Origin: an uncultured Lachnospiraceae bacterium
GTDB taxonomy: Bacteria; Bacillota; Clostridia; Lachnospirales; Lachnospiraceae
Direction of reading: 5' to 3'
Length of the DNA stretch: 61,947 nucleotides
Assembly (NCBI GenBank): GCA_902793335.1
Contig: CADBCZ010000018.1
Coordinates: forward strand, 1-61,947
Shown here: positions 1-61,947 of the stretch, piece after piece
How the letters are laid out: each line of letters opens with the position of its first letter
Position numbering within the stretch: the stretch's first letter is position 1
Notes under the pieces: generated by a model
What the model saw: only the letters and a program-made list of their open reading frames with translations
What the model was told of the DNA's origin: nothing
Databases searched by the model: none
Made by a program: the position numbers and the translations under genes

Positions 1-102
1 AGAAATAAAACTTTTTATCCAAGCGCACGCATTTATAAAAACTAAATCAGACAAACTGCTATGCGTACAAAACCTAAAAGAGTTTCGCGTACAAACACAA
101 AT

Positions 103-699
103 TTATGGGATAATTCTTTTTACACTGTCTACTCCTTCAAAGAGCAGTCCCGACATACCTGTTCCCGCAGCTGCATCTACATTTATCTGTCTGTCATCAA
201 TAAAAAGGCACTCCTCCGGTTTCAGATCATATCTCTCGCACAACAATTTATATATCGCAGGATTAGGTTTACATAATTTCTCAACTGCTGAAACCACATA
301 TCCATCAATAATCGAAAAGAATTTGAATTTAGGCCAGTGAATCTCATATAAATGAAGCGGATAATTAGACAACAGGTATACATGATATCCCTTTGATTGA
401 AGTTCTTTAATTAAGGGTGTTGCATATGAAAATTCCTCTACGAATCTTTCCGGCTCTGCCCAGAACCTGTCAATCTCAGAAGAAAGCTCGGGCATTGCTT
501 CCTTAAATCTTTCAATTGCCTCTTCTTCCGACATTGTTCCCTCGTCAAGTCTGCCCCAGTATTTTGACTGAATCATATTTGCATCAAAAGCTGAAATCAC
601 ATCCTCAGAAAGTCCCAGTTCACGACAGTATCTGTCCCAGCAAAAGTCAACCAGCACCATACCTACATCAAATATAATATTCTTAATCTTTTTATCCAT
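103..699 (-). CDS. HAD-superfamily phosphatase, YihX-like
   Basis: This is probably a cytosolic phosphatase of the HAD-IA group. Motif I is IIFDVGMVLVDF near the N-terminus, the glycine-type version typical of YihX-like sugar-phosphate phosphatases. Motif II is LLSNY, the motif III lysine lies in KLCKPNP, and motif IV is LFIDDRQINVDAA. The length of about 198 residues fits the family. The ATG at 699 is chosen because the protein then begins MDKKIKNIIFDV; the longer reading overlaps the upstream gene. It follows the MecA-like gene closely, so the two are probably co-transcribed. The substrate cannot be read from the sequence. Confidence 0.85.
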   Translation of the reverse strand: MDKKIKNIIFDVGMVLVDFCWDRYCRELGLSEDVISAFDANMIQSKYWGRLDEGTMSEEEAIERFKEAMPELSSEIDRFWAEPERFVEEFSYATPLIKELQSKGYHVYLLSNYPLHLYEIHWPKFKFFSIIDGYVVSAVEKLCKPNPAIYKLLCERYDLKPEECLFIDDRQINVDAAAGTGMSGLLFEGVDSVKRIIP

Positions 700-709
700 A
701 ATCGAAAGT

Positions 710-1105
710 TTACGCCTCCTTAACATTTGTCTCAAATCTACGAATCATATCCCTTGCCTCATCCTCTTCCGCCATAGAGATAAATGCTATCATTTTCATC
801 ATATTGTCTGCCTGTTCCTTATCAAGTGCCGCAACCGCGGTACGAAGATTATACAGATAGTCATCTATTCTCTCTGAAAATATAACTACCACCTCATTGT
901 TATATATATCCATCTGCATTGAAAAAGCACATCCCGGCCAGTCATATCCTGTGCTTTCCTTGGCAAGTTCAGCAGCTTTCTTAAGAAACATTTGTCCAAG
1001 TGGCGACCTGTTCATAAGATCATCCAAAGTGATTCCATGCTGTCTTAAATCTATTCTGTCAATACGACATGAGACCTTATATAAATCCTCTTCAACGATA
1101 TGCAT
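710..1105 (-). CDS. MecA-like adaptor-type protein (tentative)
   Basis: The protein has about 131 residues. Its N-terminal half (IVEEDLYKVSCRIDRIDL, then GITLDDLM and GQMFLKKAAELA) follows the pattern of the MecA adaptor N-terminal domain, which presents substrates to ClpC. It also contains the segment AFSMQMDIYNNEVVVIFSE, like the beta strand region of that domain. It is shorter than MecA and lacks a clear ClpC-binding C-terminal domain, so it may be a stand-alone recognition domain. The ATG at 1105 has AAGAAGG seven bases upstream, and overlaps almost directly with the end of the small membrane protein gene. The family assignment rests on pattern only. Confidence 0.55.
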   Translation of the reverse strand: MHIVEEDLYKVSCRIDRIDLRQHGITLDDLMNRSPLGQMFLKKAAELAKESTGYDWPGCAFSMQMDIYNNEVVVIFSERIDDYLYNLRTAVAALDKEQADNMMKMIAFISMAEEDEARDMIRRFETNVKEA

Positions 1106-1107
1106 AC

Positions 1108-1266
1108 TCACACCTTCTTTGCTTTAGACAACACTCCTGAAACAATAAATAATATTCCTGAAACAAAAAACAATATTCCCATCATCGGAAATTTGGCTAC
1201 GATCAAAAAAATCAATCCTAATATTAGCCATAGACATCCAACAGAAATCATAATTATTTTTGACAT
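1108..1266 (-). CDS. Small two-helix membrane protein (52 aa)
   Basis: A short open frame begins MSKIIMISVGCLWLILGL and ends SGVLSKAKKV. Two hydrophobic segments (about residues 4-23 and 29-46) are separated by KFPMMG, and the C-terminal tail is basic, as expected for a small inner-membrane protein with its tail in the cytoplasm. A different frame across the same bases gives a poorer, non-membrane peptide. The stop codon lies three bases before the start of the MecA-like gene, so the two are likely translated from one message. Function unknown. Confidence 0.65.
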   Translation of the reverse strand: MSKIIMISVGCLWLILGLIFLIVAKFPMMGILFFVSGILFIVSGVLSKAKKV

Positions 1267-1309
1267 ATAACACTCTCCCATTAATATTAGCTTCGATAAA
1301 TATTTTCAT

Positions 1310-1497
1310 TATATCATGAACTTCGTAATTGTGCCATCCATGGCGCCAAAAAGCACTCGTTCATGCTATATATACGTCCATGTATAATATACCATGAACT
1401 TCTCAAATACGCCATCGCTATTGATATCAAAAAATACCTTGCCAACACTTTATCTAATCAGATATAATGTTTTTTATCAAAAAGGAGATATAATCAA
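1310..1497. other. Intergenic region with two CATGAACTTC repeats
   Basis: The divergent gap between the small membrane protein and UDP-glucose dehydrogenase holds two related blocks at 1315-1338 and 1393-1416. Each has CATGAACTTC followed seven to eight bases later by GCCATC. AT-rich sequence (TATAATATACC near 1383) between them could include promoter elements for either direction. No regulator is assigned. Confidence 0.35.
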
Positions 1498-2769
1498 ATG
1501 CAAAATATATCTAAAACAAACTTAGAATCCTTAAATATCGCTATAGCCGGAACAGGTTATGTCGGACTTTCACTTGCAATTTTACTTTCACAGCATAACC
1601 ACGTCACAGCAGTTGACATAATTCCGGAGAAAGTAGATTTAATCAACAACAAAAAATCACCTATACAGGACGATTATATAACCAGATATTTAGCAGAGAA
1701 AAACCTAGATCTGACGGCTACTTTAGATGCCGAAGCTGCGTACAAAAATGCTGATTTTGTTGTAATAGCCGCTCCTACCAATTACGATAGTGGGAAGAAC
1801 TATTTTGACACATCAGCGGTTGAAAATGTTATCGAGCTTGTACTAAAAGAAAATCCCAATGCCATAATGGTTATCAAAAGTACTATACCTGTAGGATATA
1901 CTGAATCTGTAAAAAAGAAATATAATACCGATAATATACTGTTCAGTCCGGAATTTTTACGTGAGTCTAAGGCGCTCTATGATAATCTGTATCCTTCAAG
2001 AATAATAGTCTCTACCGATAACTCTAATAAAAAGGTTGATAAAGCCGCCCACACTTTTGCTTCTTTACTGGAACAGGGCGCTATCAAAGAAGATATCGAT
2101 ATATTGTACATGGGTTCAACTGAAGCCGAGGCAGTCAAACTGTTCTCAAACACTTACCTTGCACTCAGGGTGTCTTATTTTAATGAGTTAGATACCTATG
2201 CGGAGATGAAAGGACTCAACACAAAGGATATAATAAACGGTGTATGTCTTGACCCGCGTATCGGAACCCACTACAACAATCCGTCCTTCGGATATGGAGG
2301 ATACTGCCTGCCAAAGGATACCAAGCAGTTACTTGCCAACTATGAAAATGTTCCTCAGAACATGATGAGCGCCATTGTCGAAAGTAACCGTACCCGAAAA
2401 GATTTCATCGCAGATCAGGTTCTTAACATGGCAGGATATTATGACTATTATAACCGAAGCGATTATGATAAATCACAGGAGAAAAAATGTGTTATTGGCG
2501 TATATCGTCTTACCATGAAGTCTAACTCCGATAACTTCCGTCAATCTTCTATCCAGGGAGTCATGAAAAGAATAAAGGCAAAAGGTGCCACTGTTATTAT
2601 TTATGAACCTACACTTGAAAACGGATCAACCTTCTTTGGAAGTGAAGTTGTTAATGACCTTACAATATTTAAAAACGACAGCAATGCAATTATTGCAAAC
2701 CGCTATGATGAATGTCTTAATGATGTAGCGAATAAAGTCTATACCAGAGATCTTTTCAGAAGAGATTAG
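1498..2769 (+). CDS. ugd: UDP-glucose 6-dehydrogenase
   Basis: This NAD-dependent enzyme oxidises UDP-glucose to UDP-glucuronate, a precursor for exopolysaccharide and cell-surface glycans. The Rossmann motif is [15 protein letters not shown] at the N-terminus, and the catalytic cysteine lies in [13 protein letters not shown]. At 423 residues the length matches the UDP-glucose/GDP-mannose dehydrogenase family (N-terminal NAD domain, central helical domain, C-terminal UDP-binding domain). The ATG has AAGGAG ten bases upstream. It is a single gene on the plus strand with no glycosyltransferases nearby, so its polysaccharide pathway is not in the window. Confidence 0.95.
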
Positions 2770-2814
2770 AAGAAAAATAAAATCCCCCGTACTAACCTAA
2801 TCGTTAATACGGGG
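2770..2814 (-). terminator. Rho-independent terminator of the 71-aa gene
   Basis: CCCCGTA at 2785-2791 pairs with TACGGGG at 2808-2814, with a further TAAC/GTTA inner pairing. Reading on the minus strand, a T-rich run follows the stem. It lies just after the stop of the minus-strand gene at 2838; on the plus strand the same hairpin could end the ugd transcript. Confidence 0.75.
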
Positions 2815-2837
2815 AACCTCATGTCGATCATTTATAA

Positions 2838-3044
2838 TCAAGCATTAAAGCTTATATGCTTTTGTCCGTTTTCATCTGTCTCATACTTAAGTTCTCCAAC
2901 TCCCGCAAACATTGCTGCATAGGGATCCAGTGCTGTTTTTACTTTCTTTTTTGTCTTAGAACTCTTGTATTCAGCTTCCTTTTTCTTTTCTCTGTAAAGC
3001 AAGTCTTTTCCTAATTCAACCGGGATTATTCTATATTCTGTCAT
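2838..3044 (-). CDS. Small hypothetical protein (68 aa)
   Basis: The protein begins MTEYRIIPVELGKDLLYREK, followed by a strongly basic lysine-rich stretch (KKKEAEYKSSKTKKKVK) and a short C-terminal part LDPYAAMFAGVGELKYETD. No membrane segment or signal is visible. The ATG at 3044 has GGGAG upstream, and the gene ends in a clear terminator, which supports its being expressed. I do not recognise a family; the basic middle could bind nucleic acid but this is not shown. Confidence 0.6.
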   Translation of the reverse strand: MTEYRIIPVELGKDLLYREKKKEAEYKSSKTKKKVKTALDPYAAMFAGVGELKYETDENGQKHISFNA

Positions 3045-3207
3045 GGTAATCAACTCCCTTCTTTCCCATGAAGCTTTAAATCCTTATCTGTTTTTATTAT
3101 AGTTTTCTGATAAGAGATCATTTTCGCATCCATGCTATATGATTCCTTCTCACTTTATATATCGTAAAAATGAAAAGAATAATTAACAGTACTTTATAAA
3201 AAACTGT

Positions 3208-3849
3208 TTATTGCCATTTTCTTAAGTCCTTTTTTTCCATCGCCACAAGGAAAATATTCTCCTCCCTTACCTTAATATTCGGATCGGCAAATGACCACAG
3301 ACCGCCTCTTTCCTTCATTGCAACAACGTTCATATTATAGGTTTTGCGCAGATTTAACTCTATAAGATTCTTGCCGAGCCAGCTGCTTCTTGCTTTGACC
3401 TCAGCTATACAGAAATTGTCATCAAGTTCCATATAATCCAGCAATCTAGAAGTAAGTATATGTGCTGAACGCACTCCTCCCTCATCCTCAGGGTCCAATA
3501 TCTTATCCGCTCCTACCTTTTTGATAATTGACGACATTCTGTTCGAAGATGTCTTAGCAACAACAAGCGGAACCCCCTGTTCTTTTGCAACTGCAACAGC
3601 CATAATACTTGCGGATAAATTTCCTCCCATAGCAGTTATTACTATATCCATATTTTTAAGGTCCAATGCCATAACCTCATCTTCATTGGATAAATCTGCG
3701 CATACCGCTACTGTAGATTTATTGGCAAATTCTCTTATAAGCTCCTCATTACAGTCAGCAACCAAAACCTCAGCTCCCATGTCATATAAACACTCTGCCA
3801 CACTTTTTCCGTATTTTCCAAGACCTAATACTGCAATTGATCGTTTCAT
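3208..3849 (-). CDS. ktrA: Potassium uptake regulatory subunit KtrA/TrkA
   Basis: This is the cytosolic RCK subunit that gates the adjacent potassium channel subunit. The N-terminal Rossmann motif is VLGLGKYGKSVAECLYDMGAEVLVAD, with the acidic residue after strand 2 typical of RCK-N. The C-terminal part (residues about 135-213) fits the RCK-C (TrkA-C) domain that often binds c-di-AMP; that last point is family knowledge only. The start has AAGGAGG nine bases upstream. It follows ktrB by ten bases in one operon. Confidence 0.92.
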   Translation of the reverse strand: MKRSIAVLGLGKYGKSVAECLYDMGAEVLVADCNEELIREFANKSTVAVCADLSNEDEVMALDLKNMDIVITAMGGNLSASIMAVAVAKEQGVPLVVAKTSSNRMSSIIKKVGADKILDPEDEGGVRSAHILTSRLLDYMELDDNFCIAEVKARSSWLGKNLIELNLRKTYNMNVVAMKERGGLWSFADPNIKVREENIFLVAMEKKDLRKWQ

Positions 3850-3859
3850 TTTATCCTCC

Positions 3860-5236
3860 TTAACCTACGTAGAAATCACCATCAGTGTAATGAATCTTAT
3901 TCATATTAGATGTATTTTTTGAAAAGAATATAGCCATTGATATCGGACCAATTCTTCCAAGATACATCGCTGTAATAATTATCAATCGTCCCACCTCATT
4001 CAAATTAGGGGTAAGAGCTCTTGAAAGCCCAACCGTTGCCGACGCACTTACAACTTCATATATTGCATCCTCTAGAGAAATTGGATTAGTAGCCATTAAC
4101 AATATCGTAAACACAAAAACCGTCATAAAGCTGACTGTAACGATAGCTGCTGCCTTACGCATTAATTCCTCTGAGACACGTCTGTTAAATACAACAATTT
4201 CATTCCGACATCTTATATACGATTGCGCATTCATAATAACCAAGCAAAGTGTTACAGTCTTAACACCTCCGGCAGTTCCTATCGGTGAACCACCTATAAA
4301 CATCAACAGGCAACCGACCACACAAGATGCTCCGGTAAGCTTTTCCTGAGGGACGGACGCAAATCCTGCCGTACGTAATGTAACAGATTGAAAAAAGGCA
4401 TTCATCATTTTGTTCCAGAAATTCATATCACCTATGGTTTCGGGATTATTATATTCCAATATAAAAAATACCAGAGCACCACCAAACACTAAAGCTAATG
4501 TAAGTCTTATAACCAGCTTCGTGTGTTCAGGCAGTCTTTTGAATATCTGTATCGGAGAAAAATCTTTTCTAATTCCGTTTCTAATTCCACGAAGAATATC
4601 GAACCATACAACATACCCAAGTCCCCCCAAAACAATCATAACCATGGTAACAATCATAAGTAACGGACTCTTTCTAAGACTAATCATACTGTCAGGTCCG
4701 ACGACATCCATACCCGCATTACAAAATGCCGATACTGCCTGAAAAATCGATGCCCATATTCCTTTCTTCACTCCAAGTCTTGGAATAAAATCTAGCATAT
4801 AAAACAGTGCGCCTAAGCCTTCTACTAAAAATGTTCCAAGTATTACTCTCTTTAGAAATCTTAACAAATGTCTGCTGTCATTCATATTCATCGCATCTTT
4901 TAATAACATGCGATCCCCAAGCGATATGTTCTTTGATGTCATCAGTATAAAACCAAAAACAACCGTAACAACTCCGAGTCCGCCAAGCTGTGCAAGCAAC
5001 AAAATTATCAGTTGTCCAAAAAAACTCCAGTGTGCATATGTATCGACCACCACAAGTCCGGTAACACACACCGAAGTTGTAGCAGTAAATAATGCCGTCA
5101 ACAAATCTGTCTCACACCCGGCAGCAGCACATATAGGTTGATATAGTATCAGCGTTCCTACTATAATAACCGTCAAAAAACTTAACGGTATTAAATGTGC
5201 CGGTGATATACGTATTTTTTTCAAAGTAAATTTCAT
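3860..5236 (-). CDS. ktrB: Potassium/sodium symporter membrane subunit KtrB/TrkH
   Basis: An integral membrane protein of about 458 residues carrying the repeated pore-loop architecture of the Trk/Ktr/HKT family. Selectivity-filter-like segments with conserved glycines are visible at TTATSVCVTGL, QAVSAFCNAGMDVV, QSVTLRTAGFASV and VVSASATVGLS. The ATG at 5236 is preferred over an upstream TTG because it follows GGAGA at good distance. It is expressed with ktrA. With KtrA it forms a K+ uptake system at the cell membrane. Confidence 0.92.
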   Translation of the reverse strand: MKFTLKKIRISPAHLIPLSFLTVIIVGTLILYQPICAAAGCETDLLTALFTATTSVCVTGLVVVDTYAHWSFFGQLIILLLAQLGGLGVVTVVFGFILMTSKNISLGDRMLLKDAMNMNDSRHLLRFLKRVILGTFLVEGLGALFYMLDFIPRLGVKKGIWASIFQAVSAFCNAGMDVVGPDSMISLRKSPLLMIVTMVMIVLGGLGYVVWFDILRGIRNGIRKDFSPIQIFKRLPEHTKLVIRLTLALVFGGALVFFILEYNNPETIGDMNFWNKMMNAFFQSVTLRTAGFASVPQEKLTGASCVVGCLLMFIGGSPIGTAGGVKTVTLCLVIMNAQSYIRCRNEIVVFNRRVSEELMRKAAAIVTVSFMTVFVFTILLMATNPISLEDAIYEVVSASATVGLSRALTPNLNEVGRLIIITAMYLGRIGPISMAIFFSKNTSNMNKIHYTDGDFYVG

Positions 5237-5362
5237 CTCCAATTCTCCATAGTATGGTCAGCGTAATACAATAATTTATATTTTAATCACGCAACAACAC
5301 GCCAACCATTATATCTAAAGTCTGATTATCTTTCAACATATAAATCATTTCCACAGGCATCT

Positions 5363-6169
5363 TTACTTTTTATATGAAATGGCACACGTCGGACATTTTC
5401 CTATGCACTCACCACAATGCACACATTCCCTGTCTCCTACATATTTTACATCCATCAGGCACTCACAAACACATTTATTGCAACCCACACATTTATCCTC
5501 ATCAACCTTAACGCCACAGATTGATATCTTATAAAAAAGCGAATAAATGGCACCTAACGGACACAGGAACCTGCAAAAGCTTCTAAAGACAAAAACGGCA
5601 GATACCAAAATTACAACAAGAACTGCAATCTTCCACGTAAACAACCCCCCGACAAGCGCCCTAAGTTTCTCATTAGCTATAGTAAGTGTAAGTCCGCCCT
5701 CTAATGTACCCGCCGGGCAAATGTATTTACAAAATCCCGGTGCATGCAAAACATATGGTATTGCTATCACAAATATTGCAAGTATCAAATACTTAAAGTA
5801 AGACAGTAGACTACTCCACTTACCTTTATTAATCTTTTTCGTGGGTAGTTTATATAATAATTCCTGAATAAGTCCAACGGGACACAAGAAACCACACACT
5901 ACTCGTCCAAGTATAATCCCAAACAAAAGAAGAATGCCAAGAACATAATAATTAAATCTGTACTTTGAAGAAGCAAGTGCAGACTGAAAACTTCCAAGCG
6001 GACACGAACCGACAGCACCCGGACACGAATAACAATTAAGTCCCGGCACACATACACCTTTTGTTTTTCCTTGATAAATCCTACCACCTGGAAAACCCTT
6101 AAAATTACAATTATATAACAATGCACAGACCAACTGAGTCAGCCTGCGCTTGCGATCTTTAATATTCAT
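5363..6169 (-). CDS. Membrane-bound 4Fe-4S ferredoxin-type protein (NapH/YccM-like)
   Basis: The protein has several membrane segments between residues about 65 and 215 and two C-terminal ferredoxin-type 4Fe-4S motifs, CVGCNKCVCEC and CVHCGECIGKCPTC. Extra cysteine motifs lie at membrane edges: CYSCPGAVGSCPLG, CGFLCPVG, CKYICPAG and CRFLCPLG, the paired CxxxCP signatures of NapH/RdxA-like electron-transfer proteins. It probably passes electrons across or along the membrane. Start at 6169 follows GAGGAAAG. It is followed upstream by the CXXC peptide and TlpA genes, and the three look like one redox operon. Confidence 0.85.
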   Translation of the reverse strand: MNIKDRKRRLTQLVCALLYNCNFKGFPGGRIYQGKTKGVCVPGLNCYSCPGAVGSCPLGSFQSALASSKYRFNYYVLGILLLFGIILGRVVCGFLCPVGLIQELLYKLPTKKINKGKWSSLLSYFKYLILAIFVIAIPYVLHAPGFCKYICPAGTLEGGLTLTIANEKLRALVGGLFTWKIAVLVVILVSAVFVFRSFCRFLCPLGAIYSLFYKISICGVKVDEDKCVGCNKCVCECLMDVKYVGDRECVHCGECIGKCPTCAISYKK

Positions 6170-6180
6170 ACATTCTTTCC

Positions 6181-6345
6181 TCAACCTATCCCTATACACT
6201 CATAGCAAATGCGTATTGCTTTGTTCAACACTTCTGTATATCCGCCATTTACCACACCTGCAACAACTAATAATGCTCCAACTACAAGAAAAAACAGTCG
6301 TAAAAAAATGATCTTTCTGTCTTTGCTCTTTTTCATATCAATCAT
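6181..6345 (-). CDS. Small CXXC-motif membrane peptide (CD1871A-like)
   Basis: A 54-residue frame starts MIDMKKSKDRKIIFLRLFFL, has a single hydrophobic helix (about residues 13-32), then ends RICYECIGIG, placing a CxxC pair at the extreme C-terminus. I recognise this as the pattern of CD1871A-type CXXC proteins that occur next to TlpA-like thioredoxins and membrane ferredoxins. Here it lies exactly between those two genes, with 11 bases to each neighbour. An internal ATG (residue 4) is an alternative start. It may be a redox partner or maturation factor of the neighbouring system. Confidence 0.75.
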   Translation of the reverse strand: MIDMKKSKDRKIIFLRLFFLVVGALLVVAGVVNGGYTEVLNKAIRICYECIGIG

Positions 6346-6356
6346 AATAGTACCTC

Positions 6357-6962
6357 TTACTTTGATAACTGTTCTTCAATTGCTTCTTTGTATGCACGGT
6401 ACTGTTCTTCCTCACCGTTAGAACCTAAAAATATATTCTTGACAGTTCCGTCTTTACCCACAACAACAGTATACGGTATTCCCTGAGTCGGGTAGCGCAT
6501 ATTAATTGTTCCGTCAACGTCATAGGCAATCGGAAATGTATATCCGTTATCCTTGACAAAACTATCAACATCACTTTTTTCTTCCATACAGTTAACACAT
6601 AAGATACTGACACCTTCGCCATACTCGCTGTTTAATTTTTCAAATGCAGGCATCTCCTCTACACACGGTCCACACCAGGTTGCCCAGATATTTATAAGAA
6701 CTACCTTGCCTGCATTTTCAGAGAGACTAAACTTACCGCCACCAACAAGTTCAGCTTCAAAATCAGGTGCAACATCGCCATCTGATAATTCTTTAAAACT
6801 TACATTCTCATTTTCCAAAGTTTTATCTGCATCGTCATTAAAGTCTTTATCAGTAATAACATCCGTTCCTTCTCTGTTCTGAATCCCTGACTGAGCTCCA
6901 CAGCCCGCAGTTGTTATGCATAACGCAAACATAGCAGTCAAAGCAATATATCTTAATCTCAT
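6357..6962 (-). CDS. TlpA-family thioredoxin-fold lipoprotein
   Basis: A secreted, lipid-anchored thiol-disulfide oxidoreductase. The signal peptide MRLRYIALTAMFALCITTAGC ends in a lipobox cysteine. The thioredoxin fold from about residue 65 carries the active site WATWCGPC, a cis-proline region at QGIPYT, and the VAPDF entry typical of TlpA/ResA. The start at 6962 has GGAGG seven bases upstream and gives a proper signal peptide. The frame is open far upstream into a membrane-protein fragment (see next entry). Context suggests electrons flow from the membrane ferredoxin through the CXXC peptide to this protein. Confidence 0.88.
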   Translation of the reverse strand: MRLRYIALTAMFALCITTAGCGAQSGIQNREGTDVITDKDFNDDADKTLENENVSFKELSDGDVAPDFEAELVGGGKFSLSENAGKVVLINIWATWCGPCVEEMPAFEKLNSEYGEGVSILCVNCMEEKSDVDSFVKDNGYTFPIAYDVDGTINMRYPTQGIPYTVVVGKDGTVKNIFLGSNGEEEQYRAYKEAIEEQLSK

Positions 6963-7394
6963 CGTTATACCTCCATTTATATTATACAAAATAGGCAATT
7001 GCATACACTTATCTCCAATATGGGATAAACAAGCCACTGCCACCCAGATAAGCATATAGGTTGTAGGCAGAAAATGAAGCACATAATTACAATAAATATA
7101 ATATCCGGCAACCATGCCTACAAAGAACAGAAAACAATTGATAGCTGCATGAAGTGGTCTTCTTGCATATACTGATAATATGGTGCCGACAAGAATCCAT
7201 ATTGCAAAGCGGCCGAAATAATTCGTTATATCCAGGCTCTGAAAAATCTTCGGCAACTCATTAAATGCTGCCGCATCTAAAATCTTCTGGAGAACACCTA
7301 TGGTTGCTCCGGATAATAATACACCACAACATATTAACAACCTGAAACGGTTAAAACTACTCTTTTGCGGTTCTCTGATATCATCTAATTTCAT
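6963..7394 (-). pseudogene. Truncated multi-helix membrane protein gene reading into tlpA
   Basis: The frame begins MKLDDIREPQKSSFNRFR and encodes about four membrane segments (residues 17-36, 62-76, 83-104 and 108-124). It then runs without a stop through an intergenic-looking stretch that contains TATAAT and the tlpA ribosome binding site, directly into the lipoprotein signal peptide. A real protein would not put a signal peptide at residue 145, so the upstream gene has apparently lost its own 3' end. A genuine translational fusion is the alternative. The first part resembles small integral proteins of the DUF6518 type, but this is uncertain. Confidence 0.5.
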
Positions 7395-7478
7395 AAAATC
7401 AAAACCCCTTTAAACTATTATTACCACTTTATATTTACTGTCCTGAATCAATCGTTAATGAAGGCTATGTCTATTGTA

Positions 7479-8465
7479 TCACACAATGTCATTCTGAAAT
7501 CTGGATAAATGTTCAAATGGAAGAATTTGTCTTCCTCGAAACAAGCCACAGCCATCATTTATCAACTGATTATTGATCGCTTTAAACATATTAACATTAA
7601 CAGCTGCCAAATCCAGTTCCTGTAGCAAAATAAGTCTCTCATAGGCTTCATCAAATATCTTACAATCACCCTGAACAATTATGTCTCTTTTTCTTCTGTT
7701 TTCTTCCTGAGACTTTTCATATCCAAAATGATTAGCCTCACCAATCTCCGCAAGGTCATCCATATCTTTAGTCCTAAGTTGAACCTCCGTATAACATCTT
7801 GCAAGATTATCATATAGCGTTATGTGTAATGACTTATACCCCGAAGATCGTGGACTTTTTACATAGTCTCTGTAATAAGAACGATTATTCGCTGATAATT
7901 CATTAGAATAATAATCTTCCAATTGCCCTGAAATCTTAGGTGTAAACCCTCTTTCCTCAAGAAACTCCGGTAGTATGTTGGCAATTTCATATAAGTATTT
8001 CATCTCCATCTTCTCACCGGATTCTCCATCAGGAATGTGGCATACAGGTAGAGAAATAACTATACGATATGCTATAAGGTCTCTGAAATAATTAAGATTA
8101 TTCTTAACTTCCGCCTCAGAAGGATAACTTCCATTCTTTTCATAATAGTCATATATATATTCCAATATATACGCGTTGAACTTCTCCTCTGCACGAATGA
8201 GTGATTTGATTCTACCCTTAAATGTGAACGCAAGAAACGGATACTTTTGTGTCATGTAAAGATAAAAATCTTTAATTCTTTGAGACTGTGATGTCAAAAA
8301 GTCTGAATGCTCTAAAAGTTCTATTATCTGAATCAGAAAATTACTATGAGCCAGATCAACAGAATTATGCATTTTTATCGCTTCATTTTTCAAATCATTT
8401 GAATACTGTAATAATATTTTAAGTACGGTATCACCTGAATAAAGATAATCATTTAGCGTAATCAT
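7479..8465 (-). CDS. RelA/SpoT synthetase-domain protein
   Basis: The central and C-terminal parts match the nucleotide-pyrophosphokinase fold of (p)ppGpp synthetases: FRDLIAYRIVISLP, the G-loop-like SPRSSGYKSLHITLY, and EVQLRTKDMDDLAEIGEANH. The last motif is closer to long RSH proteins (AExGxAAHW) than to the small synthetases. The N-terminal 110 residues are helical and lack the HD hydrolase signature, and there is no TGS or ACT domain. At 328 residues it is larger than typical small alarmone synthetases. Whether it makes (p)ppGpp or modifies another target is unknown. It stands alone; no antitoxin-like gene is adjacent. Confidence 0.75.
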   Translation of the reverse strand: MITLNDYLYSGDTVLKILLQYSNDLKNEAIKMHNSVDLAHSNFLIQIIELLEHSDFLTSQSQRIKDFYLYMTQKYPFLAFTFKGRIKSLIRAEEKFNAYILEYIYDYYEKNGSYPSEAEVKNNLNYFRDLIAYRIVISLPVCHIPDGESGEKMEMKYLYEIANILPEFLEERGFTPKISGQLEDYYSNELSANNRSYYRDYVKSPRSSGYKSLHITLYDNLARCYTEVQLRTKDMDDLAEIGEANHFGYEKSQEENRRKRDIIVQGDCKIFDEAYERLILLQELDLAAVNVNMFKAINNQLINDGCGLFRGRQILPFEHLSRFQNDIV

Positions 8466-8506
8466 ATAAACCCCTCAACATTATTTTTGTTTTATTTTTT
8501 AAAAGA

Positions 8507-9667
8507 TCATTTACATAATACAAAAATCTTCATTACATCCTGTTCACTCATTTTAACATATGCCCTTTCAGATAGTCCACTTGTTCTTATAGCTTCCGAT
8601 GCCATTTTTTCAAAACACGTATCATCTATATCAACTTCAGACAAATGTAACGGCATTCCAATACCCGTGTTAAACTCTTCGAGCTTTTGAATGCCCATTT
8701 GGGCTGCGATCATATCATCATCTTCGCAAACACCGAATACTTCACGCGCAAATCTCGCAAATCTTCCTTTTGTTTCCTCTGAAAGAGCCAACTTCATCCA
8801 TGCAGGAGTTATGATTGAAAGACCCACTCCATGCGTAATATCGTAAAATGCGCTTACGACATGTTCTATCGGGTGAACGCTCCAAGCCCCTCCTTTTCCA
8901 ACAGTGAGCATATGATTAAGTCCAACCGTACTTGCCCACATAAGATTAGATCTTGCCTCATAATTGTCCGGTTCTTCCATAGCAATCGGTCCGTACTTAA
9001 CAACTGTTTTCATGACAGCCTCACTTATCGCGTCTGTAATATACGCTTCGTCATTATGCTGGAAATACTGTTCCATGCAATGCGACAGAATATCTACCGT
9101 TCCCGCTGCCGTTTGCTTTGGTGGAAGTGTATATAAATACGTTGGATCACAAATAGAAAGACTAGGATACAGTAAGGGCGAATTTATTTCCAATTTCTCA
9201 TTTGTATCCTCGTTTGTAATAACTGCTCCCGAGTTCATTTCCGATCCGGTTGCACATATTGTAAGTACAACTGCTATCGGCAACGCCTCTTTAATAAGAC
9301 TTCTATCCATCATCAAATCCCACGCAGGTCCGTCATAGCATGCAGCACAACTTATGTGCTTTGAAGCATCTATAGTACTTCCACCACCAACCGCCAAAAT
9401 AACATCGATGTTTTTTCCCTTGCACATTTTCGCGCCAATTTCAACCGAGGTTAATTTTGGATTCGGTTCGATTCCACCCAGTTCATAGACATCAAATCCT
9501 TCCAGCAATCGTATTATAGTGTCGTATAATCCCGTTCTTTTAATACTTCCGCCACCATACGTAAGTAGAACTTTTTTCCCGTACTTTGCAAGTTCTTCAG
9601 GAAGGCATTCAACCTGACCTTTTCCGAATCTAATATCAGTTGGAATCTTAAAAGTAAAATTATTCAT
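8507..9667 (-). CDS. Iron-containing alcohol dehydrogenase (YqhD/butanol dehydrogenase-like)
   Basis: This NAD(P)H-dependent enzyme probably reduces an aldehyde to an alcohol. The nucleotide-binding motif is AVGGGSTIDASKHI, and metal ligands are seen in DILSHCMEQY, HPIEHVVSAFYDITHGVGL. About 386 residues, normal for the family. The ATG at 9667 follows GAGGGG; an upstream GTG is inside that ribosome binding site. It is the last gene of the amine/opine oxidoreductase operon, four bases from the FAD subunit stop region, so its likely job is to dispose of the aldehyde released by that oxidoreductase. Confidence 0.9.
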   Translation of the reverse strand: MNNFTFKIPTDIRFGKGQVECLPEELAKYGKKVLLTYGGGSIKRTGLYDTIIRLLEGFDVYELGGIEPNPKLTSVEIGAKMCKGKNIDVILAVGGGSTIDASKHISCAACYDGPAWDLMMDRSLIKEALPIAVVLTICATGSEMNSGAVITNEDTNEKLEINSPLLYPSLSICDPTYLYTLPPKQTAAGTVDILSHCMEQYFQHNDEAYITDAISEAVMKTVVKYGPIAMEEPDNYEARSNLMWASTVGLNHMLTVGKGGAWSVHPIEHVVSAFYDITHGVGLSIITPAWMKLALSEETKGRFARFAREVFGVCEDDDMIAAQMGIQKLEEFNTGIGMPLHLSEVDIDDTCFEKMASEAIRTSGLSERAYVKMSEQDVMKIFVLCK

Positions 9668-9681
9668 AAGCTTCACCCCTC

Positions 9682-10809
9682 TTAGATTTTTGCCTTATAT
9701 CTGTCGTATCTTAATTCTTCCAGACTTATATCGGTAGAACCTGTAGAAATCAATTTCGCCAACTGATCACCTACCGCCGGTGCAATACCAAATCCATGAC
9801 CGTTGAAGGCACACGCAACAAACAATCCCGGAACTTCATCCACCTTACCTATTGAAGGAACTCCATCCGACGAAGCATCCATCCATCCTGCCCAGGTTCT
9901 TACTATTTTCGCATTCGCAAGATCAGGGAAATACTTCATTATACCTCTGCATATACAAGGTGCTGTTTTGGAACTGTTAGAAACCATGCCGTTATCTTTG
10001 TTATACCTTTCAAGCCCTGACGAACCTCCAAATACAAAAGAGCCATGTTTTGTCTGATGTCCGTAAAAATCAGCTTCGGCAGTTCCTAACATCTGATCAA
10101 ACATATGCGGCTGAGCTTCAGTAACAAGACACTCCAGTAACGAGTTAGTCATGGGAATATCAATACCGACAGATGTGAGAATCTCACGCGAATCAAGACC
10201 TGCAGCAACCAAAACGTTTTCTCCTTCATATATATTGTTAGGCGTAATTACTTTACGGATTCTGCCCTTTATGACACGCAACTCACTGACAGACTCTCCT
10301 GTTATGAAAGTAACGCCAAGTCTTCTCGCCATCTTGTAATATCCAAGTGTTGTTGTAAGCGGGTTGGCATGACCGTCTGTCGGACACCAGCTTGCACAAG
10401 TCACTTCGTTCGAAAGATAAGGGTTGATGGCACGCACCTCATTTCCATCTATCATTCTTACATCAAGTCCTACGCTTCTTGCGTTATCCGCAAGTTTTGT
10501 AAGTATTTCCTTGTGCTTTTCATTTTTGCCCAATCTAAGATTTCCGTCCTGATGGTATTCACAATCAACCTCAAGTTCCTCTGAAAGTGTCGGCCATAGA
10601 TTCTTTATTCCATACATAACGAGTGGAAGTTCTCTCACATCTCGTCCTGACTGTCTTACACCACCACCATTTCTTGACGAACCACCGTTACCGATGTGAT
10701 CCGAGCCTTCAAGAACAATGACATCTCTTCCCATTTTTGCAAGATAATATGCTGTCGCACATCCTATTATTCCACCACCTATAATTACTACTTCTGCATT
10801 CATCTTCAT
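9682..10809 (-). CDS. FAD-dependent amine/imino-acid dehydrogenase subunit (HcnC/SoxB-like)
   Basis: A member of the D-amino-acid-oxidase fold. The FAD motif VVIIGGGIIGCATAYYLAK opens the protein and a second FAD contact region is seen at FNGHGFGIAPAVGDQLA near the C-terminus. Length of about 375 residues matches sarcosine oxidase beta, HcnC and opine oxidase B subunits. These normally work in complex with A/B-type subunits, which are encoded just upstream here. Start at 10809 follows GGAGGG and lies two bases after the BFD gene stop. The amine substrate is not revealed by sequence; a secondary amine or N-alkyl amino acid is most likely. Confidence 0.85.
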   Translation of the reverse strand: MKMNAEVVIIGGGIIGCATAYYLAKMGRDVIVLEGSDHIGNGGSSRNGGGVRQSGRDVRELPLVMYGIKNLWPTLSEELEVDCEYHQDGNLRLGKNEKHKEILTKLADNARSVGLDVRMIDGNEVRAINPYLSNEVTCASWCPTDGHANPLTTTLGYYKMARRLGVTFITGESVSELRVIKGRIRKVITPNNIYEGENVLVAAGLDSREILTSVGIDIPMTNSLLECLVTEAQPHMFDQMLGTAEADFYGHQTKHGSFVFGGSSGLERYNKDNGMVSNSSKTAPCICRGIMKYFPDLANAKIVRTWAGWMDASSDGVPSIGKVDEVPGLFVACAFNGHGFGIAPAVGDQLAKLISTGSTDISLEELRYDRYKAKI

Positions 10810-10810
10810 A

Positions 10811-11149
10811 CTATTCGCCCTCCTTTTCATCAGCAGCCTCATTGGCGAATATTCTCATTTCTATCGGTCTCATCGGGACACGACTTGTAGCCGGCTCCAA
10901 CTCTGTCGGAGAAACACCCAACTCTCTGGCAACGATTCCTTTTACAAGCTTAGAGCATGTCTGCCCCTGACATAAACCCATTCCTGTTCGCAAGTATCTT
11001 CTTATCTCTGTGATTGTCCACATGCCGTCATGTACAGCCTGTCTTATTTCTCCTTTTGTCACTTCCTCGCATCTGCAGATTAGCATATCATCATCCGGCT
11101 GAGGTACAAAAGGTCCGATATCTCTTGATCTGTCATTTACTGTATTCAT
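10811..11149 (-). CDS. BFD-like [2Fe-2S] protein of the oxidoreductase complex
   Basis: A small protein with the bacterioferritin-associated-ferredoxin-like cysteine set: MLICRCEEVTKGEI followed by GLCQGQTC about 35 residues later. These four cysteines should hold a [2Fe-2S] cluster. In opine oxidases and HcnB proteins this domain is often fused to the C-terminus of the B subunit; here it is a separate gene. The start MNTVNDRSRD at 11149 has AAGGAGG upstream, inside the end of the preceding gene. It is co-translated with its neighbours. Confidence 0.85.
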   Translation of the reverse strand: MNTVNDRSRDIGPFVPQPDDDMLICRCEEVTKGEIRQAVHDGMWTITEIRRYLRTGMGLCQGQTCSKLVKGIVARELGVSPTELEPATSRVPMRPIEMRIFANEAADEKEGE

Positions 11150-11166
11150 ACTTTGCATCCTCCTTT

Positions 11167-12744
11167 TCACACAGCCTTAAAGAATCTGGCTTTCATTGCA
11201 TATTCTTTCGGAACTCTCATTGTCAAAAGATTGGTCTTGTCAAACGCTTTTAACGACTTCACTTCCACAACTTCAGCATCGCAAACAACCTTTCCGTCCC
11301 TTCCAAGTCCCTTTCCTTTTGTCCCAACTTCCGGCAAAGGTAAAAACTCATACGGCAAGGTTACTGTTGCCGTTCCATCACCGCAATCTTCATCAACAAG
11401 GAAAATTGCCTGTCCTGAACAATTCGCAACGCACATACCACAGTTAATACACTCCGAACCGTCAACAACAATGGGAAGTGATGTAATGTTGTCTCCTATG
11501 GAAATGCAGCCCTTCTTACAAGCGTCCTGACATGGATTACACGGAATGTTCTGTGTACATTCGATTACGGGATGCACACCTTTTTTATGTGTTACGCCGG
11601 GATATCTTTCGATCTCATCATCACTGACATAACCATTCTTCAAAAGACTTTTCGATATATCAATTCCTTCTTCTGTCTTTTCAACCAATTTACCTCTGTT
11701 CTTGGGTGCAAACATTCCCTGTCTCAAACCATCAAGAGCACTATCCAATGATACGAGCGCCGTATCTAACTCTTCCTTTTCCATATAGCCAAGATACTCT
11801 GCAGCCACAAGACCGGCCATTCTACCTTCAATCATTGCTGAAGATGCTTCCTCTATTCCGCTTACATCTCCCGCTACCAATATTCCCGGTATTGATGTAC
11901 GACCATGTTCGTCACAGATTGGAACCTGTCCTCCACGCTTTGGATTGTCCTCCATCTTACAACCTGCCATCTTAAGCAACTGACTCATTGGCGAAAGACC
12001 CACCGCAAGACAAATGGTATCGACATCAAAATGTTTCTCCGTACCCGGAATAAACTTAAAACTGCCATCAACCTCTGCGATGGTTACACCGGTAACATAT
12101 TCTTCGCCCTCAGCCTTAACAATAGTATGAGATAAATAAAACGGTACTCCCGTACGTGCCACTTTTGCAGCATGAACACCGTATCCGCCAACTCTCGGTG
12201 CAGCATCAACAAGTGCTACGACCTCACAACCACACTGCTCTAACTGAAAAGAAACAACAAGTCCTACATTGCCCGAACCAAGCATCAACACTTTTTTCCC
12301 GGGAAGCACGCCGTGCAGATTCATCATTGTCTGCGCAGCACCGGCTCCAATTACACCGGGGAGTGTCCAACCGGGAAAAGTGACCATGTTTTCTGCGGCA
12401 CCTGTTGCTATCACAACTGCATTTCCTTTGTAGTGTCTTACCTCTTCTCCAATTTTTACGACAACTTCCTTATCCTGATAAAGCCCGATAACTGTAGCAT
12501 TTAGCACTACTTTTACACCGGCCTCATCGGCCTCATCCAAAAGCTGCCTTCCGATTACAAATCCTCTAACTTTGGCTCTGTGTTCTTTCGAGCCAAAGAA
12601 CTTGTGAATCTGCTTAAACAGCTGTCCACCCGGCTTCTCATTTTCATCAAAAACAATAACACTAAGTCCTTTTTTTGCTGCTTCTATTGCTGCCGACAAA
12701 CCTGACGGACCGGCACCAACTATAATCAAATCATATCTTGTCAT
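11167..12744 (-). CDS. FAD/NAD oxidoreductase subunit with 4Fe-4S tail (HcnB/OoxA-like)
   Basis: The electron-transfer subunit of the complex. The N-terminal FAD motif is IIVGAGPSGLSAAIEAA, and a second dinucleotide motif is VLMLGSGNVGLVVSFQLE. A GDVSGIEEASSAMIEGRMAG segment fits the FAD-binding end of the pyridine nucleotide-disulfide oxidoreductase fold. An extra C-terminal region has the ferredoxin cysteines CNPCQDACKKGC and CINCGMCVANC, suggesting two 4Fe-4S clusters; classical HcnB lacks these. At 526 residues it is longer than HcnB. The start at 12744 has AAGGAG nine bases upstream. Confidence 0.87.
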   Translation of the reverse strand: MTRYDLIIVGAGPSGLSAAIEAAKKGLSVIVFDENEKPGGQLFKQIHKFFGSKEHRAKVRGFVIGRQLLDEADEAGVKVVLNATVIGLYQDKEVVVKIGEEVRHYKGNAVVIATGAAENMVTFPGWTLPGVIGAGAAQTMMNLHGVLPGKKVLMLGSGNVGLVVSFQLEQCGCEVVALVDAAPRVGGYGVHAAKVARTGVPFYLSHTIVKAEGEEYVTGVTIAEVDGSFKFIPGTEKHFDVDTICLAVGLSPMSQLLKMAGCKMEDNPKRGGQVPICDEHGRTSIPGILVAGDVSGIEEASSAMIEGRMAGLVAAEYLGYMEKEELDTALVSLDSALDGLRQGMFAPKNRGKLVEKTEEGIDISKSLLKNGYVSDDEIERYPGVTHKKGVHPVIECTQNIPCNPCQDACKKGCISIGDNITSLPIVVDGSECINCGMCVANCSGQAIFLVDEDCGDGTATVTLPYEFLPLPEVGTKGKGLGRDGKVVCDAEVVEVKSLKAFDKTNLLTMRVPKEYAMKARFFKAV

Positions 12745-12771
12745 ATCTCTCATCTCCTTCATCCGTCTGCT

Positions 12772-13095
12772 TTACTCAAAAGGCTTATCTGAAACACCGT
12801 ACTGTGTTTTTACATCCATACCGGCTTTGAGCGGTGTGATACAGGTTCTTACATTAGGAACACCATCAACGACCATGACACAATCGGTGCATCTGCCAAT
12901 CGCACAAAAGATTCCCCTTGGCTTGTGTTCCTTGGCAGTGTATCTGTGAACCATTAGTCCCGACGCCTTAAGTGCCGCAGCAATAGGTTCGCCCGCATAT
13001 CCGGTCACTTCTTTGCCATCAAACATAAATGTTACCAATTCGCCTTTTTCCTGTTCTCCCAAAATCGGATGTTCTTTTATTCTCGTCGATTCCAT
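12772..13095 (-). CDS. [2Fe-2S] ferredoxin-like subunit (HcnA-like)
   Basis: A protein of about 107 residues with the plant-type ferredoxin pattern: FCAIGRCTDCVMVVDGVPNV followed by RTC. The cysteines fit the small A subunit of hydrogen cyanide synthase, D-hydroxyproline dehydrogenase and related opine oxidases. It probably carries electrons between the FAD subunits. The ATG at 13095 follows GGAG. The order A (this gene), B, BFD, C is conserved in such operons. Confidence 0.87.
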   Translation of the reverse strand: MESTRIKEHPILGEQEKGELVTFMFDGKEVTGYAGEPIAAALKASGLMVHRYTAKEHKPRGIFCAIGRCTDCVMVVDGVPNVRTCITPLKAGMDVKTQYGVSDKPFE

Positions 13096-13112
13096 ACATA
13101 TCACTCCATTTC

Positions 13113-14246
13113 CTACGCCAGATCCGGCTTATCCCATAATCTAAGACTCGTACCAAGTCCAAGCTTCTTTGCATTTTCATAACAACGTTTTCCCCATGCA
13201 ACATCTTCCACCGGCATTCCGCCAACCGAGAAAACAAATATCTGATCATCTGATATTCGTCCGGGCTTCTTGCCGAAAATGATATCTCCCAAATCTATGA
13301 TGTCGCTCTTTTCTATAATCCCGTCATGCGCCATATCTGTAAACTTTGAACCGATAATATTGTTCATTCCAAATGACGGATAAGGAAATTCCTCTTCCCA
13401 CGCCTCGTATAATTTCATGTTGTCAACGACCAACGTACACTCTGCCATCTCATCGGAATCCATATCAAAACAACTTAGTCCAATCAGCACTGCGCCTTTT
13501 TTAATCCATTCCTTTTTGACAAAAGGATAAGTGGAAGGATCCGTGTTACCCGAATTGGCAAAGGACACAACATCCGTGTTACGAATCAACTCCTCGACCG
13601 TATCTACCGCACGAATCGTTGGAATGTCCGAATATTTCTTCTTGGCATACTCGATGAATGCATCAAGTGATTTTTGTCCTCGCCCTTTGACCTTTATCTC
13701 TTTTATGTCAGGGCAGGTACAAATGATAGCTTCTAATGAGGTCTTGCCCATAACCCCCGGACCACATATACCACAAACGGTAGCATCCTTTCTCACAAGG
13801 TACTTTGCGCCTACTCCGGGGATTGCACCGGTTCTCATCGCACTTAATATGTTGGCTGACATCAAAGCAATCGGTGCACCGGTTGTCTTGTCATTTAACA
13901 TAACTGTAAGGATTGATCTTGGAAGTCCTATCTTTCTGTTATCACTGTTTGAGCCGTACCACTTCATTCCCATCATGTCAACCGTTCCACCGATATATGC
14001 CGGCATAGCCATGAACCTCCTGTCGTCTCCTGTGTCTAACGGCATGTTTGAAAATGGCGATTCTGTCGGAAATGATACCTGTGAACCATGCGAATTGTGA
14101 TTCTCACCACCCATGACATAGTCTCCTACGTTCAAACATTTAACGACTTCCTCCATGGAATCTATACAAGCCTCCATATCCTTAACCCCTGCCTTGATCA
14201 TATCCTCTTCTGAAAGAAACAAAAAATCAATTGTCGGGTAATCCAT
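13113..14246 (-). CDS. Ornithine cyclodeaminase / mu-crystallin family protein, copy 2
   Basis: An NAD(P)-dependent enzyme of the OCD/mu-crystallin fold. The dinucleotide motif is GICGPGVMGKTSLEAI, and conserved segments RRFMAMPAYIGG, GLPRSILTVML and SAMRTGAIPGVGAKYL match the family substrate pocket region. At 377 residues it is longer than classical OCD (about 330-350). It is the first gene of the oxidoreductase operon, with its own promoter, attenuator and operator upstream. Possible roles are imine reduction or opine-type amino acid metabolism. I recall clostridial relatives labelled tyramine oxidase subunit B, which I cannot verify here. Confidence 0.85.
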   Translation of the reverse strand: MDYPTIDFLFLSEEDMIKAGVKDMEACIDSMEEVVKCLNVGDYVMGGENHNSHGSQVSFPTESPFSNMPLDTGDDRRFMAMPAYIGGTVDMMGMKWYGSNSDNRKIGLPRSILTVMLNDKTTGAPIALMSANILSAMRTGAIPGVGAKYLVRKDATVCGICGPGVMGKTSLEAIICTCPDIKEIKVKGRGQKSLDAFIEYAKKKYSDIPTIRAVDTVEELIRNTDVVSFANSGNTDPSTYPFVKKEWIKKGAVLIGLSCFDMDSDEMAECTLVVDNMKLYEAWEEEFPYPSFGMNNIIGSKFTDMAHDGIIEKSDIIDLGDIIFGKKPGRISDDQIFVFSVGGMPVEDVAWGKRCYENAKKLGLGTSLRLWDKPDLA

Positions 14247-14274
14247 AATAATCCCTCCTTACTGTAATAAAAAA

Positions 14275-14312
14275 AGCAACGAGACTGACGAATCTCATCA
14301 GCCCCATTGCTT
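14275..14312 (-). terminator. Promoter-proximal attenuator hairpin (AAGCAATGGGG) before OCD copy 2
   Basis: Read on the minus strand, AGCAATGGGGCTGA pairs with TCAGTCTCGTTGCT, followed by seven T. The stem begins about eight bases after the predicted -10 box, so transcripts would form it immediately. The ribosome binding site and OCD start lie about 25 bases further on. It belongs to the AAGCAA-GGG hairpin family discussed in the findings. Confidence 0.75.
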
Positions 14313-14319
14313 ATCTATG

Positions 14320-14348
14320 ACAATACTTTACACCCATTATGATAACAA
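14320..14348 (-). promoter_or_regulatory. Promoter of the OCD2-oxidoreductase operon
   Basis: The minus strand has TTGTTA (14343-14348), a 17-base spacer and TATTGT (14320-14325), a reasonable sigma-A promoter. Transcription should start around 14312-14314, at the CATAGATAAGCAA sequence. The same CATAGATAAG occurs after the PII promoter. Confidence 0.55.
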
Positions 14349-14357
14349 AACAATTAC

Positions 14358-14412
14358 TCCCGTGTGCCTTTTCCGTAATCCATACAGGGTATTTCATACC
14401 ACTAAAGTAGTA
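14358..14412 (-). promoter_or_regulatory. Operator-like block shared with the PII/pot promoter
   Basis: Plus-strand bases 14381-14412 read CATAC, GGTATTT, CATACC and AAAGTAGTA in order. The same order recurs at 20111-20146. The core GGTAT-GAA-ATACC is an inverted repeat on the minus strand. Next to it, at 14358-14372, TCCCGTGTGCCTTTT resembles a segment of the 237-bp repeats. The block lies about 33 bases upstream of the -35 box here versus about 3 bases at the PII promoter, a difference close to three helical turns. The GAF-LuxR regulator encoded at 20148 is a candidate binder. Confidence 0.5.
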
Positions 14413-14418
14413 TATTAT

Positions 14419-15576
14419 TTAAGCCATATAAGGTTCATTCCACAAATTAAGCGACTGCCCTATTCCAAACTCTAATGCTTTTTTGTAACAATCATATCCC
14501 CACGACAAATCTTCTAGTGGCATTCCTCCTATTGAACACATAACTATTTCATCTTTGTCTTTTCTGCCATCCGATATGCCGTTTACAATATCGCATAGAT
14601 TGATTACTTTTTCGCGAGACGCCTGCCCTGATTCAACCAAGTGAACAAAATGAATTCCCATAATAACCCATTCTCTCTTGTTTCCAAGTTCATCATATTC
14701 ACCTCTTGCTATAAAGTTGCTTAGATATTTTTGATACATTCCATAATTGTCCACTACCATAGTAGTATTTAAAAAGTCATCATATTTTCTGTACAAAAAT
14801 GAGCCCATGCTAAAAACCGTGGCACCCTTCTTAAACCACTCGAGTTTGAACTCTTCCATGTTTTCTTTTGTAACAGACATTGCTTCCGACACCACATCCG
14901 CATCTCTGCAAGCCTCTTCTAAACTATCACAAATTATGATTTCCTCAACTTTCGGGTATTTTTCTTCTATATATTTTTTCATATCCAATGCTGTTTTGGA
15001 TTTGCACGAACTTCCTCGGATTTTAATCTTTTTGATGTTAGGCAAAACAGACATATAACAATTAAGAGCACATTTATTGATAACACCAGGGCCAACCAAT
15101 GATAGGACTTCCGAATCCTTGTTTGCGAGATACGTTGCAGCCATTGCAGGCATCGCTCCGGTTCGCATCGCAGATAACAAATTAGCAGACATAATCGCCT
15201 TAGGTGCACCGGTATCAACATCAGATAATGTAACCATAAGAATTGATCTTGGAAGTCCCAATGCACTGTTATGGCTGTTCGAGCCGTAATATTTCTGACC
15301 TGCTATATGAAATCTACCTCCAAGATATGCAGGCATTGCCATGAATCTTCTGTCCGGTCCGTCATCAAGAGGGAATCCCTCTATCTGTGAGGTCTGCGGA
15401 AAGTTCATCTGAAGACCATGCTCATCCGCTTTAGGGCCTCCAAGTAAAAAATCCTTTTTCCCAAACAATGATAAAGTATCTCTCATTGTTTCAATACATG
15501 CAGCCTCATCAAGTACGCCTGCTTTAATCATGTCTTCTTCATTTAAATACAAAAAATCTATCTTTGGATAATCCAT
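14419..15576 (-). CDS. Ornithine cyclodeaminase / mu-crystallin family protein, copy 1
   Basis: Paralogue of the protein encoded downstream at 13113. It shares MDYPxIDFL at the N-terminus, the RRFMAMPAYLGG and GLPRSILMVTL segments, and SAMRTGAMPAMAATYL. Its dinucleotide motif, SLVGPGVINKCALNC, lacks the last glycine (GxGxxN instead of GxGxxG), so cofactor binding may differ. At 385 residues it is slightly longer. The start follows AAGGAGG. Both genes have separate leader hairpins, suggesting separate control. The two proteins might form a heteromer or handle related substrates. Confidence 0.85.
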   Translation of the reverse strand: MDYPKIDFLYLNEEDMIKAGVLDEAACIETMRDTLSLFGKKDFLLGGPKADEHGLQMNFPQTSQIEGFPLDDGPDRRFMAMPAYLGGRFHIAGQKYYGSNSHNSALGLPRSILMVTLSDVDTGAPKAIMSANLLSAMRTGAMPAMAATYLANKDSEVLSLVGPGVINKCALNCYMSVLPNIKKIKIRGSSCKSKTALDMKKYIEEKYPKVEEIIICDSLEEACRDADVVSEAMSVTKENMEEFKLEWFKKGATVFSMGSFLYRKYDDFLNTTMVVDNYGMYQKYLSNFIARGEYDELGNKREWVIMGIHFVHLVESGQASREKVINLCDIVNGISDGRKDKDEIVMCSIGGMPLEDLSWGYDCYKKALEFGIGQSLNLWNEPYMA

Positions 15577-15604
15577 AATTTCATCCTCCTTATTCTTTCC
15601 TACT

Positions 15605-15646
15605 TAAGCAAAAGCCCCGCTACAAACAAATTGCAGCAGAGCTTTC
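15605..15646 (-). terminator. Hairpin between potD and OCD copy 1
   Basis: On the minus strand AAAGCTCTGCTGCAA pairs with TTTGTAGCGGGGCTTT, followed by TTGCTTAAG. The right arm carries GGGGC, and AGC(A)A-like bases flank it in inverted order compared with the other family members. The T-tract is short, so it may be a partial terminator or a processing stem separating the transporter genes from the enzymes. Confidence 0.6.
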
Positions 15647-15664
15647 AACAGTAGGAGTGAAATT

Positions 15665-16714
15665 TTAATTCTTTAATTTTGTCCACATATCATCTAATCT
15701 GCCCATAGTTTCTGTATCAAGATATTTGATGAACTCTCCGTTTGCAATCACATCAGACGGAACATTTTTCGCAGTATTATTCACATAATCGTCACCCATT
15801 AACTTGAGCGCTTCTTTGTTAGGACAAAGATATGGGAAATCTTCAATGTTGGTCTTTGCAGCCTCTGCGGACAACATATAATTAATAAACTTCATCGCAT
15901 TATCATAGTTCTTTGCGCCTGTCGGTACACACCAGTTATCAAGGAACACGTACGCACCGTCCTCCGGATAAATGATTTCAATGTCAGGATTTTCATCCAT
16001 CGATAAAGCAATCTCTGCTGACCATACCATACCTACTGTACAGTCGCCGGCTATCAATGCTGACTTTGGAGAATCCGAATCATACAACTTAACATTATCT
16101 TTTAATGACAACAATTTTTCCTCTACTTCATCAAGTTTTGCAGAGTCGGTTTCATTCATTGAAAGTCCCATAGATCTTTCTGTTATACCAATAACAGCTC
16201 TGTAATCATCAAGTACAACAAGCTGACCTTTTAGTGAAGGATCAAACAAATCTGCATATGACTTGATTTCTTTGTCAACCTTTGACTTGTTAACAGCGAT
16301 ACATGCAACACCACCCTCATATGGAACAGAGTAGGTGTTATCCGGATCAAAAGGCTCACCTAAATATGCCGAATCAATATTGGACAGATTTGTAAGTGCC
16401 TCCTTATCAAGTTCCTGCAGTTTCCCCTGCTCAATCAAGTACTCTACTGCATAATCAGACGGCAAGATAACATCATATGTACCTTCTGCTTCCGACTTTA
16501 ATTTTGCAAGCAAATCCTCATTTGATGAATAAGTTGAAACATTACATTTAACCCCAAACTCATCCTCAAAATCTTTGATAGCAGACTCGGATACATATTC
16601 CGTCCACACAAACACATTTAATTCACCGTTGTCTGCTGTTTTTGACGAACCACATCCCGTCATTAACGCAAGTGCCATAACCGTTGTAATTACTCCTAAT
16701 AATCTTTTCTTCAT
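15665..16714 (-). CDS. potD: Polyamine-type ABC transporter substrate-binding lipoprotein
   Basis: The extracellular binding protein of the transporter. The signal peptide MKKRLLGVITTVMALALMTGC ends at a lipobox cysteine. The mature part begins LNVFVWTEYVSESAIKDFE, the hallmark opening of PotD/PotF proteins (VYNWTEYV). Aromatic and acidic residues expected for a polyamine pocket are present (VFLDNWCVP, VILPSDYAVEYL), but the ligand could equally be another amine or opine. Length 349 residues, normal. It is last in the potABCD set. Confidence 0.9.
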   Translation of the reverse strand: MKKRLLGVITTVMALALMTGCGSSKTADNGELNVFVWTEYVSESAIKDFEDEFGVKCNVSTYSSNEDLLAKLKSEAEGTYDVILPSDYAVEYLIEQGKLQELDKEALTNLSNIDSAYLGEPFDPDNTYSVPYEGGVACIAVNKSKVDKEIKSYADLFDPSLKGQLVVLDDYRAVIGITERSMGLSMNETDSAKLDEVEEKLLSLKDNVKLYDSDSPKSALIAGDCTVGMVWSAEIALSMDENPDIEIIYPEDGAYVFLDNWCVPTGAKNYDNAMKFINYMLSAEAAKTNIEDFPYLCPNKEALKLMGDDYVNNTAKNVPSDVIANGEFIKYLDTETMGRLDDMWTKLKN

Positions 16715-16751
16715 AAGCCATTCCTCCTTAAAACAGGCACAACGCCTTTAC

Positions 16752-17546
16752 TCATTTCTTCTTGAATAGGTCACCTTGAGTCAACACTACAAAAACAATC
16801 GTTCCGATAAGAATCAATGTCGAAAGTGCATTTACATCAGGTGCAACACCACTCTTAACCGATTCCATAACCTTAAGCGGATATGTCTTTGTCTGACCAT
16901 ACACAAAGTAACTGATAATAACATCATCTATTGAAAGCGTAAATGCTAACAATGCGCCACCTAAAATTCCCGGTGCCAATACCGGCAAAGTAATCTCAAA
17001 GAAAGTAACTATTCTGTTCGCGCCCAAGTCCATGCTTGCCTCTTCAATGGACTGATCGTATCCCGATAACCTTGCACGCACGTTAAATATTACAAACGGA
17101 ATACAGAACGTCACATGCGCAAGTATTAATGTAAGCATTCCTCGCGGTACATTTACTTTTGCAAAAATGGTAAGTAATGATATACCAAGTACGATTTCAG
17201 GAATAACAACCGGAATATATAACAAAGCATCAATAATATTCTTTCCTTTAAACTTGTATCTGTACATACCTATCGCACCCAGAGTACCAATAATTGTTGC
17301 AAAAATCGTACTCACTATTGCAATAATCATTGTTGTACCGAATGCCTCCAGTAATGATGTGTTATCCCACAGTTTGATATACCAGTCAAACGTAAAACCC
17401 TTCCAGCTCATATACGGCTTCGTTGTAGATGCATTAAATGAATTAACAACTATTACCGAAATTGGCAGGAACAAGAATAGATAAACCAAAGTACAAAAGA
17501 TGACACTTAGGCGTTTATTTCTTTTTTCTCTTCTTTGTTTCTTCAT
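16752..17546 (-). CDS. potC: Polyamine-type ABC transporter permease
   Basis: An inner-membrane permease with six predicted helices and the cytoplasmic EAA loop EEASMDLGANRIVTFFEITLPVLAPG, which contacts the ATPase. The opening part (VNSFNASTTKPYMSWKGFT) is typical of PotC/PotI. The ATG at 17546 is chosen because AGGAGGG lies eight bases upstream. It is paired with PotB just upstream in the operon. Confidence 0.9.
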   Translation of the reverse strand: MKKQRREKRNKRLSVIFCTLVYLFLFLPISVIVVNSFNASTTKPYMSWKGFTFDWYIKLWDNTSLLEAFGTTMIIAIVSTIFATIIGTLGAIGMYRYKFKGKNIIDALLYIPVVIPEIVLGISLLTIFAKVNVPRGMLTLILAHVTFCIPFVIFNVRARLSGYDQSIEEASMDLGANRIVTFFEITLPVLAPGILGGALLAFTLSIDDVIISYFVYGQTKTYPLKVMESVKSGVAPDVNALSTLILIGTIVFVVLTQGDLFKKK

Positions 17547-17558
17547 ACCCAAGCCCTC

Positions 17559-18431
17559 CTATACTCCAAGCGAATCCATATCTCCACCAAGTTTTTGATA
17601 GATCTTGACCAAAATAAGTGTAACAAGTATCAATATGATTGAAAGCGCTGCACCGAGCGGCCAGTTGTTTCCGCTTTGAAACTGTCTCTCAATCAAGTTA
17701 CCAATCATATCCGTGTTACCTCCGCCTAAGATATCAGATACAAAGAAATATCCTAAACATGGGATAAATACCATCAGACTTCCGGAAAATATACCGCTTG
17801 ATGTTAACGGCAAAATCACCTCAAAAAATGTTTCTGCAGGCTTTGCGCCCAAATCGGATGATGCCTCTAACAACGATGTATCAAGCTTTTCTATAGCTGT
17901 GTATAATGGAAGAATCATAAACGGAATCAAGCAATATACCATACCAAGTATTGTAGTACCCGTTTTATATAACAACTCAACCGGCTCATCTACAATGTGT
18001 AACGACATAAGCAGAGAGTTTAACCAGCCGGAAGTTCCCAAGAAAGTTCTCCACCCATATATTCTGATTAACGAATTAGTCCAGAATGGTATAATAACCA
18101 TCATGTATAATATCTTTTTCTTCTTGCTCTTTGTCCTCGCAATTACATATGAGAACGGATACCCGATTAAGATGCAAAGTATTGTAGTCACAGTAGCTAT
18201 AACTAGCGATTGCATATAAATCTTCAAGTAATCGGCATTGAATAGCTGCATATAATTATCCGTTGTAAAATCCAATGTAACGTTGTAAAACTCATCAATT
18301 GAGCACAAACTCATAACAGCCACATATATAAGCGGAATCGCTATAAGCAATACCATTATCAAAGTAACCGGACCTACCGTAAGCAATGCAGGAAGAGTGT
18401 TCGCTCTTAATTCATGTCTTGTTTTCTTCAT
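17559..18431 (-). CDS. potB: Polyamine-type ABC transporter permease
   Basis: Second permease subunit, 290 residues with six predicted helices. The EAA loop LLEASSDLGAKPAETFFEVI and the IPFWTNSLIRIYGW segment are strongly typical of PotB/PotH. It forms the translocation pathway with PotC. Gene order potA-potB-potC-potD is the standard one. The spacing to both neighbours is small, supporting one message. Confidence 0.92.
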   Translation of the reverse strand: MKKTRHELRANTLPALLTVGPVTLIMVLLIAIPLIYVAVMSLCSIDEFYNVTLDFTTDNYMQLFNADYLKIYMQSLVIATVTTILCILIGYPFSYVIARTKSKKKKILYMMVIIPFWTNSLIRIYGWRTFLGTSGWLNSLLMSLHIVDEPVELLYKTGTTILGMVYCLIPFMILPLYTAIEKLDTSLLEASSDLGAKPAETFFEVILPLTSSGIFSGSLMVFIPCLGYFFVSDILGGGNTDMIGNLIERQFQSGNNWPLGAALSIILILVTLILVKIYQKLGGDMDSLGV

Positions 18432-18458
18432 AATGGTTCTTCTCCTTCCACTAATCTT

Positions 18459-19568
18459 TTATGCCAGTTTAATATTGTTTATTGCCTCGAAGATATAATG
18501 ACTTTCATTGTGTATAAGTACCGCATCATCCACATCCCAGTACGGGTAACATTTGCTTCCTATAGGAGGCAATTCCTGACCTGCAAGTCTCTCGATTTTT
18601 AATTCGTTTCTGTTAGGAAGTGAAACAATACACTTAAGTACGGCTCCAACATAGATATAGTCCTTAACCTGTGCCTGCAACCCGAAGCCCTCAACAGGTG
18701 TCGTTGAAAACTTCATTTTCTCCGGTCTTACAGATACCGTTGCATATTCCAGCAGCGAAAAATCTTCCGGACATCTGATTGACACAACACCATTCTCAAG
18801 CGTAACAGTTGCAATTCCATCTGTGATACCAGTGATACAACCGTCATATATATTAGCTTCGCCGATAAATGCTGCAACGAACTTGGTCGCCGGATGCTCA
18901 TATATTTCCGACGGTGACGCAAGCTGGTCAATAACGCCGTCATGCATTACTGCAATTCTGTCACTCATCGTCAACGCTTCTTCCTGATCGTGCGTAACAT
19001 ATATAAATGTGATATTTAGTTTTTTCTGCAAACGCTTAAGTTCAAGCTGCATCTGTTTTCTTAATTTCAAATCGAGTGCACCAAGCGGTTCATCCAACAA
19101 CAACACTCGCGGTCTATTTATAAGTGCTCTGGCAATTGCAACTCTCTGTCTCTGACCACCCGACAACTGTGACGGATATCTTTTTTCAAATCCGGTAAGT
19201 TGGACCATGTCCATCATTTCCAAAACGCGCTCTTTTATCTCTTCCTTCGGAACTTTTTTCATCTTCAAGCCATACGCGATGTTATCAAAAATGGTCTTGT
19301 GCGGGAACAATGCATACGACTGAAATACAGTATTGACATTTCTCTCAAAAGGTTCCTTTTCTTCCACTCTTTCGCCTTCAACCTTAATCGTCCCTGTTGT
19401 CGGTTCCTCAAAACCTGCTACCATTCTAAGCGTTGTCGTCTTACCGCAACCGGAAGAACCAAGTAACGTCAAAAACTCACCTTCTTTGATGGTAAGATTC
19501 AAATCTTTAACTACATGATTCTTTCCGTATATTTTATTTACGCCTTCTATTTCAACAATATTTCCCAT
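18459..19568 (-). CDS. potA: Polyamine-type ABC transporter ATPase
   Basis: ATP-binding subunit that drives uptake. Walker A is GSSGCGKTT, the signature is LSGGQRQRVAIARAL, Walker B is VLLLDEPLGALD, and the switch histidine is in VTHDQEEALTMSDRIAVM. A C-terminal TOBE domain (residues about 285-369) is present as in PotA. 369 residues, normal length. It follows the PII-like gene by 28 bases, so PII and the transporter are made together. Confidence 0.93.
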   Translation of the reverse strand: MGNIVEIEGVNKIYGKNHVVKDLNLTIKEGEFLTLLGSSGCGKTTTLRMVAGFEEPTTGTIKVEGERVEEKEPFERNVNTVFQSYALFPHKTIFDNIAYGLKMKKVPKEEIKERVLEMMDMVQLTGFEKRYPSQLSGGQRQRVAIARALINRPRVLLLDEPLGALDLKLRKQMQLELKRLQKKLNITFIYVTHDQEEALTMSDRIAVMHDGVIDQLASPSEIYEHPATKFVAAFIGEANIYDGCITGITDGIATVTLENGVVSIRCPEDFSLLEYATVSVRPEKMKFSTTPVEGFGLQAQVKDYIYVGAVLKCIVSLPNRNELKIERLAGQELPPIGSKCYPYWDVDDAVLIHNESHYIFEAINNIKLA

Positions 19569-19596
19569 AGGATCACCTCTTTATCTGTTAGAATTC

Positions 19597-19953
19597 TTAG
19601 AGTGCCTTCACGCCTCTTTCACCTGTTCGAATTCTTACTGCATCCTCTACATCCTTGATAAAGATTTTTCCGTCTCCAACATGACCTGTTACACAGGTGT
19701 CTCTGATCTTATCGATAATCTTTTCTACATCTTTGTTCTCCACTACGATTTCAACCTTTACTTTCGGCAAAAGATTAATTGTCGTCTTCAAACCTTTTAT
19801 TTCATTTACTGCACCGTCTTCATCAGAAACACCTTTCTGTGTTCCACAACCCATTGCCGTTGATAATGTCATACCTCCGCAATTAACATCATCCAATACG
19901 CTCTTAACATCCTCTAATTTTTCCGGCCTTATTAAAATAATTAATTCTTTCAT
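19597..19953 (-). CDS. PII-family signal protein without the T-loop tyrosine
   Basis: PII proteins sense ATP/ADP and 2-oxoglutarate and regulate nitrogen uptake or assimilation. The fold is clear: MKELIILIRPEKLEDVKSVL, GCGTQKG, LLPKVKVEIVV and TGHVGDGKIFI. In GlnB/GlnK the T-loop has YRGxEYxV before LLPK, with Tyr51 as the uridylylation site. Here the aligned region is IKGLKTTINLLPK, lacking both tyrosines, so uridylylation is not possible. NifI-type PII proteins also lack it. As first gene before potABCD it may gate the transporter or regulate the operon. Confidence 0.9.
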   Translation of the reverse strand: MKELIILIRPEKLEDVKSVLDDVNCGGMTLSTAMGCGTQKGVSDEDGAVNEIKGLKTTINLLPKVKVEIVVENKDVEKIIDKIRDTCVTGHVGDGKIFIKDVEDAVRIRTGERGVKAL

Positions 19954-20016
19954 AGCTCATTCCCCTTTTCTTACAAAATCTTATTGTTAGCAGTTTGATT
20001 AAGCATTTGTATATAA

Positions 20017-20057
20017 CAAAAACGGGACTTTCCTTTTCAGAAAGCCCCGTTGCTTAA
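20017..20057 (-). terminator. Promoter-proximal attenuator hairpin (AAGCAACGGGG) before the PII gene
   Basis: On the minus strand AACGGGGCTTTC pairs with GAAAGTCCCGTT, followed by a T-run. Nothing is encoded between the promoter and this terminator-like hairpin, so it can only act as a leader attenuator or insulator. The PII start is about 65 bases downstream. Confidence 0.75.
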
Positions 20058-20079
20058 AACCATCTTATCTATGCACAAT

Positions 20080-20146
20080 AATATATATCTAATTTGATTA
20101 TAATTCAATTCATACTTTGTGGTATTTTTATACTTAAAAAGTAGTA
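20080..20146 (-). promoter_or_regulatory. PII/pot promoter and operator-like block
   Basis: The minus strand has TTGAAT (20103-20108), a 17-base spacer and TATATT (20080-20085). Immediately upstream of the -35 box, at 20111-20146, is the CATAC...GGTATTTTTATAC...AAAGTAGTA block shared with the OCD2 promoter. Activators of the LuxR type commonly bind next to the -35 box, so this is a good candidate target for the adjacent regulator. Confidence 0.5.
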
Positions 20147-20147
20147 G

Positions 20148-20897
20148 TCAGTCATACTCTCTAATCATTTTAAATAATTGAACACGATTCTTTATTCCCA
20201 GTTTGCGATAGATATTTAAAATATGTTTTTTTAGAGTATTCGGTGTTATTACCAACTCCTCGCAAATATCAGGATTATTCATTCCCGACATCAACAACTT
20301 AAGAATCGTATTCTCGCGTCTTGTCAATTCGTACTCCTCAACAGCCTCGGCAACAGACAGTTTTCCTGCAGTCATATCACCATTCTTCTGATACTGCTCC
20401 ATCCTGTGGGCAAGGTGTTCCTTCAACAAGTCCAGAACAAAGATATCATCATAATGAAAATCCTCTTTGCCAATCGTACGATAGAAGGTAATTGCCCCCA
20501 GAAACTTCTTGTGTTTTGCAACTACAACCTGTAAAGCATAATGCCAGTTATTAGGCTTATACACTTTCTTATAGTATTCCGTTTCAACTCTTGCCTCATC
20601 GGATATAATATCAGTTTCTCTGTAAATGAGCATTTTACCCGAATTAACAACACCAAAACTGTAATCCAGATTTTCATACATGTCCGACAAATCAAGATCA
20701 CAATTGTATGTTATTGGATTGCACAAAAGTTTTCCTTCTTCATTTGATGCCATATAGAAATCAGCACTGTCGAAGTCAATAAGCATTTTAAGCTGTTCAA
20801 GCAAATCATAACGCATCTCATTAAAATTGGGGGTTGTATAAATCTTATAAATTATATTATTAAGCAGAATAAAATCATTGGTTTCTAATTTTCTCAT
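20148..20897 (-). CDS. LuxR-type transcriptional regulator with GAF-like sensor
   Basis: The C-terminal 60 residues form a LuxR/GerE helix-turn-helix: LTRRENTILKLLMSGMNNPD, then LVITPNTLKKHILNIYRKLG. The N-terminal 170 residues look like a GAF-type sensor (LLEQLKMLIDFDSADFYMAS, ALQVVVAKHKKFLGAITFYR). No phosphoacceptor receiver is present, so it probably responds to a small ligand. Located directly upstream of, and in the same direction as, the PII-pot-amine cluster, it is likely its regulator. Confidence 0.85.
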   Translation of the reverse strand: MRKLETNDFILLNNIIYKIYTTPNFNEMRYDLLEQLKMLIDFDSADFYMASNEEGKLLCNPITYNCDLDLSDMYENLDYSFGVVNSGKMLIYRETDIISDEARVETEYYKKVYKPNNWHYALQVVVAKHKKFLGAITFYRTIGKEDFHYDDIFVLDLLKEHLAHRMEQYQKNGDMTAGKLSVAEAVEEYELTRRENTILKLLMSGMNNPDICEELVITPNTLKKHILNIYRKLGIKNRVQLFKMIREYD

Positions 20898-20924
20898 AAA
20901 GCATCACCTTCTTTTAAGAACACC

Positions 20925-23495
20925 TTAGCATGTAATCAGCAGATGCTCGTTTGCAACATCATTATATACCTCACACTTTCTGTCACTCACATCATACACG
21001 CGAACAATATCCGCAAGTGTTGTATTCTGTTCAAATTCTGATATAAGATTTCTTGATGATTCCAGCTTTTCAGGTGAAAAATGCAAGGTCTTTTCATTGT
21101 TAAATATCGCTGTGTAGAGAATCTCCGCCTCTACCAGATCCTGAAAAATGTGACTTCCGTAAGAAAGCTCCGGATTATAACCTGCTTTGCTCTCTTCCGT
21201 CTCACATATTATCTCATAGGCGCTTATATCGGAAAATGCCGTAGGAACTCCAAGTTCAGGAGATGTAGTACCTACGCGTCCCGGCACTATCAGCATCATA
21301 TGTTTGTTCATATCTCTGTAATGCCAGTTTATCTTACCGATAAGTTTTGCCACAATATCCTTTTCCTTATAAGGCATATTATAATACTTTACCGGATCAA
21401 CGTAAACAATTATATCTAAGATAGACGCTTTCGACATGCCCATAGACGAACCTTTACTCTCAAGTAATATCTTATCTTCAGGAATATCTTCCGGAATGAC
21501 CGTTCCCGTCTTTCCTTTTTGAACCTGTAACGGTCTGCACTGCAAAAGGTCAACAGAGTATTCACCGTTTTCTGATATATTTATTGTAAACTCTGTATCA
21601 ACCGGATATTCATATTCATCCTGAATACATCTAAGCATCCTCTTCATCTGCTCCATAAGCGTCGCATTTGCCACAAGACCTTTGCAGGAAATGAACTTCA
21701 CTTCTCTTCTTCTGCCCATCTCTCTTAATCTTGACTCTGCATCACAATCATGCTCAAGAAGTATCTTATCAAGATATTTAGGAATATCCGCCTCTATATT
21801 TTCAAGAGAAAGTTTCTTCATCACCTTTTCAGCCATATCTATGACTTCCGCTTTTCCCTGTGAAAATTTATGCTTATCGGCAGAAGAAGAATAAGAAGTC
21901 TTCTCCGGTCTGTCAAGATTAACAATCCTGGGATATGACCCTTCAGTTCTGTCTACCGCAGAAGTTCCAAGTCCCATAACCAGTCTCAACATTCCGGCAG
22001 TCGGATCTGTATCCTTCATAATTCTATACGGGCTGTACGAATATCCGACACCCGCTGCGCAAGGCATATAATTAGGTCCGTAATACGATCCTGACACTCT
22101 CTGTATAAGAAGTGCCATCTGTTCATCACGCTTATCAAGGCCTCTTCTTTTCCTGTAATCGAGTGCAGATAGACTCATCGAACTTGCGTATACTACCTTT
22201 ATGGCATGTTCAAACTCATCAAGTCGTTCAGAGAGATCTCCTCTGTTAACACAAAACACCGATTCATATTTCCCGGCAAAAGCATTACCAAATCCGTCCT
22301 CCAATATACTGCTTGAACGTATAATATACGGATCCTGACCATAGTAGTCAATTATCCTTACAAACTGTTCTCGCATAGCATCAGAAAACTTTCCCGCCAT
22401 AATCTTGTGCGCAAACTCTCCGGCAAGTGAAAAATACCCATTCTCTGTCCGTTGTTTTATGCGCATATCCCAAAGATCATTATCAACAATAAATGTATAA
22501 TATAGATCTGAGCCTACATAAAACGAATCATGCGGCTCAAGCACTTCATTGATATCAGGTTCATTGTTTCTTATTATTGCCCTTGCAAGCAGCATACCAC
22601 ATGCCTTACCGCCTATCATTCCTGTTCCGATCATGTGATCTCTCACAGCAAAATAATCCTCCGGTGTGAAATGTTTCTTTACCATCTCCCTCATCTTGGA
22701 ATCTCTGGTCATCATGATATCACACATTTTAGAACATTCGGCTGTTATATCCATCCCATTGTCTTTCATAAGCTTAACTTTAGTAAAAAATTGATTCCAT
22801 GAATCAGAATACTGCTCGTCAGCCGAACGTTGAGCCATACCTAACGCCTGATAAAATCTGCTTGATCTTACACCGTCCAATATGGGTGAGAACTCTCCGC
22901 TTTGCGGATCATATGTATGCGGAAGGAACATTGTATCAGAGTTTCTGTTCCATACCTTTTCAGGACGCACGTAAATGTTTCTTTTGTCTGAATACACATC
23001 AAAAAAAAGCTGAGTAGTATTGAAAATTTTATTGATTGCCTGTACAGAATGCTTTCCTCTTATTATCGGGAAGAAAGCAACCGTATCCAGCACAAATAGA
23101 AACGGACATGTAACACGAAAAAAATTGCCCATCATAAGATCGGTAGCCCATGCGGTCTGAAGCTCGGAAAGACAGTCAAATACATAAAATGCATCTCTTC
23201 CCTCTTCTTCGATCGTATTATGTATATCTACTGTAAATGTTTCAAATCTGTGAGATAATGGAACTTTAATTGTCTTTATTTCCGGACAATCCTCAATAAG
23301 CGGTTCATGTCCAGCAAACCTGAAATATATAATATTTCTCTTATCCTCTATAGCCTGTCTGATATAAGGTTCCATGAACAATTTAAACTCGGATAAATCA
23401 GACACTCGCCACACAACATTATCCCCAAGTCTTATATTATCAATTGCCTCATCCAACTTAGGAATACCACTTTTTACTCTGTCAAATGCAGCCAT
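20925..23495 (-). CDS. PEP synthase/PPDK-like ATP-grasp protein with RecA-like N-terminus
   Basis: An 856-residue protein. Residues about 1-180 resemble a KaiC/RecA-type domain (SGIPKLDEAIDNIRLGDNVVWRV) but no Walker A lysine loop is visible. Residues about 290-690 match the ATP/pyruvate-binding domain of PPDK and PEP synthase: GTGMIGGKACGMLLARAI, RSSSILEDGFGNAFAGKYES, and LLQCRPLQ. The phosphohistidine swivel domain and the PEP-binding barrel are missing, so it cannot be a complete dikinase. It may phosphorylate another substrate. Start follows AAGGAGGGG, and the 237-bp repeat ends at that site. Confidence 0.75.
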   Translation of the reverse strand: MAAFDRVKSGIPKLDEAIDNIRLGDNVVWRVSDLSEFKLFMEPYIRQAIEDKRNIIYFRFAGHEPLIEDCPEIKTIKVPLSHRFETFTVDIHNTIEEEGRDAFYVFDCLSELQTAWATDLMMGNFFRVTCPFLFVLDTVAFFPIIRGKHSVQAINKIFNTTQLFFDVYSDKRNIYVRPEKVWNRNSDTMFLPHTYDPQSGEFSPILDGVRSSRFYQALGMAQRSADEQYSDSWNQFFTKVKLMKDNGMDITAECSKMCDIMMTRDSKMREMVKKHFTPEDYFAVRDHMIGTGMIGGKACGMLLARAIIRNNEPDINEVLEPHDSFYVGSDLYYTFIVDNDLWDMRIKQRTENGYFSLAGEFAHKIMAGKFSDAMREQFVRIIDYYGQDPYIIRSSSILEDGFGNAFAGKYESVFCVNRGDLSERLDEFEHAIKVVYASSMSLSALDYRKRRGLDKRDEQMALLIQRVSGSYYGPNYMPCAAGVGYSYSPYRIMKDTDPTAGMLRLVMGLGTSAVDRTEGSYPRIVNLDRPEKTSYSSSADKHKFSQGKAEVIDMAEKVMKKLSLENIEADIPKYLDKILLEHDCDAESRLREMGRRREVKFISCKGLVANATLMEQMKRMLRCIQDEYEYPVDTEFTINISENGEYSVDLLQCRPLQVQKGKTGTVIPEDIPEDKILLESKGSSMGMSKASILDIIVYVDPVKYYNMPYKEKDIVAKLIGKINWHYRDMNKHMMLIVPGRVGTTSPELGVPTAFSDISAYEIICETEESKAGYNPELSYGSHIFQDLVEAEILYTAIFNNEKTLHFSPEKLESSRNLISEFEQNTTLADIVRVYDVSDRKCEVYNDVANEHLLITC

Positions 23496-23507
23496 AATAA
23501 CACCCCT

Positions 23508-23744
23508 CCTTCATCCCACAATAATATTTTAAAAACCTGCCACAGTATCTTAAACTATCATTCGCATTACGATTAAAAAAACACATACTGTACCGTCCAA
23601 TCTAGATTGGTGGGAGGATCCAACCAACAAAATAATTAATGTCATGGAATATTATTATCATTTTGATTGAATTATAATTTAAACCGGCTTTCCCGTATGT
23701 GCCTTTACAAGCATTAAATGCCTGTAAACTATATTAATGATCTG
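23508..23744. repeat. 237-bp direct repeat, copy 1
   Basis: Fills the gap between the serine dehydratase and PPDK-like genes. It is about 96 percent identical, by hand alignment, to 40341-40576 in the same orientation; the first 60 bases are identical. It contains the perfect palindrome CCAATCTAGATTGG, a hairpin TTTACAGGCATT/ AATGCTTGTAAA on the minus strand, and TCCCGTATGTGCCTTT. It carries no open frame. The minus-strand end merges with the ribosome binding site of the downstream gene, so it also acts as that gene's 5' region. Confidence 0.9.
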
Positions 23745-23766
23745 AATTAATTATAACAGTCTATTA

Positions 23767-24633
23767 TCATCTTAATTGTCCGATTATACCAGCTGCCGAC
23801 TGAGTCAGGGCAAGCCCTTCCTTACTGGTCTCTTTGAGACACTCCGGAATAAGACTTCCTATTCTTCTCATCGAGTCAATAACCTCATCAGGATCTATCC
23901 TGCTTCTGATTCCCGCAAGAGCCATCGATGATGAAACAATAGCATTAACCGCTCCCGATACATTTCGTTTAATACACGGAACCTCAACAAGTCCCCCGAC
24001 CGGATCACAGGTAAGACCCAGCATATTTTTTAAGGCTAACGCAGCGGCATGTATGATCGCCTCATTGTCTCCACCCTCCAGATATGCTAAAGCTCCCGCT
24101 GCCATTGCGCTTGCCGAACCTATTTCTGCCTGACATCCGCCTTTTGCTCCTGATATATCGGCACTCTCTGCTATCGCCTCACCAATTCCTCCTGCAACAT
24201 AAAGAGCTCTAATAATATTATCCTGTGAGACCTTCTTAGTCTCCTCATAAGTAATAAGTACAGCCGGAATAACACCACATGAACCAGCTGTAGGAGCAGC
24301 AACAATTCTTTTCATACAAGCATTTGATTCACCCATTTTAACTGCTTTTTCCATTACCTTAGCAAGAAAGTCTCCTATTAATCTGTTATGCTGTAATCTG
24401 AACTTTTCCAGGAGAGCTCCATCTCCTCCTGCCATACCACTTGCTGATCTTACATCGGCATCATAGCATCTATCCGCCTCTTTCATTGCCACATACATTT
24501 CAGTCATTTGTTTAAATGATTCTTCTTCCGTCATATTACTTTCTCTACAGCTTTCATTAAGTATCACCTGCCAGAAATCCAATTTGTTTTTTTCTGCATC
24601 ATCTACGACGTCCTTTAACAGCTTGTAGCTCAT
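23767..24633 (-). CDS. sdaAA: L-serine dehydratase, iron-sulfur-dependent, alpha subunit
   Basis: The catalytic alpha subunit, which with the beta subunit converts L-serine to pyruvate and ammonia. Cysteines expected for the oxygen-sensitive 4Fe-4S cluster are present: APTAGSCGVIPAV, LGLTCDPVGGLVEVPC. Serine-binding type motif KGGCQAEIGSASAMAAGAL is intact. About 288 residues, as expected. The ATG at 24633 has AGGAGG upstream; the longer reading overlaps sdaAB by four bases. Its 3' end abuts the direct repeat. Confidence 0.95.
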   Translation of the reverse strand: MSYKLLKDVVDDAEKNKLDFWQVILNESCRESNMTEEESFKQMTEMYVAMKEADRCYDADVRSASGMAGGDGALLEKFRLQHNRLIGDFLAKVMEKAVKMGESNACMKRIVAAPTAGSCGVIPAVLITYEETKKVSQDNIIRALYVAGGIGEAIAESADISGAKGGCQAEIGSASAMAAGALAYLEGGDNEAIIHAAALALKNMLGLTCDPVGGLVEVPCIKRNVSGAVNAIVSSSMALAGIRSRIDPDEVIDSMRRIGSLIPECLKETSKEGLALTQSAAGIIGQLR

Positions 24634-24647
24634 ATAAAACCTCCTGC

Positions 24648-25307
24648 TCACACCAGACTGTAATAAGTGACCTTCTCAACCCCCTCAAGTCCCTTAAGCC
24701 ATTCTATCGCTTTATCCGGGATTTCCTGATCACACTCTAATATCATCACTGCATTACCACCACGGTTTTCTCTGTAAAGCTGCATAGAAGCAATATTGAC
24801 AGACTTATGTGATAACATGCTTGTAACCTCTGCTACATGTCCCGGCTGATCAAGGTTATGAACAATAAGTGTAGGGTGATCACCCGAAAAATTAGCTGAC
24901 AATCCGTCTATTGCCGCTATATTGATTATTGATCCTCCTAATGATTCCCCGACAATTTCCAGTTTTCTGCCGGAACTCCCGGTAAGCTTAAGCAATACAG
25001 AATTTGGATTTGCATCCTTTAATGTTATCCCTGCAAAGTTTATCTTAATATTTAAACCTTCTGCTATCGAAAGACTATCCGGAATCCTTATGTCATCCGG
25101 CTGCATACCAAGAAGTCCGGCAACAATAGCTTTATCCGTTCCATGTCCTTTTCCCGTTGCCAGAAATGATCCATGAAGATAAATATCTGCCTCTGTCATA
25201 GGCTCTGCAAGTAATTTGTGTGCAACATATCCGATTTTTACAGCTCCGGCAGTATGAGAGCTAGATGGTCCTACCATAACAGGACCTATAATATCAAACA
25301 ACTGCAT
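24648..25307 (-). CDS. sdaAB: L-serine dehydratase, iron-sulfur-dependent, beta subunit
   Basis: The beta subunit, beginning with the diagnostic IIGPVMVGPSSSHTAGAVKIG. The C-terminal 75 residues form an ACT domain (LIVHNLDQPGHVAEVTSMLSHK is the entry region), which usually mediates serine regulation. 219 residues, normal. It sits between the class III aminotransferase and sdaAA, probably co-transcribed with both. Pyruvate and ammonia produced here feed the nitrogen theme of the segment. Confidence 0.95.
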   Translation of the reverse strand: MQLFDIIGPVMVGPSSSHTAGAVKIGYVAHKLLAEPMTEADIYLHGSFLATGKGHGTDKAIVAGLLGMQPDDIRIPDSLSIAEGLNIKINFAGITLKDANPNSVLLKLTGSSGRKLEIVGESLGGSIINIAAIDGLSANFSGDHPTLIVHNLDQPGHVAEVTSMLSHKSVNIASMQLYRENRGGNAVMILECDQEIPDKAIEWLKGLEGVEKVTYYSLV

Positions 25308-25354
25308 TTATACTCTCCTTAATGCTATTCCTTATTATAGCAGATTATTGTATA

Positions 25355-26689
25355 TCACTTCATATAAAAGGGGTCTGTATCCACTATCTGAATAACCTCC
25401 TCAAGCTTATCAAGTTCTTCATTCAACTGTTCCTCAGTAATGATAAGAGGCGGATTGCATAAAACCATGTTTTCGTGTCCGAAGGTCATAAATCCACGTT
25501 CCTTAAGAAGTCCTATTATCTTAGAAAGCTTTCCATAAGGATCGAGACCATACGGAACAATTGGTTCCCTGCTCTGCTTATCTTTTACAAATTCAACGCA
25601 CGAGAAAAGACCTATGTACCGCACATCACCCACACAGTTATATTTTTCCTTAAACTTTTCTAAACGTTCACCCAATACCTTGCCAACCTTATTAACATTA
25701 TCCAGTATTTTAGCTTTGGAATAATAGTTAACACAAGCAACACCGGCTGCACACGCAAGCGGATGTCCGCAATAAGTAAGACCGCACGAGAGTACATGAT
25801 CATCAAAATATTCCGCAATCTTTTTACTTACACATACACCTCCAAGTTGAATGTATCCACACGTAACACCTTTTGCAAATGTCACAATGTCTGGCTTAAC
25901 ATCAAAATTCATAAATGCAAACATCTTACCTGTTCTGCACCAGCCTGCCATTACCTCGTCACATATCATCATTATTCCGAACTCATCACAGAGCTTTCGC
26001 ACACCTTGAAGATATCCCTTAGGTGGAATTATTATACCATTTGTTCCAGTAATTGTTTCAAGAATAATGGCTGCTATCTGGTCACGTCCTTCATAGATTA
26101 TCTGTTCACGTAATTTACCGATATAGAAATCCGTTGCCGCTTCCTCTGACTCAAAGCTTATTCCTTCACGATATATATATGGATCAAAAAATTTAACAAA
26201 ACCGGGAATACCTGGTTCTAACGGAAATCTTCTCGGCTCACCTGTTGCATTGCCTGCGCCAAAGGTTGAACCGTGATAACTTCTGTATCTGCTCATAACC
26301 TTATAACGACCTGTGTACATTCTTGCCATTTTGATTGCATTCTCATTAGCATCCGCACCACCATTTGTAAAGAAAACCTTACCCATGTTATCCGGCATAA
26401 GTTCAACAATCATCTTTGCAAGCTTCGCTCTTGATTCAACACCATATCCCGGTCCCATCCAGGCGTATTTATCAATTTGCTCCTTCATTGCATTATTAAT
26501 GTCCTCATTGCCATATCCCAAATTAACATTAACCTGCGTAGAAGACATATCCGTATATCTGTTTCCGTCATAATCCCATATATATATTCCTTCTGCTCTC
26601 TCTATAGCAATGGGATTAACATCCTTTTGCTTAGCCCAAGATTGAAGATAATACTTCTTTTGTGTTTCCGATATTTCCATTCCCGTCAT
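25355..26689 (-). CDS. Class III aminotransferase (omega-amino acid or taurine type)
   Basis: A PLP enzyme of the omega-transaminase group. The PLP-lysine is in TFAKGVTCGYIQLGG, the PLP ring-stacking region in YRSYHGSTFGAGNATG, and the conserved acid in MMICDEVMAGWCRTG. 444 residues, typical. Substrates of this family include beta-alanine, GABA, taurine and putrescine; the sequence does not decide between them. It lies after the Liv transporter genes in the same direction, so the transporter may import its substrate, and the alcohol dehydrogenase upstream could reduce the aldehyde product. Confidence 0.88.
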   Translation of the reverse strand: MTGMEISETQKKYYLQSWAKQKDVNPIAIERAEGIYIWDYDGNRYTDMSSTQVNVNLGYGNEDINNAMKEQIDKYAWMGPGYGVESRAKLAKMIVELMPDNMGKVFFTNGGADANENAIKMARMYTGRYKVMSRYRSYHGSTFGAGNATGEPRRFPLEPGIPGFVKFFDPYIYREGISFESEEAATDFYIGKLREQIIYEGRDQIAAIILETITGTNGIIIPPKGYLQGVRKLCDEFGIMMICDEVMAGWCRTGKMFAFMNFDVKPDIVTFAKGVTCGYIQLGGVCVSKKIAEYFDDHVLSCGLTYCGHPLACAAGVACVNYYSKAKILDNVNKVGKVLGERLEKFKEKYNCVGDVRYIGLFSCVEFVKDKQSREPIVPYGLDPYGKLSKIIGLLKERGFMTFGHENMVLCNPPLIITEEQLNEELDKLEEVIQIVDTDPFYMK

Positions 26690-26714
26690 ATTTTTTTCCT
26701 CCCATTAATCTTTT

Positions 26715-27425
26715 TCACGCACCAAGATAAGCTTTTCTAACCTCATCATTGTGAAGAAGATCATCTGCATTACCTGATAGCTTAATCTTTCCGGTTTCTA
26801 AAACATACGCACGGTTTGCAACCTTAAGAGCCATTTTAGCATTCTGTTCAACCAGCAAAACCGTTATCCCCTGCCTGTTCACTTCCTTAATGATCGCAAA
26901 TATTTCCTGAACAAGAAGCGGAGAAAGTCCCATTGACGGCTCATCCATAAGTATTATCTTTGGCCCTGCCATCAAAGCTCTTCCTACTGCAAGCATCTGC
27001 TGCTCGCCACCTGACAATGTTCCTGCAAGCTGTGACTGTCTTTCCTTTAACCTGGGAAACTTCTCAAACACATCATCCATTCTTGATAATATCTTATCCT
27101 TATCTTTTTTATTATACATATATGCGCCCATCTCAATATTTTCACGAACCGTCATATCTACAAACACATGTCTTCCCTCAGGAACATGCGCAATACCATG
27201 TCGGATAATCCTACTGGGTTCTTCCTTAAGCAGATCTTTATCGTCAAAGATTACCTTTCCGCTCGTTGCTTTTTTTAGACCTGTTATCGTATGCAGAATT
27301 GTTGTCTTTCCTGCTCCATTAGCTCCGATCAAAGTAACGATCTCACCATCATTTACCTCAATACTCACTTCCTCGATCGCATGTATCACTCCATAATGCA
27401 CATTAAGCTTTTCGACCTTTAACAT
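26715..27425 (-). CDS. livF: Branched-chain amino acid-type ABC transporter ATPase
   Basis: Second ATPase of the transporter. Walker A is GANGAGKTT, signature TLSGGEQQMLAVGRAL, Walker B IILMDEPSMGLSP. 236 residues, as in LivF. The start codon overlaps the stop of livG. With LivG it powers uptake by the LivHM permease. Confidence 0.93.
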   Translation of the reverse strand: MLKVEKLNVHYGVIHAIEEVSIEVNDGEIVTLIGANGAGKTTILHTITGLKKATSGKVIFDDKDLLKEEPSRIIRHGIAHVPEGRHVFVDMTVRENIEMGAYMYNKKDKDKILSRMDDVFEKFPRLKERQSQLAGTLSGGEQQMLAVGRALMAGPKIILMDEPSMGLSPLLVQEIFAIIKEVNRQGITVLLVEQNAKMALKVANRAYVLETGKIKLSGNADDLLHNDEVRKAYLGA

Positions 27426-28225
27426 CAGACATCACCGCCTTCATCCTCATCTTCTTTTCCAAGATATGCCTCAATAACCTCTTTATTGCCGGCAATCTCA
27501 TCAGGTGTTCCCGATGCCAGGATCTCACCAAAATTCAAAACATATATGCGTTCGCATATACTCATTACAAGACTCATATCATGTTCAATAAGAAGAATTG
27601 GAATTCCAAATTTTTCCCTCAGCATCTTAATTGATTCCTTAAGCTCTGCTGTTTCAACCGGATTCATTCCCGCTGCCGGCTCATCTAACAGCAAAAGCTT
27701 CATATCAGTAGCAAGGGCTCTTGCAATCTCTAACAATCGCTGCTTTCCATAAGGAAGATTTTCAGCAAACTGATCCGCAAAACCGTCCAGCTTGAAAAGT
27801 TTAAGGAGCTCCATTGCCTTTTCTGTTGTTTCCTCTTCCTCCTTCCAAAAATAAGGAGTACGGAAGATTGACTGCATTAGATTTGCCTTCATGTTTTTAT
27901 TAAATGCGACCTTAACATTCTCAAGAACCGTCATTTTCTTAAACAATCTAATGTTCTGGAATGTTCTTGCAATACCAGCCTCTACAACCTGATGTGTTTT
28001 TAGCCCGTTCATTCGTTTTCCACATAAAATATAGCTTCCTGTTGTGGGAGTATATATACCTGTTATAAGATTAAAAATCGTTGTCTTGCCTGCACCGTTA
28101 GGTCCTATAAGACCGATCAATTCACCTTTATATATCTCAATATTCACATCATTTACGGCTTTAAGTCCTCCGAATTGTATTCCTAAACTCTTTGTTTCCA
28201 ATACCGGAATCTTTTCCTCTGCCAT
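27425..28225 (-). CDS. livG: Branched-chain amino acid-type ABC transporter ATPase
   Basis: First ATPase of the pair. Walker A is GPNGAGKTT, signature around LPYGKQRLLEIARAL, Walker B LLLLDEPAAGMNP. The C-terminal extension (GEILASGTPDEI, then IEAYLG) is typical of LivG. The ATG at 28225 follows GGTGAGGTG; a longer reading is less likely. The very acidic tail (KEDEDEGGD) is unusual but short. Confidence 0.93.
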   Translation of the reverse strand: MAEEKIPVLETKSLGIQFGGLKAVNDVNIEIYKGELIGLIGPNGAGKTTIFNLITGIYTPTTGSYILCGKRMNGLKTHQVVEAGIARTFQNIRLFKKMTVLENVKVAFNKNMKANLMQSIFRTPYFWKEEEETTEKAMELLKLFKLDGFADQFAENLPYGKQRLLEIARALATDMKLLLLDEPAAGMNPVETAELKESIKMLREKFGIPILLIEHDMSLVMSICERIYVLNFGEILASGTPDEIAGNKEVIEAYLGKEDEDEGGDV

Positions 28226-28256
28226 ACATATCACCTCACCTGTTTGAATAAATATT

Positions 28257-29297
28257 TTATTCCTGATTTACCTTTTGGGATAACACCTGAGTTTTTTTAC
28301 TCTTTGGTTTTAGTATCAGATCTGAAAGTGAAAACTCCTTACCACCAAACAAACCGGTAGGTTTAAAGATCATTACCACGACAAGAACTACTGCATATAT
28401 GAGCATTCTATAGCTTGCAAAATCAGGAAAGACATATGAGATAAGCTGTGGTAATGCCGACAATATCGGAGCAGCTATGATAGATCCTGTCATTGAGCCG
28501 CTTCCTCCCAAAATAACTATAGCAAGAAATTCTGAAGACTTTGAAAAATTGAAATAGGTAGGGACCAATGTAGTAATATAATGTGCATATATAGCGCCCG
28601 CAACCCCTGCAAAAGCTGCTGATATAGTAAATGTAAGAACCTTTGTCTTTGTAACATTTATTCCTGAGGCTGCTGCTGCTATCCGATCCTCGCGAATAGA
28701 GATCAGAGCCCTGCCGTATCTTGAACGTATGTAGCTATACATTACAGCAATGCAGATTATCATGGTGATAAATACATAATGGTAATCAGATACTCTTGCA
28801 ATTCCGGCAAATGACTTACCAAAGGTTGCATTACCTGTTATCTCCTCAATTCCGACATTGCTCAAAATAACACGAACAATTTCTGCAACAGCTACTGTCA
28901 CTATACATAGATAGTCTCCGCTTAATCTAAGTGCCGGAATGCCCACAAGCACACCGACTATCGCCGCTGCCATGCCTCCTATTATTATTGCGATTATATA
29001 TAGCACAATATCGGGAAGTTCAGTCCTGTTTGAAATAAGAGTTGTGCCAATTGCCGAAGCATATGCTCCTATCGACATAAAACCTGCATGACCTAAAGAA
29101 AACTCGCCCATATATCCTGTCAAAAGATTCAACGAACAGACAATAATGGTATAAAACATTCCGATAGTTACCAACCCGTTAAAATATGCCGCTTTTCTTC
29201 CCAGCAGCTCTGTATCGAAAAGAATACACAGAAGAAGGAACATCATAACTACCGCTATAATATTAATTAATAATTTTTTTCTTATAATTTTAGGCAT
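28257..29297 (-). CDS. livM: Branched-chain amino acid-type ABC transporter permease
   Basis: A polytopic membrane protein with about nine helices. Family hallmarks are NLLTGYMGEFSLGHAGFMSIGA and the cytoplasmic GRALISIREDRIAAAASGINV loop. 346 residues, normal. It pairs with LivH. A basic tail (KPKSKKTQ) closes the protein. Confidence 0.93.
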   Translation of the reverse strand: MPKIIRKKLLINIIAVVMMFLLLCILFDTELLGRKAAYFNGLVTIGMFYTIIVCSLNLLTGYMGEFSLGHAGFMSIGAYASAIGTTLISNRTELPDIVLYIIAIIIGGMAAAIVGVLVGIPALRLSGDYLCIVTVAVAEIVRVILSNVGIEEITGNATFGKSFAGIARVSDYHYVFITMIICIAVMYSYIRSRYGRALISIREDRIAAAASGINVTKTKVLTFTISAAFAGVAGAIYAHYITTLVPTYFNFSKSSEFLAIVILGGSGSMTGSIIAAPILSALPQLISYVFPDFASYRMLIYAVVLVVVMIFKPTGLFGGKEFSLSDLILKPKSKKTQVLSQKVNQE

Positions 29298-29315
29298 ATT
29301 CCCACTTCCTTTCTG

Positions 29316-30203
29316 TCAAACTTTTTCGCTCACTGCTTTGCCCAGCAGTCCTGTAGGACGTACAAGCAACACCACAATTAAGATCAGATATGTCACCGCC
29401 TCATAAGTTCCGGGCAGCATATATACCTTTACAAGTATCTCAACTATACCAAGGAGTAATCCTCCGATCATCGCTCCCGGAATACTTCCTATTCCTCCGA
29501 GAACCGCTGCAACAAATGCTTTAAGTCCTAATGTTATACCAAGTTCATTTTTGATACTCACATAGGATGTCGTGTACATCATTGAAGCAACAGCTGCAAG
29601 TCCGGAGCCGATCGCAAATGTAATGGTGATAATCTTATTAACATTAATTCCAACAAGTGTAGATGCCACTTTATCTTCAGGTACAGCTCTCATAGCTTTA
29701 CCAAGCTTTGTATATTTAATAAATAGTGAAAGAATCGCCATTACAATAAATCCGATCACAAGTGTCAGTAATGTCTGACCAGGTATTGATGCTCCCATAA
29801 TCTCGATTGTCGGTAAAGAAAACATTGGCGATACGTTACGTGGTGCCGAACCGAAAATAACCAGAGCTCCGTTTTCCAAAACCAGGCTCATACCAAGAGC
29901 TGTTATGAGAGCAGTTGTAGAACCCTGACCTCTCACCGGTTTATATGCAATCTGTTCGGTAAGTACACCAACTCCAACGCATACTATGATCGCTGCAATA
30001 ACTGCCAACCACAACGGCATACCTAAGTTTTTCATAACAGGTATGGTGTAAAAAAGGGTGAAACCTCCTACCATAATGAAATCACCATGAGCAAAATTGA
30101 TCATCCTTATAATTCCATAAACCATAGTATAACCGAGAGCTGTAAGTGCATATATAGAACCAAGATTCAACCCATACATTAAACTCTGAATTAATTTTGT
30201 CAT
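29316..30203 (-). CDS. livH: Branched-chain amino acid-type ABC transporter permease
   Basis: Polytopic membrane protein of 295 residues with the LivH opening GLNLGSIYALTALGYTMVYG and the conserved loop GKAMRAVPEDKVASTLVGIN. It forms the translocation path with LivM. It follows the binding-protein gene after a stable hairpin. Substrate range of this family is broad: branched-chain amino acids, urea, amides and aromatic compounds. Confidence 0.93.
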   Translation of the reverse strand: MTKLIQSLMYGLNLGSIYALTALGYTMVYGIIRMINFAHGDFIMVGGFTLFYTIPVMKNLGMPLWLAVIAAIIVCVGVGVLTEQIAYKPVRGQGSTTALITALGMSLVLENGALVIFGSAPRNVSPMFSLPTIEIMGASIPGQTLLTLVIGFIVMAILSLFIKYTKLGKAMRAVPEDKVASTLVGINVNKIITITFAIGSGLAAVASMMYTTSYVSIKNELGITLGLKAFVAAVLGGIGSIPGAMIGGLLLGIVEILVKVYMLPGTYEAVTYLILIVVLLVRPTGLLGKAVSEKV

Positions 30204-30243
30204 CTGCTCTCATCTCCATTCAATCTAAATCTAAAATCCGCAT

Positions 30244-30271
30244 CCCGAAGGTGTTTTATACACCTTCAGGG
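30244..30271 (-). other. Intercistronic hairpin between livJ and livH
   Basis: GAAGGTGT pairs with ACACCTTC around a five-base loop, extended by CCC/GGG. No T-tract follows on the minus strand, so it is unlikely to be a full terminator. Such hairpins after a binding-protein gene often protect the upstream mRNA and give more binding protein than permease. Confidence 0.6.
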
Positions 30272-30297
30272 CCGGTACAATCATCAAACAATTCAAA

Positions 30298-31512
30298 CTA
30301 GAAACTTCCATAATATTTAAGGTTACCATTTTCAAATGTTTCAACAGTAAACGGTTTCACAGCGTCACCATTCTCATCATATGTAATAGTTCCACCCATA
30401 CTTTCATATGTTGTTTTTAAAAGTGCATCCTTGATAACGGATGGATCTGTGCTGCCCGCTTCCTCAATTGCCTTTACAAGCATCTTGATAGAATCATAAT
30501 AAAGTGAAGAAACTGCATTTAATCCACTATCTGAACCATATTCTTCTTTGTAAGCACTTACATAATTTTTAACTGCTTCTGTATCTGCTGAAAGATCGAC
30601 ATGTGCAAGATAATAACAATTATTAAACTTATCCTCATAGCCTGTAACATCTGTTCCATCCCATGCATCACCACCAAGAATCGGTCCGTCAAAGCCTGCA
30701 TCACGTGCCTGCTGTACAAAGTTTGGAACCGTATCATAGTTGTTTGGATAAATGATAACCTCTGCACCCTGCTCAATTGCTTTTGAAATCTGTGCTGTAT
30801 AGTCTGTATCTGTTGTTACACATCCATAATGCTCGTATTTAACACCATCTGTGGAATCGAGCGCACCTTCCATCGCTTCTGCAAGACCTGCACAATAGTC
30901 TGAATCTTCAGCTGCAACAATTGCAATATTAGTTGCCTTGAATTCGTCTGTTGCCATCTTTGCAAGTGTAGGTCCCTGATTTGCATCTGAAAAGCATTCC
31001 CTGAAGATATAATCACCTGTTTTACAAATAGTTGCATTAGTAGAATATGGTGTAATTACAAGCATCCCACTCTTCTGTGCCGTCTCGACAAATGAAAGAG
31101 TACAGCTTGATGAACATGAACCGATAACAGCGCTGACATCATATGATGAACAGTTGTTATATGCACTTGCTGCTTCTGTCGCATCAGACTTATCATCTGC
31201 AAATACAGCGGATTCCAATTTGTATGACTTGTCACCAATCTTTACGCCTCCGGCTGCATTTACTTCTTTTATAGCAAGATTATATCCATTTTCTGCTCCT
31301 TCACCCCAGCTGGCAAAACTTCCTGTAAGCGGTGCGATTCCTGCAATTGATACTGTTCCGTCAAAATTTCCTTCGTCTTCAGCCGACTCTTTCTTTTCAG
31401 CCGTTTCTCCGGAGCTGCTCGGTGAGCTTGCTGCTCCACATCCTGTAAATAAGACCATTCCCATAACAGCAGTTGCCAATAAAGCAAATGTTTTTCTTAT
31501 TTTCTTTTTCAT
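30298..31512 (-). CDS. livJ: Liv-type substrate-binding lipoprotein
   Basis: The extracellular binding protein. Signal peptide MKKKIRKTFALLATAVMGMV is followed by the lipobox LFTGC. The mature part has the family opening VSIAGIAPLTGSFASWGEG and the periplasmic-binding fold type I motif VIGSCSSSCTLSFVETAQ. 404 residues, slightly longer than E. coli LivJ because of a Ser/Glu-rich linker. The ATG at 31512 has GGAGG eight bases upstream. Confidence 0.92.
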   Translation of the reverse strand: MKKKIRKTFALLATAVMGMVLFTGCGAASSPSSSGETAEKKESAEDEGNFDGTVSIAGIAPLTGSFASWGEGAENGYNLAIKEVNAAGGVKIGDKSYKLESAVFADDKSDATEAASAYNNCSSYDVSAVIGSCSSSCTLSFVETAQKSGMLVITPYSTNATICKTGDYIFRECFSDANQGPTLAKMATDEFKATNIAIVAAEDSDYCAGLAEAMEGALDSTDGVKYEHYGCVTTDTDYTAQISKAIEQGAEVIIYPNNYDTVPNFVQQARDAGFDGPILGGDAWDGTDVTGYEDKFNNCYYLAHVDLSADTEAVKNYVSAYKEEYGSDSGLNAVSSLYYDSIKMLVKAIEEAGSTDPSVIKDALLKTTYESMGGTITYDENGDAVKPFTVETFENGNLKYYGSF

Positions 31513-31597
31513 AATCAATTCCTCCTTATACTAAATACTCTTACCCTGATGCTTATCATCATGATAAATATATGTGAACCGGTTTATTACATATATT

Positions 31598-32215
31598 CTA
31601 TAAACCGAATTTCACCTTAACGTAGTTTTCTATGACATCTACACATCGGTCTCGTCCTACTCTGGAACTATTAAGCGTCATATCGTAATTAACCGGATTG
31701 GTCCAGTAATTACCGTTTGTATAGTACTTATAGTAGTCTGCACGATATTTATCTGTCTTTTCGATAAGTCTGTGAGCCTCTTGTTCAGTAACTCCAAGCT
31801 TCTTAACTATCGAAGCTACACAATCAGCCCGCGGCGCCTCAATGTAAAAGCTTGCAACATTACAAAAATCCTTAAGAACATAATCTGCACATTTTCCGAT
31901 TACGATAAATGACATCTCACTCGCAAGCTTTTTGATGATCTCACTTTGAATATTGAATAGATTATTGTTCGATGTAAATCTCTTATCAGAGGGTTCAACT
32001 ACATAATCAAATGGTAGTCCTCTTAATAATCCACCTTTACCAAGTTTCTCATCAGCCATATTAAATAATGCTTCATTAATACCGCTATGCTCTGAGGCCA
32101 TTTTTAAAATCTGTTGTTCGTAACAGGGAATGCCAAGTCGTTGTCCAAGCTTGACTCCTATTTCCTTTCCCCCGCTGCCAAAGCCTCTGGCAATGGTTAT
32201 TACATATCCCTGCAT
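31598..32215 (-). CDS. Cytidylate-kinase-like P-loop protein
   Basis: A protein of about 205 residues opening MQGYVITIARGFGSGGKEIG, a Walker A-like loop of the cytidylate kinase-like family (PF13189 type). LASEMSFIVIGKCADYVL and the R-rich segment at EAPRADCVASIVKKL fit the kinase fold. The family is common in Lachnospiraceae but its substrate is not established. It lies between an alcohol dehydrogenase and the Liv operon, with its own leader hairpin, so it appears to belong to the amino-acid regulon. Start at 32215 follows GGAGGTGG. Confidence 0.8.
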   Translation of the reverse strand: MQGYVITIARGFGSGGKEIGVKLGQRLGIPCYEQQILKMASEHSGINEALFNMADEKLGKGGLLRGLPFDYVVEPSDKRFTSNNNLFNIQSEIIKKLASEMSFIVIGKCADYVLKDFCNVASFYIEAPRADCVASIVKKLGVTEQEAHRLIEKTDKYRADYYKYYTNGNYWTNPVNYDMTLNSSRVGRDRCVDVIENYVKVKFGL

Positions 32216-32237
32216 ACTGACCACCTCCGGTAATTCA

Positions 32238-32286
32238 TTAAAGGGGCTCTTTCTTTATCACTTTAAAGAAAAAGCCCCTTTGCTTT
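32238..32286 (-). terminator. Attenuator-type hairpin (AAGCAAAGGGG) before the kinase-like gene
   Basis: On the minus strand AAAGGGGCTTTTTCTTTA pairs with TAAAGAAAGAGCCCCTTT. Only three T follow, so termination would be weak. It can also end the alcohol dehydrogenase transcript. It is a member of the AAGCAA-GGG family. Confidence 0.65.
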
Positions 32287-32300
32287 GTATAGTTTATTAA

Positions 32301-33398
32301 TTACTTCAATAACTGTTTATATAACGCTACAATATCTTTTTCGCTAATCTCCCGTATTGTATTACCCGGGCTGCCACTCTCAATTGCTGCCTTTGCCATC
32401 TTATCAATATTGTTGTTATATATCTCCCTGTCTATGCAATATTCTGAAAGTGTAGGTATTTCCAGTTCTGATAAAAGCTCCTTTAGATATACAAAAAACG
32501 CATCTGCGCATTCAGTTACACTTCCTTGCGCTCCTAAAAGTCTTCCTATCTGGGCAAACCTTTCAACACAACCCTCTTTTGCAAAAGACAGACAGGTTTC
32601 AATCAACATGGCATTTGATATCCCATGCGGTACATGAAAAAGTGCTCCAATAGGTCTGCTCATTCCATGTACTAAAGTTACACTTGCATTATTAATACAT
32701 ATTCCTGCCTCGTAGGCTGCATAAGCCATCTGCGTTCTTGCCTCTATATCATCGCCTGACTTATAAGCTCTTGGAAGATGATCAAATACTCTCTTTATTG
32801 CAGATATTGCAAACATATCCGTATATGGTGTTGCCTTTTTGGATGTATAAGCCTCCACAGCATGTGTCAGTGCGTCCATACCTGTTGCCGCTGTAACGCG
32901 TTTTGGTGCAGTAACTCCTAATAATGGATCGATCACAGCAAGTTTTGGTATTACCATTTCATCAGTAATAAGTTTCTTGGTATTTGTTGCAGTCTCAGTA
33001 ATACAATAGAATTTTGTCGCCTCCGAACCCGAACCGGCTGTTGTCGGAATCAATACTATCGGTGGATAACCCGATTGTGCCGATACTGCCTTTGCTGAAT
33101 CCTGTGGACTTCCTCCACCTATTCCAATTACCATGTCACACTTTTTACTATCATATAAATGTTTAGCACTACCGATCATCTGATCATCAGGCTCTCCGAC
33201 AATATCGGTAAAAACCGAATAACTGATACCTTCTTTATCAAGAACTGCTTTCAGCTTATCAATAATACCGTTTTTCTCAACTATTTTTCCGGAAATGATA
33301 AGTGCGTTACCTCCAAGCTCTTTTATTGTTTTCCCTGCCTTTTCAATTGCCCCTTCGCCTATTATTGTTTTGGCAGGCATTAAAACCTGAAATATCAT
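32301..33398 (-). CDS. Iron-containing alcohol dehydrogenase
   Basis: A second group III alcohol dehydrogenase, only distantly like the one at 8507. The cofactor motif is IGIGGGSPQDSAKAVSA, and metal-ligand segments are TGMDALTHAVEAY and VPHGISNAM with the preceding SVTLVHGMSRPIGALFHVPHG. 365 residues. Context with a class III aminotransferase suggests it reduces a semialdehyde made by transamination (for example from beta-alanine, GABA or taurine); this is inference. It follows the PucR gene, with an attenuator hairpin in between. Confidence 0.9.
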   Translation of the reverse strand: MIFQVLMPAKTIIGEGAIEKAGKTIKELGGNALIISGKIVEKNGIIDKLKAVLDKEGISYSVFTDIVGEPDDQMIGSAKHLYDSKKCDMVIGIGGGSPQDSAKAVSAQSGYPPIVLIPTTAGSGSEATKFYCITETATNTKKLITDEMVIPKLAVIDPLLGVTAPKRVTAATGMDALTHAVEAYTSKKATPYTDMFAISAIKRVFDHLPRAYKSGDDIEARTQMAYAAYEAGICINNASVTLVHGMSRPIGALFHVPHGISNAMLIETCLSFAKEGCVERFAQIGRLLGAQGSVTECADAFFVYLKELLSELEIPTLSEYCIDREIYNNNIDKMAKAAIESGSPGNTIREISEKDIVALYKQLLK

Positions 33399-33448
33399 TT
33401 ATCCACCTCCGATCAATAATATGTTTGTCATTAAATAATCAAAATAAA

Positions 33449-33490
33449 AAGGCAAAGACGTCACTTCTCATTGACTCCTTTGCCCTTGCT
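33449..33490 (-). terminator. Attenuator hairpin (AAGCAAGGG) before the alcohol dehydrogenase
   Basis: On the minus strand GGCAAAG, two bases, GTCA pair with TGAC, two bases, CTTTGCC, followed by TTTTTATTTT. The 5' flank is AAGCAAGGG. Upstream sequence with TTGCAT and TAATAT spaced by 17 bases could be a promoter, leaving little leader before the hairpin. It also can terminate the PucR transcript. Confidence 0.7.
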
Positions 33491-33573
33491 TTATTATTGA
33501 TGTGCAAATATTATCATCATCAATTCAAATATGCAATAACACATCAAACATTAAATCTTGTGCAGCTGCACAA

Positions 33574-34734
33574 TTACAAAATATTTCTTATACAGTATGC
33601 CGTATATAAAACAGCCCTGTTTTCCCATGTGGAAATATCCATATCAAGAATTTCTTCAATTCTTTTAATATAATTATTTACAGTATTCCTATGAATAAAT
33701 AATTCCTGACTAACTTTCTTTGTATTACCGTCACACTCCAGATATTTTTCAACAAATGCACAATAATCTGTTTTGTTCTCTCTGTCATGCTCGGCCAGCT
33801 TTCCCATTATGCTCTGATACATTTCAGACAGTACAGCATTACTTTTTACATTTACTAAAATTTTATAAAGACCAAGCTCCTGATACCGTAGCACCTTCTC
33901 ATCTCTCTTTATCGCTATCCGGCAGGCAGCATAAGCCCGCATGAAATTGTCATCCTGCAATTCAAGACTCTTTATATTATCACTGATACCTATATAGACA
34001 TATGGAACAAGCTTTATAGCTGATATACTCTTAAAGATCAGGTCCGTATATCTTTCTAACTCCTCCTGTCTGTAATCAACCAACGCAACAATCCGTTTAT
34101 CCTGATATTCAAATGAAATATATTTATCCTTAATACTTTTTGCAGCTTGTTCAGTAATATTCTTAAGTCTTCTACTCTCATTTACAAACTCTGAGCTTGT
34201 TTTTTCAAGCTCTAATGAGATACAAAAAAATGTCATAACGCAATCATTCATATAACCAAATCTCTCCATCTGATGAATAAGAGACTGCCTGTCCCCAATA
34301 TGAAAGATAAGGTTTTTTAATATCGTTACTATGCTGTCCTCCCTTGACATATGGTCTATTATCCTCTTACAAAAATCCGAAGTAAGATCAACAAGAGGAA
34401 CCTCCCATGGAACCGAAAACAGGGGCAGATTATTCTCGTTGCAAAAGGTTATCACACAATCAGGTATATTGGTAATGAACTTTCCGGTATTAAAAATAAC
34501 AGCACCTGCATTATGTGCATGAACAACCGTTACATATTCCATAAGGTCATCAGCCGTTCTGCAGATTGCCCCTTCTGTAATAACGATCTCATTGCCATGC
34601 AGAAAACGTGCCCCCTCAATCGTTTCAACAACATGCATCCAGCTCACAATATTAGTCAGTCCACCCTCACCTGCATGAAGCTTTATATTATATTTTGCCG
34701 ATTCTTTATAAAGGTTGTTTACGGTAAGCGCCAT
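33574..34734 (-). CDS. PucR-family transcriptional regulator
   Basis: An activator-type regulator of amino acid or purine catabolism. The N-terminal PucR domain is recognisable by VSWMHVVETIEGARFLHGNE and VITEGAICRTADDLMEYV. The C-terminus has the PucR helix-turn-helix: LECDGNTKKVSQELFIHRNT followed by VNNYIKRIEEI. 386 residues. It lies between the D-glutamate/oxoprolinase genes and the transporter/dehydrogenase genes and probably controls one or both groups in response to a nitrogen compound. Confidence 0.9.
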   Translation of the reverse strand: MALTVNNLYKESAKYNIKLHAGEGGLTNIVSWMHVVETIEGARFLHGNEIVITEGAICRTADDLMEYVTVVHAHNAGAVIFNTGKFITNIPDCVITFCNENNLPLFSVPWEVPLVDLTSDFCKRIIDHMSREDSIVTILKNLIFHIGDRQSLIHQMERFGYMNDCVMTFFCISLELEKTSSEFVNESRRLKNITEQAAKSIKDKYISFEYQDKRIVALVDYRQEELERYTDLIFKSISAIKLVPYVYIGISDNIKSLELQDDNFMRAYAACRIAIKRDEKVLRYQELGLYKILVNVKSNAVLSEMYQSIMGKLAEHDRENKTDYCAFVEKYLECDGNTKKVSQELFIHRNTVNNYIKRIEEILDMDISTWENRAVLYTAYCIRNIL

Positions 34735-34758
34735 ATATCATTACCTCTCTTATGGTTA

Positions 34759-35598
34759 TCATTCTGTCTCATCACATATTTCTTTGTATAAAGCATCACG
34801 AAGAGTAAATAAAGTATTCTGATCCTTTCCACCAAACGGCTTTCCGTTAAGCTCATTAACATACATACATACGTTTGAGGATGATGTAATAATAATCTCA
34901 TCTGCTCCATAAAGATCATCAAGATAGTAAGGAGTTTCTGCTACACCTATTCCTAACTTTTTACACATTCTTATTAAATGCGCTCTTGCAATTCCGGGAA
35001 GGATCATGTCATCTGTCGGAGCAGTATGAACAATTCCATCTTTTATAATATGACAGTTGCAATGGGCACATTCTGTAATCCTGCCGTCATGTCTGTAAAG
35101 AATCGTCTCATCGGCACCCATGTTATATGCCTTCTCAGCATACAAAACTGACGGCAGAAGATTTAATGTCTTGCAATTACAATAATAAAATCTTTTATCT
35201 TCTGCGGTAACACATTTAATAGGCTTTTTACAATCATTTATCACCTCAGGTTTTATCATTACCCACAGATTACCCGGACCCTTTTCATATACATGATTTC
35301 TTATTCCGGTTCCCCTCGAACAAGCCCAATAAACGAAGTTTTCGCCTGTATCCATCTTTTTCACGAGTTCATTCAGTATGTCCTTAAGATCAGCCTTTGA
35401 ACACGGAATTTCAATATCCATAAGAGCCGCGGAATTATAAAAACGATCTATATGTTCATCAATCGCAAACAGATTGTAATGTCTTGACGGACCGGCATCA
35501 TATACACCATCTCCAAAAAAACATACTCTGTCATTAAACGGTACCATCATCTTATCAAGTTCATCAAATTTTCCATTGTAATAGCCTAATGTTTTCAT
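34759..35598 (-). CDS. Class IV (D-amino acid transaminase-like) aminotransferase
   Basis: A fold-type IV PLP enzyme. The catalytic lysine lies in NCKTLNLLPSVLYAEKA, in the position of K145 of D-amino acid transaminase (KSLNLLxxVLA). The cofactor phosphate region is at GRITECAHCNCHI. D-amino acid transaminases exchange the amino group between D-alanine, D-glutamate and keto acids; branched-chain and aminodeoxychorismate enzymes share the fold, so substrate is uncertain. Neighbouring D-glutamate cyclase genes favour the D-amino acid role. The ATG at 35598 follows GGGAGG. Confidence 0.8.
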   Translation of the reverse strand: MKTLGYYNGKFDELDKMMVPFNDRVCFFGDGVYDAGPSRHYNLFAIDEHIDRFYNSAALMDIEIPCSKADLKDILNELVKKMDTGENFVYWACSRGTGIRNHVYEKGPGNLWVMIKPEVINDCKKPIKCVTAEDKRFYYCNCKTLNLLPSVLYAEKAYNMGADETILYRHDGRITECAHCNCHIIKDGIVHTAPTDDMILPGIARAHLIRMCKKLGIGVAETPYYLDDLYGADEIIITSSSNVCMYVNELNGKPFGGKDQNTLFTLRDALYKEICDETE

Positions 35599-35646
35599 AA
35601 TAATCAAGCCTCCCATTCTTAATAATTTTATCAATCAGCATAACTT

Positions 35647-36543
35647 CTATGCACAATTGTTTTGAATATAGCTTCGTTCCAGTTTTCTTAGCGCGTGGAG
35701 AATTTCATATTCTGTTTTCATATTTTTACCGTCAACGCTCACACTGTTCCAGCCGGTAACACCATCAACACTTCCAAGCTTTACGGTTTTCTTTATATAT
35801 GTCTCCACAAAATCCAAACCGGGAACCAGTTTCATATTACTGAGCTTAGCAAGTGCAGCTACTATGCCATATGCCCCCCAGTTAGAAACTGATGCTATAA
35901 CAAAAATATCAGCAGGAATGACACATGGTTCAAACGATAGCTTTCTTAAAATAGGTCCTGCAATCTTTCCCATTCCTATTTCATTGCCGCCATCACCAAC
36001 ACCTATTGTCGGTATAAGTCCTCTGTACCTTATAAACATCTCATCAATAGGAGCCGTAAACGCTCCGATGTCCTCACCCTTCATATTCGCATAAAACCCG
36101 TGTCTGTTGCGTCCACATCTCTCAATTGAGATCAAACCCTTCGGATCATATTTTTCAACAAGATGATCAATATCATCACCTTTATTATCTATATCTAAAT
36201 AAACAGTTTCTATATCCTCTATCTCAAAAAAGCCCTTACAAAATTCATCGGTTATTATGACCGGATTAAATCCCAGCTTTGAAAGTGCCTTTGAAAGAGC
36301 AACTGTTCCTACCGGGCCATCGGTTTCCGCATAGCCCTTGACATAAAAGCCTGTAGTAAGAAAAACATTACCTTTTTCCCATGAGAGAATCTCGCTTGCC
36401 GCCTTTGTACAATAGTCAGATGAAAGATAGAACCTTATATCCGGCATTCCTCTTTCAGAATAGCGCAGTATTATATCCTCAATTGTTTCCTGCTTATCCT
36501 TAACATGATCACTATTCTTAGTTTTTGAATTCTCATTAGCCAT
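35647..36543 (-). CDS. D-glutamate cyclase-type DUF4392 protein
   Basis: The protein has 298 residues and matches the DUF4392 domain, which forms the C-terminal half of mammalian DGLUCY, the enzyme converting D-glutamate to 5-oxo-D-proline. Conserved-looking segments are LTTGFYVKGYAETDGPVGTV, SIERCGRNRHGFYANMKG and GVGDGGNEIGMGKI. No membrane or secretion signal. The start follows AGGAGG. It sits four bases after pxpA, which makes 5-oxoproline chemistry the obvious context. The partner DUF1445 gene is two genes upstream. Confidence 0.8.
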   Translation of the reverse strand: MANENSKTKNSDHVKDKQETIEDIILRYSERGMPDIRFYLSSDYCTKAASEILSWEKGNVFLTTGFYVKGYAETDGPVGTVALSKALSKLGFNPVIITDEFCKGFFEIEDIETVYLDIDNKGDDIDHLVEKYDPKGLISIERCGRNRHGFYANMKGEDIGAFTAPIDEMFIRYRGLIPTIGVGDGGNEIGMGKIAGPILRKLSFEPCVIPADIFVIASVSNWGAYGIVAALAKLSNMKLVPGLDFVETYIKKTVKLGSVDGVTGWNSVSVDGKNMKTEYEILHALRKLERSYIQNNCA

Positions 36544-36547
36544 ACAA

Positions 36548-37321
36548 CTACGCCTCCTTTATTACGCTGCCAATTGGTAATATGGAAATGCCCTCTGAAT
36601 TAAGTGCGGCATTTATTTTCTTTGCAAACTCAACAGCCTTAATCCCATCTCCGTGAAGACAGACTGAATCAGCTTTAACAGTAATCTTCTTTCCTGTTAT
36701 TGAGCTTACCGTACCATTCTTTACAATCTCTATAACCCTTTCTATCGCTAAGTCTTCATCAGTAATAACGGCTCCGGGCTTACTTCTGTCAACTAACGAT
36801 CCGTCATCATTGTAAGCTCTGTCCGCAAACACCTCAGAAGCTGCTAAAAGTCCGGTTTCCTTTGCACCCTCGATCAACATGCTGCCGGAAAGACCAAGTA
36901 ATATAAGCCCCCGGTCAATCTCATATATCCCTTCCGCAATAGCACTGGCCAGGTCTTTATCCTTTGCCGCCATATTGTACATTGCTCCGTGTGGCTTTAC
37001 ATGGGAAAGCCGTATTCCATGAGCCTTACAAAATGCATATAATGCACCTATCTGATATTGGACCATTGCCTTTAACTCTTTTGGAGTAACCGCCATTTTT
37101 CTTCTGCCAAACCCGCTAAGATCCGGAAAACCCGGATGCGCTCCTACCGAAACATTATATTCCTTTGCAAGACTTACCGTTCTATCCATCACTATCGGAT
37201 CTGCAGCATGAAAGCCACATGCAATATTAGCAGATGATATGAACGGAATAACCTCATCATCAAGTCCGCATTTATAATTACCAAAACTCTCACCTATATC
37301 AGCATTCAAATCTACCTTCAT
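36548..37321 (-). CDS. pxpA: 5-oxoprolinase subunit A
   Basis: The LamB/YcsF family subunit of the ATP-dependent 5-oxoprolinase, which hydrolyses 5-oxoproline to glutamate. Diagnostic segments are MKVDLNADIGESFGNY, SANIACGFHAADP, SVGAHPGFPDLSGFGRRKM and LSHVKPHGAMYNMAAKD. About 257 residues, as usual. The start at 37321 follows GGAG and gives the family's standard N-terminus. It is separated from pxpB and pxpC by the DUF1445 gene. Confidence 0.95.
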   Translation of the reverse strand: MKVDLNADIGESFGNYKCGLDDEVIPFISSANIACGFHAADPIVMDRTVSLAKEYNVSVGAHPGFPDLSGFGRRKMAVTPKELKAMVQYQIGALYAFCKAHGIRLSHVKPHGAMYNMAAKDKDLASAIAEGIYEIDRGLILLGLSGSMLIEGAKETGLLAASEVFADRAYNDDGSLVDRSKPGAVITDEDLAIERVIEIVKNGTVSSITGKKITVKADSVCLHGDGIKAVEFAKKINAALNSEGISILPIGSVIKEA

Positions 37322-37434
37322 TGTTATCATCTCCAAACTCATGTATTTTTTCTATGTGTGATCAATTTAAAAAAGTTAAATTTATCAAAATGATATACAA
37401 CCAAACATTTACGATTAACCAAGCATTAATTGTA

Positions 37435-38295
37435 TCAGTACTTCAAATTTACATTTTTAACATCAGTAATTAACATATGTCCCGGAGAATGCGTAATGCA
37501 AAAATCCGGCTTTGATGACATTACAACAGATTGTGGTGTTACTCCACATGGCCAAAATACCGGCACCTCACCCTCTTTGATCGTCACAGCATCTCCAAAA
37601 TCCGGATTATCGAGTGATTTAATTCCAATAACCTCAGGAAATCCTATATGAACGGGTGCTCCATGTACCTTTGGCATTGCACCTGTTACAAGGACTGTTT
37701 TGGGAACAAGCTCATGTGGTATAGGTCTCATACTGACAACCATGTTTCCATGAAATATTCCGGCGCTTTTACACTGAATATTTGTCTTATACATCGGGAC
37801 GTTACAATTCTCTTCAATCTGCCTTACGGGAATATCAGCACTTTGCATCTCGCTTTCAAACGAGAAGCTGCAGCCTATAAGAAATGCTACCAGATCCTCC
37901 CTCCAGTATTTTGATACTTCGGTATATTCACCAATAAGCTCTCCTTTTTCATATATCCTGTATTTAGGAATATCCTTTGTTATATCCGCATCCTTTGCTA
38001 TCTCCGACAGATATCTGTTTCCGGCATCCGTAACCTCAAGAAGAGGACAGGATTTCTGATTTTTTATTGAAAACAGAAGAAAATCAAATGCATCCTTTTT
38101 AGGAAGAACGACCAGATTTGCCTGCGCATATCCACTGCACATTCCACTAGTCTGTCCTGTAATTATTCCATCTCTTATCAATTTCCTTACATATTCAGGC
38201 GAAGCATCTGAATAATCAAAAGCACTTTCTTTGTCCCCATATGATTCCGGTATCATAACCTTTTCTTTATCCTTCATATCATTTGCATCTATCAT
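37435..38295 (-). CDS. DUF1445 D-glutamate cyclase-like protein
   Basis: Family DUF1445 (often called putative hydro-lyase, YcsI in Bacillus), which is also the N-terminal half of mammalian DGLUCY. Recognisable segments: SPEYVRKLIRDGIITGQTSG, YAQANLVVLPKKDAFDFLLF, REDLVAFLIGCSFSFE, and ITHSPGHMLITD at the C-terminus. 287 residues. Its ATG overlaps the pxpC stop by one base (TGATG), so translation is coupled. Encoded among pxp genes, it likely supplies 5-oxoproline from D-glutamate or acts on a related intermediate. Confidence 0.88.
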   Translation of the reverse strand: MIDANDMKDKEKVMIPESYGDKESAFDYSDASPEYVRKLIRDGIITGQTSGMCSGYAQANLVVLPKKDAFDFLLFSIKNQKSCPLLEVTDAGNRYLSEIAKDADITKDIPKYRIYEKGELIGEYTEVSKYWREDLVAFLIGCSFSFESEMQSADIPVRQIEENCNVPMYKTNIQCKSAGIFHGNMVVSMRPIPHELVPKTVLVTGAMPKVHGAPVHIGFPEVIGIKSLDNPDFGDAVTIKEGEVPVFWPCGVTPQSVVMSSKPDFCITHSPGHMLITDVKNVNLKY

Positions 38296-39233
38296 CACAA
38301 AACACCCTCCTTTTTATTACCGTCAAAAAACTTTTTCCAAAAGTCTTTTTTCATATCATTAATGCTTACACATTCAAAGGATACGGTATCACCGGGTCTT
38401 GCCTGCGCCAGATATTGAAGGTCATCCTTTACCACGGTAGCAATCTTTGCGTAGCCTCCGGTCGTCTGGTGATCTGCCATAAGAATGATCGGTAAGCCTG
38501 AAGAGGTTATCTGAACCGATCCAAAAGTAATACCATCCGAGACAATATCCATACCGTTTTTACTTTCAATACTCTCACCCTGCAAACGAATTCCCATTCT
38601 GTCACTATCAACCGAAACTGTATATTGAGTATTAAAAAATGTATTCAAGCCTGCTTCTGTATAATAATCATCCTGAGGTCCCTTAATGGCTCTTACCCGG
38701 ATATTATGAGGATATTCCTTAACATTAATCATGTTATTGACCAACTGTTCACGTTCTTCAATATCGAATTCCCCGATCAACAGTTCATCGCCCGCAACCA
38801 GCTTTCGTCCATAGTAACCTCCAAGCCTGCATTTTAAATTTGTTGATCTGCTTCCCAGTACAACGGGAACATCTATTCCTCCTGCAACAGCAAGATAAGA
38901 TCTTATTCCTTCCTCGGCAAATCCAAACATAAGCTTCTGCCCTTCTTTTATCTTGTACGCCTTTCCACGCTCTATCGGTACATCATCTATCCGTGCATTC
39001 ATTTCAGCACCCATATATGCAATTATTGTATCTGCGTCAAATAATATATCCGATCCCATCAAAGTGAATTCCAAAGCCGCCTCACCATTCATGTTTCCGA
39101 TAAGCTTATTTGCTTCGTTATATGAAACTCTGTCCATAGCTCCGGATTCACTGATACCATATTCCATATACCCGAATCTTCCTTCATCCTGAACTGTTGT
39201 AAGTGACCCGGACTTTGTAATATACATTTTCAT
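38295..39233 (-). CDS. pxpC: 5-oxoprolinase subunit C
   Basis: The AHS2/KipA-type subunit. Family segments: GSLTTVQDEGRFGYMEYGIS, SGAMDRVSYNEANKLIGN, LEFTLMGSDILFDAD and ILMADHQTTGGYAKIATV. About 312 residues. It forms the biotin-independent oxoprolinase with PxpA and PxpB. The preferred start MKMYITKSG at 39233 follows AAAGGTG. Confidence 0.94.
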   Translation of the reverse strand: MKMYITKSGSLTTVQDEGRFGYMEYGISESGAMDRVSYNEANKLIGNMNGEAALEFTLMGSDILFDADTIIAYMGAEMNARIDDVPIERGKAYKIKEGQKLMFGFAEEGIRSYLAVAGGIDVPVVLGSRSTNLKCRLGGYYGRKLVAGDELLIGEFDIEEREQLVNNMINVKEYPHNIRVRAIKGPQDDYYTEAGLNTFFNTQYTVSVDSDRMGIRLQGESIESKNGMDIVSDGITFGSVQITSSGLPIILMADHQTTGGYAKIATVVKDDLQYLAQARPGDTVSFECVSINDMKKDFWKKFFDGNKKEGVL

Positions 39234-39248
39234 ATCTTTCACCTTTCC

Positions 39249-39968
39249 TTAATCACATATATATCTTGGTCGATACTTTCCGTTTTCAACATCTTTTTTT
39301 ATAAGTTCATAATCCGTTTCATTAATCCGGACAAATCTTATATATTCTCCTGCATTGCATAGTACAGGTTTTTTTCGCGTCGGGTTATAAAATTCCAGCG
39401 GCGTTCGCCCTATCAGCCACCAGCCACCGGGAGATTCTACAGGATATACTCCGGTCTGATTTCCACCAATACCTACAGATCCTGCCGGTATGCTGGTTCT
39501 CGGTGTTTCGAGCCGTGGCATATGTATTCTCGCGTCCAAACCTCCAAGATAAGTAAATCCCGGCAGAAATCCAAGCATATATATCTTATAATCAACAGCT
39601 GAATGTATAGAAATGATCTCCTCCCTGCTTATTCCTGTCTTTATTGACATATAATCAAGATCCGGTCCTTTATCTCCTCCGTAGCAGCAAGGTACACATA
39701 ATATCTTTTTCTCCTCATTTAAAGCATCAGTCCCATCATTCTTAAAATGCTTTATTCTTTTTATAAGCTTTCCGTATGATATAAGCTCATTATCATAAAA
39801 GATCATAAGGCTACGGAATGTCGGCAGCAGCTCCCTGACGCCATATATTTTTTCACTTCTTACATACTCTGCCAATGCATGGACCTGCCTGTTAATGCCA
39901 TCGTCTATTATTCTTCCAAATTCCACAACCAGTGCTTCATCACCTGCCGGCATAAACTTCATATCCAT
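39249..39968 (-). CDS. pxpB: 5-oxoprolinase subunit B
   Basis: The AHS1/KipI-type subunit. Characteristic segments are MPAGDEALVVEFGR, LGFLPGFTYLGGLDARIHMP and SVGIGGNQTGVYPVESPGGW. 239 residues. First gene of the oxoprolinase/D-glutamate operon, with an unusually strong promoter and two leader hairpins upstream. The start follows GGGAGG. Confidence 0.94.
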   Translation of the reverse strand: MDMKFMPAGDEALVVEFGRIIDDGINRQVHALAEYVRSEKIYGVRELLPTFRSLMIFYDNELISYGKLIKRIKHFKNDGTDALNEEKKILCVPCCYGGDKGPDLDYMSIKTGISREEIISIHSAVDYKIYMLGFLPGFTYLGGLDARIHMPRLETPRTSIPAGSVGIGGNQTGVYPVESPGGWWLIGRTPLEFYNPTRKKPVLCNAGEYIRFVRINETDYELIKKDVENGKYRPRYICD

Positions 39969-40072
39969 AGTATCATCATCCTCCCTCTTTCAATCCGATG
40001 CCGGGCTGCAGGTATAGTTAAGTAACTCCTATGCCCTGTAAGGATTATCAAGTATTACATTGCCTTATAAAC

Positions 40073-40120
40073 AACAAGGGCGTTCCAACCACAGCAAAGT
40101 GGTATGGAACGCCCTTGTTC
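40073..40120 (-). other. Second, very stable leader hairpin before pxpB
   Basis: AACAAGGGCGTTCC pairs perfectly with GGAACGCCCTTGTT, and the 20-base interior has a further CCAC/GTGG pairing. It follows the first leader terminator by about 10 bases on the minus strand. The flank AACAAGGG is one base off the AGCAAGGG family motif. Only a weak T-run follows, so it may act as a second-stage barrier or mRNA stabiliser. Confidence 0.7.
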
Positions 40121-40162
40121 AAAAATAAAAAAGGGAGCTGAAAATGTTACAGCTCCCTTGCT
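40121..40162 (-). terminator. Promoter-proximal attenuator hairpin (TAGCAAGGG) before pxpB
   Basis: On the minus strand AAGGGAGCTG pairs with CAGCTCCCTT around a nine-base loop, followed by TTTTTTATTTTT. The hairpin begins nine bases after the -10 box of a consensus promoter, so it forms essentially at the transcript 5' end. This is the clearest example of the AAGCAA-GGG design. Confidence 0.8.
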
Positions 40163-40171
40163 ATGTGACAT

Positions 40172-40200
40172 ATTATAATATCGATAATTTTTAATGTCAA
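40172..40200 (-). promoter_or_regulatory. Consensus sigma-A promoter of the pxp operon
   Basis: The minus strand has TTGACA (40195-40200), exactly 17 bases, then TATAAT (40172-40177), a perfect match to the housekeeping promoter consensus. Such a strong promoter directly followed by a strong terminator implies that expression is set after initiation. Confidence 0.85.
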
Positions 40201-40250
40201 CATCATTTTTAACTTTTATTTACATCATTATTTTTAACTTTTATTTACAT
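40201..40250. repeat. Two tandem ~25-bp repeats upstream of the pxp promoter
   Basis: The unit CATCATT(AT)TTTTAACTTTTATTTA occurs twice in tandem, directly abutting the -35 box. Being A/T-rich with phased runs, they may be an UP-type or bent DNA element or two operator sites. Confidence 0.6.
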
Positions 40251-40283
40251 TTATATCAATTAATATACTTCTTGTCTTTTTGT

Positions 40284-40322
40284 TTACAGATTCGTATAAC
40301 CCATCAAATCTTTTTCCTGTTC
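40284..40322 (-). pseudogene. Remnant of a second gltD 3' end
   Basis: Read on the minus strand, this short frame encodes EQEKDLMGYTNL and a stop. The last eight residues DLMGYTNL are identical to the C-terminus of the intact GltD encoded 280 bases upstream. The codons differ at five positions, and every difference is synonymous (for example CTT/TTG, GGA/GGT), with TGA replaced by TAA. Chance or recent duplication would not give that pattern, so it is the tail of a diverged gltD homologue. Confidence 0.75.
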
Positions 40323-40340
40323 TTACCTTTTGTGTCTCTT

Positions 40341-40576
40341 CCTTATCCCACAATAATATTTTAAAAACCTGCCACAGTATCTTAAACTATCATTCGCATT
40401 ACGATTTAAAAAAACACATACGGTACCGGCCAATCTAGATTGTGGGAGGATCCAACCAATAAAATAATTAATGTCACGGAATATTATTATCATTTTGATT
40501 GAATTATAATTTAAACTGGCTTTCCCGTATGTGCCTTTAAAAGCGTTAAATGCCTGTAAACTATATTAATTATCTG
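40341..40576. repeat. 237-bp direct repeat, copy 2
   Basis: Same orientation as copy 1 at 23508-23744, with about eight substitutions and two one-base indels by hand count. It lies between the intact gltD and the gltD remnant. The palindrome CAATCTAGATTG is kept. No open frame is visible. Confidence 0.9.
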
Positions 40577-40602
40577 TTATAAAAGTGATGTTTCGTAATC
40601 AT

Positions 40603-42087
40603 TCAAAGATTCGTATATCCCATAAGGTCAAGATCAACCTCTCTTGCACAGGCTCTTCCCTCAGCAATAGCCCATACAACAAGAGACTGACCACGATGCA
40701 TATCACCAACGGCATATACCTTGTTCTTAGAACTTGCATATTTACCCGCATCAGTCTTAACATTGGTACGTCCGTCAACCTCAACCCCAAAATTATCGGT
40801 GACATATTTCTCACTTCCTAAGAATCCGGCTGCAATGAGCACTAACTGACATGGCAACTCTTTCTCAGAACCTTCAACAGAAACCATATTCATGCGTCCG
40901 GTCTTCTTATCTTTTTCAGCCTTAAGCGATACTATTATTACGCTCTTAAGATTACCTTTTCCGTCTTTCACAAACTCTTTAACTGTAGTCTGATAAATTC
41001 TCGGATCATGACCGAATTTCCATATAGCCTCCTCCTGACCATAATCAGTCTTACTGACCTTAGGCCATTCAGGCCATGGATTAGATGAAGTTCTCTCATC
41101 GGGTGCTTTGGGCATCATCTCAAGCTGTGTCACTGATTTTGCACCAAGACGAATACTTGTTCCAACACAGTCATTTCCCGTATCACCACCACCGATTACT
41201 ATAACATCTTTACCTTCGCAAAGCTTATATGGAACCTTTTCAAAATTACTGTCAAGCAATGTCTTTGTAACTTCCGAAAGAAAATCCACCGCAAATCTTA
41301 TTCCTTTTGCATCTCTGCCTGTAGCATTGATATCTCTTGGATTAGATGCACCACAGGCAAGGATTATGCTGTCATATTCCTTTTCTAATTCCTTTGCGGT
41401 TATATCCTTACCAACATTAACTCCGGTCAAAAACTTAATTCCGGCTTCTTCCATCAAAGCAATACGTCTGTCGATCACACGCTTATCAAGTTTCATGTTT
41501 GGAATACCGTAGCGAAGAAGTCCTCCTACTCTATCATTTCTCTCATACACTGTAACTTCATGACCTCTTCTGTTAAGAAGCTGTGCTGCAGCAAGTCCGG
41601 ATGGACCGCTTCCGATAACTGCAATCTTTTTACCTGTTCTAACCTTTGGCGCTTCCTCTTTAACCAGATCATGTGAAAATGCATACTCAATTACCGCACG
41701 CTCATTTTCTTTAGTCGCAACTGCCTCTTGATGAAGTCCACATGTACAGGCTGCTTCACAGAGTGCAGGACATACTCTTGAAGTAAACTCAGGAAAACTG
41801 TGTGTTATTGCCAATCTTTTATATGCCTCTCCAAAGTTACCTATATAAACAAGATCATTTATCTCCGGCACAAGATTATGAAGTGGACAACCTGATGCCA
41901 TACCGGCAATCATCGCACCGGCCTGACAAAAAGGAACACCACAGTCCATACATCTTGCAGCCTGTAAACACTGCTCATGCTTTGGAAGTTGACCATGAAA
42001 CTCCTCAAAGTTCTTAACTCTGTCTTTCTCGGCTGTTACCGGACCATTCTCTCTCTTATATTCCATAAAACCTGTTGCTTTTCCCAT
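40603..42087 (-). CDS. gltD: Glutamate synthase small subunit
   Basis: The NAD(P)H-oxidising subunit that passes electrons to GltB. N-terminal iron-sulfur cysteines are seen in CMDCGVPFC and ASGCPLHN; FAD and NADPH motifs are VIGSGPSGLAAAQLLNRRG and VIGGGDTGNDCVG. About 494 residues. The ATG at 42087 starts the standard MGKATGFMEYKRE and follows GGAGGAAGAAG; the longer upstream reading overlaps gltB. It follows gltB by 13 bases. Its last codons are the reference for the remnant above. Confidence 0.96.
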   Translation of the reverse strand: MGKATGFMEYKRENGPVTAEKDRVKNFEEFHGQLPKHEQCLQAARCMDCGVPFCQAGAMIAGMASGCPLHNLVPEINDLVYIGNFGEAYKRLAITHSFPEFTSRVCPALCEAACTCGLHQEAVATKENERAVIEYAFSHDLVKEEAPKVRTGKKIAVIGSGPSGLAAAQLLNRRGHEVTVYERNDRVGGLLRYGIPNMKLDKRVIDRRIALMEEAGIKFLTGVNVGKDITAKELEKEYDSIILACGASNPRDINATGRDAKGIRFAVDFLSEVTKTLLDSNFEKVPYKLCEGKDVIVIGGGDTGNDCVGTSIRLGAKSVTQLEMMPKAPDERTSSNPWPEWPKVSKTDYGQEEAIWKFGHDPRIYQTTVKEFVKDGKGNLKSVIIVSLKAEKDKKTGRMNMVSVEGSEKELPCQLVLIAAGFLGSEKYVTDNFGVEVDGRTNVKTDAGKYASSKNKVYAVGDMHRGQSLVVWAIAEGRACAREVDLDLMGYTNL

Positions 42088-42100
42088 CGTCTTCTTCCTC

Positions 42101-45100
42101 CTATCCAACAAGCTCCGTAAATGCCTCAATCTGCGCCTGCTCTCTGTCCATACCCTGCTCTTCATTACGAGCAGTAAGTCTCAACATCTCTTTGTAATCT
42201 GTCGGAATGATCTTCTTAAACTTTCCGATATACTCATCAAAGTTGTCAAGTATCATTTGACCCTTCTTAGAACCTGTATATCTGACATGGTTTTCAATCA
42301 TTCTCTTAAGCTCTTCCTTATCGTTCTTAAGTTCAACTTTCTCCATGTTTACAAGCTGCTTATTAAGGTTTTTGTACAAATGATTCTCCTCATCAAGGAC
42401 ATAAGCAACACCGCCGCTCATACCGGCTGCAAAGTTCTTACCTGTTGGGCCAAGAATAACCGCATGACCACCTGTCATATATTCACATCCATGCTCACCT
42501 ACACCCTCAACAACCGCGGTTACACCGGAATTACGAATACAGAAACGTTCTCCTGCCATACCTGCAATGTATGCTTCTCCGGAGGTTGCGCCGTAAAGAG
42601 CTACGTTACCAATTATTATATTCTCACTTGGATCGTATTTTGCATCCTCCGGTGCATGAACTATCAGTTTTCCACCTGAAAGGCCCTTTCCGAAATAATC
42701 ATTACTGTCTCCTGTAAGATTTAGAGTAAGACCCTTAGGAATAAATGCACCAAAGCTCTGTCCGCCTGAACCCTTACAATTGATTTCAATTGTATCTTCC
42801 TGAAGTCCTTCGGCATTATGTCTTGTGATTTCTGCTCCAAGTAAAGTACCAAAGGTTCTGTCTATATTCGTAAGCTCAATATTAATACTGCTCTTCTTTC
42901 CTTTTGCAATAGATTCTTTTATAGCCTTATCTTTAAGCAATACCATCTCATCCTTTGTACCCTCAAGTTTGAAATCATATGCAAGCTCAGGGTGGAAGGT
43001 CTGAAGATTTCTGTCAATTGCCGAAGTATCCACAAGAATTTGACCGAGATCAATTTTGGCCTGTTTGTCAGCAAGACCTTTTTTAACCTTCAAAAGATCG
43101 GTTCTACCCACCATCTCATCTATTGTTCTAACGCCAAGACGCGCCATGTATTCACGCAACTGTTTTGCTATAAACAACATGAAATTCTCAACATATTCAG
43201 GTTTACCTGCAAATCTCTTTCTAAGCTCAGGATTCTGAGTAGCAACACCTACAGGACATGTATCCTTATTACATACTCTCATCATCACACAACCAAGTGT
43301 TACAAGAGGGGCTGTCGCAAATCCGAATTCCTCAGCACCAAGAAGTGCTGCTATTGCAACATCTCTTCCGCTCATAAGCTTTCCATCTGTCTCTATAACA
43401 ACCTGATTTCTAAGTCCGTTTGAGAGAAGTGTCTGGTGAGTCTCAGCAAGACCAAGTTCCCAAGGCAGACCTGCATTATGAATTGAGCTAAGCGGTGCCG
43501 CACCTGTTCCTCCGTCATAACCGGAAACGAGAATTACCTGAGCACCTGCCTTTGCAACACCGGCTGCAACAGTTCCCACACCGGCTTCTGAAACAAGCTT
43601 TACAGAAATACGAGCATTTTTATTGGCATTTTTCAGGTCGTATATAAGCTGTGCCAAATCCTCTATAGAATAGATATCATGATGAGGCGGTGGTGAAATA
43701 AGACTAACTCCCGGTGTTGAATGTCTGGTCTTTGCTACCCATGGGTAAACCTTTTTGCCCGGAAGATGTCCACCTTCTCCAGGTTTTGCACCCTGCGCCA
43801 TCTTAATCTGAATCTCCTTGGCACTTACAAGATACTTACTTGTTACACCAAAACGTCCACTTGCAACCTGTTTAATTGCTGAACTTCTATCGTTCTTAGT
43901 TCCGGCAGATGCAATTCTTTCATCACTCTCTCCACCCTCACCACTGTTTGATTTACCATGTAAATGATTCATCGCAATAGCCAATGTCTGATGTGCTTCC
44001 TCCGAAATCGAACCGTAAGACATAGCTCCTGTCTTGAAACGCTTAACGATTTCTTCTTCACTCTCAACCTCTTCAATCGGAACACCATTTTTCGGATAGT
44101 TGAAATCCATAAGACTTCTTAAATATCCTGTGTCCTCTGAGTCAACCATCTTGGTATATTCAACAAACTTATCATAACTTCCCTCTCTTGTAGAAAGCTG
44201 TAACATATGTATAGTCTGAGGATTATATCTGTGATTTTCTCCCTGACTTCTTGCCTTATGTCTTCCCATAGCAGTAAGTTCCATATCTGCTGAAAGACCT
44301 AACGGATCAAATGCACGACTGTGTTGTTTATCAACCGCATTTGCAATATCATCTAATGTAATTCCGCCTACACGACTTACCGTTCCGGTGAAATATTTAT
44401 CTACTACTTCTTTTGAAATACCTATTGCCTCAAATATCTTACTTCCCTGATATGACTGGATAGTAGATATACCCATCTTTGATGCGATCTTAACAATTCC
44501 ATGTAAGATAGCACTGTCATAATCATCAACTGCTGCATAGTAATCCTTGTCAAGCAGATCATTGTCAACAAGCTCCTTGATTGTTGAATGTGCAAGATAT
44601 GGATTGACTGCTGATGCACCAAATCCCAAAAGTGTTGCAAAATGATGTACCTCACGAGGTTCACCTGATTCAAGTATAAGTGACATCGCTGTACATTTCT
44701 TGGTAACAACCAAATGTCTGTGCACCGCTGCAACCGCAAGCAATGAAGGAAGTGCAACATGGTTCTCATCAACTCCCCTGTCTGAAAGGATGAGTATGTT
44801 AGCACCATCTCTGTATGCCTTATCAACCTCAACAAATAAGTGATCTATTACACGCTCAATCGGTGTACTCTTGTAGTAGAGAATCGATACCTTTGCTACC
44901 TTGAATCCCTCTGCCTTGAAATTCTCAATCTTTAACAGGTCTAAATCCGTAAGAATTGGATTATGTATTTTTAAAACATGACAGTTCTCTGGCTTTTCCT
45001 CTAAAAGATTACCGTTCTTGCCGACATAAACAGTTCTTGAAGTAACAATCTTTTCACGTTCTGCATCAATTGGTGGATTGGTTACCTGTGCAAACAACTG

Positions 45101-46651
45101 TTTAAAGTAATAGAACAATGGCTGATATTCATCTGAAAGTGCTGCAATCGGGGTATCAACACCCATAGCACCAATCTGCTCTATTCCATTTAATGCCATA
45201 TTAAGAATTCCCTCATGGTAATTCTCATATGTATAGCCAAATGCTTTCTGAAGACGAGTTCTCTCCTCATCTGTGTATGAAGGAATCTTAGCATTAGGAA
45301 TCTTGATATCCTTAAGCTTTAACAGATTACTGTCAAGCCACTCACCATATGGCTCCTTGTGAGCATATCTCTCCTTGATTTCCTCATCGGAATATATCTT
45401 ATTCTTTGTTGTATCTACAAGAAGCATCTTACCGGGATGAAGTCTTTCCTTCTTAACGATATGTTTTTCGTCAAGGGCAAGCACACCGACTTCTGAAGAT
45501 AAGATAAGACGTCCATCATCCATTACATAATATCTTGATGGGCGGAGACCATTTCTGTCGAGAATGGCACCCATCACATCACCGTCCGAAAACAGAATTG
45601 ATGCAGGTCCGTCCCAAGGCTCCATCATAGTTGCATAATACTGATAGAAGTCTCTCTCCTCCTGTGTAAGTGTATCATTGTGAGCCCAAGGTTCAGGGAT
45701 AGCAATCATAGCTGCAAGAGGAAGCTCCATACCGCTCATAACCAAAAATTCCAATGTGTTGTCAAGCATTGCCGAATCAGAACCGCTTGAAGAGATAACA
45801 GGAAGAACCTTTGTCATATCATCCTCTGAAAGAACGCTTGTATTCATTGTCTCCTCGCGGGCAAGCATTTTATCCGCATTACCTTTAATAGTGTTAATCT
45901 CACCGTTATGAACCATAAAACGGTTAGGATGAGCACGATTCCAACTGGGATTTGTGTTAGTTGAAAATCTTGAATGTACCATAGCTATCGCTGACTCATA
46001 ATCTTTTTCCATAAGGTCTAAGAAAAATGTTCTAAGCTGTCCAACTAAAAACATTCCTTTATATACAATAGTTCTGCATGAAAGAGAAGGCACGTAGGTA
46101 TTAACACTACTCTGCTCAAACTCTCTTCTGATAACATACAATTTTCTATCGAAATCAAGGTCAGTCTCAAAGCCCGCAGGTCTTTCAATAAATACCTGCA
46201 TGATAACCGGCATACATGAACGCGCCTTACTTCCCAAAACTTCAGGTTTGATATCAACCTTTCTCCATCCTAAGATTTTGAGACGTTCCTTCTCAGTAAT
46301 AGTCTCAAACATCTTCTTCGCCTGTCTGGTTTCGAGATCATTTTGTGGGAAAAAGAACATTCCGACACCGTAACCTCTCTCTGCCGGGAGAGTCACTCCC
46401 TGCTCTTTCATCTTACGAACAAAGAATTTATGTGGAATCTGTGTAAGTATTCCTACACCATCACCTGTCTTTCCCTCAGCATCCTTACCGGCTCTGTGTT
46501 CAAGATTCTCCACAATGCTTAATGCGTCTGCAACCAGCTGATGATTTTTCTTTCCATCAATCTGAATGACTGCACCGATACCACAATTATCATGTTCAAA
46601 CTGTGGATCATACAGACCATTTTGTCTTAATTGCTCTAATTCTTTGTTCAT
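42101..46651 (-). CDS. gltB: Glutamate synthase large subunit
   Basis: A 1516-residue enzyme converting glutamine plus 2-oxoglutarate to two glutamates. The class II glutaminase nucleophile is Cys23 (HDNCGIG), so a 22-residue propeptide is likely removed. The FMN/TIM-barrel synthase domain contains the 3Fe-4S cysteines CVMMRVCNKDTCPVG. The C-terminal beta-helix domain (GSGGQSFGAFIPKG, YGATSGEAYIAGMAGERF) is complete. The start follows GGGAGG. It is the main ammonium-assimilation enzyme in the window and is preceded by a leader attenuator. Confidence 0.97.
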   Translation of the reverse strand: MNKELEQLRQNGLYDPQFEHDNCGIGAVIQIDGKKNHQLVADALSIVENLEHRAGKDAEGKTGDGVGILTQIPHKFFVRKMKEQGVTLPAERGYGVGMFFFPQNDLETRQAKKMFETITEKERLKILGWRKVDIKPEVLGSKARSCMPVIMQVFIERPAGFETDLDFDRKLYVIRREFEQSSVNTYVPSLSCRTIVYKGMFLVGQLRTFFLDLMEKDYESAIAMVHSRFSTNTNPSWNRAHPNRFMVHNGEINTIKGNADKMLAREETMNTSVLSEDDMTKVLPVISSSGSDSAMLDNTLEFLVMSGMELPLAAMIAIPEPWAHNDTLTQEERDFYQYYATMMEPWDGPASILFSDGDVMGAILDRNGLRPSRYYVMDDGRLILSSEVGVLALDEKHIVKKERLHPGKMLLVDTTKNKIYSDEEIKERYAHKEPYGEWLDSNLLKLKDIKIPNAKIPSYTDEERTRLQKAFGYTYENYHEGILNMALNGIEQIGAMGVDTPIAALSDEYQPLFYYFKQLFAQVTNPPIDAEREKIVTSRTVYVGKNGNLLEEKPENCHVLKIHNPILTDLDLLKIENFKAEGFKVAKVSILYYKSTPIERVIDHLFVEVDKAYRDGANILILSDRGVDENHVALPSLLAVAAVHRHLVVTKKCTAMSLILESGEPREVHHFATLLGFGASAVNPYLAHSTIKELVDNDLLDKDYYAAVDDYDSAILHGIVKIASKMGISTIQSYQGSKIFEAIGISKEVVDKYFTGTVSRVGGITLDDIANAVDKQHSRAFDPLGLSADMELTAMGRHKARSQGENHRYNPQTIHMLQLSTREGSYDKFVEYTKMVDSEDTGYLRSLMDFNYPKNGVPIEEVESEEEIVKRFKTGAMSYGSISEEAHQTLAIAMNHLHGKSNSGEGGESDERIASAGTKNDRSSAIKQVASGRFGVTSKYLVSAKEIQIKMAQGAKPGEGGHLPGKKVYPWVAKTRHSTPGVSLISPPPHHDIYSIEDLAQLIYDLKNANKNARISVKLVSEAGVGTVAAGVAKAGAQVILVSGYDGGTGAAPLSSIHNAGLPWELGLAETHQTLLSNGLRNQVVIETDGKLMSGRDVAIAALLGAEEFGFATAPLVTLGCVMMRVCNKDTCPVGVATQNPELRKRFAGKPEYVENFMLFIAKQLREYMARLGVRTIDEMVGRTDLLKVKKGLADKQAKIDLGQILVDTSAIDRNLQTFHPELAYDFKLEGTKDEMVLLKDKAIKESIAKGKKSSINIELTNIDRTFGTLLGAEITRHNAEGLQEDTIEINCKGSGGQSFGAFIPKGLTLNLTGDSNDYFGKGLSGGKLIVHAPEDAKYDPSENIIIGNVALYGATSGEAYIAGMAGERFCIRNSGVTAVVEGVGEHGCEYMTGGHAVILGPTGKNFAAGMSGGVAYVLDEENHLYKNLNKQLVNMEKVELKNDKEELKRMIENHVRYTGSKKGQMILDNFDEYIGKFKKIIPTDYKEMLRLTARNEEQGMDREQAQIEAFTELVG

Positions 46652-46673
46652 GATTTTTCCTCCCTAGAACGCG

Positions 46674-46715
46674 CAAAAGGGTGCTTCGAGTAAAAACCTC
46701 GAAACACCCTTGCTT
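46674..46715 (-). terminator. Attenuator-type hairpin (AAGCAAGGG) before gltB
   Basis: On the minus strand GCAAGGGTGTTTCGAG pairs with CTCGAAGCACCCTTTTGC around a loop of T residues. The T-run after the stem is short. It lies about 70 bases after the promoter and ends about 20 bases before the start codon, close to the ribosome binding site. It could therefore affect termination or translation. Confidence 0.65.
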
Positions 46716-46783
46716 CTTATTTTCAATATTTAAATATTAATTATTCACTTATAATATAAATGTTATATATTTCGCCTTTGAAA

Positions 46784-46821
46784 TACTACGTATAGTATAA
46801 GACTTTATTTGTAAATGTCAA
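46784..46821 (-). promoter_or_regulatory. gltB promoter with overlapping palindrome
   Basis: TTGACA (46816-46821), a 16-base spacer and TATACT (46794-46799) form a strong promoter on the minus strand. The inverted repeat TACTA-CGTA-TAGTA at 46784-46797 overlaps the -10 box and start site, a typical repressor position. Confidence 0.65.
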
Positions 46822-47060
46822 GAAAAAATTTGATATAACATTACAAATTATTCAATTTTTATTTTTACAAAAATTATTCCTAATTTGATTTTTCCTTGCA
46901 AAAGTCATATAATTATAAAATATATAATATGATGCCAAGTTTAGAAGATAAATACACAAATTGCGTAGCAATGTAGTCGTTCGTGGGCATCAATTGGGGC
47001 ATAATACCTTTTGACCCCAAAATCATAATATCTATAATCAAAGGATTTGTGTAAATAAAA
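46822..47060 (+). promoter_or_regulatory. Promoter and structured leader upstream of the membrane protein gene
   Basis: On the plus strand TTGATT, a 17-base spacer and TATAAT (ending near 46915) form a promoter. Downstream, GATGCC near 46931 can pair with GGGCATC near 46985, enclosing ATTGC-GTA-GCAAT; then TTGGGG pairs with CCCCAA around 46994-47020. These three stems in 90 bases look like a structured leader RNA. I match it to no known riboswitch class. Confidence 0.4.
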
Positions 47061-47078
47061 TGCACATTGGTGAAAAAA

Positions 47079-48164
47079 ATGGATCGAATATGGAATGCTC
47101 TTCGCTATGGTGACCGCGAAACAAGAAAATGTATAGGTAGCGTAATCTTATTTATTGTGATAGGTATTGTTCTGATAGTTGTATCCGGGCTTACCGGAAA
47201 AATCGGACTTTTCATAGTTGGAATGTTATGTGGTGTAGTCGCTTTGATAATCTCCCAGACATTTACTTTGGTAGATGATGACTTTGTTGCGGAAACAGGA
47301 AAAAATGGTGAGAAAGAAAGTGTTTCTTCTGTGTCTGTAAGAAAAATCGGAGGAACAACTAATTCTTCTAACAAAACAAAAAGTGAAAAAAAAGATGCCA
47401 CTTCAAATATTAAAGAAAATGACAAAAAAGAAGATACCGAGAAAAACAAAGAAGTCGAATCCTCTGATGAAAACAGATACAATATTTATACTGAACAGGT
47501 ATTAAAAAAGATTAAAAAGAAATACCGTGTAAAAAAAGACCATCGACCTATAATGATAGATCACTCAAAAACATACAATATAAAAGAATGTCCTGCTTTT
47601 ATCTGGCGTGTCCACAGCAAAGTGTATATGTTATTATTGGAAAAAGAGCCAAGAAAAATATGTATTTCCAGAGATATGATTCATAATGTCAGCTACAAAC
47701 CGGGAATAAAGGCAGACAGAACGAAAGAATATGTTGCATTTCATAAGGAAAACCTTATAACCAGTGTTTTTTCTTCTTATCTGCCCGACTATTATTCTTC
47801 AAAAGTCAAAAATGATCCTTTAAAGATTAAAAATCTTTTTATGATATATCCTGATATATGCATCACCAACAGAAGTATCTCTCAGGTCATGGATCTTTTA
47901 TATCTTAATTTCATGCCTGAAGACAAGATAACAACTTCCGATAAGCTTAATGGTTATTTCAAAAAAATATACGCCGCCAACATTTTATACAAGGATAAAG
48001 TATATACTATCACCGAATACAAAGAAGCTGTAGAAAGTACTCTCGGCGAGATGGTTTATGCTGAAATGCCCGAGCGTGAATACAGTTTAACCTTAGCTAA
48101 TCTTGTAAAAGGCAGACTTATATCTCAGGAATATGCTGATTATTATCTTGAGCGTAGAAAGTAA
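47079..48164 (+). CDS. Membrane-anchored protein of unknown function
   Basis: The protein begins MDRIWNALRYGDRETRKCIG. Two hydrophobic segments follow (about residues 18-38 and 42-64), then a Lys/Glu/Ser-rich low-complexity linker to about residue 145, and a folded C-terminal part of about 215 residues (PAFIWRVHSKVYMLLLEKEP, MDLLYLNFMPEDKITTSDKL). TTG and GTG starts at 47067 and 47070 are alternatives; none has a strong ribosome binding site. No family recognised. It converges on the FtsX-like gene with 33 bases between. Confidence 0.7.
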   Translation: MDRIWNALRYGDRETRKCIGSVILFIVIGIVLIVVSGLTGKIGLFIVGMLCGVVALIISQTFTLVDDDFVAETGKNGEKESVSSVSVRKIGGTTNSSNKTKSEKKDATSNIKENDKKEDTEKNKEVESSDENRYNIYTEQVLKKIKKKYRVKKDHRPIMIDHSKTYNIKECPAFIWRVHSKVYMLLLEKEPRKICISRDMIHNVSYKPGIKADRTKEYVAFHKENLITSVFSSYLPDYYSSKVKNDPLKIKNLFMIYPDICITNRSISQVMDLLYLNFMPEDKITTSDKLNGYFKKIYAANILYKDKVYTITEYKEAVESTLGEMVYAEMPEREYSLTLANLVKGRLISQEYADYYLERRK

Positions 48165-48197
48165 GTATACAGAAAGTTACCCAATCAGCCATCGCTT

Positions 48198-50123
48198 TCA
48201 GTCTTGGCTTCTTAATCTTTCAACAATACTGTTTTTGCTTATATTCCTATATGCAACTATAGGTATCACAATCACCAAAACCAATATTACAGGCAGGCAA
48301 ATTGCAATCGCAGTTAAAGAGAATTTCCACTTAAACATCGGGAAGTTATTAACAAAAGTCTTTATTAATGTTACATTTAAAATTGCCGAAAGAATACACG
48401 ATAAAACTGATGCACCTGCAAAGTATACCATTCCTTCTTTAATCAACTTATGTCTTAACTGTCTACCTGTCATTCCGACAGCCTCAAACATCGCAAATTC
48501 CTTACTTCTGACCACAATCGAGGCTATCATGGTATTAGCAAAATTCATTATACCAATCACAAAAAACACTGTTCCTATTACCGCTCCGGCTTTTGCAAAC
48601 AACTCTCCAAAAGATTTATTATCCTCAACCACGCTCTTTTTTGAAGAATAAGAAAGACTAGAATTTGAAGTTTTTGTATAATCCTTCAACCACTCCTCAA
48701 ATTGCATTTCATTACTGTCCTCAACCTCAATCAAAGAACGCATTGGATCACATTCACCGTTAAGTGAGAGATATTCCTCTTCAGGAAGAATATAATTACT
48801 TTCTATAAAATCATATACCGGATACTCCACTACCATAGGTATATCAGCAACCGCATATACCGTATATTCTTTACTGACATCCGACCCTGCACTGCTTAAA
48901 GAAACCTTATCACCGGGATTAACAACATTTACAAACCCATCATTAGCATATTGCCATCTCTCCGAAATAACATATTCTCCCGAATTGAACTTCTCCCAGT
49001 CAATGCTCTTAGTACCGTCAATAGTCACAACATCCCTAAGCTTTTCTACTGCCAGTTCTCCCATTCCATACGTATGACCGGTTATAGATCTTTGAGCTTC
49101 AATTTCATTTATAAAATCATTTACACCATATCCCTCAAAAGAATAGTAATTTTCCACAATCTGTTTTACTATCTCATCCGACAAAAAACCTGATTTAACT
49201 TCATTCCATGTTTCCTGACCAAATTTACAACTCTCATCATTAACATAAATGTTTCCTATTCTTTCAACACCATCCTGTTTCTTCACCTCATCTAAAAATC
49301 CCGTATTGACTCCCTGGGTATTTTTATAATCAGTACCAGCATTGTCAAGCAGATAATCCTGAACACAGAAATCACTGACAATAAACTCATCTAAAAGACC
49401 GTTCGGATTAAAGCTGTTCATCATAGTGTAGACACTATTGAACATCATAAGTGAAAGTGTCAAAGAGACAATCACCGTCAGATATTTCCTCTTTGTCTTT
49501 TTTCCGGGTGCACCCGAATATCTTAATGCCTCAACAGGTGAAACCTTTGATGCTTTTTTACATGGTCTTATTGCACTTATCAGCACTGTGATATACGAAA
49601 ATATTGCAGTGAATAATATTATTAATATATTAAAATGAATGCTTCCCTTATTATTACAAACTGTATTTATATGCGGGGCAATCATAGGAAGAAGCCATCC
49701 TCCAAAACCTACACCAATAACGAGACCGATTGGAATAGCAAATTTACTGATTATTTTTACTCTTACATTAACAATATCCTTTATCTGCTTTTTTGATGTA
49801 CCGATAGTTTTCAACAGCCCATACTCCTGTATATCAGTAATAACATTTAAATCAAATATATTATGAATTATAAGATAGCCTGACAGCATAAATATCAAAA
49901 TCAGCGCAAGACCTACAATAAGCGCTGTCGGATCTATATAAGCACTATACTGATCCACAGAAGACTGTCTGAATTCATACATCAAACTCTCCACCACAGT
50001 AAACAGTGAAGAAAACAAAGTTGATGTCAATACAACCGCCAGTGCAATCAGCGAATACTTATTGGTTTTTGATTTAATTGAACTTACAGCTATTTTTTTT
50101 ATTACTTTTCTTGACTTTGCCAT
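48198..50123 (-). CDS. FtsX/MacB-like ABC transporter permease
   Basis: A 641-residue membrane protein with FtsX-type topology. An N-terminal helix (about 20-45) precedes a three-helix block (about 65-200) with the cytoplasmic GLLKTIGTSKKQIKDIV motif. A large extracellular domain covers about 235-510, and a second three-helix block has EFAMFEAVGMTGRQLRHKLI. Such permeases pair with an ATPase, usually encoded next door; none is present here, so it may use one encoded elsewhere or be an orphan. Lipoprotein export or antimicrobial peptide handling are family roles. Start follows GGAAAGGATAG. Confidence 0.85.
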   Translation of the reverse strand: MAKSRKVIKKIAVSSIKSKTNKYSLIALAVVLTSTLFSSLFTVVESLMYEFRQSSVDQYSAYIDPTALIVGLALILIFMLSGYLIIHNIFDLNVITDIQEYGLLKTIGTSKKQIKDIVNVRVKIISKFAIPIGLVIGVGFGGWLLPMIAPHINTVCNNKGSIHFNILIILFTAIFSYITVLISAIRPCKKASKVSPVEALRYSGAPGKKTKRKYLTVIVSLTLSLMMFNSVYTMMNSFNPNGLLDEFIVSDFCVQDYLLDNAGTDYKNTQGVNTGFLDEVKKQDGVERIGNIYVNDESCKFGQETWNEVKSGFLSDEIVKQIVENYYSFEGYGVNDFINEIEAQRSITGHTYGMGELAVEKLRDVVTIDGTKSIDWEKFNSGEYVISERWQYANDGFVNVVNPGDKVSLSSAGSDVSKEYTVYAVADIPMVVEYPVYDFIESNYILPEEEYLSLNGECDPMRSLIEVEDSNEMQFEEWLKDYTKTSNSSLSYSSKKSVVEDNKSFGELFAKAGAVIGTVFFVIGIMNFANTMIASIVVRSKEFAMFEAVGMTGRQLRHKLIKEGMVYFAGASVLSCILSAILNVTLIKTFVNNFPMFKWKFSLTAIAICLPVILVLVIVIPIVAYRNISKNSIVERLRSQD

Positions 50124-50306
50124 AATATCTATCCTTTCCAGCCTGAGTTAGCTCTTTATTATCTCCTTGTTCCTACTCACAAAGAATAACACACCATTCT
50201 TTCCAGATTATTTCAAGATTATAACGGTTTTGAAAGAATTACTCGTACAGTAATATATCCATACTCAAATACATAAATTAGTATAAAGCTTCAACGAGCA
50301 CCTCTT

Positions 50307-51092
50307 ATGTTCGAATCAACCTATAACTCAATTAACTTCATGAAATATATAACCCTTCTGCTGCTACTCATCGTCTTTCTCTACGGAATTATACATATCA
50401 CTGACACGACAGATACCATGACGGTTTCACATATAAACTACTCAGAGCTTCCCATTTACTGTGTAGATACCAGAGAGCCGATAATAGCGCTTACCTTTGA
50501 TAGTGCCTGGGGAACGGAAGATCTTAATGAAATACTATCTGTTCTTAAAAAACATAATGCTCCGGCTGTGTTTTTTGTGACCGGTGACTGGGCACGTACC
50601 AATCCGGATGCAATCCGTTTAATAAATGATTCCGGTCATGAAATAGGTAATCATGGTGATAATCATAAACATATGCCTACCTTGTCCAAGAAAGAAATTG
50701 CAGCAGAAATACAGGGATGTCACAATGCCGTATATGAAATAACAGGAAAAGATATGACTTTATTTCGTGCCCCATACAGCGACTGGAGTGAATCTGTCGT
50801 CGATGTGGCACACATGATGGGATATTTTGCCATCAATCATTCAGTTGACAGTCTCGACTGGAAAGATTACGGTACGGAACATATCATCAAACAAATTTGC
50901 GATAATACAAATCTTAAAAATGGCAGCATAATTCTCATGCATAATGGAGCAAAATATACCAGATATGCTTTAGATCAGACACTGACCAAGCTTGAAGAAA
51001 AAGGCTTTCATTTTGTTTCACTTAATGATCTGATTTATAATTCCGATTACTACATCGAGCATACCGGAAAACAATTTTTAAGAAATAAATAA
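50307..51092 (+). CDS. Polysaccharide deacetylase (PdaB/NodB-like), membrane-anchored
   Basis: An N-terminal helix (about residues 12-30) anchors a NodB domain outside the cell. Motif 1 is ALTFDSAWGTEDL, the PdaB-style version with one aspartate changed, and motif 2 is GHEIGNHGDNHKHM with two histidines for the metal. RAPYSDWSE and ILMHNGAKY complete the set. It probably deacetylates peptidoglycan or another glycan. Starts at 50307 or 50340 are both possible. Confidence 0.88.
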   Translation: MFESTYNSINFMKYITLLLLLIVFLYGIIHITDTTDTMTVSHINYSELPIYCVDTREPIIALTFDSAWGTEDLNEILSVLKKHNAPAVFFVTGDWARTNPDAIRLINDSGHEIGNHGDNHKHMPTLSKKEIAAEIQGCHNAVYEITGKDMTLFRAPYSDWSESVVDVAHMMGYFAINHSVDSLDWKDYGTEHIIKQICDNTNLKNGSIILMHNGAKYTRYALDQTLTKLEEKGFHFVSLNDLIYNSDYYIEHTGKQFLRNK

Positions 51093-51367
51093 ATGTGTGA
51101 CAATCAATGTAATCAACTGTTATGAATAATAACTTTCTTTCTTTCACATACTAATGCTGATGTATATCTTATATCTAAAAAAATTTACATCATTTATTGT
51201 ATAGTTAATTGCGAAACTCCATGAATTGTAAATTGCGTTGTGCATGTTATACAAATTCCATAAGCACGGTGCTTTCGAGCCGCCGGCACTTAACGAATGC
51301 GAAGCATAAGTTTAGTACCGTTGCGAGCGACGAGCAGCGAGAGCGTGCCTGCGTTGGATTGTATAAC
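51093..51367. other. Intergenic region upstream of the lipoprotein gene
   Basis: The left 115 bases are AT-rich with no clear feature. The remainder is occupied by a palindromic repeat element (51208-51375). No convincing ribosome binding site precedes the lipoprotein ATG. Confidence 0.5.
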
Positions 51368-51375
51368 ATGCACAA
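51208..51375 (+). repeat. Palindromic repeat element, copy A
   Basis: It begins TTGCGAAACTC and contains arms TTGTGCATGTTATACAA (51238-51254) and TTGTATAACATGCACAA (51359-51375), which pair to form one long hairpin. The interior has GAATGCGAAGCATAAG and GAGCGACGAGCAGCGAGAGCG, shared in reverse with copy C. The left 80 bases match copy B. Unlike copies B and C it has no matching right terminal repeat. The right arm includes the lipoprotein start codon. Confidence 0.8.
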
Positions 51376-51943
51376 AAGCAAAAAAGTCAAACAATTAATC
51401 ACGCTTTGCATTGTCTGCTCTTTTTTTGCATTGAATCTTACGGGATGTGGATCTAAGAATGCAAAATCGTATAGCGGAAACAATGACACTGACAAAAATG
51501 ATCTCTCGGAAGACCTTTCAGATGCAACTAAGGATGTTGCAGACGGTGTGGTAGACGGGGCCAAAGACGTAGCAGACGGAATAGGCGATGCAACCGACGA
51601 CCTCCTGGGCGATGGTGGTTTCGACAACTACGCTGATGCTCATGATTATTTTCTTGAAGCAATGAGTAACTATCATTCCGATGCTAAATTTGAACTTAGA
51701 AATGAAGATAAGAAGCTAAATAACTATCAGGAGGGATCAAAGGGATATCACTTCTACCTGTATGATACAAGTCGTAACAAAGACGGAGAACAGTTTGGTG
51801 AGTTCTACGTGGATGCAACATCCGGAAGAATATATCAGAAAGGTAACGACAATTCTATTTCTGAGTACCCTGCCACCTCAGGAAAGTTGAGTTCTCAAAA
51901 TGGCTATTTTACAAGCAAGCAGGGGAAAGTATACGTAAGATAA
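51368..51943 (+). CDS. Lipoprotein of unknown function
   Basis: The N-terminus MHKSKKVKQLITLCIVCSFF is a signal peptide ending in a lipobox LTGC. A low-complexity segment follows with repeated DVADG/DATDD units, then a compact C-terminal domain of about 100 residues (YADAHDYFLEAMSNYHSDAK, EFYVDATSGRIYQKG). The start at 51368 is chosen for the signal peptide; it lies within a palindromic repeat arm, with no clear ribosome binding site. Longer readings through the repeat are not credible. No family recognised. Confidence 0.75.
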   Translation: MHKSKKVKQLITLCIVCSFFALNLTGCGSKNAKSYSGNNDTDKNDLSEDLSDATKDVADGVVDGAKDVADGIGDATDDLLGDGGFDNYADAHDYFLEAMSNYHSDAKFELRNEDKKLNNYQEGSKGYHFYLYDTSRNKDGEQFGEFYVDATSGRIYQKGNDNSISEYPATSGKLSSQNGYFTSKQGKVYVR

Positions 51944-51952
51944 TATACACTT

Positions 51953-51987
51953 AAAAAGGAACGGTTTTACTCATCCGTTCCTTTTTT
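51953..51987. terminator. Bidirectional terminator between the lipoprotein and GH25 genes
   Basis: AAAAAGGAACGG pairs with CCGTTCCTTTTTT around a ten-base loop, with T-runs on both strands. The GH25 stop codon lies in the loop, so the last codons of that gene are part of the stem. Confidence 0.85.
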
Positions 51988-53205
51988 GCTTTCTCCTAAT
52001 TTATCCAGGTATAAAATATTCAAATCCACATCACCATTTACACCTGGAATACTTCCAGTATTGGATTGCTGCCACATATAGAAATCACCGGAATATCCGG
52101 TAGTTGCTGTATAATTGGCAAGCCAGACAGGATGTTTGTTTTCATTTGTCCATACACTGTCCAAAAAATTTCTACTGCTATATAAACAGGCATCATATCC
52201 ATAAGCTTTTACCGAATTACAGAATGTTTCAAAACAATTGTTAATATCATGCAGATTCATAGCATATTTAGGGAAATGCGAAAAGTCCTCCCAGTCATAT
52301 GCTATTGGAAAATCCAGTTCCTCTCCCGACAGAGCACTCATCATATAGTCAACATTTTTCTTAACCTGTTCTGTACTGTTCTCCTCGGCGTGCCAGTATA
52401 CTCCAACCTTAAGTCCCGCTGCTTTTGCATGTTCGATATTGCTTTTGAAATATTTATCAATATATTCACTGCCATCATCAAAACCGCCGATTCTTATGAT
52501 AACAAATTCACAACCGGCATCTTTGACTTTGACATAATCTACATCCTCCTGCCATCTTGACACGTCTATACCAAGAGAAGTATTGTCATTCTTATATGTT
52601 GTTTTAAATGTTTCAAAATCCTGTTTCGGTTTCTCGGAAGAAGTATTACCTGCACCCCCATCACCTGTCGATGTGGATGAATCAGCATACACGTTAACGA
52701 CCATTTTACCTGTTGTCGTATGACCTGCTTTATCTGTAAGCTTAAGAGTCAACGGGTAAGAACCTGTCGCAGAAGTATTGACCTCACCTTCAGTTTCCAG
52801 TTCCGGTAATTTATCAACATCATCCGCATAACCGACATAATCCAATATATAAAATGGAGTCCCCTCTTTGATACTGACACTGCTTGGAAGAACAAGAAAT
52901 ACAGGTGCACTCACATCGTCATCTACAGTCAACTCCTGCGTTGTCTCCTCCACGTACTCCTGTGTTGTCACTTCAGCTTCCGTAACCGGCTCTGTCGATA
53001 TCTCCGTTGTTGATACCGTAGCCCTGTCTGCTGCAATCTGCGCAGCCATATCAACTTCCGTTTCCGTAACTTCAGTGGTATCTGATTCAGACAACTGGCT
53101 AGAAACCATATCCTTTACTCCCTTAACTATAAACAGAAAGAGTGCAACCATAACCACTATTCCGATAACGTAGAAAATGATTTTTTTCGTATTATCTTCA
53201 CTCAT
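51967..53205 (-). CDS. Membrane-anchored GH25 lysozyme
   Basis: A cell-wall muramidase. An N-terminal helix (about residues 8-26) is followed by a Thr/Glu-rich linker, an Ig-like/cadherin-like domain (about 98-180; PVFLVLPSSVSIKEG, GSYPLTLKLTDKAGHTT), and a GH25 domain from about residue 205. The GH25 catalytic motifs are LGIDVSRWQ, DFPIAYDWED and DVDLNILY at the end. 412 residues. It probably trims peptidoglycan during growth rather than acting as a phage lysin, as no phage genes are nearby. Confidence 0.9.
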   Translation of the reverse strand: MSEDNTKKIIFYVIGIVVMVALFLFIVKGVKDMVSSQLSESDTTEVTETEVDMAAQIAADRATVSTTEISTEPVTEAEVTTQEYVEETTQELTVDDDVSAPVFLVLPSSVSIKEGTPFYILDYVGYADDVDKLPELETEGEVNTSATGSYPLTLKLTDKAGHTTTGKMVVNVYADSSTSTGDGGAGNTSSEKPKQDFETFKTTYKNDNTSLGIDVSRWQEDVDYVKVKDAGCEFVIIRIGGFDDGSEYIDKYFKSNIEHAKAAGLKVGVYWHAEENSTEQVKKNVDYMMSALSGEELDFPIAYDWEDFSHFPKYAMNLHDINNCFETFCNSVKAYGYDACLYSSRNFLDSVWTNENKHPVWLANYTATTGYSGDFYMWQQSNTGSIPGVNGDVDLNILYLDKLGESKKGTDE

Positions 53206-53238
53206 ATTATCATTCTCTCCATTTTCTATATATTATAA

Positions 53239-53652
53239 TCAACCTCCGACATATTTATCTCTTCCGGTAAGTCTTGCCATAGCTCTTGCCAGAGACGCAG
53301 TTGAAATATGATATTCCATAATACTCTGTTCATGAGAAAGCTGTTCCATAGCACGCTCTTTAGCTTCTTTTGCACGAAATGCATCTATCTCCTCAGGTTT
53401 CTCGCAGGAATAAACAAGCACATCCACATGGTTGTGGTTACACTTTATAATCCCATCCGAAGTTATAGCCACATGTTCTTCACCATCCGGCGTCTTGTAT
53501 CTCAACTCTCCTATCTCGACTGTGGTTGTCATACTCTCATGATTTGCCATAATTCCCATCTTTCCATCAGAACCTGAAAATACAAGCATTTCACATTCAC
53601 CTTCATAAAAAACCCTGTCACATGCTATTATTTTTAATTTAAAAGTGTTCAT
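53239..53652 (-). CDS. atpC: ATP synthase epsilon subunit
   Basis: Begins MNTFKLKIIACDRVFYEGE, with the beta-sandwich segment VFSGSDGKMGIMANHESM typical of epsilon, and a C-terminal helical hairpin (EEIDAFRAKEAKERAMEQL). About 137 residues. The ATG at 53652 follows GAGGTG; the GTG three codons earlier is inside that site. Last gene of the operon. Links rotation of the c-ring to F1 and inhibits ATP hydrolysis. Confidence 0.92.
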   Translation of the reverse strand: MNTFKLKIIACDRVFYEGECEMLVFSGSDGKMGIMANHESMTTTVEIGELRYKTPDGEEHVAITSDGIIKCNHNHVDVLVYSCEKPEEIDAFRAKEAKERAMEQLSHEQSIMEYHISTASLARAMARLTGRDKYVGG

Positions 53653-53667
53653 ACACGTCACCTCAAA

Positions 53668-55209
<1,542 letters not shown>

Positions 55210-55237
55210 TAATTCAATATTCTAAATGCCGCCTATG

Positions 55238-55972
55238 TTAATGTCCATGAGGTACTTTGGGCAGCAAATCCTTTTCGTATGATAAATCCGCATACGAAAG
55301 TCTAATGAATATAATTACCAGTACTACGGAAGATCCCCATATTGAACGATATGAGAACACTTCACCAATTATTGTTCCGACGATTCCGCCTAATAAAAAG
55401 AATATAATCAAAAGACCATGTACTTTGATCTTTTCAGCTGACTGACTGTCATGATGCCTGTAATATTTTGCAGCCGACGACCCAACCTGACGAATATGAT
55501 TCGTCACAAAAGTAGTTGATGCCGGAATCCCTTTAACCTGCCTAAAAGTATTAAACTGCATAGAGCAGATAAAATTCAAGGCAATCTGACTTATCTGATC
55601 CGGAACACTTTCCGGTAGCATTCCAATAACTGTAATTACAATTATCTCTATGCCAATAAGTATTGTATCCCATCTGAGAAAATGAAACCTCTTAACACTT
55701 TTGCCAAGATATTCTGAAAAAAAAGCTCCCGCAAAATATGCAGTAATAGGAATCAGAAGATACGCAGCTCTTGACCACTGCTTCTCCCCGACAGCCATTG
55801 CAAGAAGTACCACATTTGCTGTCTGAGCATTACAGAATACTCCACCTCTTAACAGAAATGTATATGATCCAAACCATCCTGCTGTAAATATAAGAAGCCA
55901 ATACACCCATGGTTTTTCACATTCAAGATAATAATTATTTTCATTAATTGTCTGTTGCGCTATTTTATCCAT
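55238..55972 (-). CDS. DUF1275 (YoaK-family) membrane protein
   Basis: A 244-residue membrane protein with about six helices. Family segments are GWFGSYTFLLRGGVFCNAQT, ANVVLLAMAVG, QFNTFRQVKGIPASTTFVTN. Function of the family is unknown. It lies between atpG and atpD in the same direction, eight bases from atpG, although it is not an ATP synthase component. The ribosome binding site is weak. It may have been carried in with the adjacent repeat element. Confidence 0.85.
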   Translation of the reverse strand: MDKIAQQTINENNYYLECEKPWVYWLLIFTAGWFGSYTFLLRGGVFCNAQTANVVLLAMAVGEKQWSRAAYLLIPITAYFAGAFFSEYLGKSVKRFHFLRWDTILIGIEIIVITVIGMLPESVPDQISQIALNFICSMQFNTFRQVKGIPASTTFVTNHIRQVGSSAAKYYRHHDSQSAEKIKVHGLLIIFFLLGGIVGTIIGEVFSYRSIWGSSVVLVIIFIRLSYADLSYEKDLLPKVPHGH

Positions 55973-55979
55973 ATTATTG

Positions 55980-56930
55980 TTATTTTTTCTTTAAGCCGGC
56001 TTTCCTTTGAGCTTTTGCTTTTTCTTTCTTCTTTTTAAGAGCCTTTGCACCTCCGATAACCTCAGTTATCTCCTGAGTTATCGCCGCCTGTCTTACACGA
56101 TTAAACTCTATCGACAAGTCATGCAACATCGCCTCTGCATTATCCGTTGCAGACTGCATAGCTATCATTCTGGAATTTTCCTCACTGGCATAAGCCTCTA
56201 CCAGAATACCATACAACATACCTGTGACATAATTATATGCCACTTTCTCCACAGCACCCTCCGGCGAAGGATAAACGAGATAATCACCCTCTCCTATAGA
56301 ATTAATATCAATCTTATCCTTTAATTCCTGTTTCAAAAAATCTTTTGTCTTAAGCGGAAGCACCTGTTGAACATCCACCTCTGTTGACATACTGTTGAGC
56401 ATCTTTGTATAGATAACATGAACACTGTCAATCATATCCCTCTTATAAAGCTCAACCATAAGTTCAGTAATGACTCTGGCTCTGTGAATTGATGGATTAG
56501 TTACTGAATACAGGAAATTAGGCTCAATATTATACCCGCGCGAACCAAAATATCTTCGTCCGACTTCTCCTATAACATACAGTCTGTAATCCTCACAATC
56601 CTTGAGAAACTCTACAGCCCTTTTTAATACACTTTGATTATAGGCACCTGCCATTCCCTTATCAGCCGTCACTACAATCACCGCTTTACGCTTAACCCAC
56701 TCTCTCTTATCACTGGCGCGGTTATCAAAATACAGATGTTCAATCTCCGGAAAATGCAGTAATATCTCCGTCATTTGTTGCTGTAGACCATAATAATACG
56801 GTTCTGTATTTTCCAACTGGGTTCTTGCTTTGCGCACCTTCATCGAGGACATCATATACATAGCCTTGGTAATCTTCATGGTGTCCTTAATACTCTTTAT
56901 TCGGTTGGATATTTCTTTCGCATTAGCCAT
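55980..56930 (-). CDS. atpG: ATP synthase gamma subunit
   Basis: The rotor shaft. Begins MANAKEISNRIKSIKDTMKI and ends with EITEVIGGAKALKKKKEKAK, a normal C-terminal helix with a longer than usual lysine-rich tail. About 316 residues versus 285-290 in most bacteria; extra length is in the middle and the tail. The start follows GAGGGAGG. The conserved MAMYMMSSMKVRKA-type coiled-coil (here ITKAMYMMSSMKVRKA) is present. Confidence 0.93.
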   Translation of the reverse strand: MANAKEISNRIKSIKDTMKITKAMYMMSSMKVRKARTQLENTEPYYYGLQQQMTEILLHFPEIEHLYFDNRASDKREWVKRKAVIVVTADKGMAGAYNQSVLKRAVEFLKDCEDYRLYVIGEVGRRYFGSRGYNIEPNFLYSVTNPSIHRARVITELMVELYKRDMIDSVHVIYTKMLNSMSTEVDVQQVLPLKTKDFLKQELKDKIDINSIGEGDYLVYPSPEGAVEKVAYNYVTGMLYGILVEAYASEENSRMIAMQSATDNAEAMLHDLSIEFNRVRQAAITQEITEVIGGAKALKKKKEKAKAQRKAGLKKK

Positions 56931-56945
56931 GCGTAAGTCCTCCCT

Positions 56946-58691
56946 TTACACCTGTTGCTTCTTAAATTCCTTACATGCCTCAATTATTGCTTCTCTGGTA
57001 TCATCTACCAAATCCTTAGAAAACTCTAATTCCGTATAAATATCCGGATACTCCTGTGAAATGAACTTTAAGAGGTCTTTTCTAAACTGCTTAACGTCCT
57101 TAAGCGGCACATCCGAGAAAATGTGTGCGTTAGCAGCGACAAGCGTAACCACCTGTTCTTCCATAGAAAACGGTTCTCCAAGCGGCTGTTTAAGAAGCTC
57201 CATAAGCGCACGTCCATGAGCGAGCTGCTTCTTGGTATTCTCATCCAGATCCGAAGAAAACTGTGTAAACACTTCCATTTCACGGTACTGTGCAAGATCA
57301 ATACGTATACTACCGGCTGCCTTCTTCATGGCTTTAGTCTGTGCTGCACCACCTACACGCGATACCGAAAGACCTACATTTACCGCCGGGCGCTGACCAG
57401 CGTTAAACAATTGACTTTCCAGATAAATCTGACCGTCTGTAATTGAAATAACATTAGTCGGAATATATGCAGACACATCACCTGCCTGTGTCTCGATAAT
57501 CGGAAGTGCAGTAATTGAACCACCACCTGCCTCCGGTGTAAGTCTTGACGAACGTTCAAGTAGTCTTGAATGAAGATAGAATACATCTCCAGGGTACGCC
57601 TCACGTCCGGGCGAACGCTCCAATAACAATGAAATTGCACGATAAGCAACCGCATGCTTAGAAAGATCATCATATACGATAAGTACATCCTTACCCTGGT
57701 ACATAAAGTACTCAGCAAGTGCTGTACCCGAATATGGCGCTATATATTGAAGCGGTGCCGGATCAGCTGCTGTTGCCGCAACAATACAAGTATATTCCAT
57801 TGCATCATTTTTCTTCAATGTATTAACCAATTTGGCAATAGTCGATGCCTTCTGTCCGATAGCCACATATATACAGATAACATCCTTGCCCTTCTGATTC
57901 AAAATTGTATCCATCGCAATTGATGTTTTACCGGTCTGACGGTCGCCGATGATAAGCTCACGTTGACCGCGTCCTATCGGAAACATTGAGTCAATCGAAA
58001 GGATTCCCGTTTCCATCGGAACGGCAACTGATAATCTGTCAACAATCCCCGGTGCAGGATTCTCGATAGGTCTGTACTCATCTTCTTCTATCTTACCCTC
58101 ACCATCTATAGGTGAACCCAATGCATCAATAATACGTCCGAGGAAAGCATCTCCAACAGGAGTACCTGCCATCTTGCCTGTACGCACAACGTGACTTCCC
58201 TCAAATATTTCGGTATCACGACCAAAAAGTATGATACCTATCTCGTCACGACGAACATCCTGTACCATACCTTTAACGCCACAATCAAAGATAACAATTT
58301 CTCCGTAGCAGGAATGATTGATACCCTCTACTGTTACGATACCATCACCGACAAATGTGACAATACCTATCTCTCTTGTCTTTGCCTCTAACTCGAATTC
58401 TTCTATACTTGCATGAAGAATCGATACGATGTTCTCCGCCTGATTAGAAAGAGCTGTTTTCTTAACAACATCATCAATTCTGTTCTTAAGCTGGCTGATA
58501 CGTCCCTGCTCACTCCAATCGTATTCCTTAGTTCCCACACGAAGAATAAAACCGCTTTTTAGTGAGGCATCCTCTATTAAATTGATATTGACTTCTTCCG
58601 CACCATGTTCCTTTTTAAGGAAATCCTTTATCAGGGCAAGCTGGTCTTTAGCGGGAGCTGTCACATAACGAAGTTCTGCCTCTATTATCAC
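56946..58691 (-). CDS. atpA: ATP synthase alpha subunit fused to a C-terminal delta domain
   Basis: A 581-residue protein. Residues from about 80 form a normal alpha subunit: NIVSILHASIEEFELEAKTR opens it, with Walker A GDRQTGKT. Residues 1-75 instead match the C-terminal domain of delta (SGFILRVGTKEYDW and SEQGRISQLKNRI are the conserved end of delta). The delta N-terminal helical bundle, which binds the top of alpha, is missing, and no separate atpH is found in the operon. The GTG start overlaps the atpF stop. Delta normally links F1 to the b stalk, so the fusion would tether it directly. Confidence 0.9.
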   Translation of the reverse strand: MIIEAELRYVTAPAKDQLALIKDFLKKEHGAEEVNINLIEDASLKSGFILRVGTKEYDWSEQGRISQLKNRIDDVVKKTALSNQAENIVSILHASIEEFELEAKTREIGIVTFVGDGIVTVEGINHSCYGEIVIFDCGVKGMVQDVRRDEIGIILFGRDTEIFEGSHVVRTGKMAGTPVGDAFLGRIIDALGSPIDGEGKIEEDEYRPIENPAPGIVDRLSVAVPMETGILSIDSMFPIGRGQRELIIGDRQTGKTSIAMDTILNQKGKDVICIYVAIGQKASTIAKLVNTLKKNDAMEYTCIVAATAADPAPLQYIAPYSGTALAEYFMYQGKDVLIVYDDLSKHAVAYRAISLLLERSPGREAYPGDVFYLHSRLLERSSRLTPEAGGGSITALPIIETQAGDVSAYIPTNVISITDGQIYLESQLFNAGQRPAVNVGLSVSRVGGAAQTKAMKKAAGSIRIDLAQYREMEVFTQFSSDLDENTKKQLAHGRALMELLKQPLGEPFSMEEQVVTLVAANAHIFSDVPLKDVKQFRKDLLKFISQEYPDIYTELEFSKDLVDDTREAIIEACKEFKKQQV

Positions 58692-59176
58692 TTAACCTCA
58701 CCTGCTTTGCCTATAAATTCATCGTATAGGGAAGAATCAACCTCCACACCACTTTTACTTCCAATTATCTTAGTTGCAGCATCCATTACCATATCTGCAA
58801 TCTCTTTTTCTGCACTCTTGATTATCTTATCCTTCTCAGCATTAGCCTCAGAAACAATCTTTTCCTGTACCTTAAATGCTTCCTCTCTTGCATCACTGAT
58901 AATCTTATGGCCCTTCTCCTCTGCGTCTTTTCTCGCCGCAGCAACCTCGCGTTTCTTCTCTTCCTCAATACCTGCAAGACATGTATCATATTGATTCTTA
59001 AGCTCTTCTGCTTCCTCTTTCTTCTTCTCAGCCTCAGCAAACTGTGCATCTGCTTCTTCCTGACGCTTCGCGATAACGGCAAGGATAGGTTTAAAGAATA
59101 GAATTTTGATTGCCACAAAAAGAACCAGAAGATTCACGATGATTTCAATTATATTAAACGCATCAATTTTCAGCAT
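58688..59176 (-). CDS. atpF: ATP synthase b subunit
   Basis: An N-terminal membrane helix (IIEIIVNLLVLFVAIKILFF) is followed by a long, strongly charged coiled coil ending LYDEFIGKAGEVK. 162 residues, normal. It forms the peripheral stalk. Its stop overlaps the atpA start, where other operons have atpH. Confidence 0.93.
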   Translation of the reverse strand: MLKIDAFNIIEIIVNLLVLFVAIKILFFKPILAVIAKRQEEADAQFAEAEKKKEEAEELKNQYDTCLAGIEEEKKREVAAARKDAEEKGHKIISDAREEAFKVQEKIVSEANAEKDKIIKSAEKEIADMVMDAATKIIGSKSGVEVDSSLYDEFIGKAGEVK

Positions 59177-59200
59177 GGCATTAACCTGTCCTTCCTGATA

Positions 59201-59449
<249 letters not shown>

Positions 59450-59456
59450 TTATTAG

Positions 59457-59709
59457 GGGGCGAAACTCTTATTATATTCTTTTAGATCTGGATATATTAT
59501 ACAGTTCCATCGCAGGCACGCTTCCGCTGCTTGTCGCTCGTAACGGTACTAAACTCATGCTTCGCATTCATTACCAAGTAGGTGCATAACACTAGAACTC
59601 ACTTTGTTCGTTAAGTGTCATTGGAAGTACCGACGGCTCCAAAGCACCATGCGTATGGAAGCTGTACAATATATGCAGATCATTAAACTTTATAGATGAG
59701 TTTCGCTAT
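59457..59709 (-). repeat. Palindromic repeat element, copy C
   Basis: Fills most of the 351-base gap between atpB and atpE. Terminal inverted repeats GCGAAACTC (left) and GAGTTTCGC (right) match copies A and B. Inner arms ATATATTATACAGTTCCAT (59492-59510) and ATGGAAGCTGTACAATATAT pair. The interior is the reverse complement of copy A (GCAGGCACGC, GTAACGGTACTAAACTCATG). An extra hairpin around ACTTAACGAACAAAGTGAG makes it longer. It would form a large RNA structure between the two cistrons. Confidence 0.82.
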
Positions 59710-59773
59710 TAAATGATAAAAAGTTATCAATTTTTATATAGTATCTCTTTAAAGATATTATCTTTCAAAATTA

Positions 59774-60481
59774 TCACTCGATAGCTTCGCTAATATAAAG
59801 TGAGGTAAGGAATACGAATACGTATGCCTGTAATAATCCGTCGAATATATCGAAGTAACATGAAAAAACTGCCGGTACAATAACCGGTACAACAAGCTTT
59901 AGCATTTCCATGATTACGAATGCACCAAGTACATTACCAAAAAGTCGCATACATAACGACATAGGTCTTGTGAAAACATCAAGAATGTTAAATGGTGCCA
60001 TGATTGGAAGCGGTTCTATAAATTTGTGTAACCATCTCTTAGGACCGAGACGGAACAAACCCGCAAACTCAACCAGAATTATACTCATAAGAGCTAGTGC
60101 TATTGTGACATTCAAGTCCTTTGTCGGTGGCTTAAAACCGAACAGTCCGAATATGTTAGCAAACCCGATATAAAGAAGTATTGTCGAAAGGTACGGTACA
60201 AATGCTTCCCCTTCTTCTCCTATCATATTCTTGACCAACCCCATAAGCTTAGTAACAATAAGCTCTGCGACAGCCTGTCGTTTGCTGATATTAGTCACCT
60301 TAAGATTCCTTGTAAAGAAAATCGACAACAATATCAAAATCGCTGATATGATCCATGTAACAACAACTGATTCATATACATCAATTCCACCTAAGATTGG
60401 AATTGTAAATACTGTCTCGCAATTCAGCTCTTCTATAAGCTTTCCTGCCAGGTCTCCCAAGTTATCATCTCCTTTGCTCAT
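59774..60481 (-). CDS. atpB: ATP synthase a subunit
   Basis: The stator membrane subunit. The conserved arginine helix is visible as MSLCMRLFGNVLGAFVIMEM, and the C-terminal helices (LLQAYVFVFLTSLYISEAIE) are intact. About 235 residues. The ATG at 60481 has little upstream signal; a TTG at 60460 lies eight bases after AAAGGAG and is an alternative start. First ATP synthase gene, 14 bases after the receiver-domain gene. Confidence 0.92.
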   Translation of the reverse strand: MSKGDDNLGDLAGKLIEELNCETVFTIPILGGIDVYESVVVTWIISAILILLSIFFTRNLKVTNISKRQAVAELIVTKLMGLVKNMIGEEGEAFVPYLSTILLYIGFANIFGLFGFKPPTKDLNVTIALALMSIILVEFAGLFRLGPKRWLHKFIEPLPIMAPFNILDVFTRPMSLCMRLFGNVLGAFVIMEMLKLVVPVIVPAVFSCYFDIFDGLLQAYVFVFLTSLYISEAIE

Positions 60482-60494
60482 TCTATTATCTCAT

Positions 60495-61310
60495 TCAAGA
60501 ATTGTAATCCTTTTCCAATGCTTTTTCAAGCACCTTTTTCATTTTTGAAATATCGATTGGCTTGGCAATATGTCCATTCATTCCTGCCTTCTCTGCCGCC
60601 TTGATATCCTCATTTGTAATACACATAGTAACTGCTACAACAGGAATCTGAGATAGTTTCTTGTTACGCAACTTTCTAATTTTTCTTGTTGCCTCATAAC
60701 CATTCATTACAGGCATCTGTATATCCATTAAAACCACATCATAATAACCCGGATCTGATCCCTTCACCATATCAACGGCCTCTTTTCCTTGAGTTGCAAT
60801 CTCAACCTCGAATCCCAGTTTTTCAAGAATAAGTTTTGCAATTTCCCTGCTGATTTCATTATCATCAACCAGAAGTGATCTGTAACCGGTAAAATCTGTA
60901 TCCATAGCTTTAACCAGTTCCTCAGGAATTCCTTCCTCGTCACCAACTCTACTATCAGCTATGCCAATATTAAAATCAGGTAACCCTGAACGATGTTTTC
61001 CTCTATTAGGTCTGTGAGGCATCCTGATACCATAATCAGTATCATAAATTCTTTGACCTTTCTTTCTCTTATTCTTTAACAGCTTATTGTATTCTATTAC
61101 ATGTATAGCAGAATGAAACAAGAGGACAATAAGCAAAACTACTATGACAATCATCAGTATATGTACTACAAACGGATATCTGTCTGTGTGATACAAATAT
61201 ACAGCCGCAATTGCAACCAGACTGGTAATCAGCAAAATAACATTTAATGCCCGCCACCCTCTTCTTTCCTCGTTGATTATGCTCTCATCGTCAGTATCTT
61301 TTTTCCCCAT
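60495..61310 (-). CDS. Membrane-anchored receiver-domain protein
   Basis: Two N-terminal helices (about residues 23-43 and 47-70) are followed by a basic linker and a C-terminal response-regulator receiver domain. The receiver has the acidic pair LLVDDNEISREI, the phosphoacceptor Asp in VVLMDIQMPVMNGYEA, the switch threonine in VAVTM and the lysine in HIAKPID. It has no DNA-binding or kinase domain. In many ATP synthase operons this position holds AtpI, also with two helices. It may be a sensor-linked assembly or regulatory factor. Confidence 0.82.
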   Translation of the reverse strand: MGKKDTDDESIINEERRGWRALNVILLITSLVAIAAVYLYHTDRYPFVVHILMIVIVVLLIVLLFHSAIHVIEYNKLLKNKRKKGQRIYDTDYGIRMPHRPNRGKHRSGLPDFNIGIADSRVGDEEGIPEELVKAMDTDFTGYRSLLVDDNEISREIAKLILEKLGFEVEIATQGKEAVDMVKGSDPGYYDVVLMDIQMPVMNGYEATRKIRKLRNKKLSQIPVVAVTMCITNEDIKAAEKAGMNGHIAKPIDISKMKKVLEKALEKDYNS

Positions 61311-61403
61311 AAAAATACCCCCTTATGCATTAAATATTGCAGTTTTTCCTAAGCAATATTTTAACAAATTTACGATGTATTTTCAATATTTACAAACTCC
61401 ACA

Positions 61404-61850
61404 TTAGTATTCCTTTTTTATCTCATTTATTTTGTATTTTTCCTTAAACTCAACCAAATCCTTAGCATCTTTTATCAGCATTACCTCTGTAAAATGACCA
61501 TCTTCTTTACTTTTAAAACCTGCCACTTGCTCTCCCGTACAGATACTACACCTAATTACAGCTATCTGTTTATCGGAGTCAAAAGGTATATCTTTGATAA
61601 GATATTGCTCATTGTATGGTTTCTTACCAAGATGAAAGGATTTTATTTTACTCGCCCCCCAACAACACAATGAAAGTAATAATAATGCTAATAACGAAAC
61701 AATACATGTATCTAATTCAAAACTTCCAGTTTTAATAAAGTCAATAATCAATGGGATCATTACTGCTAAAAAAGCAAATCTATGCTTTAATAAAAACTCT
61801 AAAAATGTCAGTTCTTTATTTTCGTTGATAGTATTTTTCAGCCCACTTGT
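61404..61850 (-). pseudogene. Membrane protein gene truncated at its 5' end by the IS element
   Basis: The region from the ATG at 61760 encodes a membrane protein of 118 residues (helices at about 1-15 and 17-38; then YLIKDIPFDSDKQIAVIRCS). The same frame is open upstream to 61853 and continues as NTINENKELTFLEFLLKHRF, which reads like the true cytoplasmic N-terminus. It is stopped by the TAG that ends the transposase fragment. The original start is missing, so the insertion removed the first few codons. The ATG at 61760 may still permit a shortened protein. Family not recognised. Confidence 0.55.
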
Positions 61851-61947
61851 GAACTACTCCGACTTGTAGAAGTCGGAGCTTCCTGTTTCAACCACTACTG
61901 CGTTGGCTACGATATTACGTAACTCAATGTCTTACACAATGTCCACA
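61841..61947 (-). mobile_element. Right end of an IS200/IS605-type element with TnpB tail
   Basis: Minus strand reads NAVVVETGSSDFYKSE then stop, which resembles the C-terminal tail of TnpB proteins in this group. The hairpin CTCCGACTT-CTAC-AAGTCGGAG (61859-61880) overlaps the last codons, as right ends of these elements do. A stop codon 25 residues upstream in the same frame suggests decay or that the frame continues differently outside the window. The element boundary is probably at TTCAC near 61850. The rest lies beyond the window. Confidence 0.6.

What the first reader, a model, noticed from the sequence alone, without database searches (positions are those of the whole stretch)
14275..46715. 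Family of AAGCAA(N)GGG leader hairpins shared by nitrogen-metabolism operons
Hairpins of one design occur on the minus strand at 14275-14312, 20017-20057, 32238-32286, 33449-33490, 40121-40162 and 46674-46715, with an inverted-type relative at 15605-15646 and a near-match at 40073-40120. The 5' side reads AAGCAA(N)GGG or TAGCAAGGG and the best ones end in T-runs. At pxpB the stem starts nine bases after a perfect TTGACA-17-TATAAT promoter, at OCD2 about eight bases after a good -10 box. Downstream genes are PII/pot, both OCDs, an alcohol dehydrogenase, a kinase-like protein, pxpB and gltB. I match this to no known class; ANTAR and RAT signatures are absent. It looks like an undescribed attenuation regulon.
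Basis: partly seen in the sequence, partly recalled or inferred. Interest (0 to 1): 0.82.

Follow-up and report, generated by a model that had tools for sequence, protein, structure and literature searches.

The report
One-hairpin ANTAR attenuators on nitrogen genes
Short RNA switches in front of nitrogen genes of a Lachnospiraceae-type bacterium match the binding site of a known class of RNA-binding regulators (ANTAR), but most use one hairpin where the studied examples need two, a variant that recurs in related bacteria.

Summary
The hairpins are real: 7 of the 8 named sites hold one common element (15605-15646 does not). The shared AAGCAA(N)GGG is not a new motif. It is a mini-hairpin C[AANGGN]G, a six-base loop with A first and G fourth under a C-G pair, overlapping the 5' arm of a terminator-like hairpin. 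One ANTAR protein was found in the genome, encoded directly behind glnA. So the attenuation regulon is supported, as one of the ANTAR kind.

Departure: ANTAR targets are defined as two hairpins 5-12 nt apart. Here only gltB (and a dapL-like gene and carA elsewhere) shows P1 and P2, 41-67 nt apart; pxpB has two terminator-linked hairpins; the rest have one. A pattern tying the single hairpin to a -10 box finds it, far above control, in front of amt, PII, glnA, GSIII, asnA, asnB, gltB and amidotransferase genes of Clostridia, too near the predicted start for a P1, and mainly in genomes with an ANTAR gene (19 of 196 versus 2 of 195). In 47 of 47 sampled cases the ANTAR gene follows glnA and the phospho-acceptor Asp is missing. 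All evidence is sequence; binding and antitermination are inferred.

The parts
46673..46716 (-). gltB leader: P2 mini-hairpin gaagc[AAGGGT]gtttc (46701-46716) inside the 5' arm of a long hairpin with a short T-run
   Evidence: P2 conserved with covariation in gltB leaders of relatives
46767..46786 (-). gltB leader: P1 mini-hairpin gtatttc[AAAGGC]gaaatat, 50 nt before P2
   Evidence: counterparts in the own dapL-like (L009/L165) and carA (L016/L181) leaders
46794..46821 (-). gltB promoter TTGACA-16-TATACT
   Evidence: 11/12
40126..40164 (-). pxpB attenuator 1: atagc[AAGGGA]gctgt (40149-40164) overlapping a terminator with a long T-run, about at the predicted start site
40070..40120 (-). pxpB attenuator 2: gaac[AAGGGC]gttc (40107-40120) overlapping a second long hairpin, 28 nt behind the first mini-hairpin
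40172..40200 (-). pxpB promoter TTGACA-17-TATAAT
   Evidence: 12/12
20019..20055 (-). PII-pot operon attenuator: aagc[AACGGG]gctt (20042-20055) overlapping a terminator-like hairpin; PII leaders of three other genomes carry AACGGA loops
14274..14312 (-). OCD-family gene (13113-14246) attenuator: agc[AATGGG]gct (14300-14311), 3-bp mini-stem, strong terminator; the G165 ortholog has loop GATGGA (A1 lost)
33446..33492 (-). Fe-ADH gene attenuator: ggc[AAAGGA]gtc (33473-33484), weak 3-bp stem with one G-U, strong terminator
32238..32286 (-). hairpin between Fe-ADH stop and cytidylate-kinase-like gene: aaagc[AAAGGG]gcttt (32271-32286); no near promoter, weak T-run
13113..14246 (-). OCD/mu-crystallin family gene (NCBIfam name: tyramine oxidase subunit B)
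19597..19953 (-). PII signal protein gene, first of PII-potABCD
39249..39968 (-). pxpB, 5-oxoprolinase subunit
42101..46651 (-). gltB, glutamate synthase large subunit

Best explanation
The hairpins are ANTAR-type attenuators. Default state: the long hairpin forms as the leader is made and, where a U-run follows, terminates transcription (at gltB and at the kinase gene the U-run is short, so weaker attenuation or an effect on translation is possible). Active state: the genome's ANTAR protein, encoded behind glnA, binds the hexaloop of the short C[AANGGN]G hairpin, holds it, and so takes the 5' arm away from the terminator; the nitrogen gene is read. Shown by sequence: the hairpins, the loop, the overlap, stem covariation in gltB leaders, the gene content, the glnA-linked ANTAR gene, loss of the phospho-acceptor. 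Inferred: binding, direction (on when nitrogen is short, as reported for NitR), and that the signal comes through glutamine synthetase or another partner rather than phosphorylation. PII, OCD, ADH and kinase leaders here have one hairpin where EutV needs two, so this is a one-hairpin variant.
For: In all 63 CAANGGNG words there (50 leaders; opposite strand 3) the next four stem positions pair in 61, 62, 59 and 54 cases versus maxima of 51, 51, 52 and 48 in 1000 permutations, with GC/AT/TA exchange; the sixth position shows nothing. Family survey: 94 listed matches (93 distinct) versus 35 reversed-pattern matches in 397 genomes; 40 of 92 sites read have the overlapping terminator, shuffle mean 3.25, max 5; a -35 of at least 4/6 stands before 30 of those 40 and 22 of the other 52; 22 of the 40 precede core ammonium/glutamine genes. 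Class survey: 30 of 391 genomes match, control 2 hits in 1 genome; sites with terminator in 19 of 196 ANTAR+ (own genome included) and 2 of 195 ANTAR- genomes, Fisher p 1.5e-4. Regulator: one ANTAR match in the own genome; in 47 of 47 sampled cases it follows glnA on the same strand and none has Asp at the phospho site. L292, L348 and L368 carry the element before glnA with the ANTAR gene about 1.8 kb on.
Against: No expression or binding data. EutV needs P1 as well as P2 and a short linker, and binds one stem-loop less well (though SPR found similar affinity for isolated loops); NasR binds one hairpin about 12-fold more weakly. Here single hairpins are common and clear P1s lie 25-90 nt away. 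In G165 the PII and OCD leaders have loop GATGGA, losing A1, and the raw pattern there is not above control (15 versus 19). Own glnA shows by eye no motif in the roughly 165 nt upstream that the contig holds. RNAfold closes the gltB P2 loop by one more A-U pair. L178 looks like an ordinary 3' terminator. The exact AGCAA-GGG-CCC pattern is near chance in most of 150 family genomes. The survey patterns fix AA, GG, the inner pairs and the -10 distance, so these are not independent evidence. The co-occurrence test is not corrected for phylogeny, and no background share of nitrogen genes was measured.
Confidence: 0.83

Rival explanations
1. Classical two-hairpin ANTAR targets: every leader has a P1 that the scan missed (non-canonical loop, bulged stem, or a start site further upstream), so nothing departs from EutV.
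For: gltB, the dapL-like gene and carA in this genome have a clear P1; 14 of 49 gltB leaders of relatives have some hexaloop P1 candidate, nine of them with a convincing loop; pxpB has two mini-hairpins.
Against: If the start is the 7th base after TATAAT, 37 of 40 promoter-linked sites leave at most 9 nt before the mini-hairpin, too little for a 12-nt P1 (the pattern itself limits the distance to 24 nt). A second C[AANGGN]G of 4 or more bp within 250 nt downstream exists in 5 of 40. The nine convincing P1s lie 25-90 nt away; EutV tolerated neither 14 nt nor a 20-nt extension.
Confidence: 0.25
2. The hairpins are attenuators worked by something other than the ANTAR protein (another RNA-binding protein, a small-molecule riboswitch, or start-site/NTP sensing), the loop similarity being convergent.
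For: One hairpin near +1 is unlike the studied ANTAR targets; A1 is replaced by G in two G165 leaders; 2 ANTAR-negative genomes hold the element with terminator.
Against: Loop, closing pair, overlap and gene set match ANTAR; co-occurrence with PF03861; the element precedes glnA-ANTAR operons in three genomes. The two negative genomes, G482 (96% complete) and G684 (78%), share a genus with G646, which has the gene.
Confidence: 0.1
3. Ordinary intrinsic terminators that happen to lie between genes, with no regulation.
For: L178 is such a case; several window hairpins are good terminators between co-directional genes.
Against: pxpB and gltB hairpins follow good promoters; loop and pair conservation with covariation at gltB; association with amt, PII, glnA, GSIII, asn and gltB genes.
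Confidence: 0.05

Closest known systems
ANTAR target RNAs of EutV (Enterococcus faecalis eut leaders), Ramesh et al. 2012, PMC3369931
   Same: Short hairpin with 6-nt loop, A at 1 and G at 4, overlapping the 5' arm of an intrinsic terminator; predicted targets there include PII, ammonium transporters and glutamate/glutamine synthesis genes
   Different: There two hairpins 5-12 nt apart are required; here mostly one, and clear pairs lie 25-90 nt apart. EutV is phosphorylated; here the phospho-acceptor is missing in 47 of 47 sampled proteins
NasR / nasF leader (Klebsiella), PMC7496416
   Same: SELEX consensus with terminal C:G pair and A1/G4 hexaloop; nitrogen assimilation
   Different: NIT sensor domain and two-hairpin leader; single hairpin bound about 12-fold more weakly
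NitR of Clostridium saccharobutylicum (Stutz et al. 2007, seen only as cited in PMC6316151)
   Same: ANTAR protein reported to induce GS/GOGAT genes on nitrogen limitation; probably the same regulator family (inference; that nitR lies behind glnA is recalled)
   Different: Its RNA targets could not be read here; whether one or two hairpins is unknown to me
AmiR/AmiC and NasT/NasS (passages in PMC3369931 and PMC3795266)
   Same: ANTAR protein with receiver-like domain released by a partner protein instead of by a kinase
   Different: Partners are small-molecule binding proteins; here the neighbour is glutamine synthetase, whose partner role is inferred

Membership tests
ANTAR target RNA (dual hairpin) | Hexaloop with A at position 1 and G at position 4 | tested here: met
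ANTAR target RNA (dual hairpin) | Closing C-G pair on a stem of at least 3 bp | tested here: met
   same sites (the scan requires the pair, one search does not); covariation in gltB leaders
ANTAR target RNA (dual hairpin) | Antiterminator hairpin overlaps and excludes a terminator | tested here: met
   overlap with a long hairpin at 7 of 7; T-run rule met at 4 of 7, 20017 also in the simple terminator scan
ANTAR target RNA (dual hairpin) | Two hairpins, P1 and P2 | tested here: not met
   met at gltB and (differently) pxpB; not met at OCD, PII, ADH, kinase nor, for lack of room before the predicted start, at 37 of 40 sites in relatives
ANTAR target RNA (dual hairpin) | Linker about 5-12 nt | tested here: not met
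   50 nt at gltB, 41 and 67 nt at the dapL-like and carA leaders, 28 nt between the pxpB hairpins
ANTAR target RNA (dual hairpin) | Genome encodes an ANTAR-domain protein | tested here: met
   one, PF03861 E 1.9e-13; PDB matches 1s8n, 6wsh and 1qo0
ANTAR target RNA (dual hairpin) | Protein binds the hairpin and relieves termination | not testable with these tools
   needs binding and transcription assays
EutV-type phospho-activated ANTAR response regulator | Phospho-acceptor Asp in the receiver domain | tested here: not met
   0 of 47 aligned proteins have Asp there (G 35, N 6, S 4, A 2)
Rfam 15 families (known riboswitches, T-box and others) | Match to a curated covariance model at gathering score | tested here: not met
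   0 matches in the window; one tRNA only in 20 loci, most with the element

The most novel reading that the evidence does not exclude
A one-hairpin form of ANTAR antitermination built into the first ~45 nt of the message is a major nitrogen-control system of Clostridia: a glnA-linked, phosphorylation-dead ANTAR protein, gated by glutamine synthetase or another partner, acts on amt, PII, glnA, GSIII, asnA/asnB, gltB and amidotransferase genes without the recruitment hairpin that EutV needs.
Probability: 0.5. Interest if true: 0.78.

Novelty: new variant of a known kind. Interest (0 to 1): 0.62.

Why it matters
It puts many nitrogen genes of Clostridia under one predicted RNA-level switch and names its likely regulator. 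It also sets a clear test of the current ANTAR model: published work says two hairpins at short spacing are needed, while this regulon appears to run mostly on one. The pairing of an ANTAR protein without phospho-acceptor with glutamine synthetase suggests a direct metabolic signal, in the manner of TnrA with glutamine synthetase in Bacillus (described in PMC6316151), but acting on RNA.

Tried and rejected
The 15605-15646 hairpin was rejected as a member. Rfam gave nothing for the element. A covariance model was considered but not built; stem pairing was tested by permutation, which does not correct for relatedness. Own glnA leader: the contig ends about 165 nt upstream; no motif by eye. PII hits: 7 loci were looked at, the minus-strand ones in the wrong direction; only L136 was used. 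One search read several minus-strand loci in the wrong direction; it is used only for the OCD and PII leaders of G165, read again. My terminator rule (at least 9 pairs, at least 5 T in 8, -10 kcal/mol or lower) misses some real-looking sites (L213, L230 and L297 before GSIII/Amt-like frames; L357, L360 at class level), so 40 of 92 and 21 of 30 are probably low; on the other hand 6 of the 40 lie in frames of 100 or more codons and were kept. Of 93 distinct sites one (G000:C40, inside a frame, seen as L176) was not in the 92. One class-level match (G482:C123) had no locus and was not examined.

Literature: only the held open-access library was searched. I saw no single-hairpin ANTAR attenuator in those listings or in the passages read; subscription papers, Stutz 2007 and the supplements of Ramesh 2012 were not readable. 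Seen: PMC3369931 outline, sections 7 and 10 (part 1 of 2) and passages; passages only of PMC8934654, PMC7496416, PMC6316151, PMC3795266. Other papers: search listings only.
Full report
Observation. The bare words AGCAANGGG and AGCAAGGG are only mildly enriched in the window (4 each versus 1.33 expected). In the own genome the word followed by a matching 3' arm occurs at 7 distinct places, 4 of them in this window, with 1 control hit.

What the word is. Read as RNA structure, AGC AANGGN GYT is a short stem closing a six-base loop with A first and G fourth under a C-G pair (a scan that asked only for A1, G4 and 3 bp; it also lists some weaker hexaloops in these leaders). The 3' arm of the small hairpin lies inside the 5' arm of the long hairpin, so only one can form. 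A scan of the whole window for C[AANGGN]G finds 10, of which 8 overlap a long hairpin, against 0.58 on average in 60 shuffles. Folding energies are -0.1 to -3.6 kcal/mol for the mini-hairpins and -17 to -36 for the long ones, so the small one needs a binder to win. For gltB P2 RNAfold adds one A-U pair inside the loop.

Comparison with ANTAR. The published ANTAR target is two such hairpins with A1 and G4, the second excluding a terminator, with a linker of 5-12 nt; 3 or 14 nt hurts (PMC3369931). A 20-nt extension abolishes antitermination in vitro although each hairpin alone is bound (PMC8934654). SELEX with NasR adds a terminal C:G pair and finds single-hairpin binding near 12 uM against 1 uM (PMC7496416). 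Loop, pair and overlap are met here. The two-hairpin and linker rules are not, except in part at gltB (P1 and P2, 50 nt apart), the dapL-like gene (41 nt), carA (67 nt) and pxpB (two terminator-linked hairpins 28 nt apart).

Own genome. AGCAANGGNGYT gives 18 places versus 4 control. Eight lie inside reading frames, one (L178) between convergent genes, and nine in leaders: five in the window, plus an aminotransferase gene (Pfam class I/II; by eye LL-diaminopimelate aminotransferase), carA, a Peptidase_C26/glutamine-amidotransferase gene and a circularly permuted ATP-grasp gene. One PF03861 protein was found, just behind a glutamine synthetase gene, related to PDB entries 1s8n, 6wsh and 1qo0.

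Relatives, gltB. Of 80 gltB leaders from named records, mostly Lachnospiraceae and many from rumen, 49 have C[AANGGN]G on 4 or more bp; shuffles give 0.18 on average and the opposite strand 1. Looking at all 63 CAANGGNG words (in 50 leaders) regardless of stem, the next four stem positions pair in 61, 62, 59 and 54 cases, above the best of 1000 permutations, with two-sided changes; the sixth position (21) does not exceed its permutations. By my promoter rule 10 of the 49 are start-site proximal without P1, 14 have some P1 candidate (linkers 15-124 nt; nine with a convincing loop, 25-90 nt), and 25 show neither.

Relatives, one-hairpin form. TATAAT, 4-24 nt, then AGCAANGGNGYT was sought in 397 family genomes: 94 listed matches (93 distinct sites) against 35 for the reversed pattern (counted by hand). 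Of 92 sites read, 40 have the overlapping terminator, against 3.25 (max 5) when the bases behind the motif are shuffled. A -35 of at least 4/6 stands before 30 of the 40 and before 22 of the other 52. If the start is the 7th base after TATAAT, 37 of 40 leave 9 nt or less before the hairpin, too little for any P1; the pattern itself fixes the short distance, so the evidence lies in the excess over control, the terminators and the -35 boxes. Behind the 40: ammonium transporter 5, small GATase_2-type protein 5 (one by Pfam, four by eye), PII 3, PurF-like 2, and one each of gltB, glnA, GSIII, asnA, asnB, pyrG and nadE, that is 22 of 40. Seven more are nitrogen-compound genes or amino-acid/peptide-type transporters, 8 are other or unknown, 3 have no called frame. 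No background share was measured. Relative G165 shows the form before amt, PII, an OCD gene, an amidohydrolase and a periplasmic binding protein, but PII and OCD there have loop GATGGA, and its raw match count (15) is not above control (19).

Class level. In 391 Clostridia genomes a stricter pattern with a T-run occurs in 30 genomes; its control in one. PF03861 is in 196 of 391 (193 over the curated cut-off). Sites passing the terminator rule are in 19 of 196 ANTAR-positive genomes (own included) and 2 of 195 negative ones (Fisher p 1.5e-4; all pattern matches 23 versus 7, p 0.004). One negative is listed as such; the others were read from absence in the positive list. Of the 21 sites, 18 precede GSIII (6), amt (5), glnA (2), gltB (2), asnA, PurF-like or GATase_2 genes, 12 named by Pfam and 6 by eye. 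Three sites (L292, L348, L368) precede glnA with the ANTAR gene about 1.8 kb on, suggesting autoregulation.

Regulator. PF03861 occurs in 131 of 150 family genomes, nearly always once. Of 49 loci read (own, eight best, 40 picked down the list), an ANTAR frame was found in 47. All 47 lie behind glnA on the same strand (one with stop-to-stop frames overlapping by 67 nt, which the script labelled downstream; two with gaps of 148 and 332 nt). None has Asp at the receiver's phospho site, and of the acidic pair only 2 of 47 keep one residue. So phosphorylation as in EutV is unlikely; release by a partner, as for AmiR and NasT, is the likeliest signal route. NitR of C. saccharobutylicum is reported to induce GS/GOGAT genes on nitrogen limitation (PMC6316151).

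Verdict. A real attenuation regulon, of the ANTAR kind, with a one-hairpin target near the start site as the common form. The kind is known; the one-hairpin, long-linker version with a regulator lacking the phospho-acceptor is a variant I did not find described in the searches named under Tried and rejected. Everything is sequence inference.

Noticed in passing
23507-23760 and 40340-40586 (both minus strand): About 250 nt of nearly identical sequence sits upstream of the serine dehydratase gene and again upstream of the pxpB leader; no Rfam match. It could be a mobile or duplicated leader element or an unknown regulatory RNA.
   Followed up: partly
L200 and L203 (G165), upstream of OCD-family and PII genes: Both leaders carry the same altered loop GATGGA (A1 to G), whereas L198, L201 and L202 of the same genome keep A1: drift, or a sub-class with its own specificity.
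   Followed up: no
L250 (relative) and window 20925-23495: A one-hairpin element in a relative precedes a PPDK_N-domain protein whose NCBIfam match is the same as that of the window protein encoded near PII.
   Followed up: no
L009/L165, L016/L181 and window 46767-46821: The dapL-like, carA and gltB leaders share not only P1 and P2 but, by eye, promoter and start-site sequence, as if copied from one leader.
   Followed up: partly
15605-15646 (minus): A strong hairpin between potD and the second OCD-family gene lacks the ANTAR loop; its role is open.
   Followed up: no
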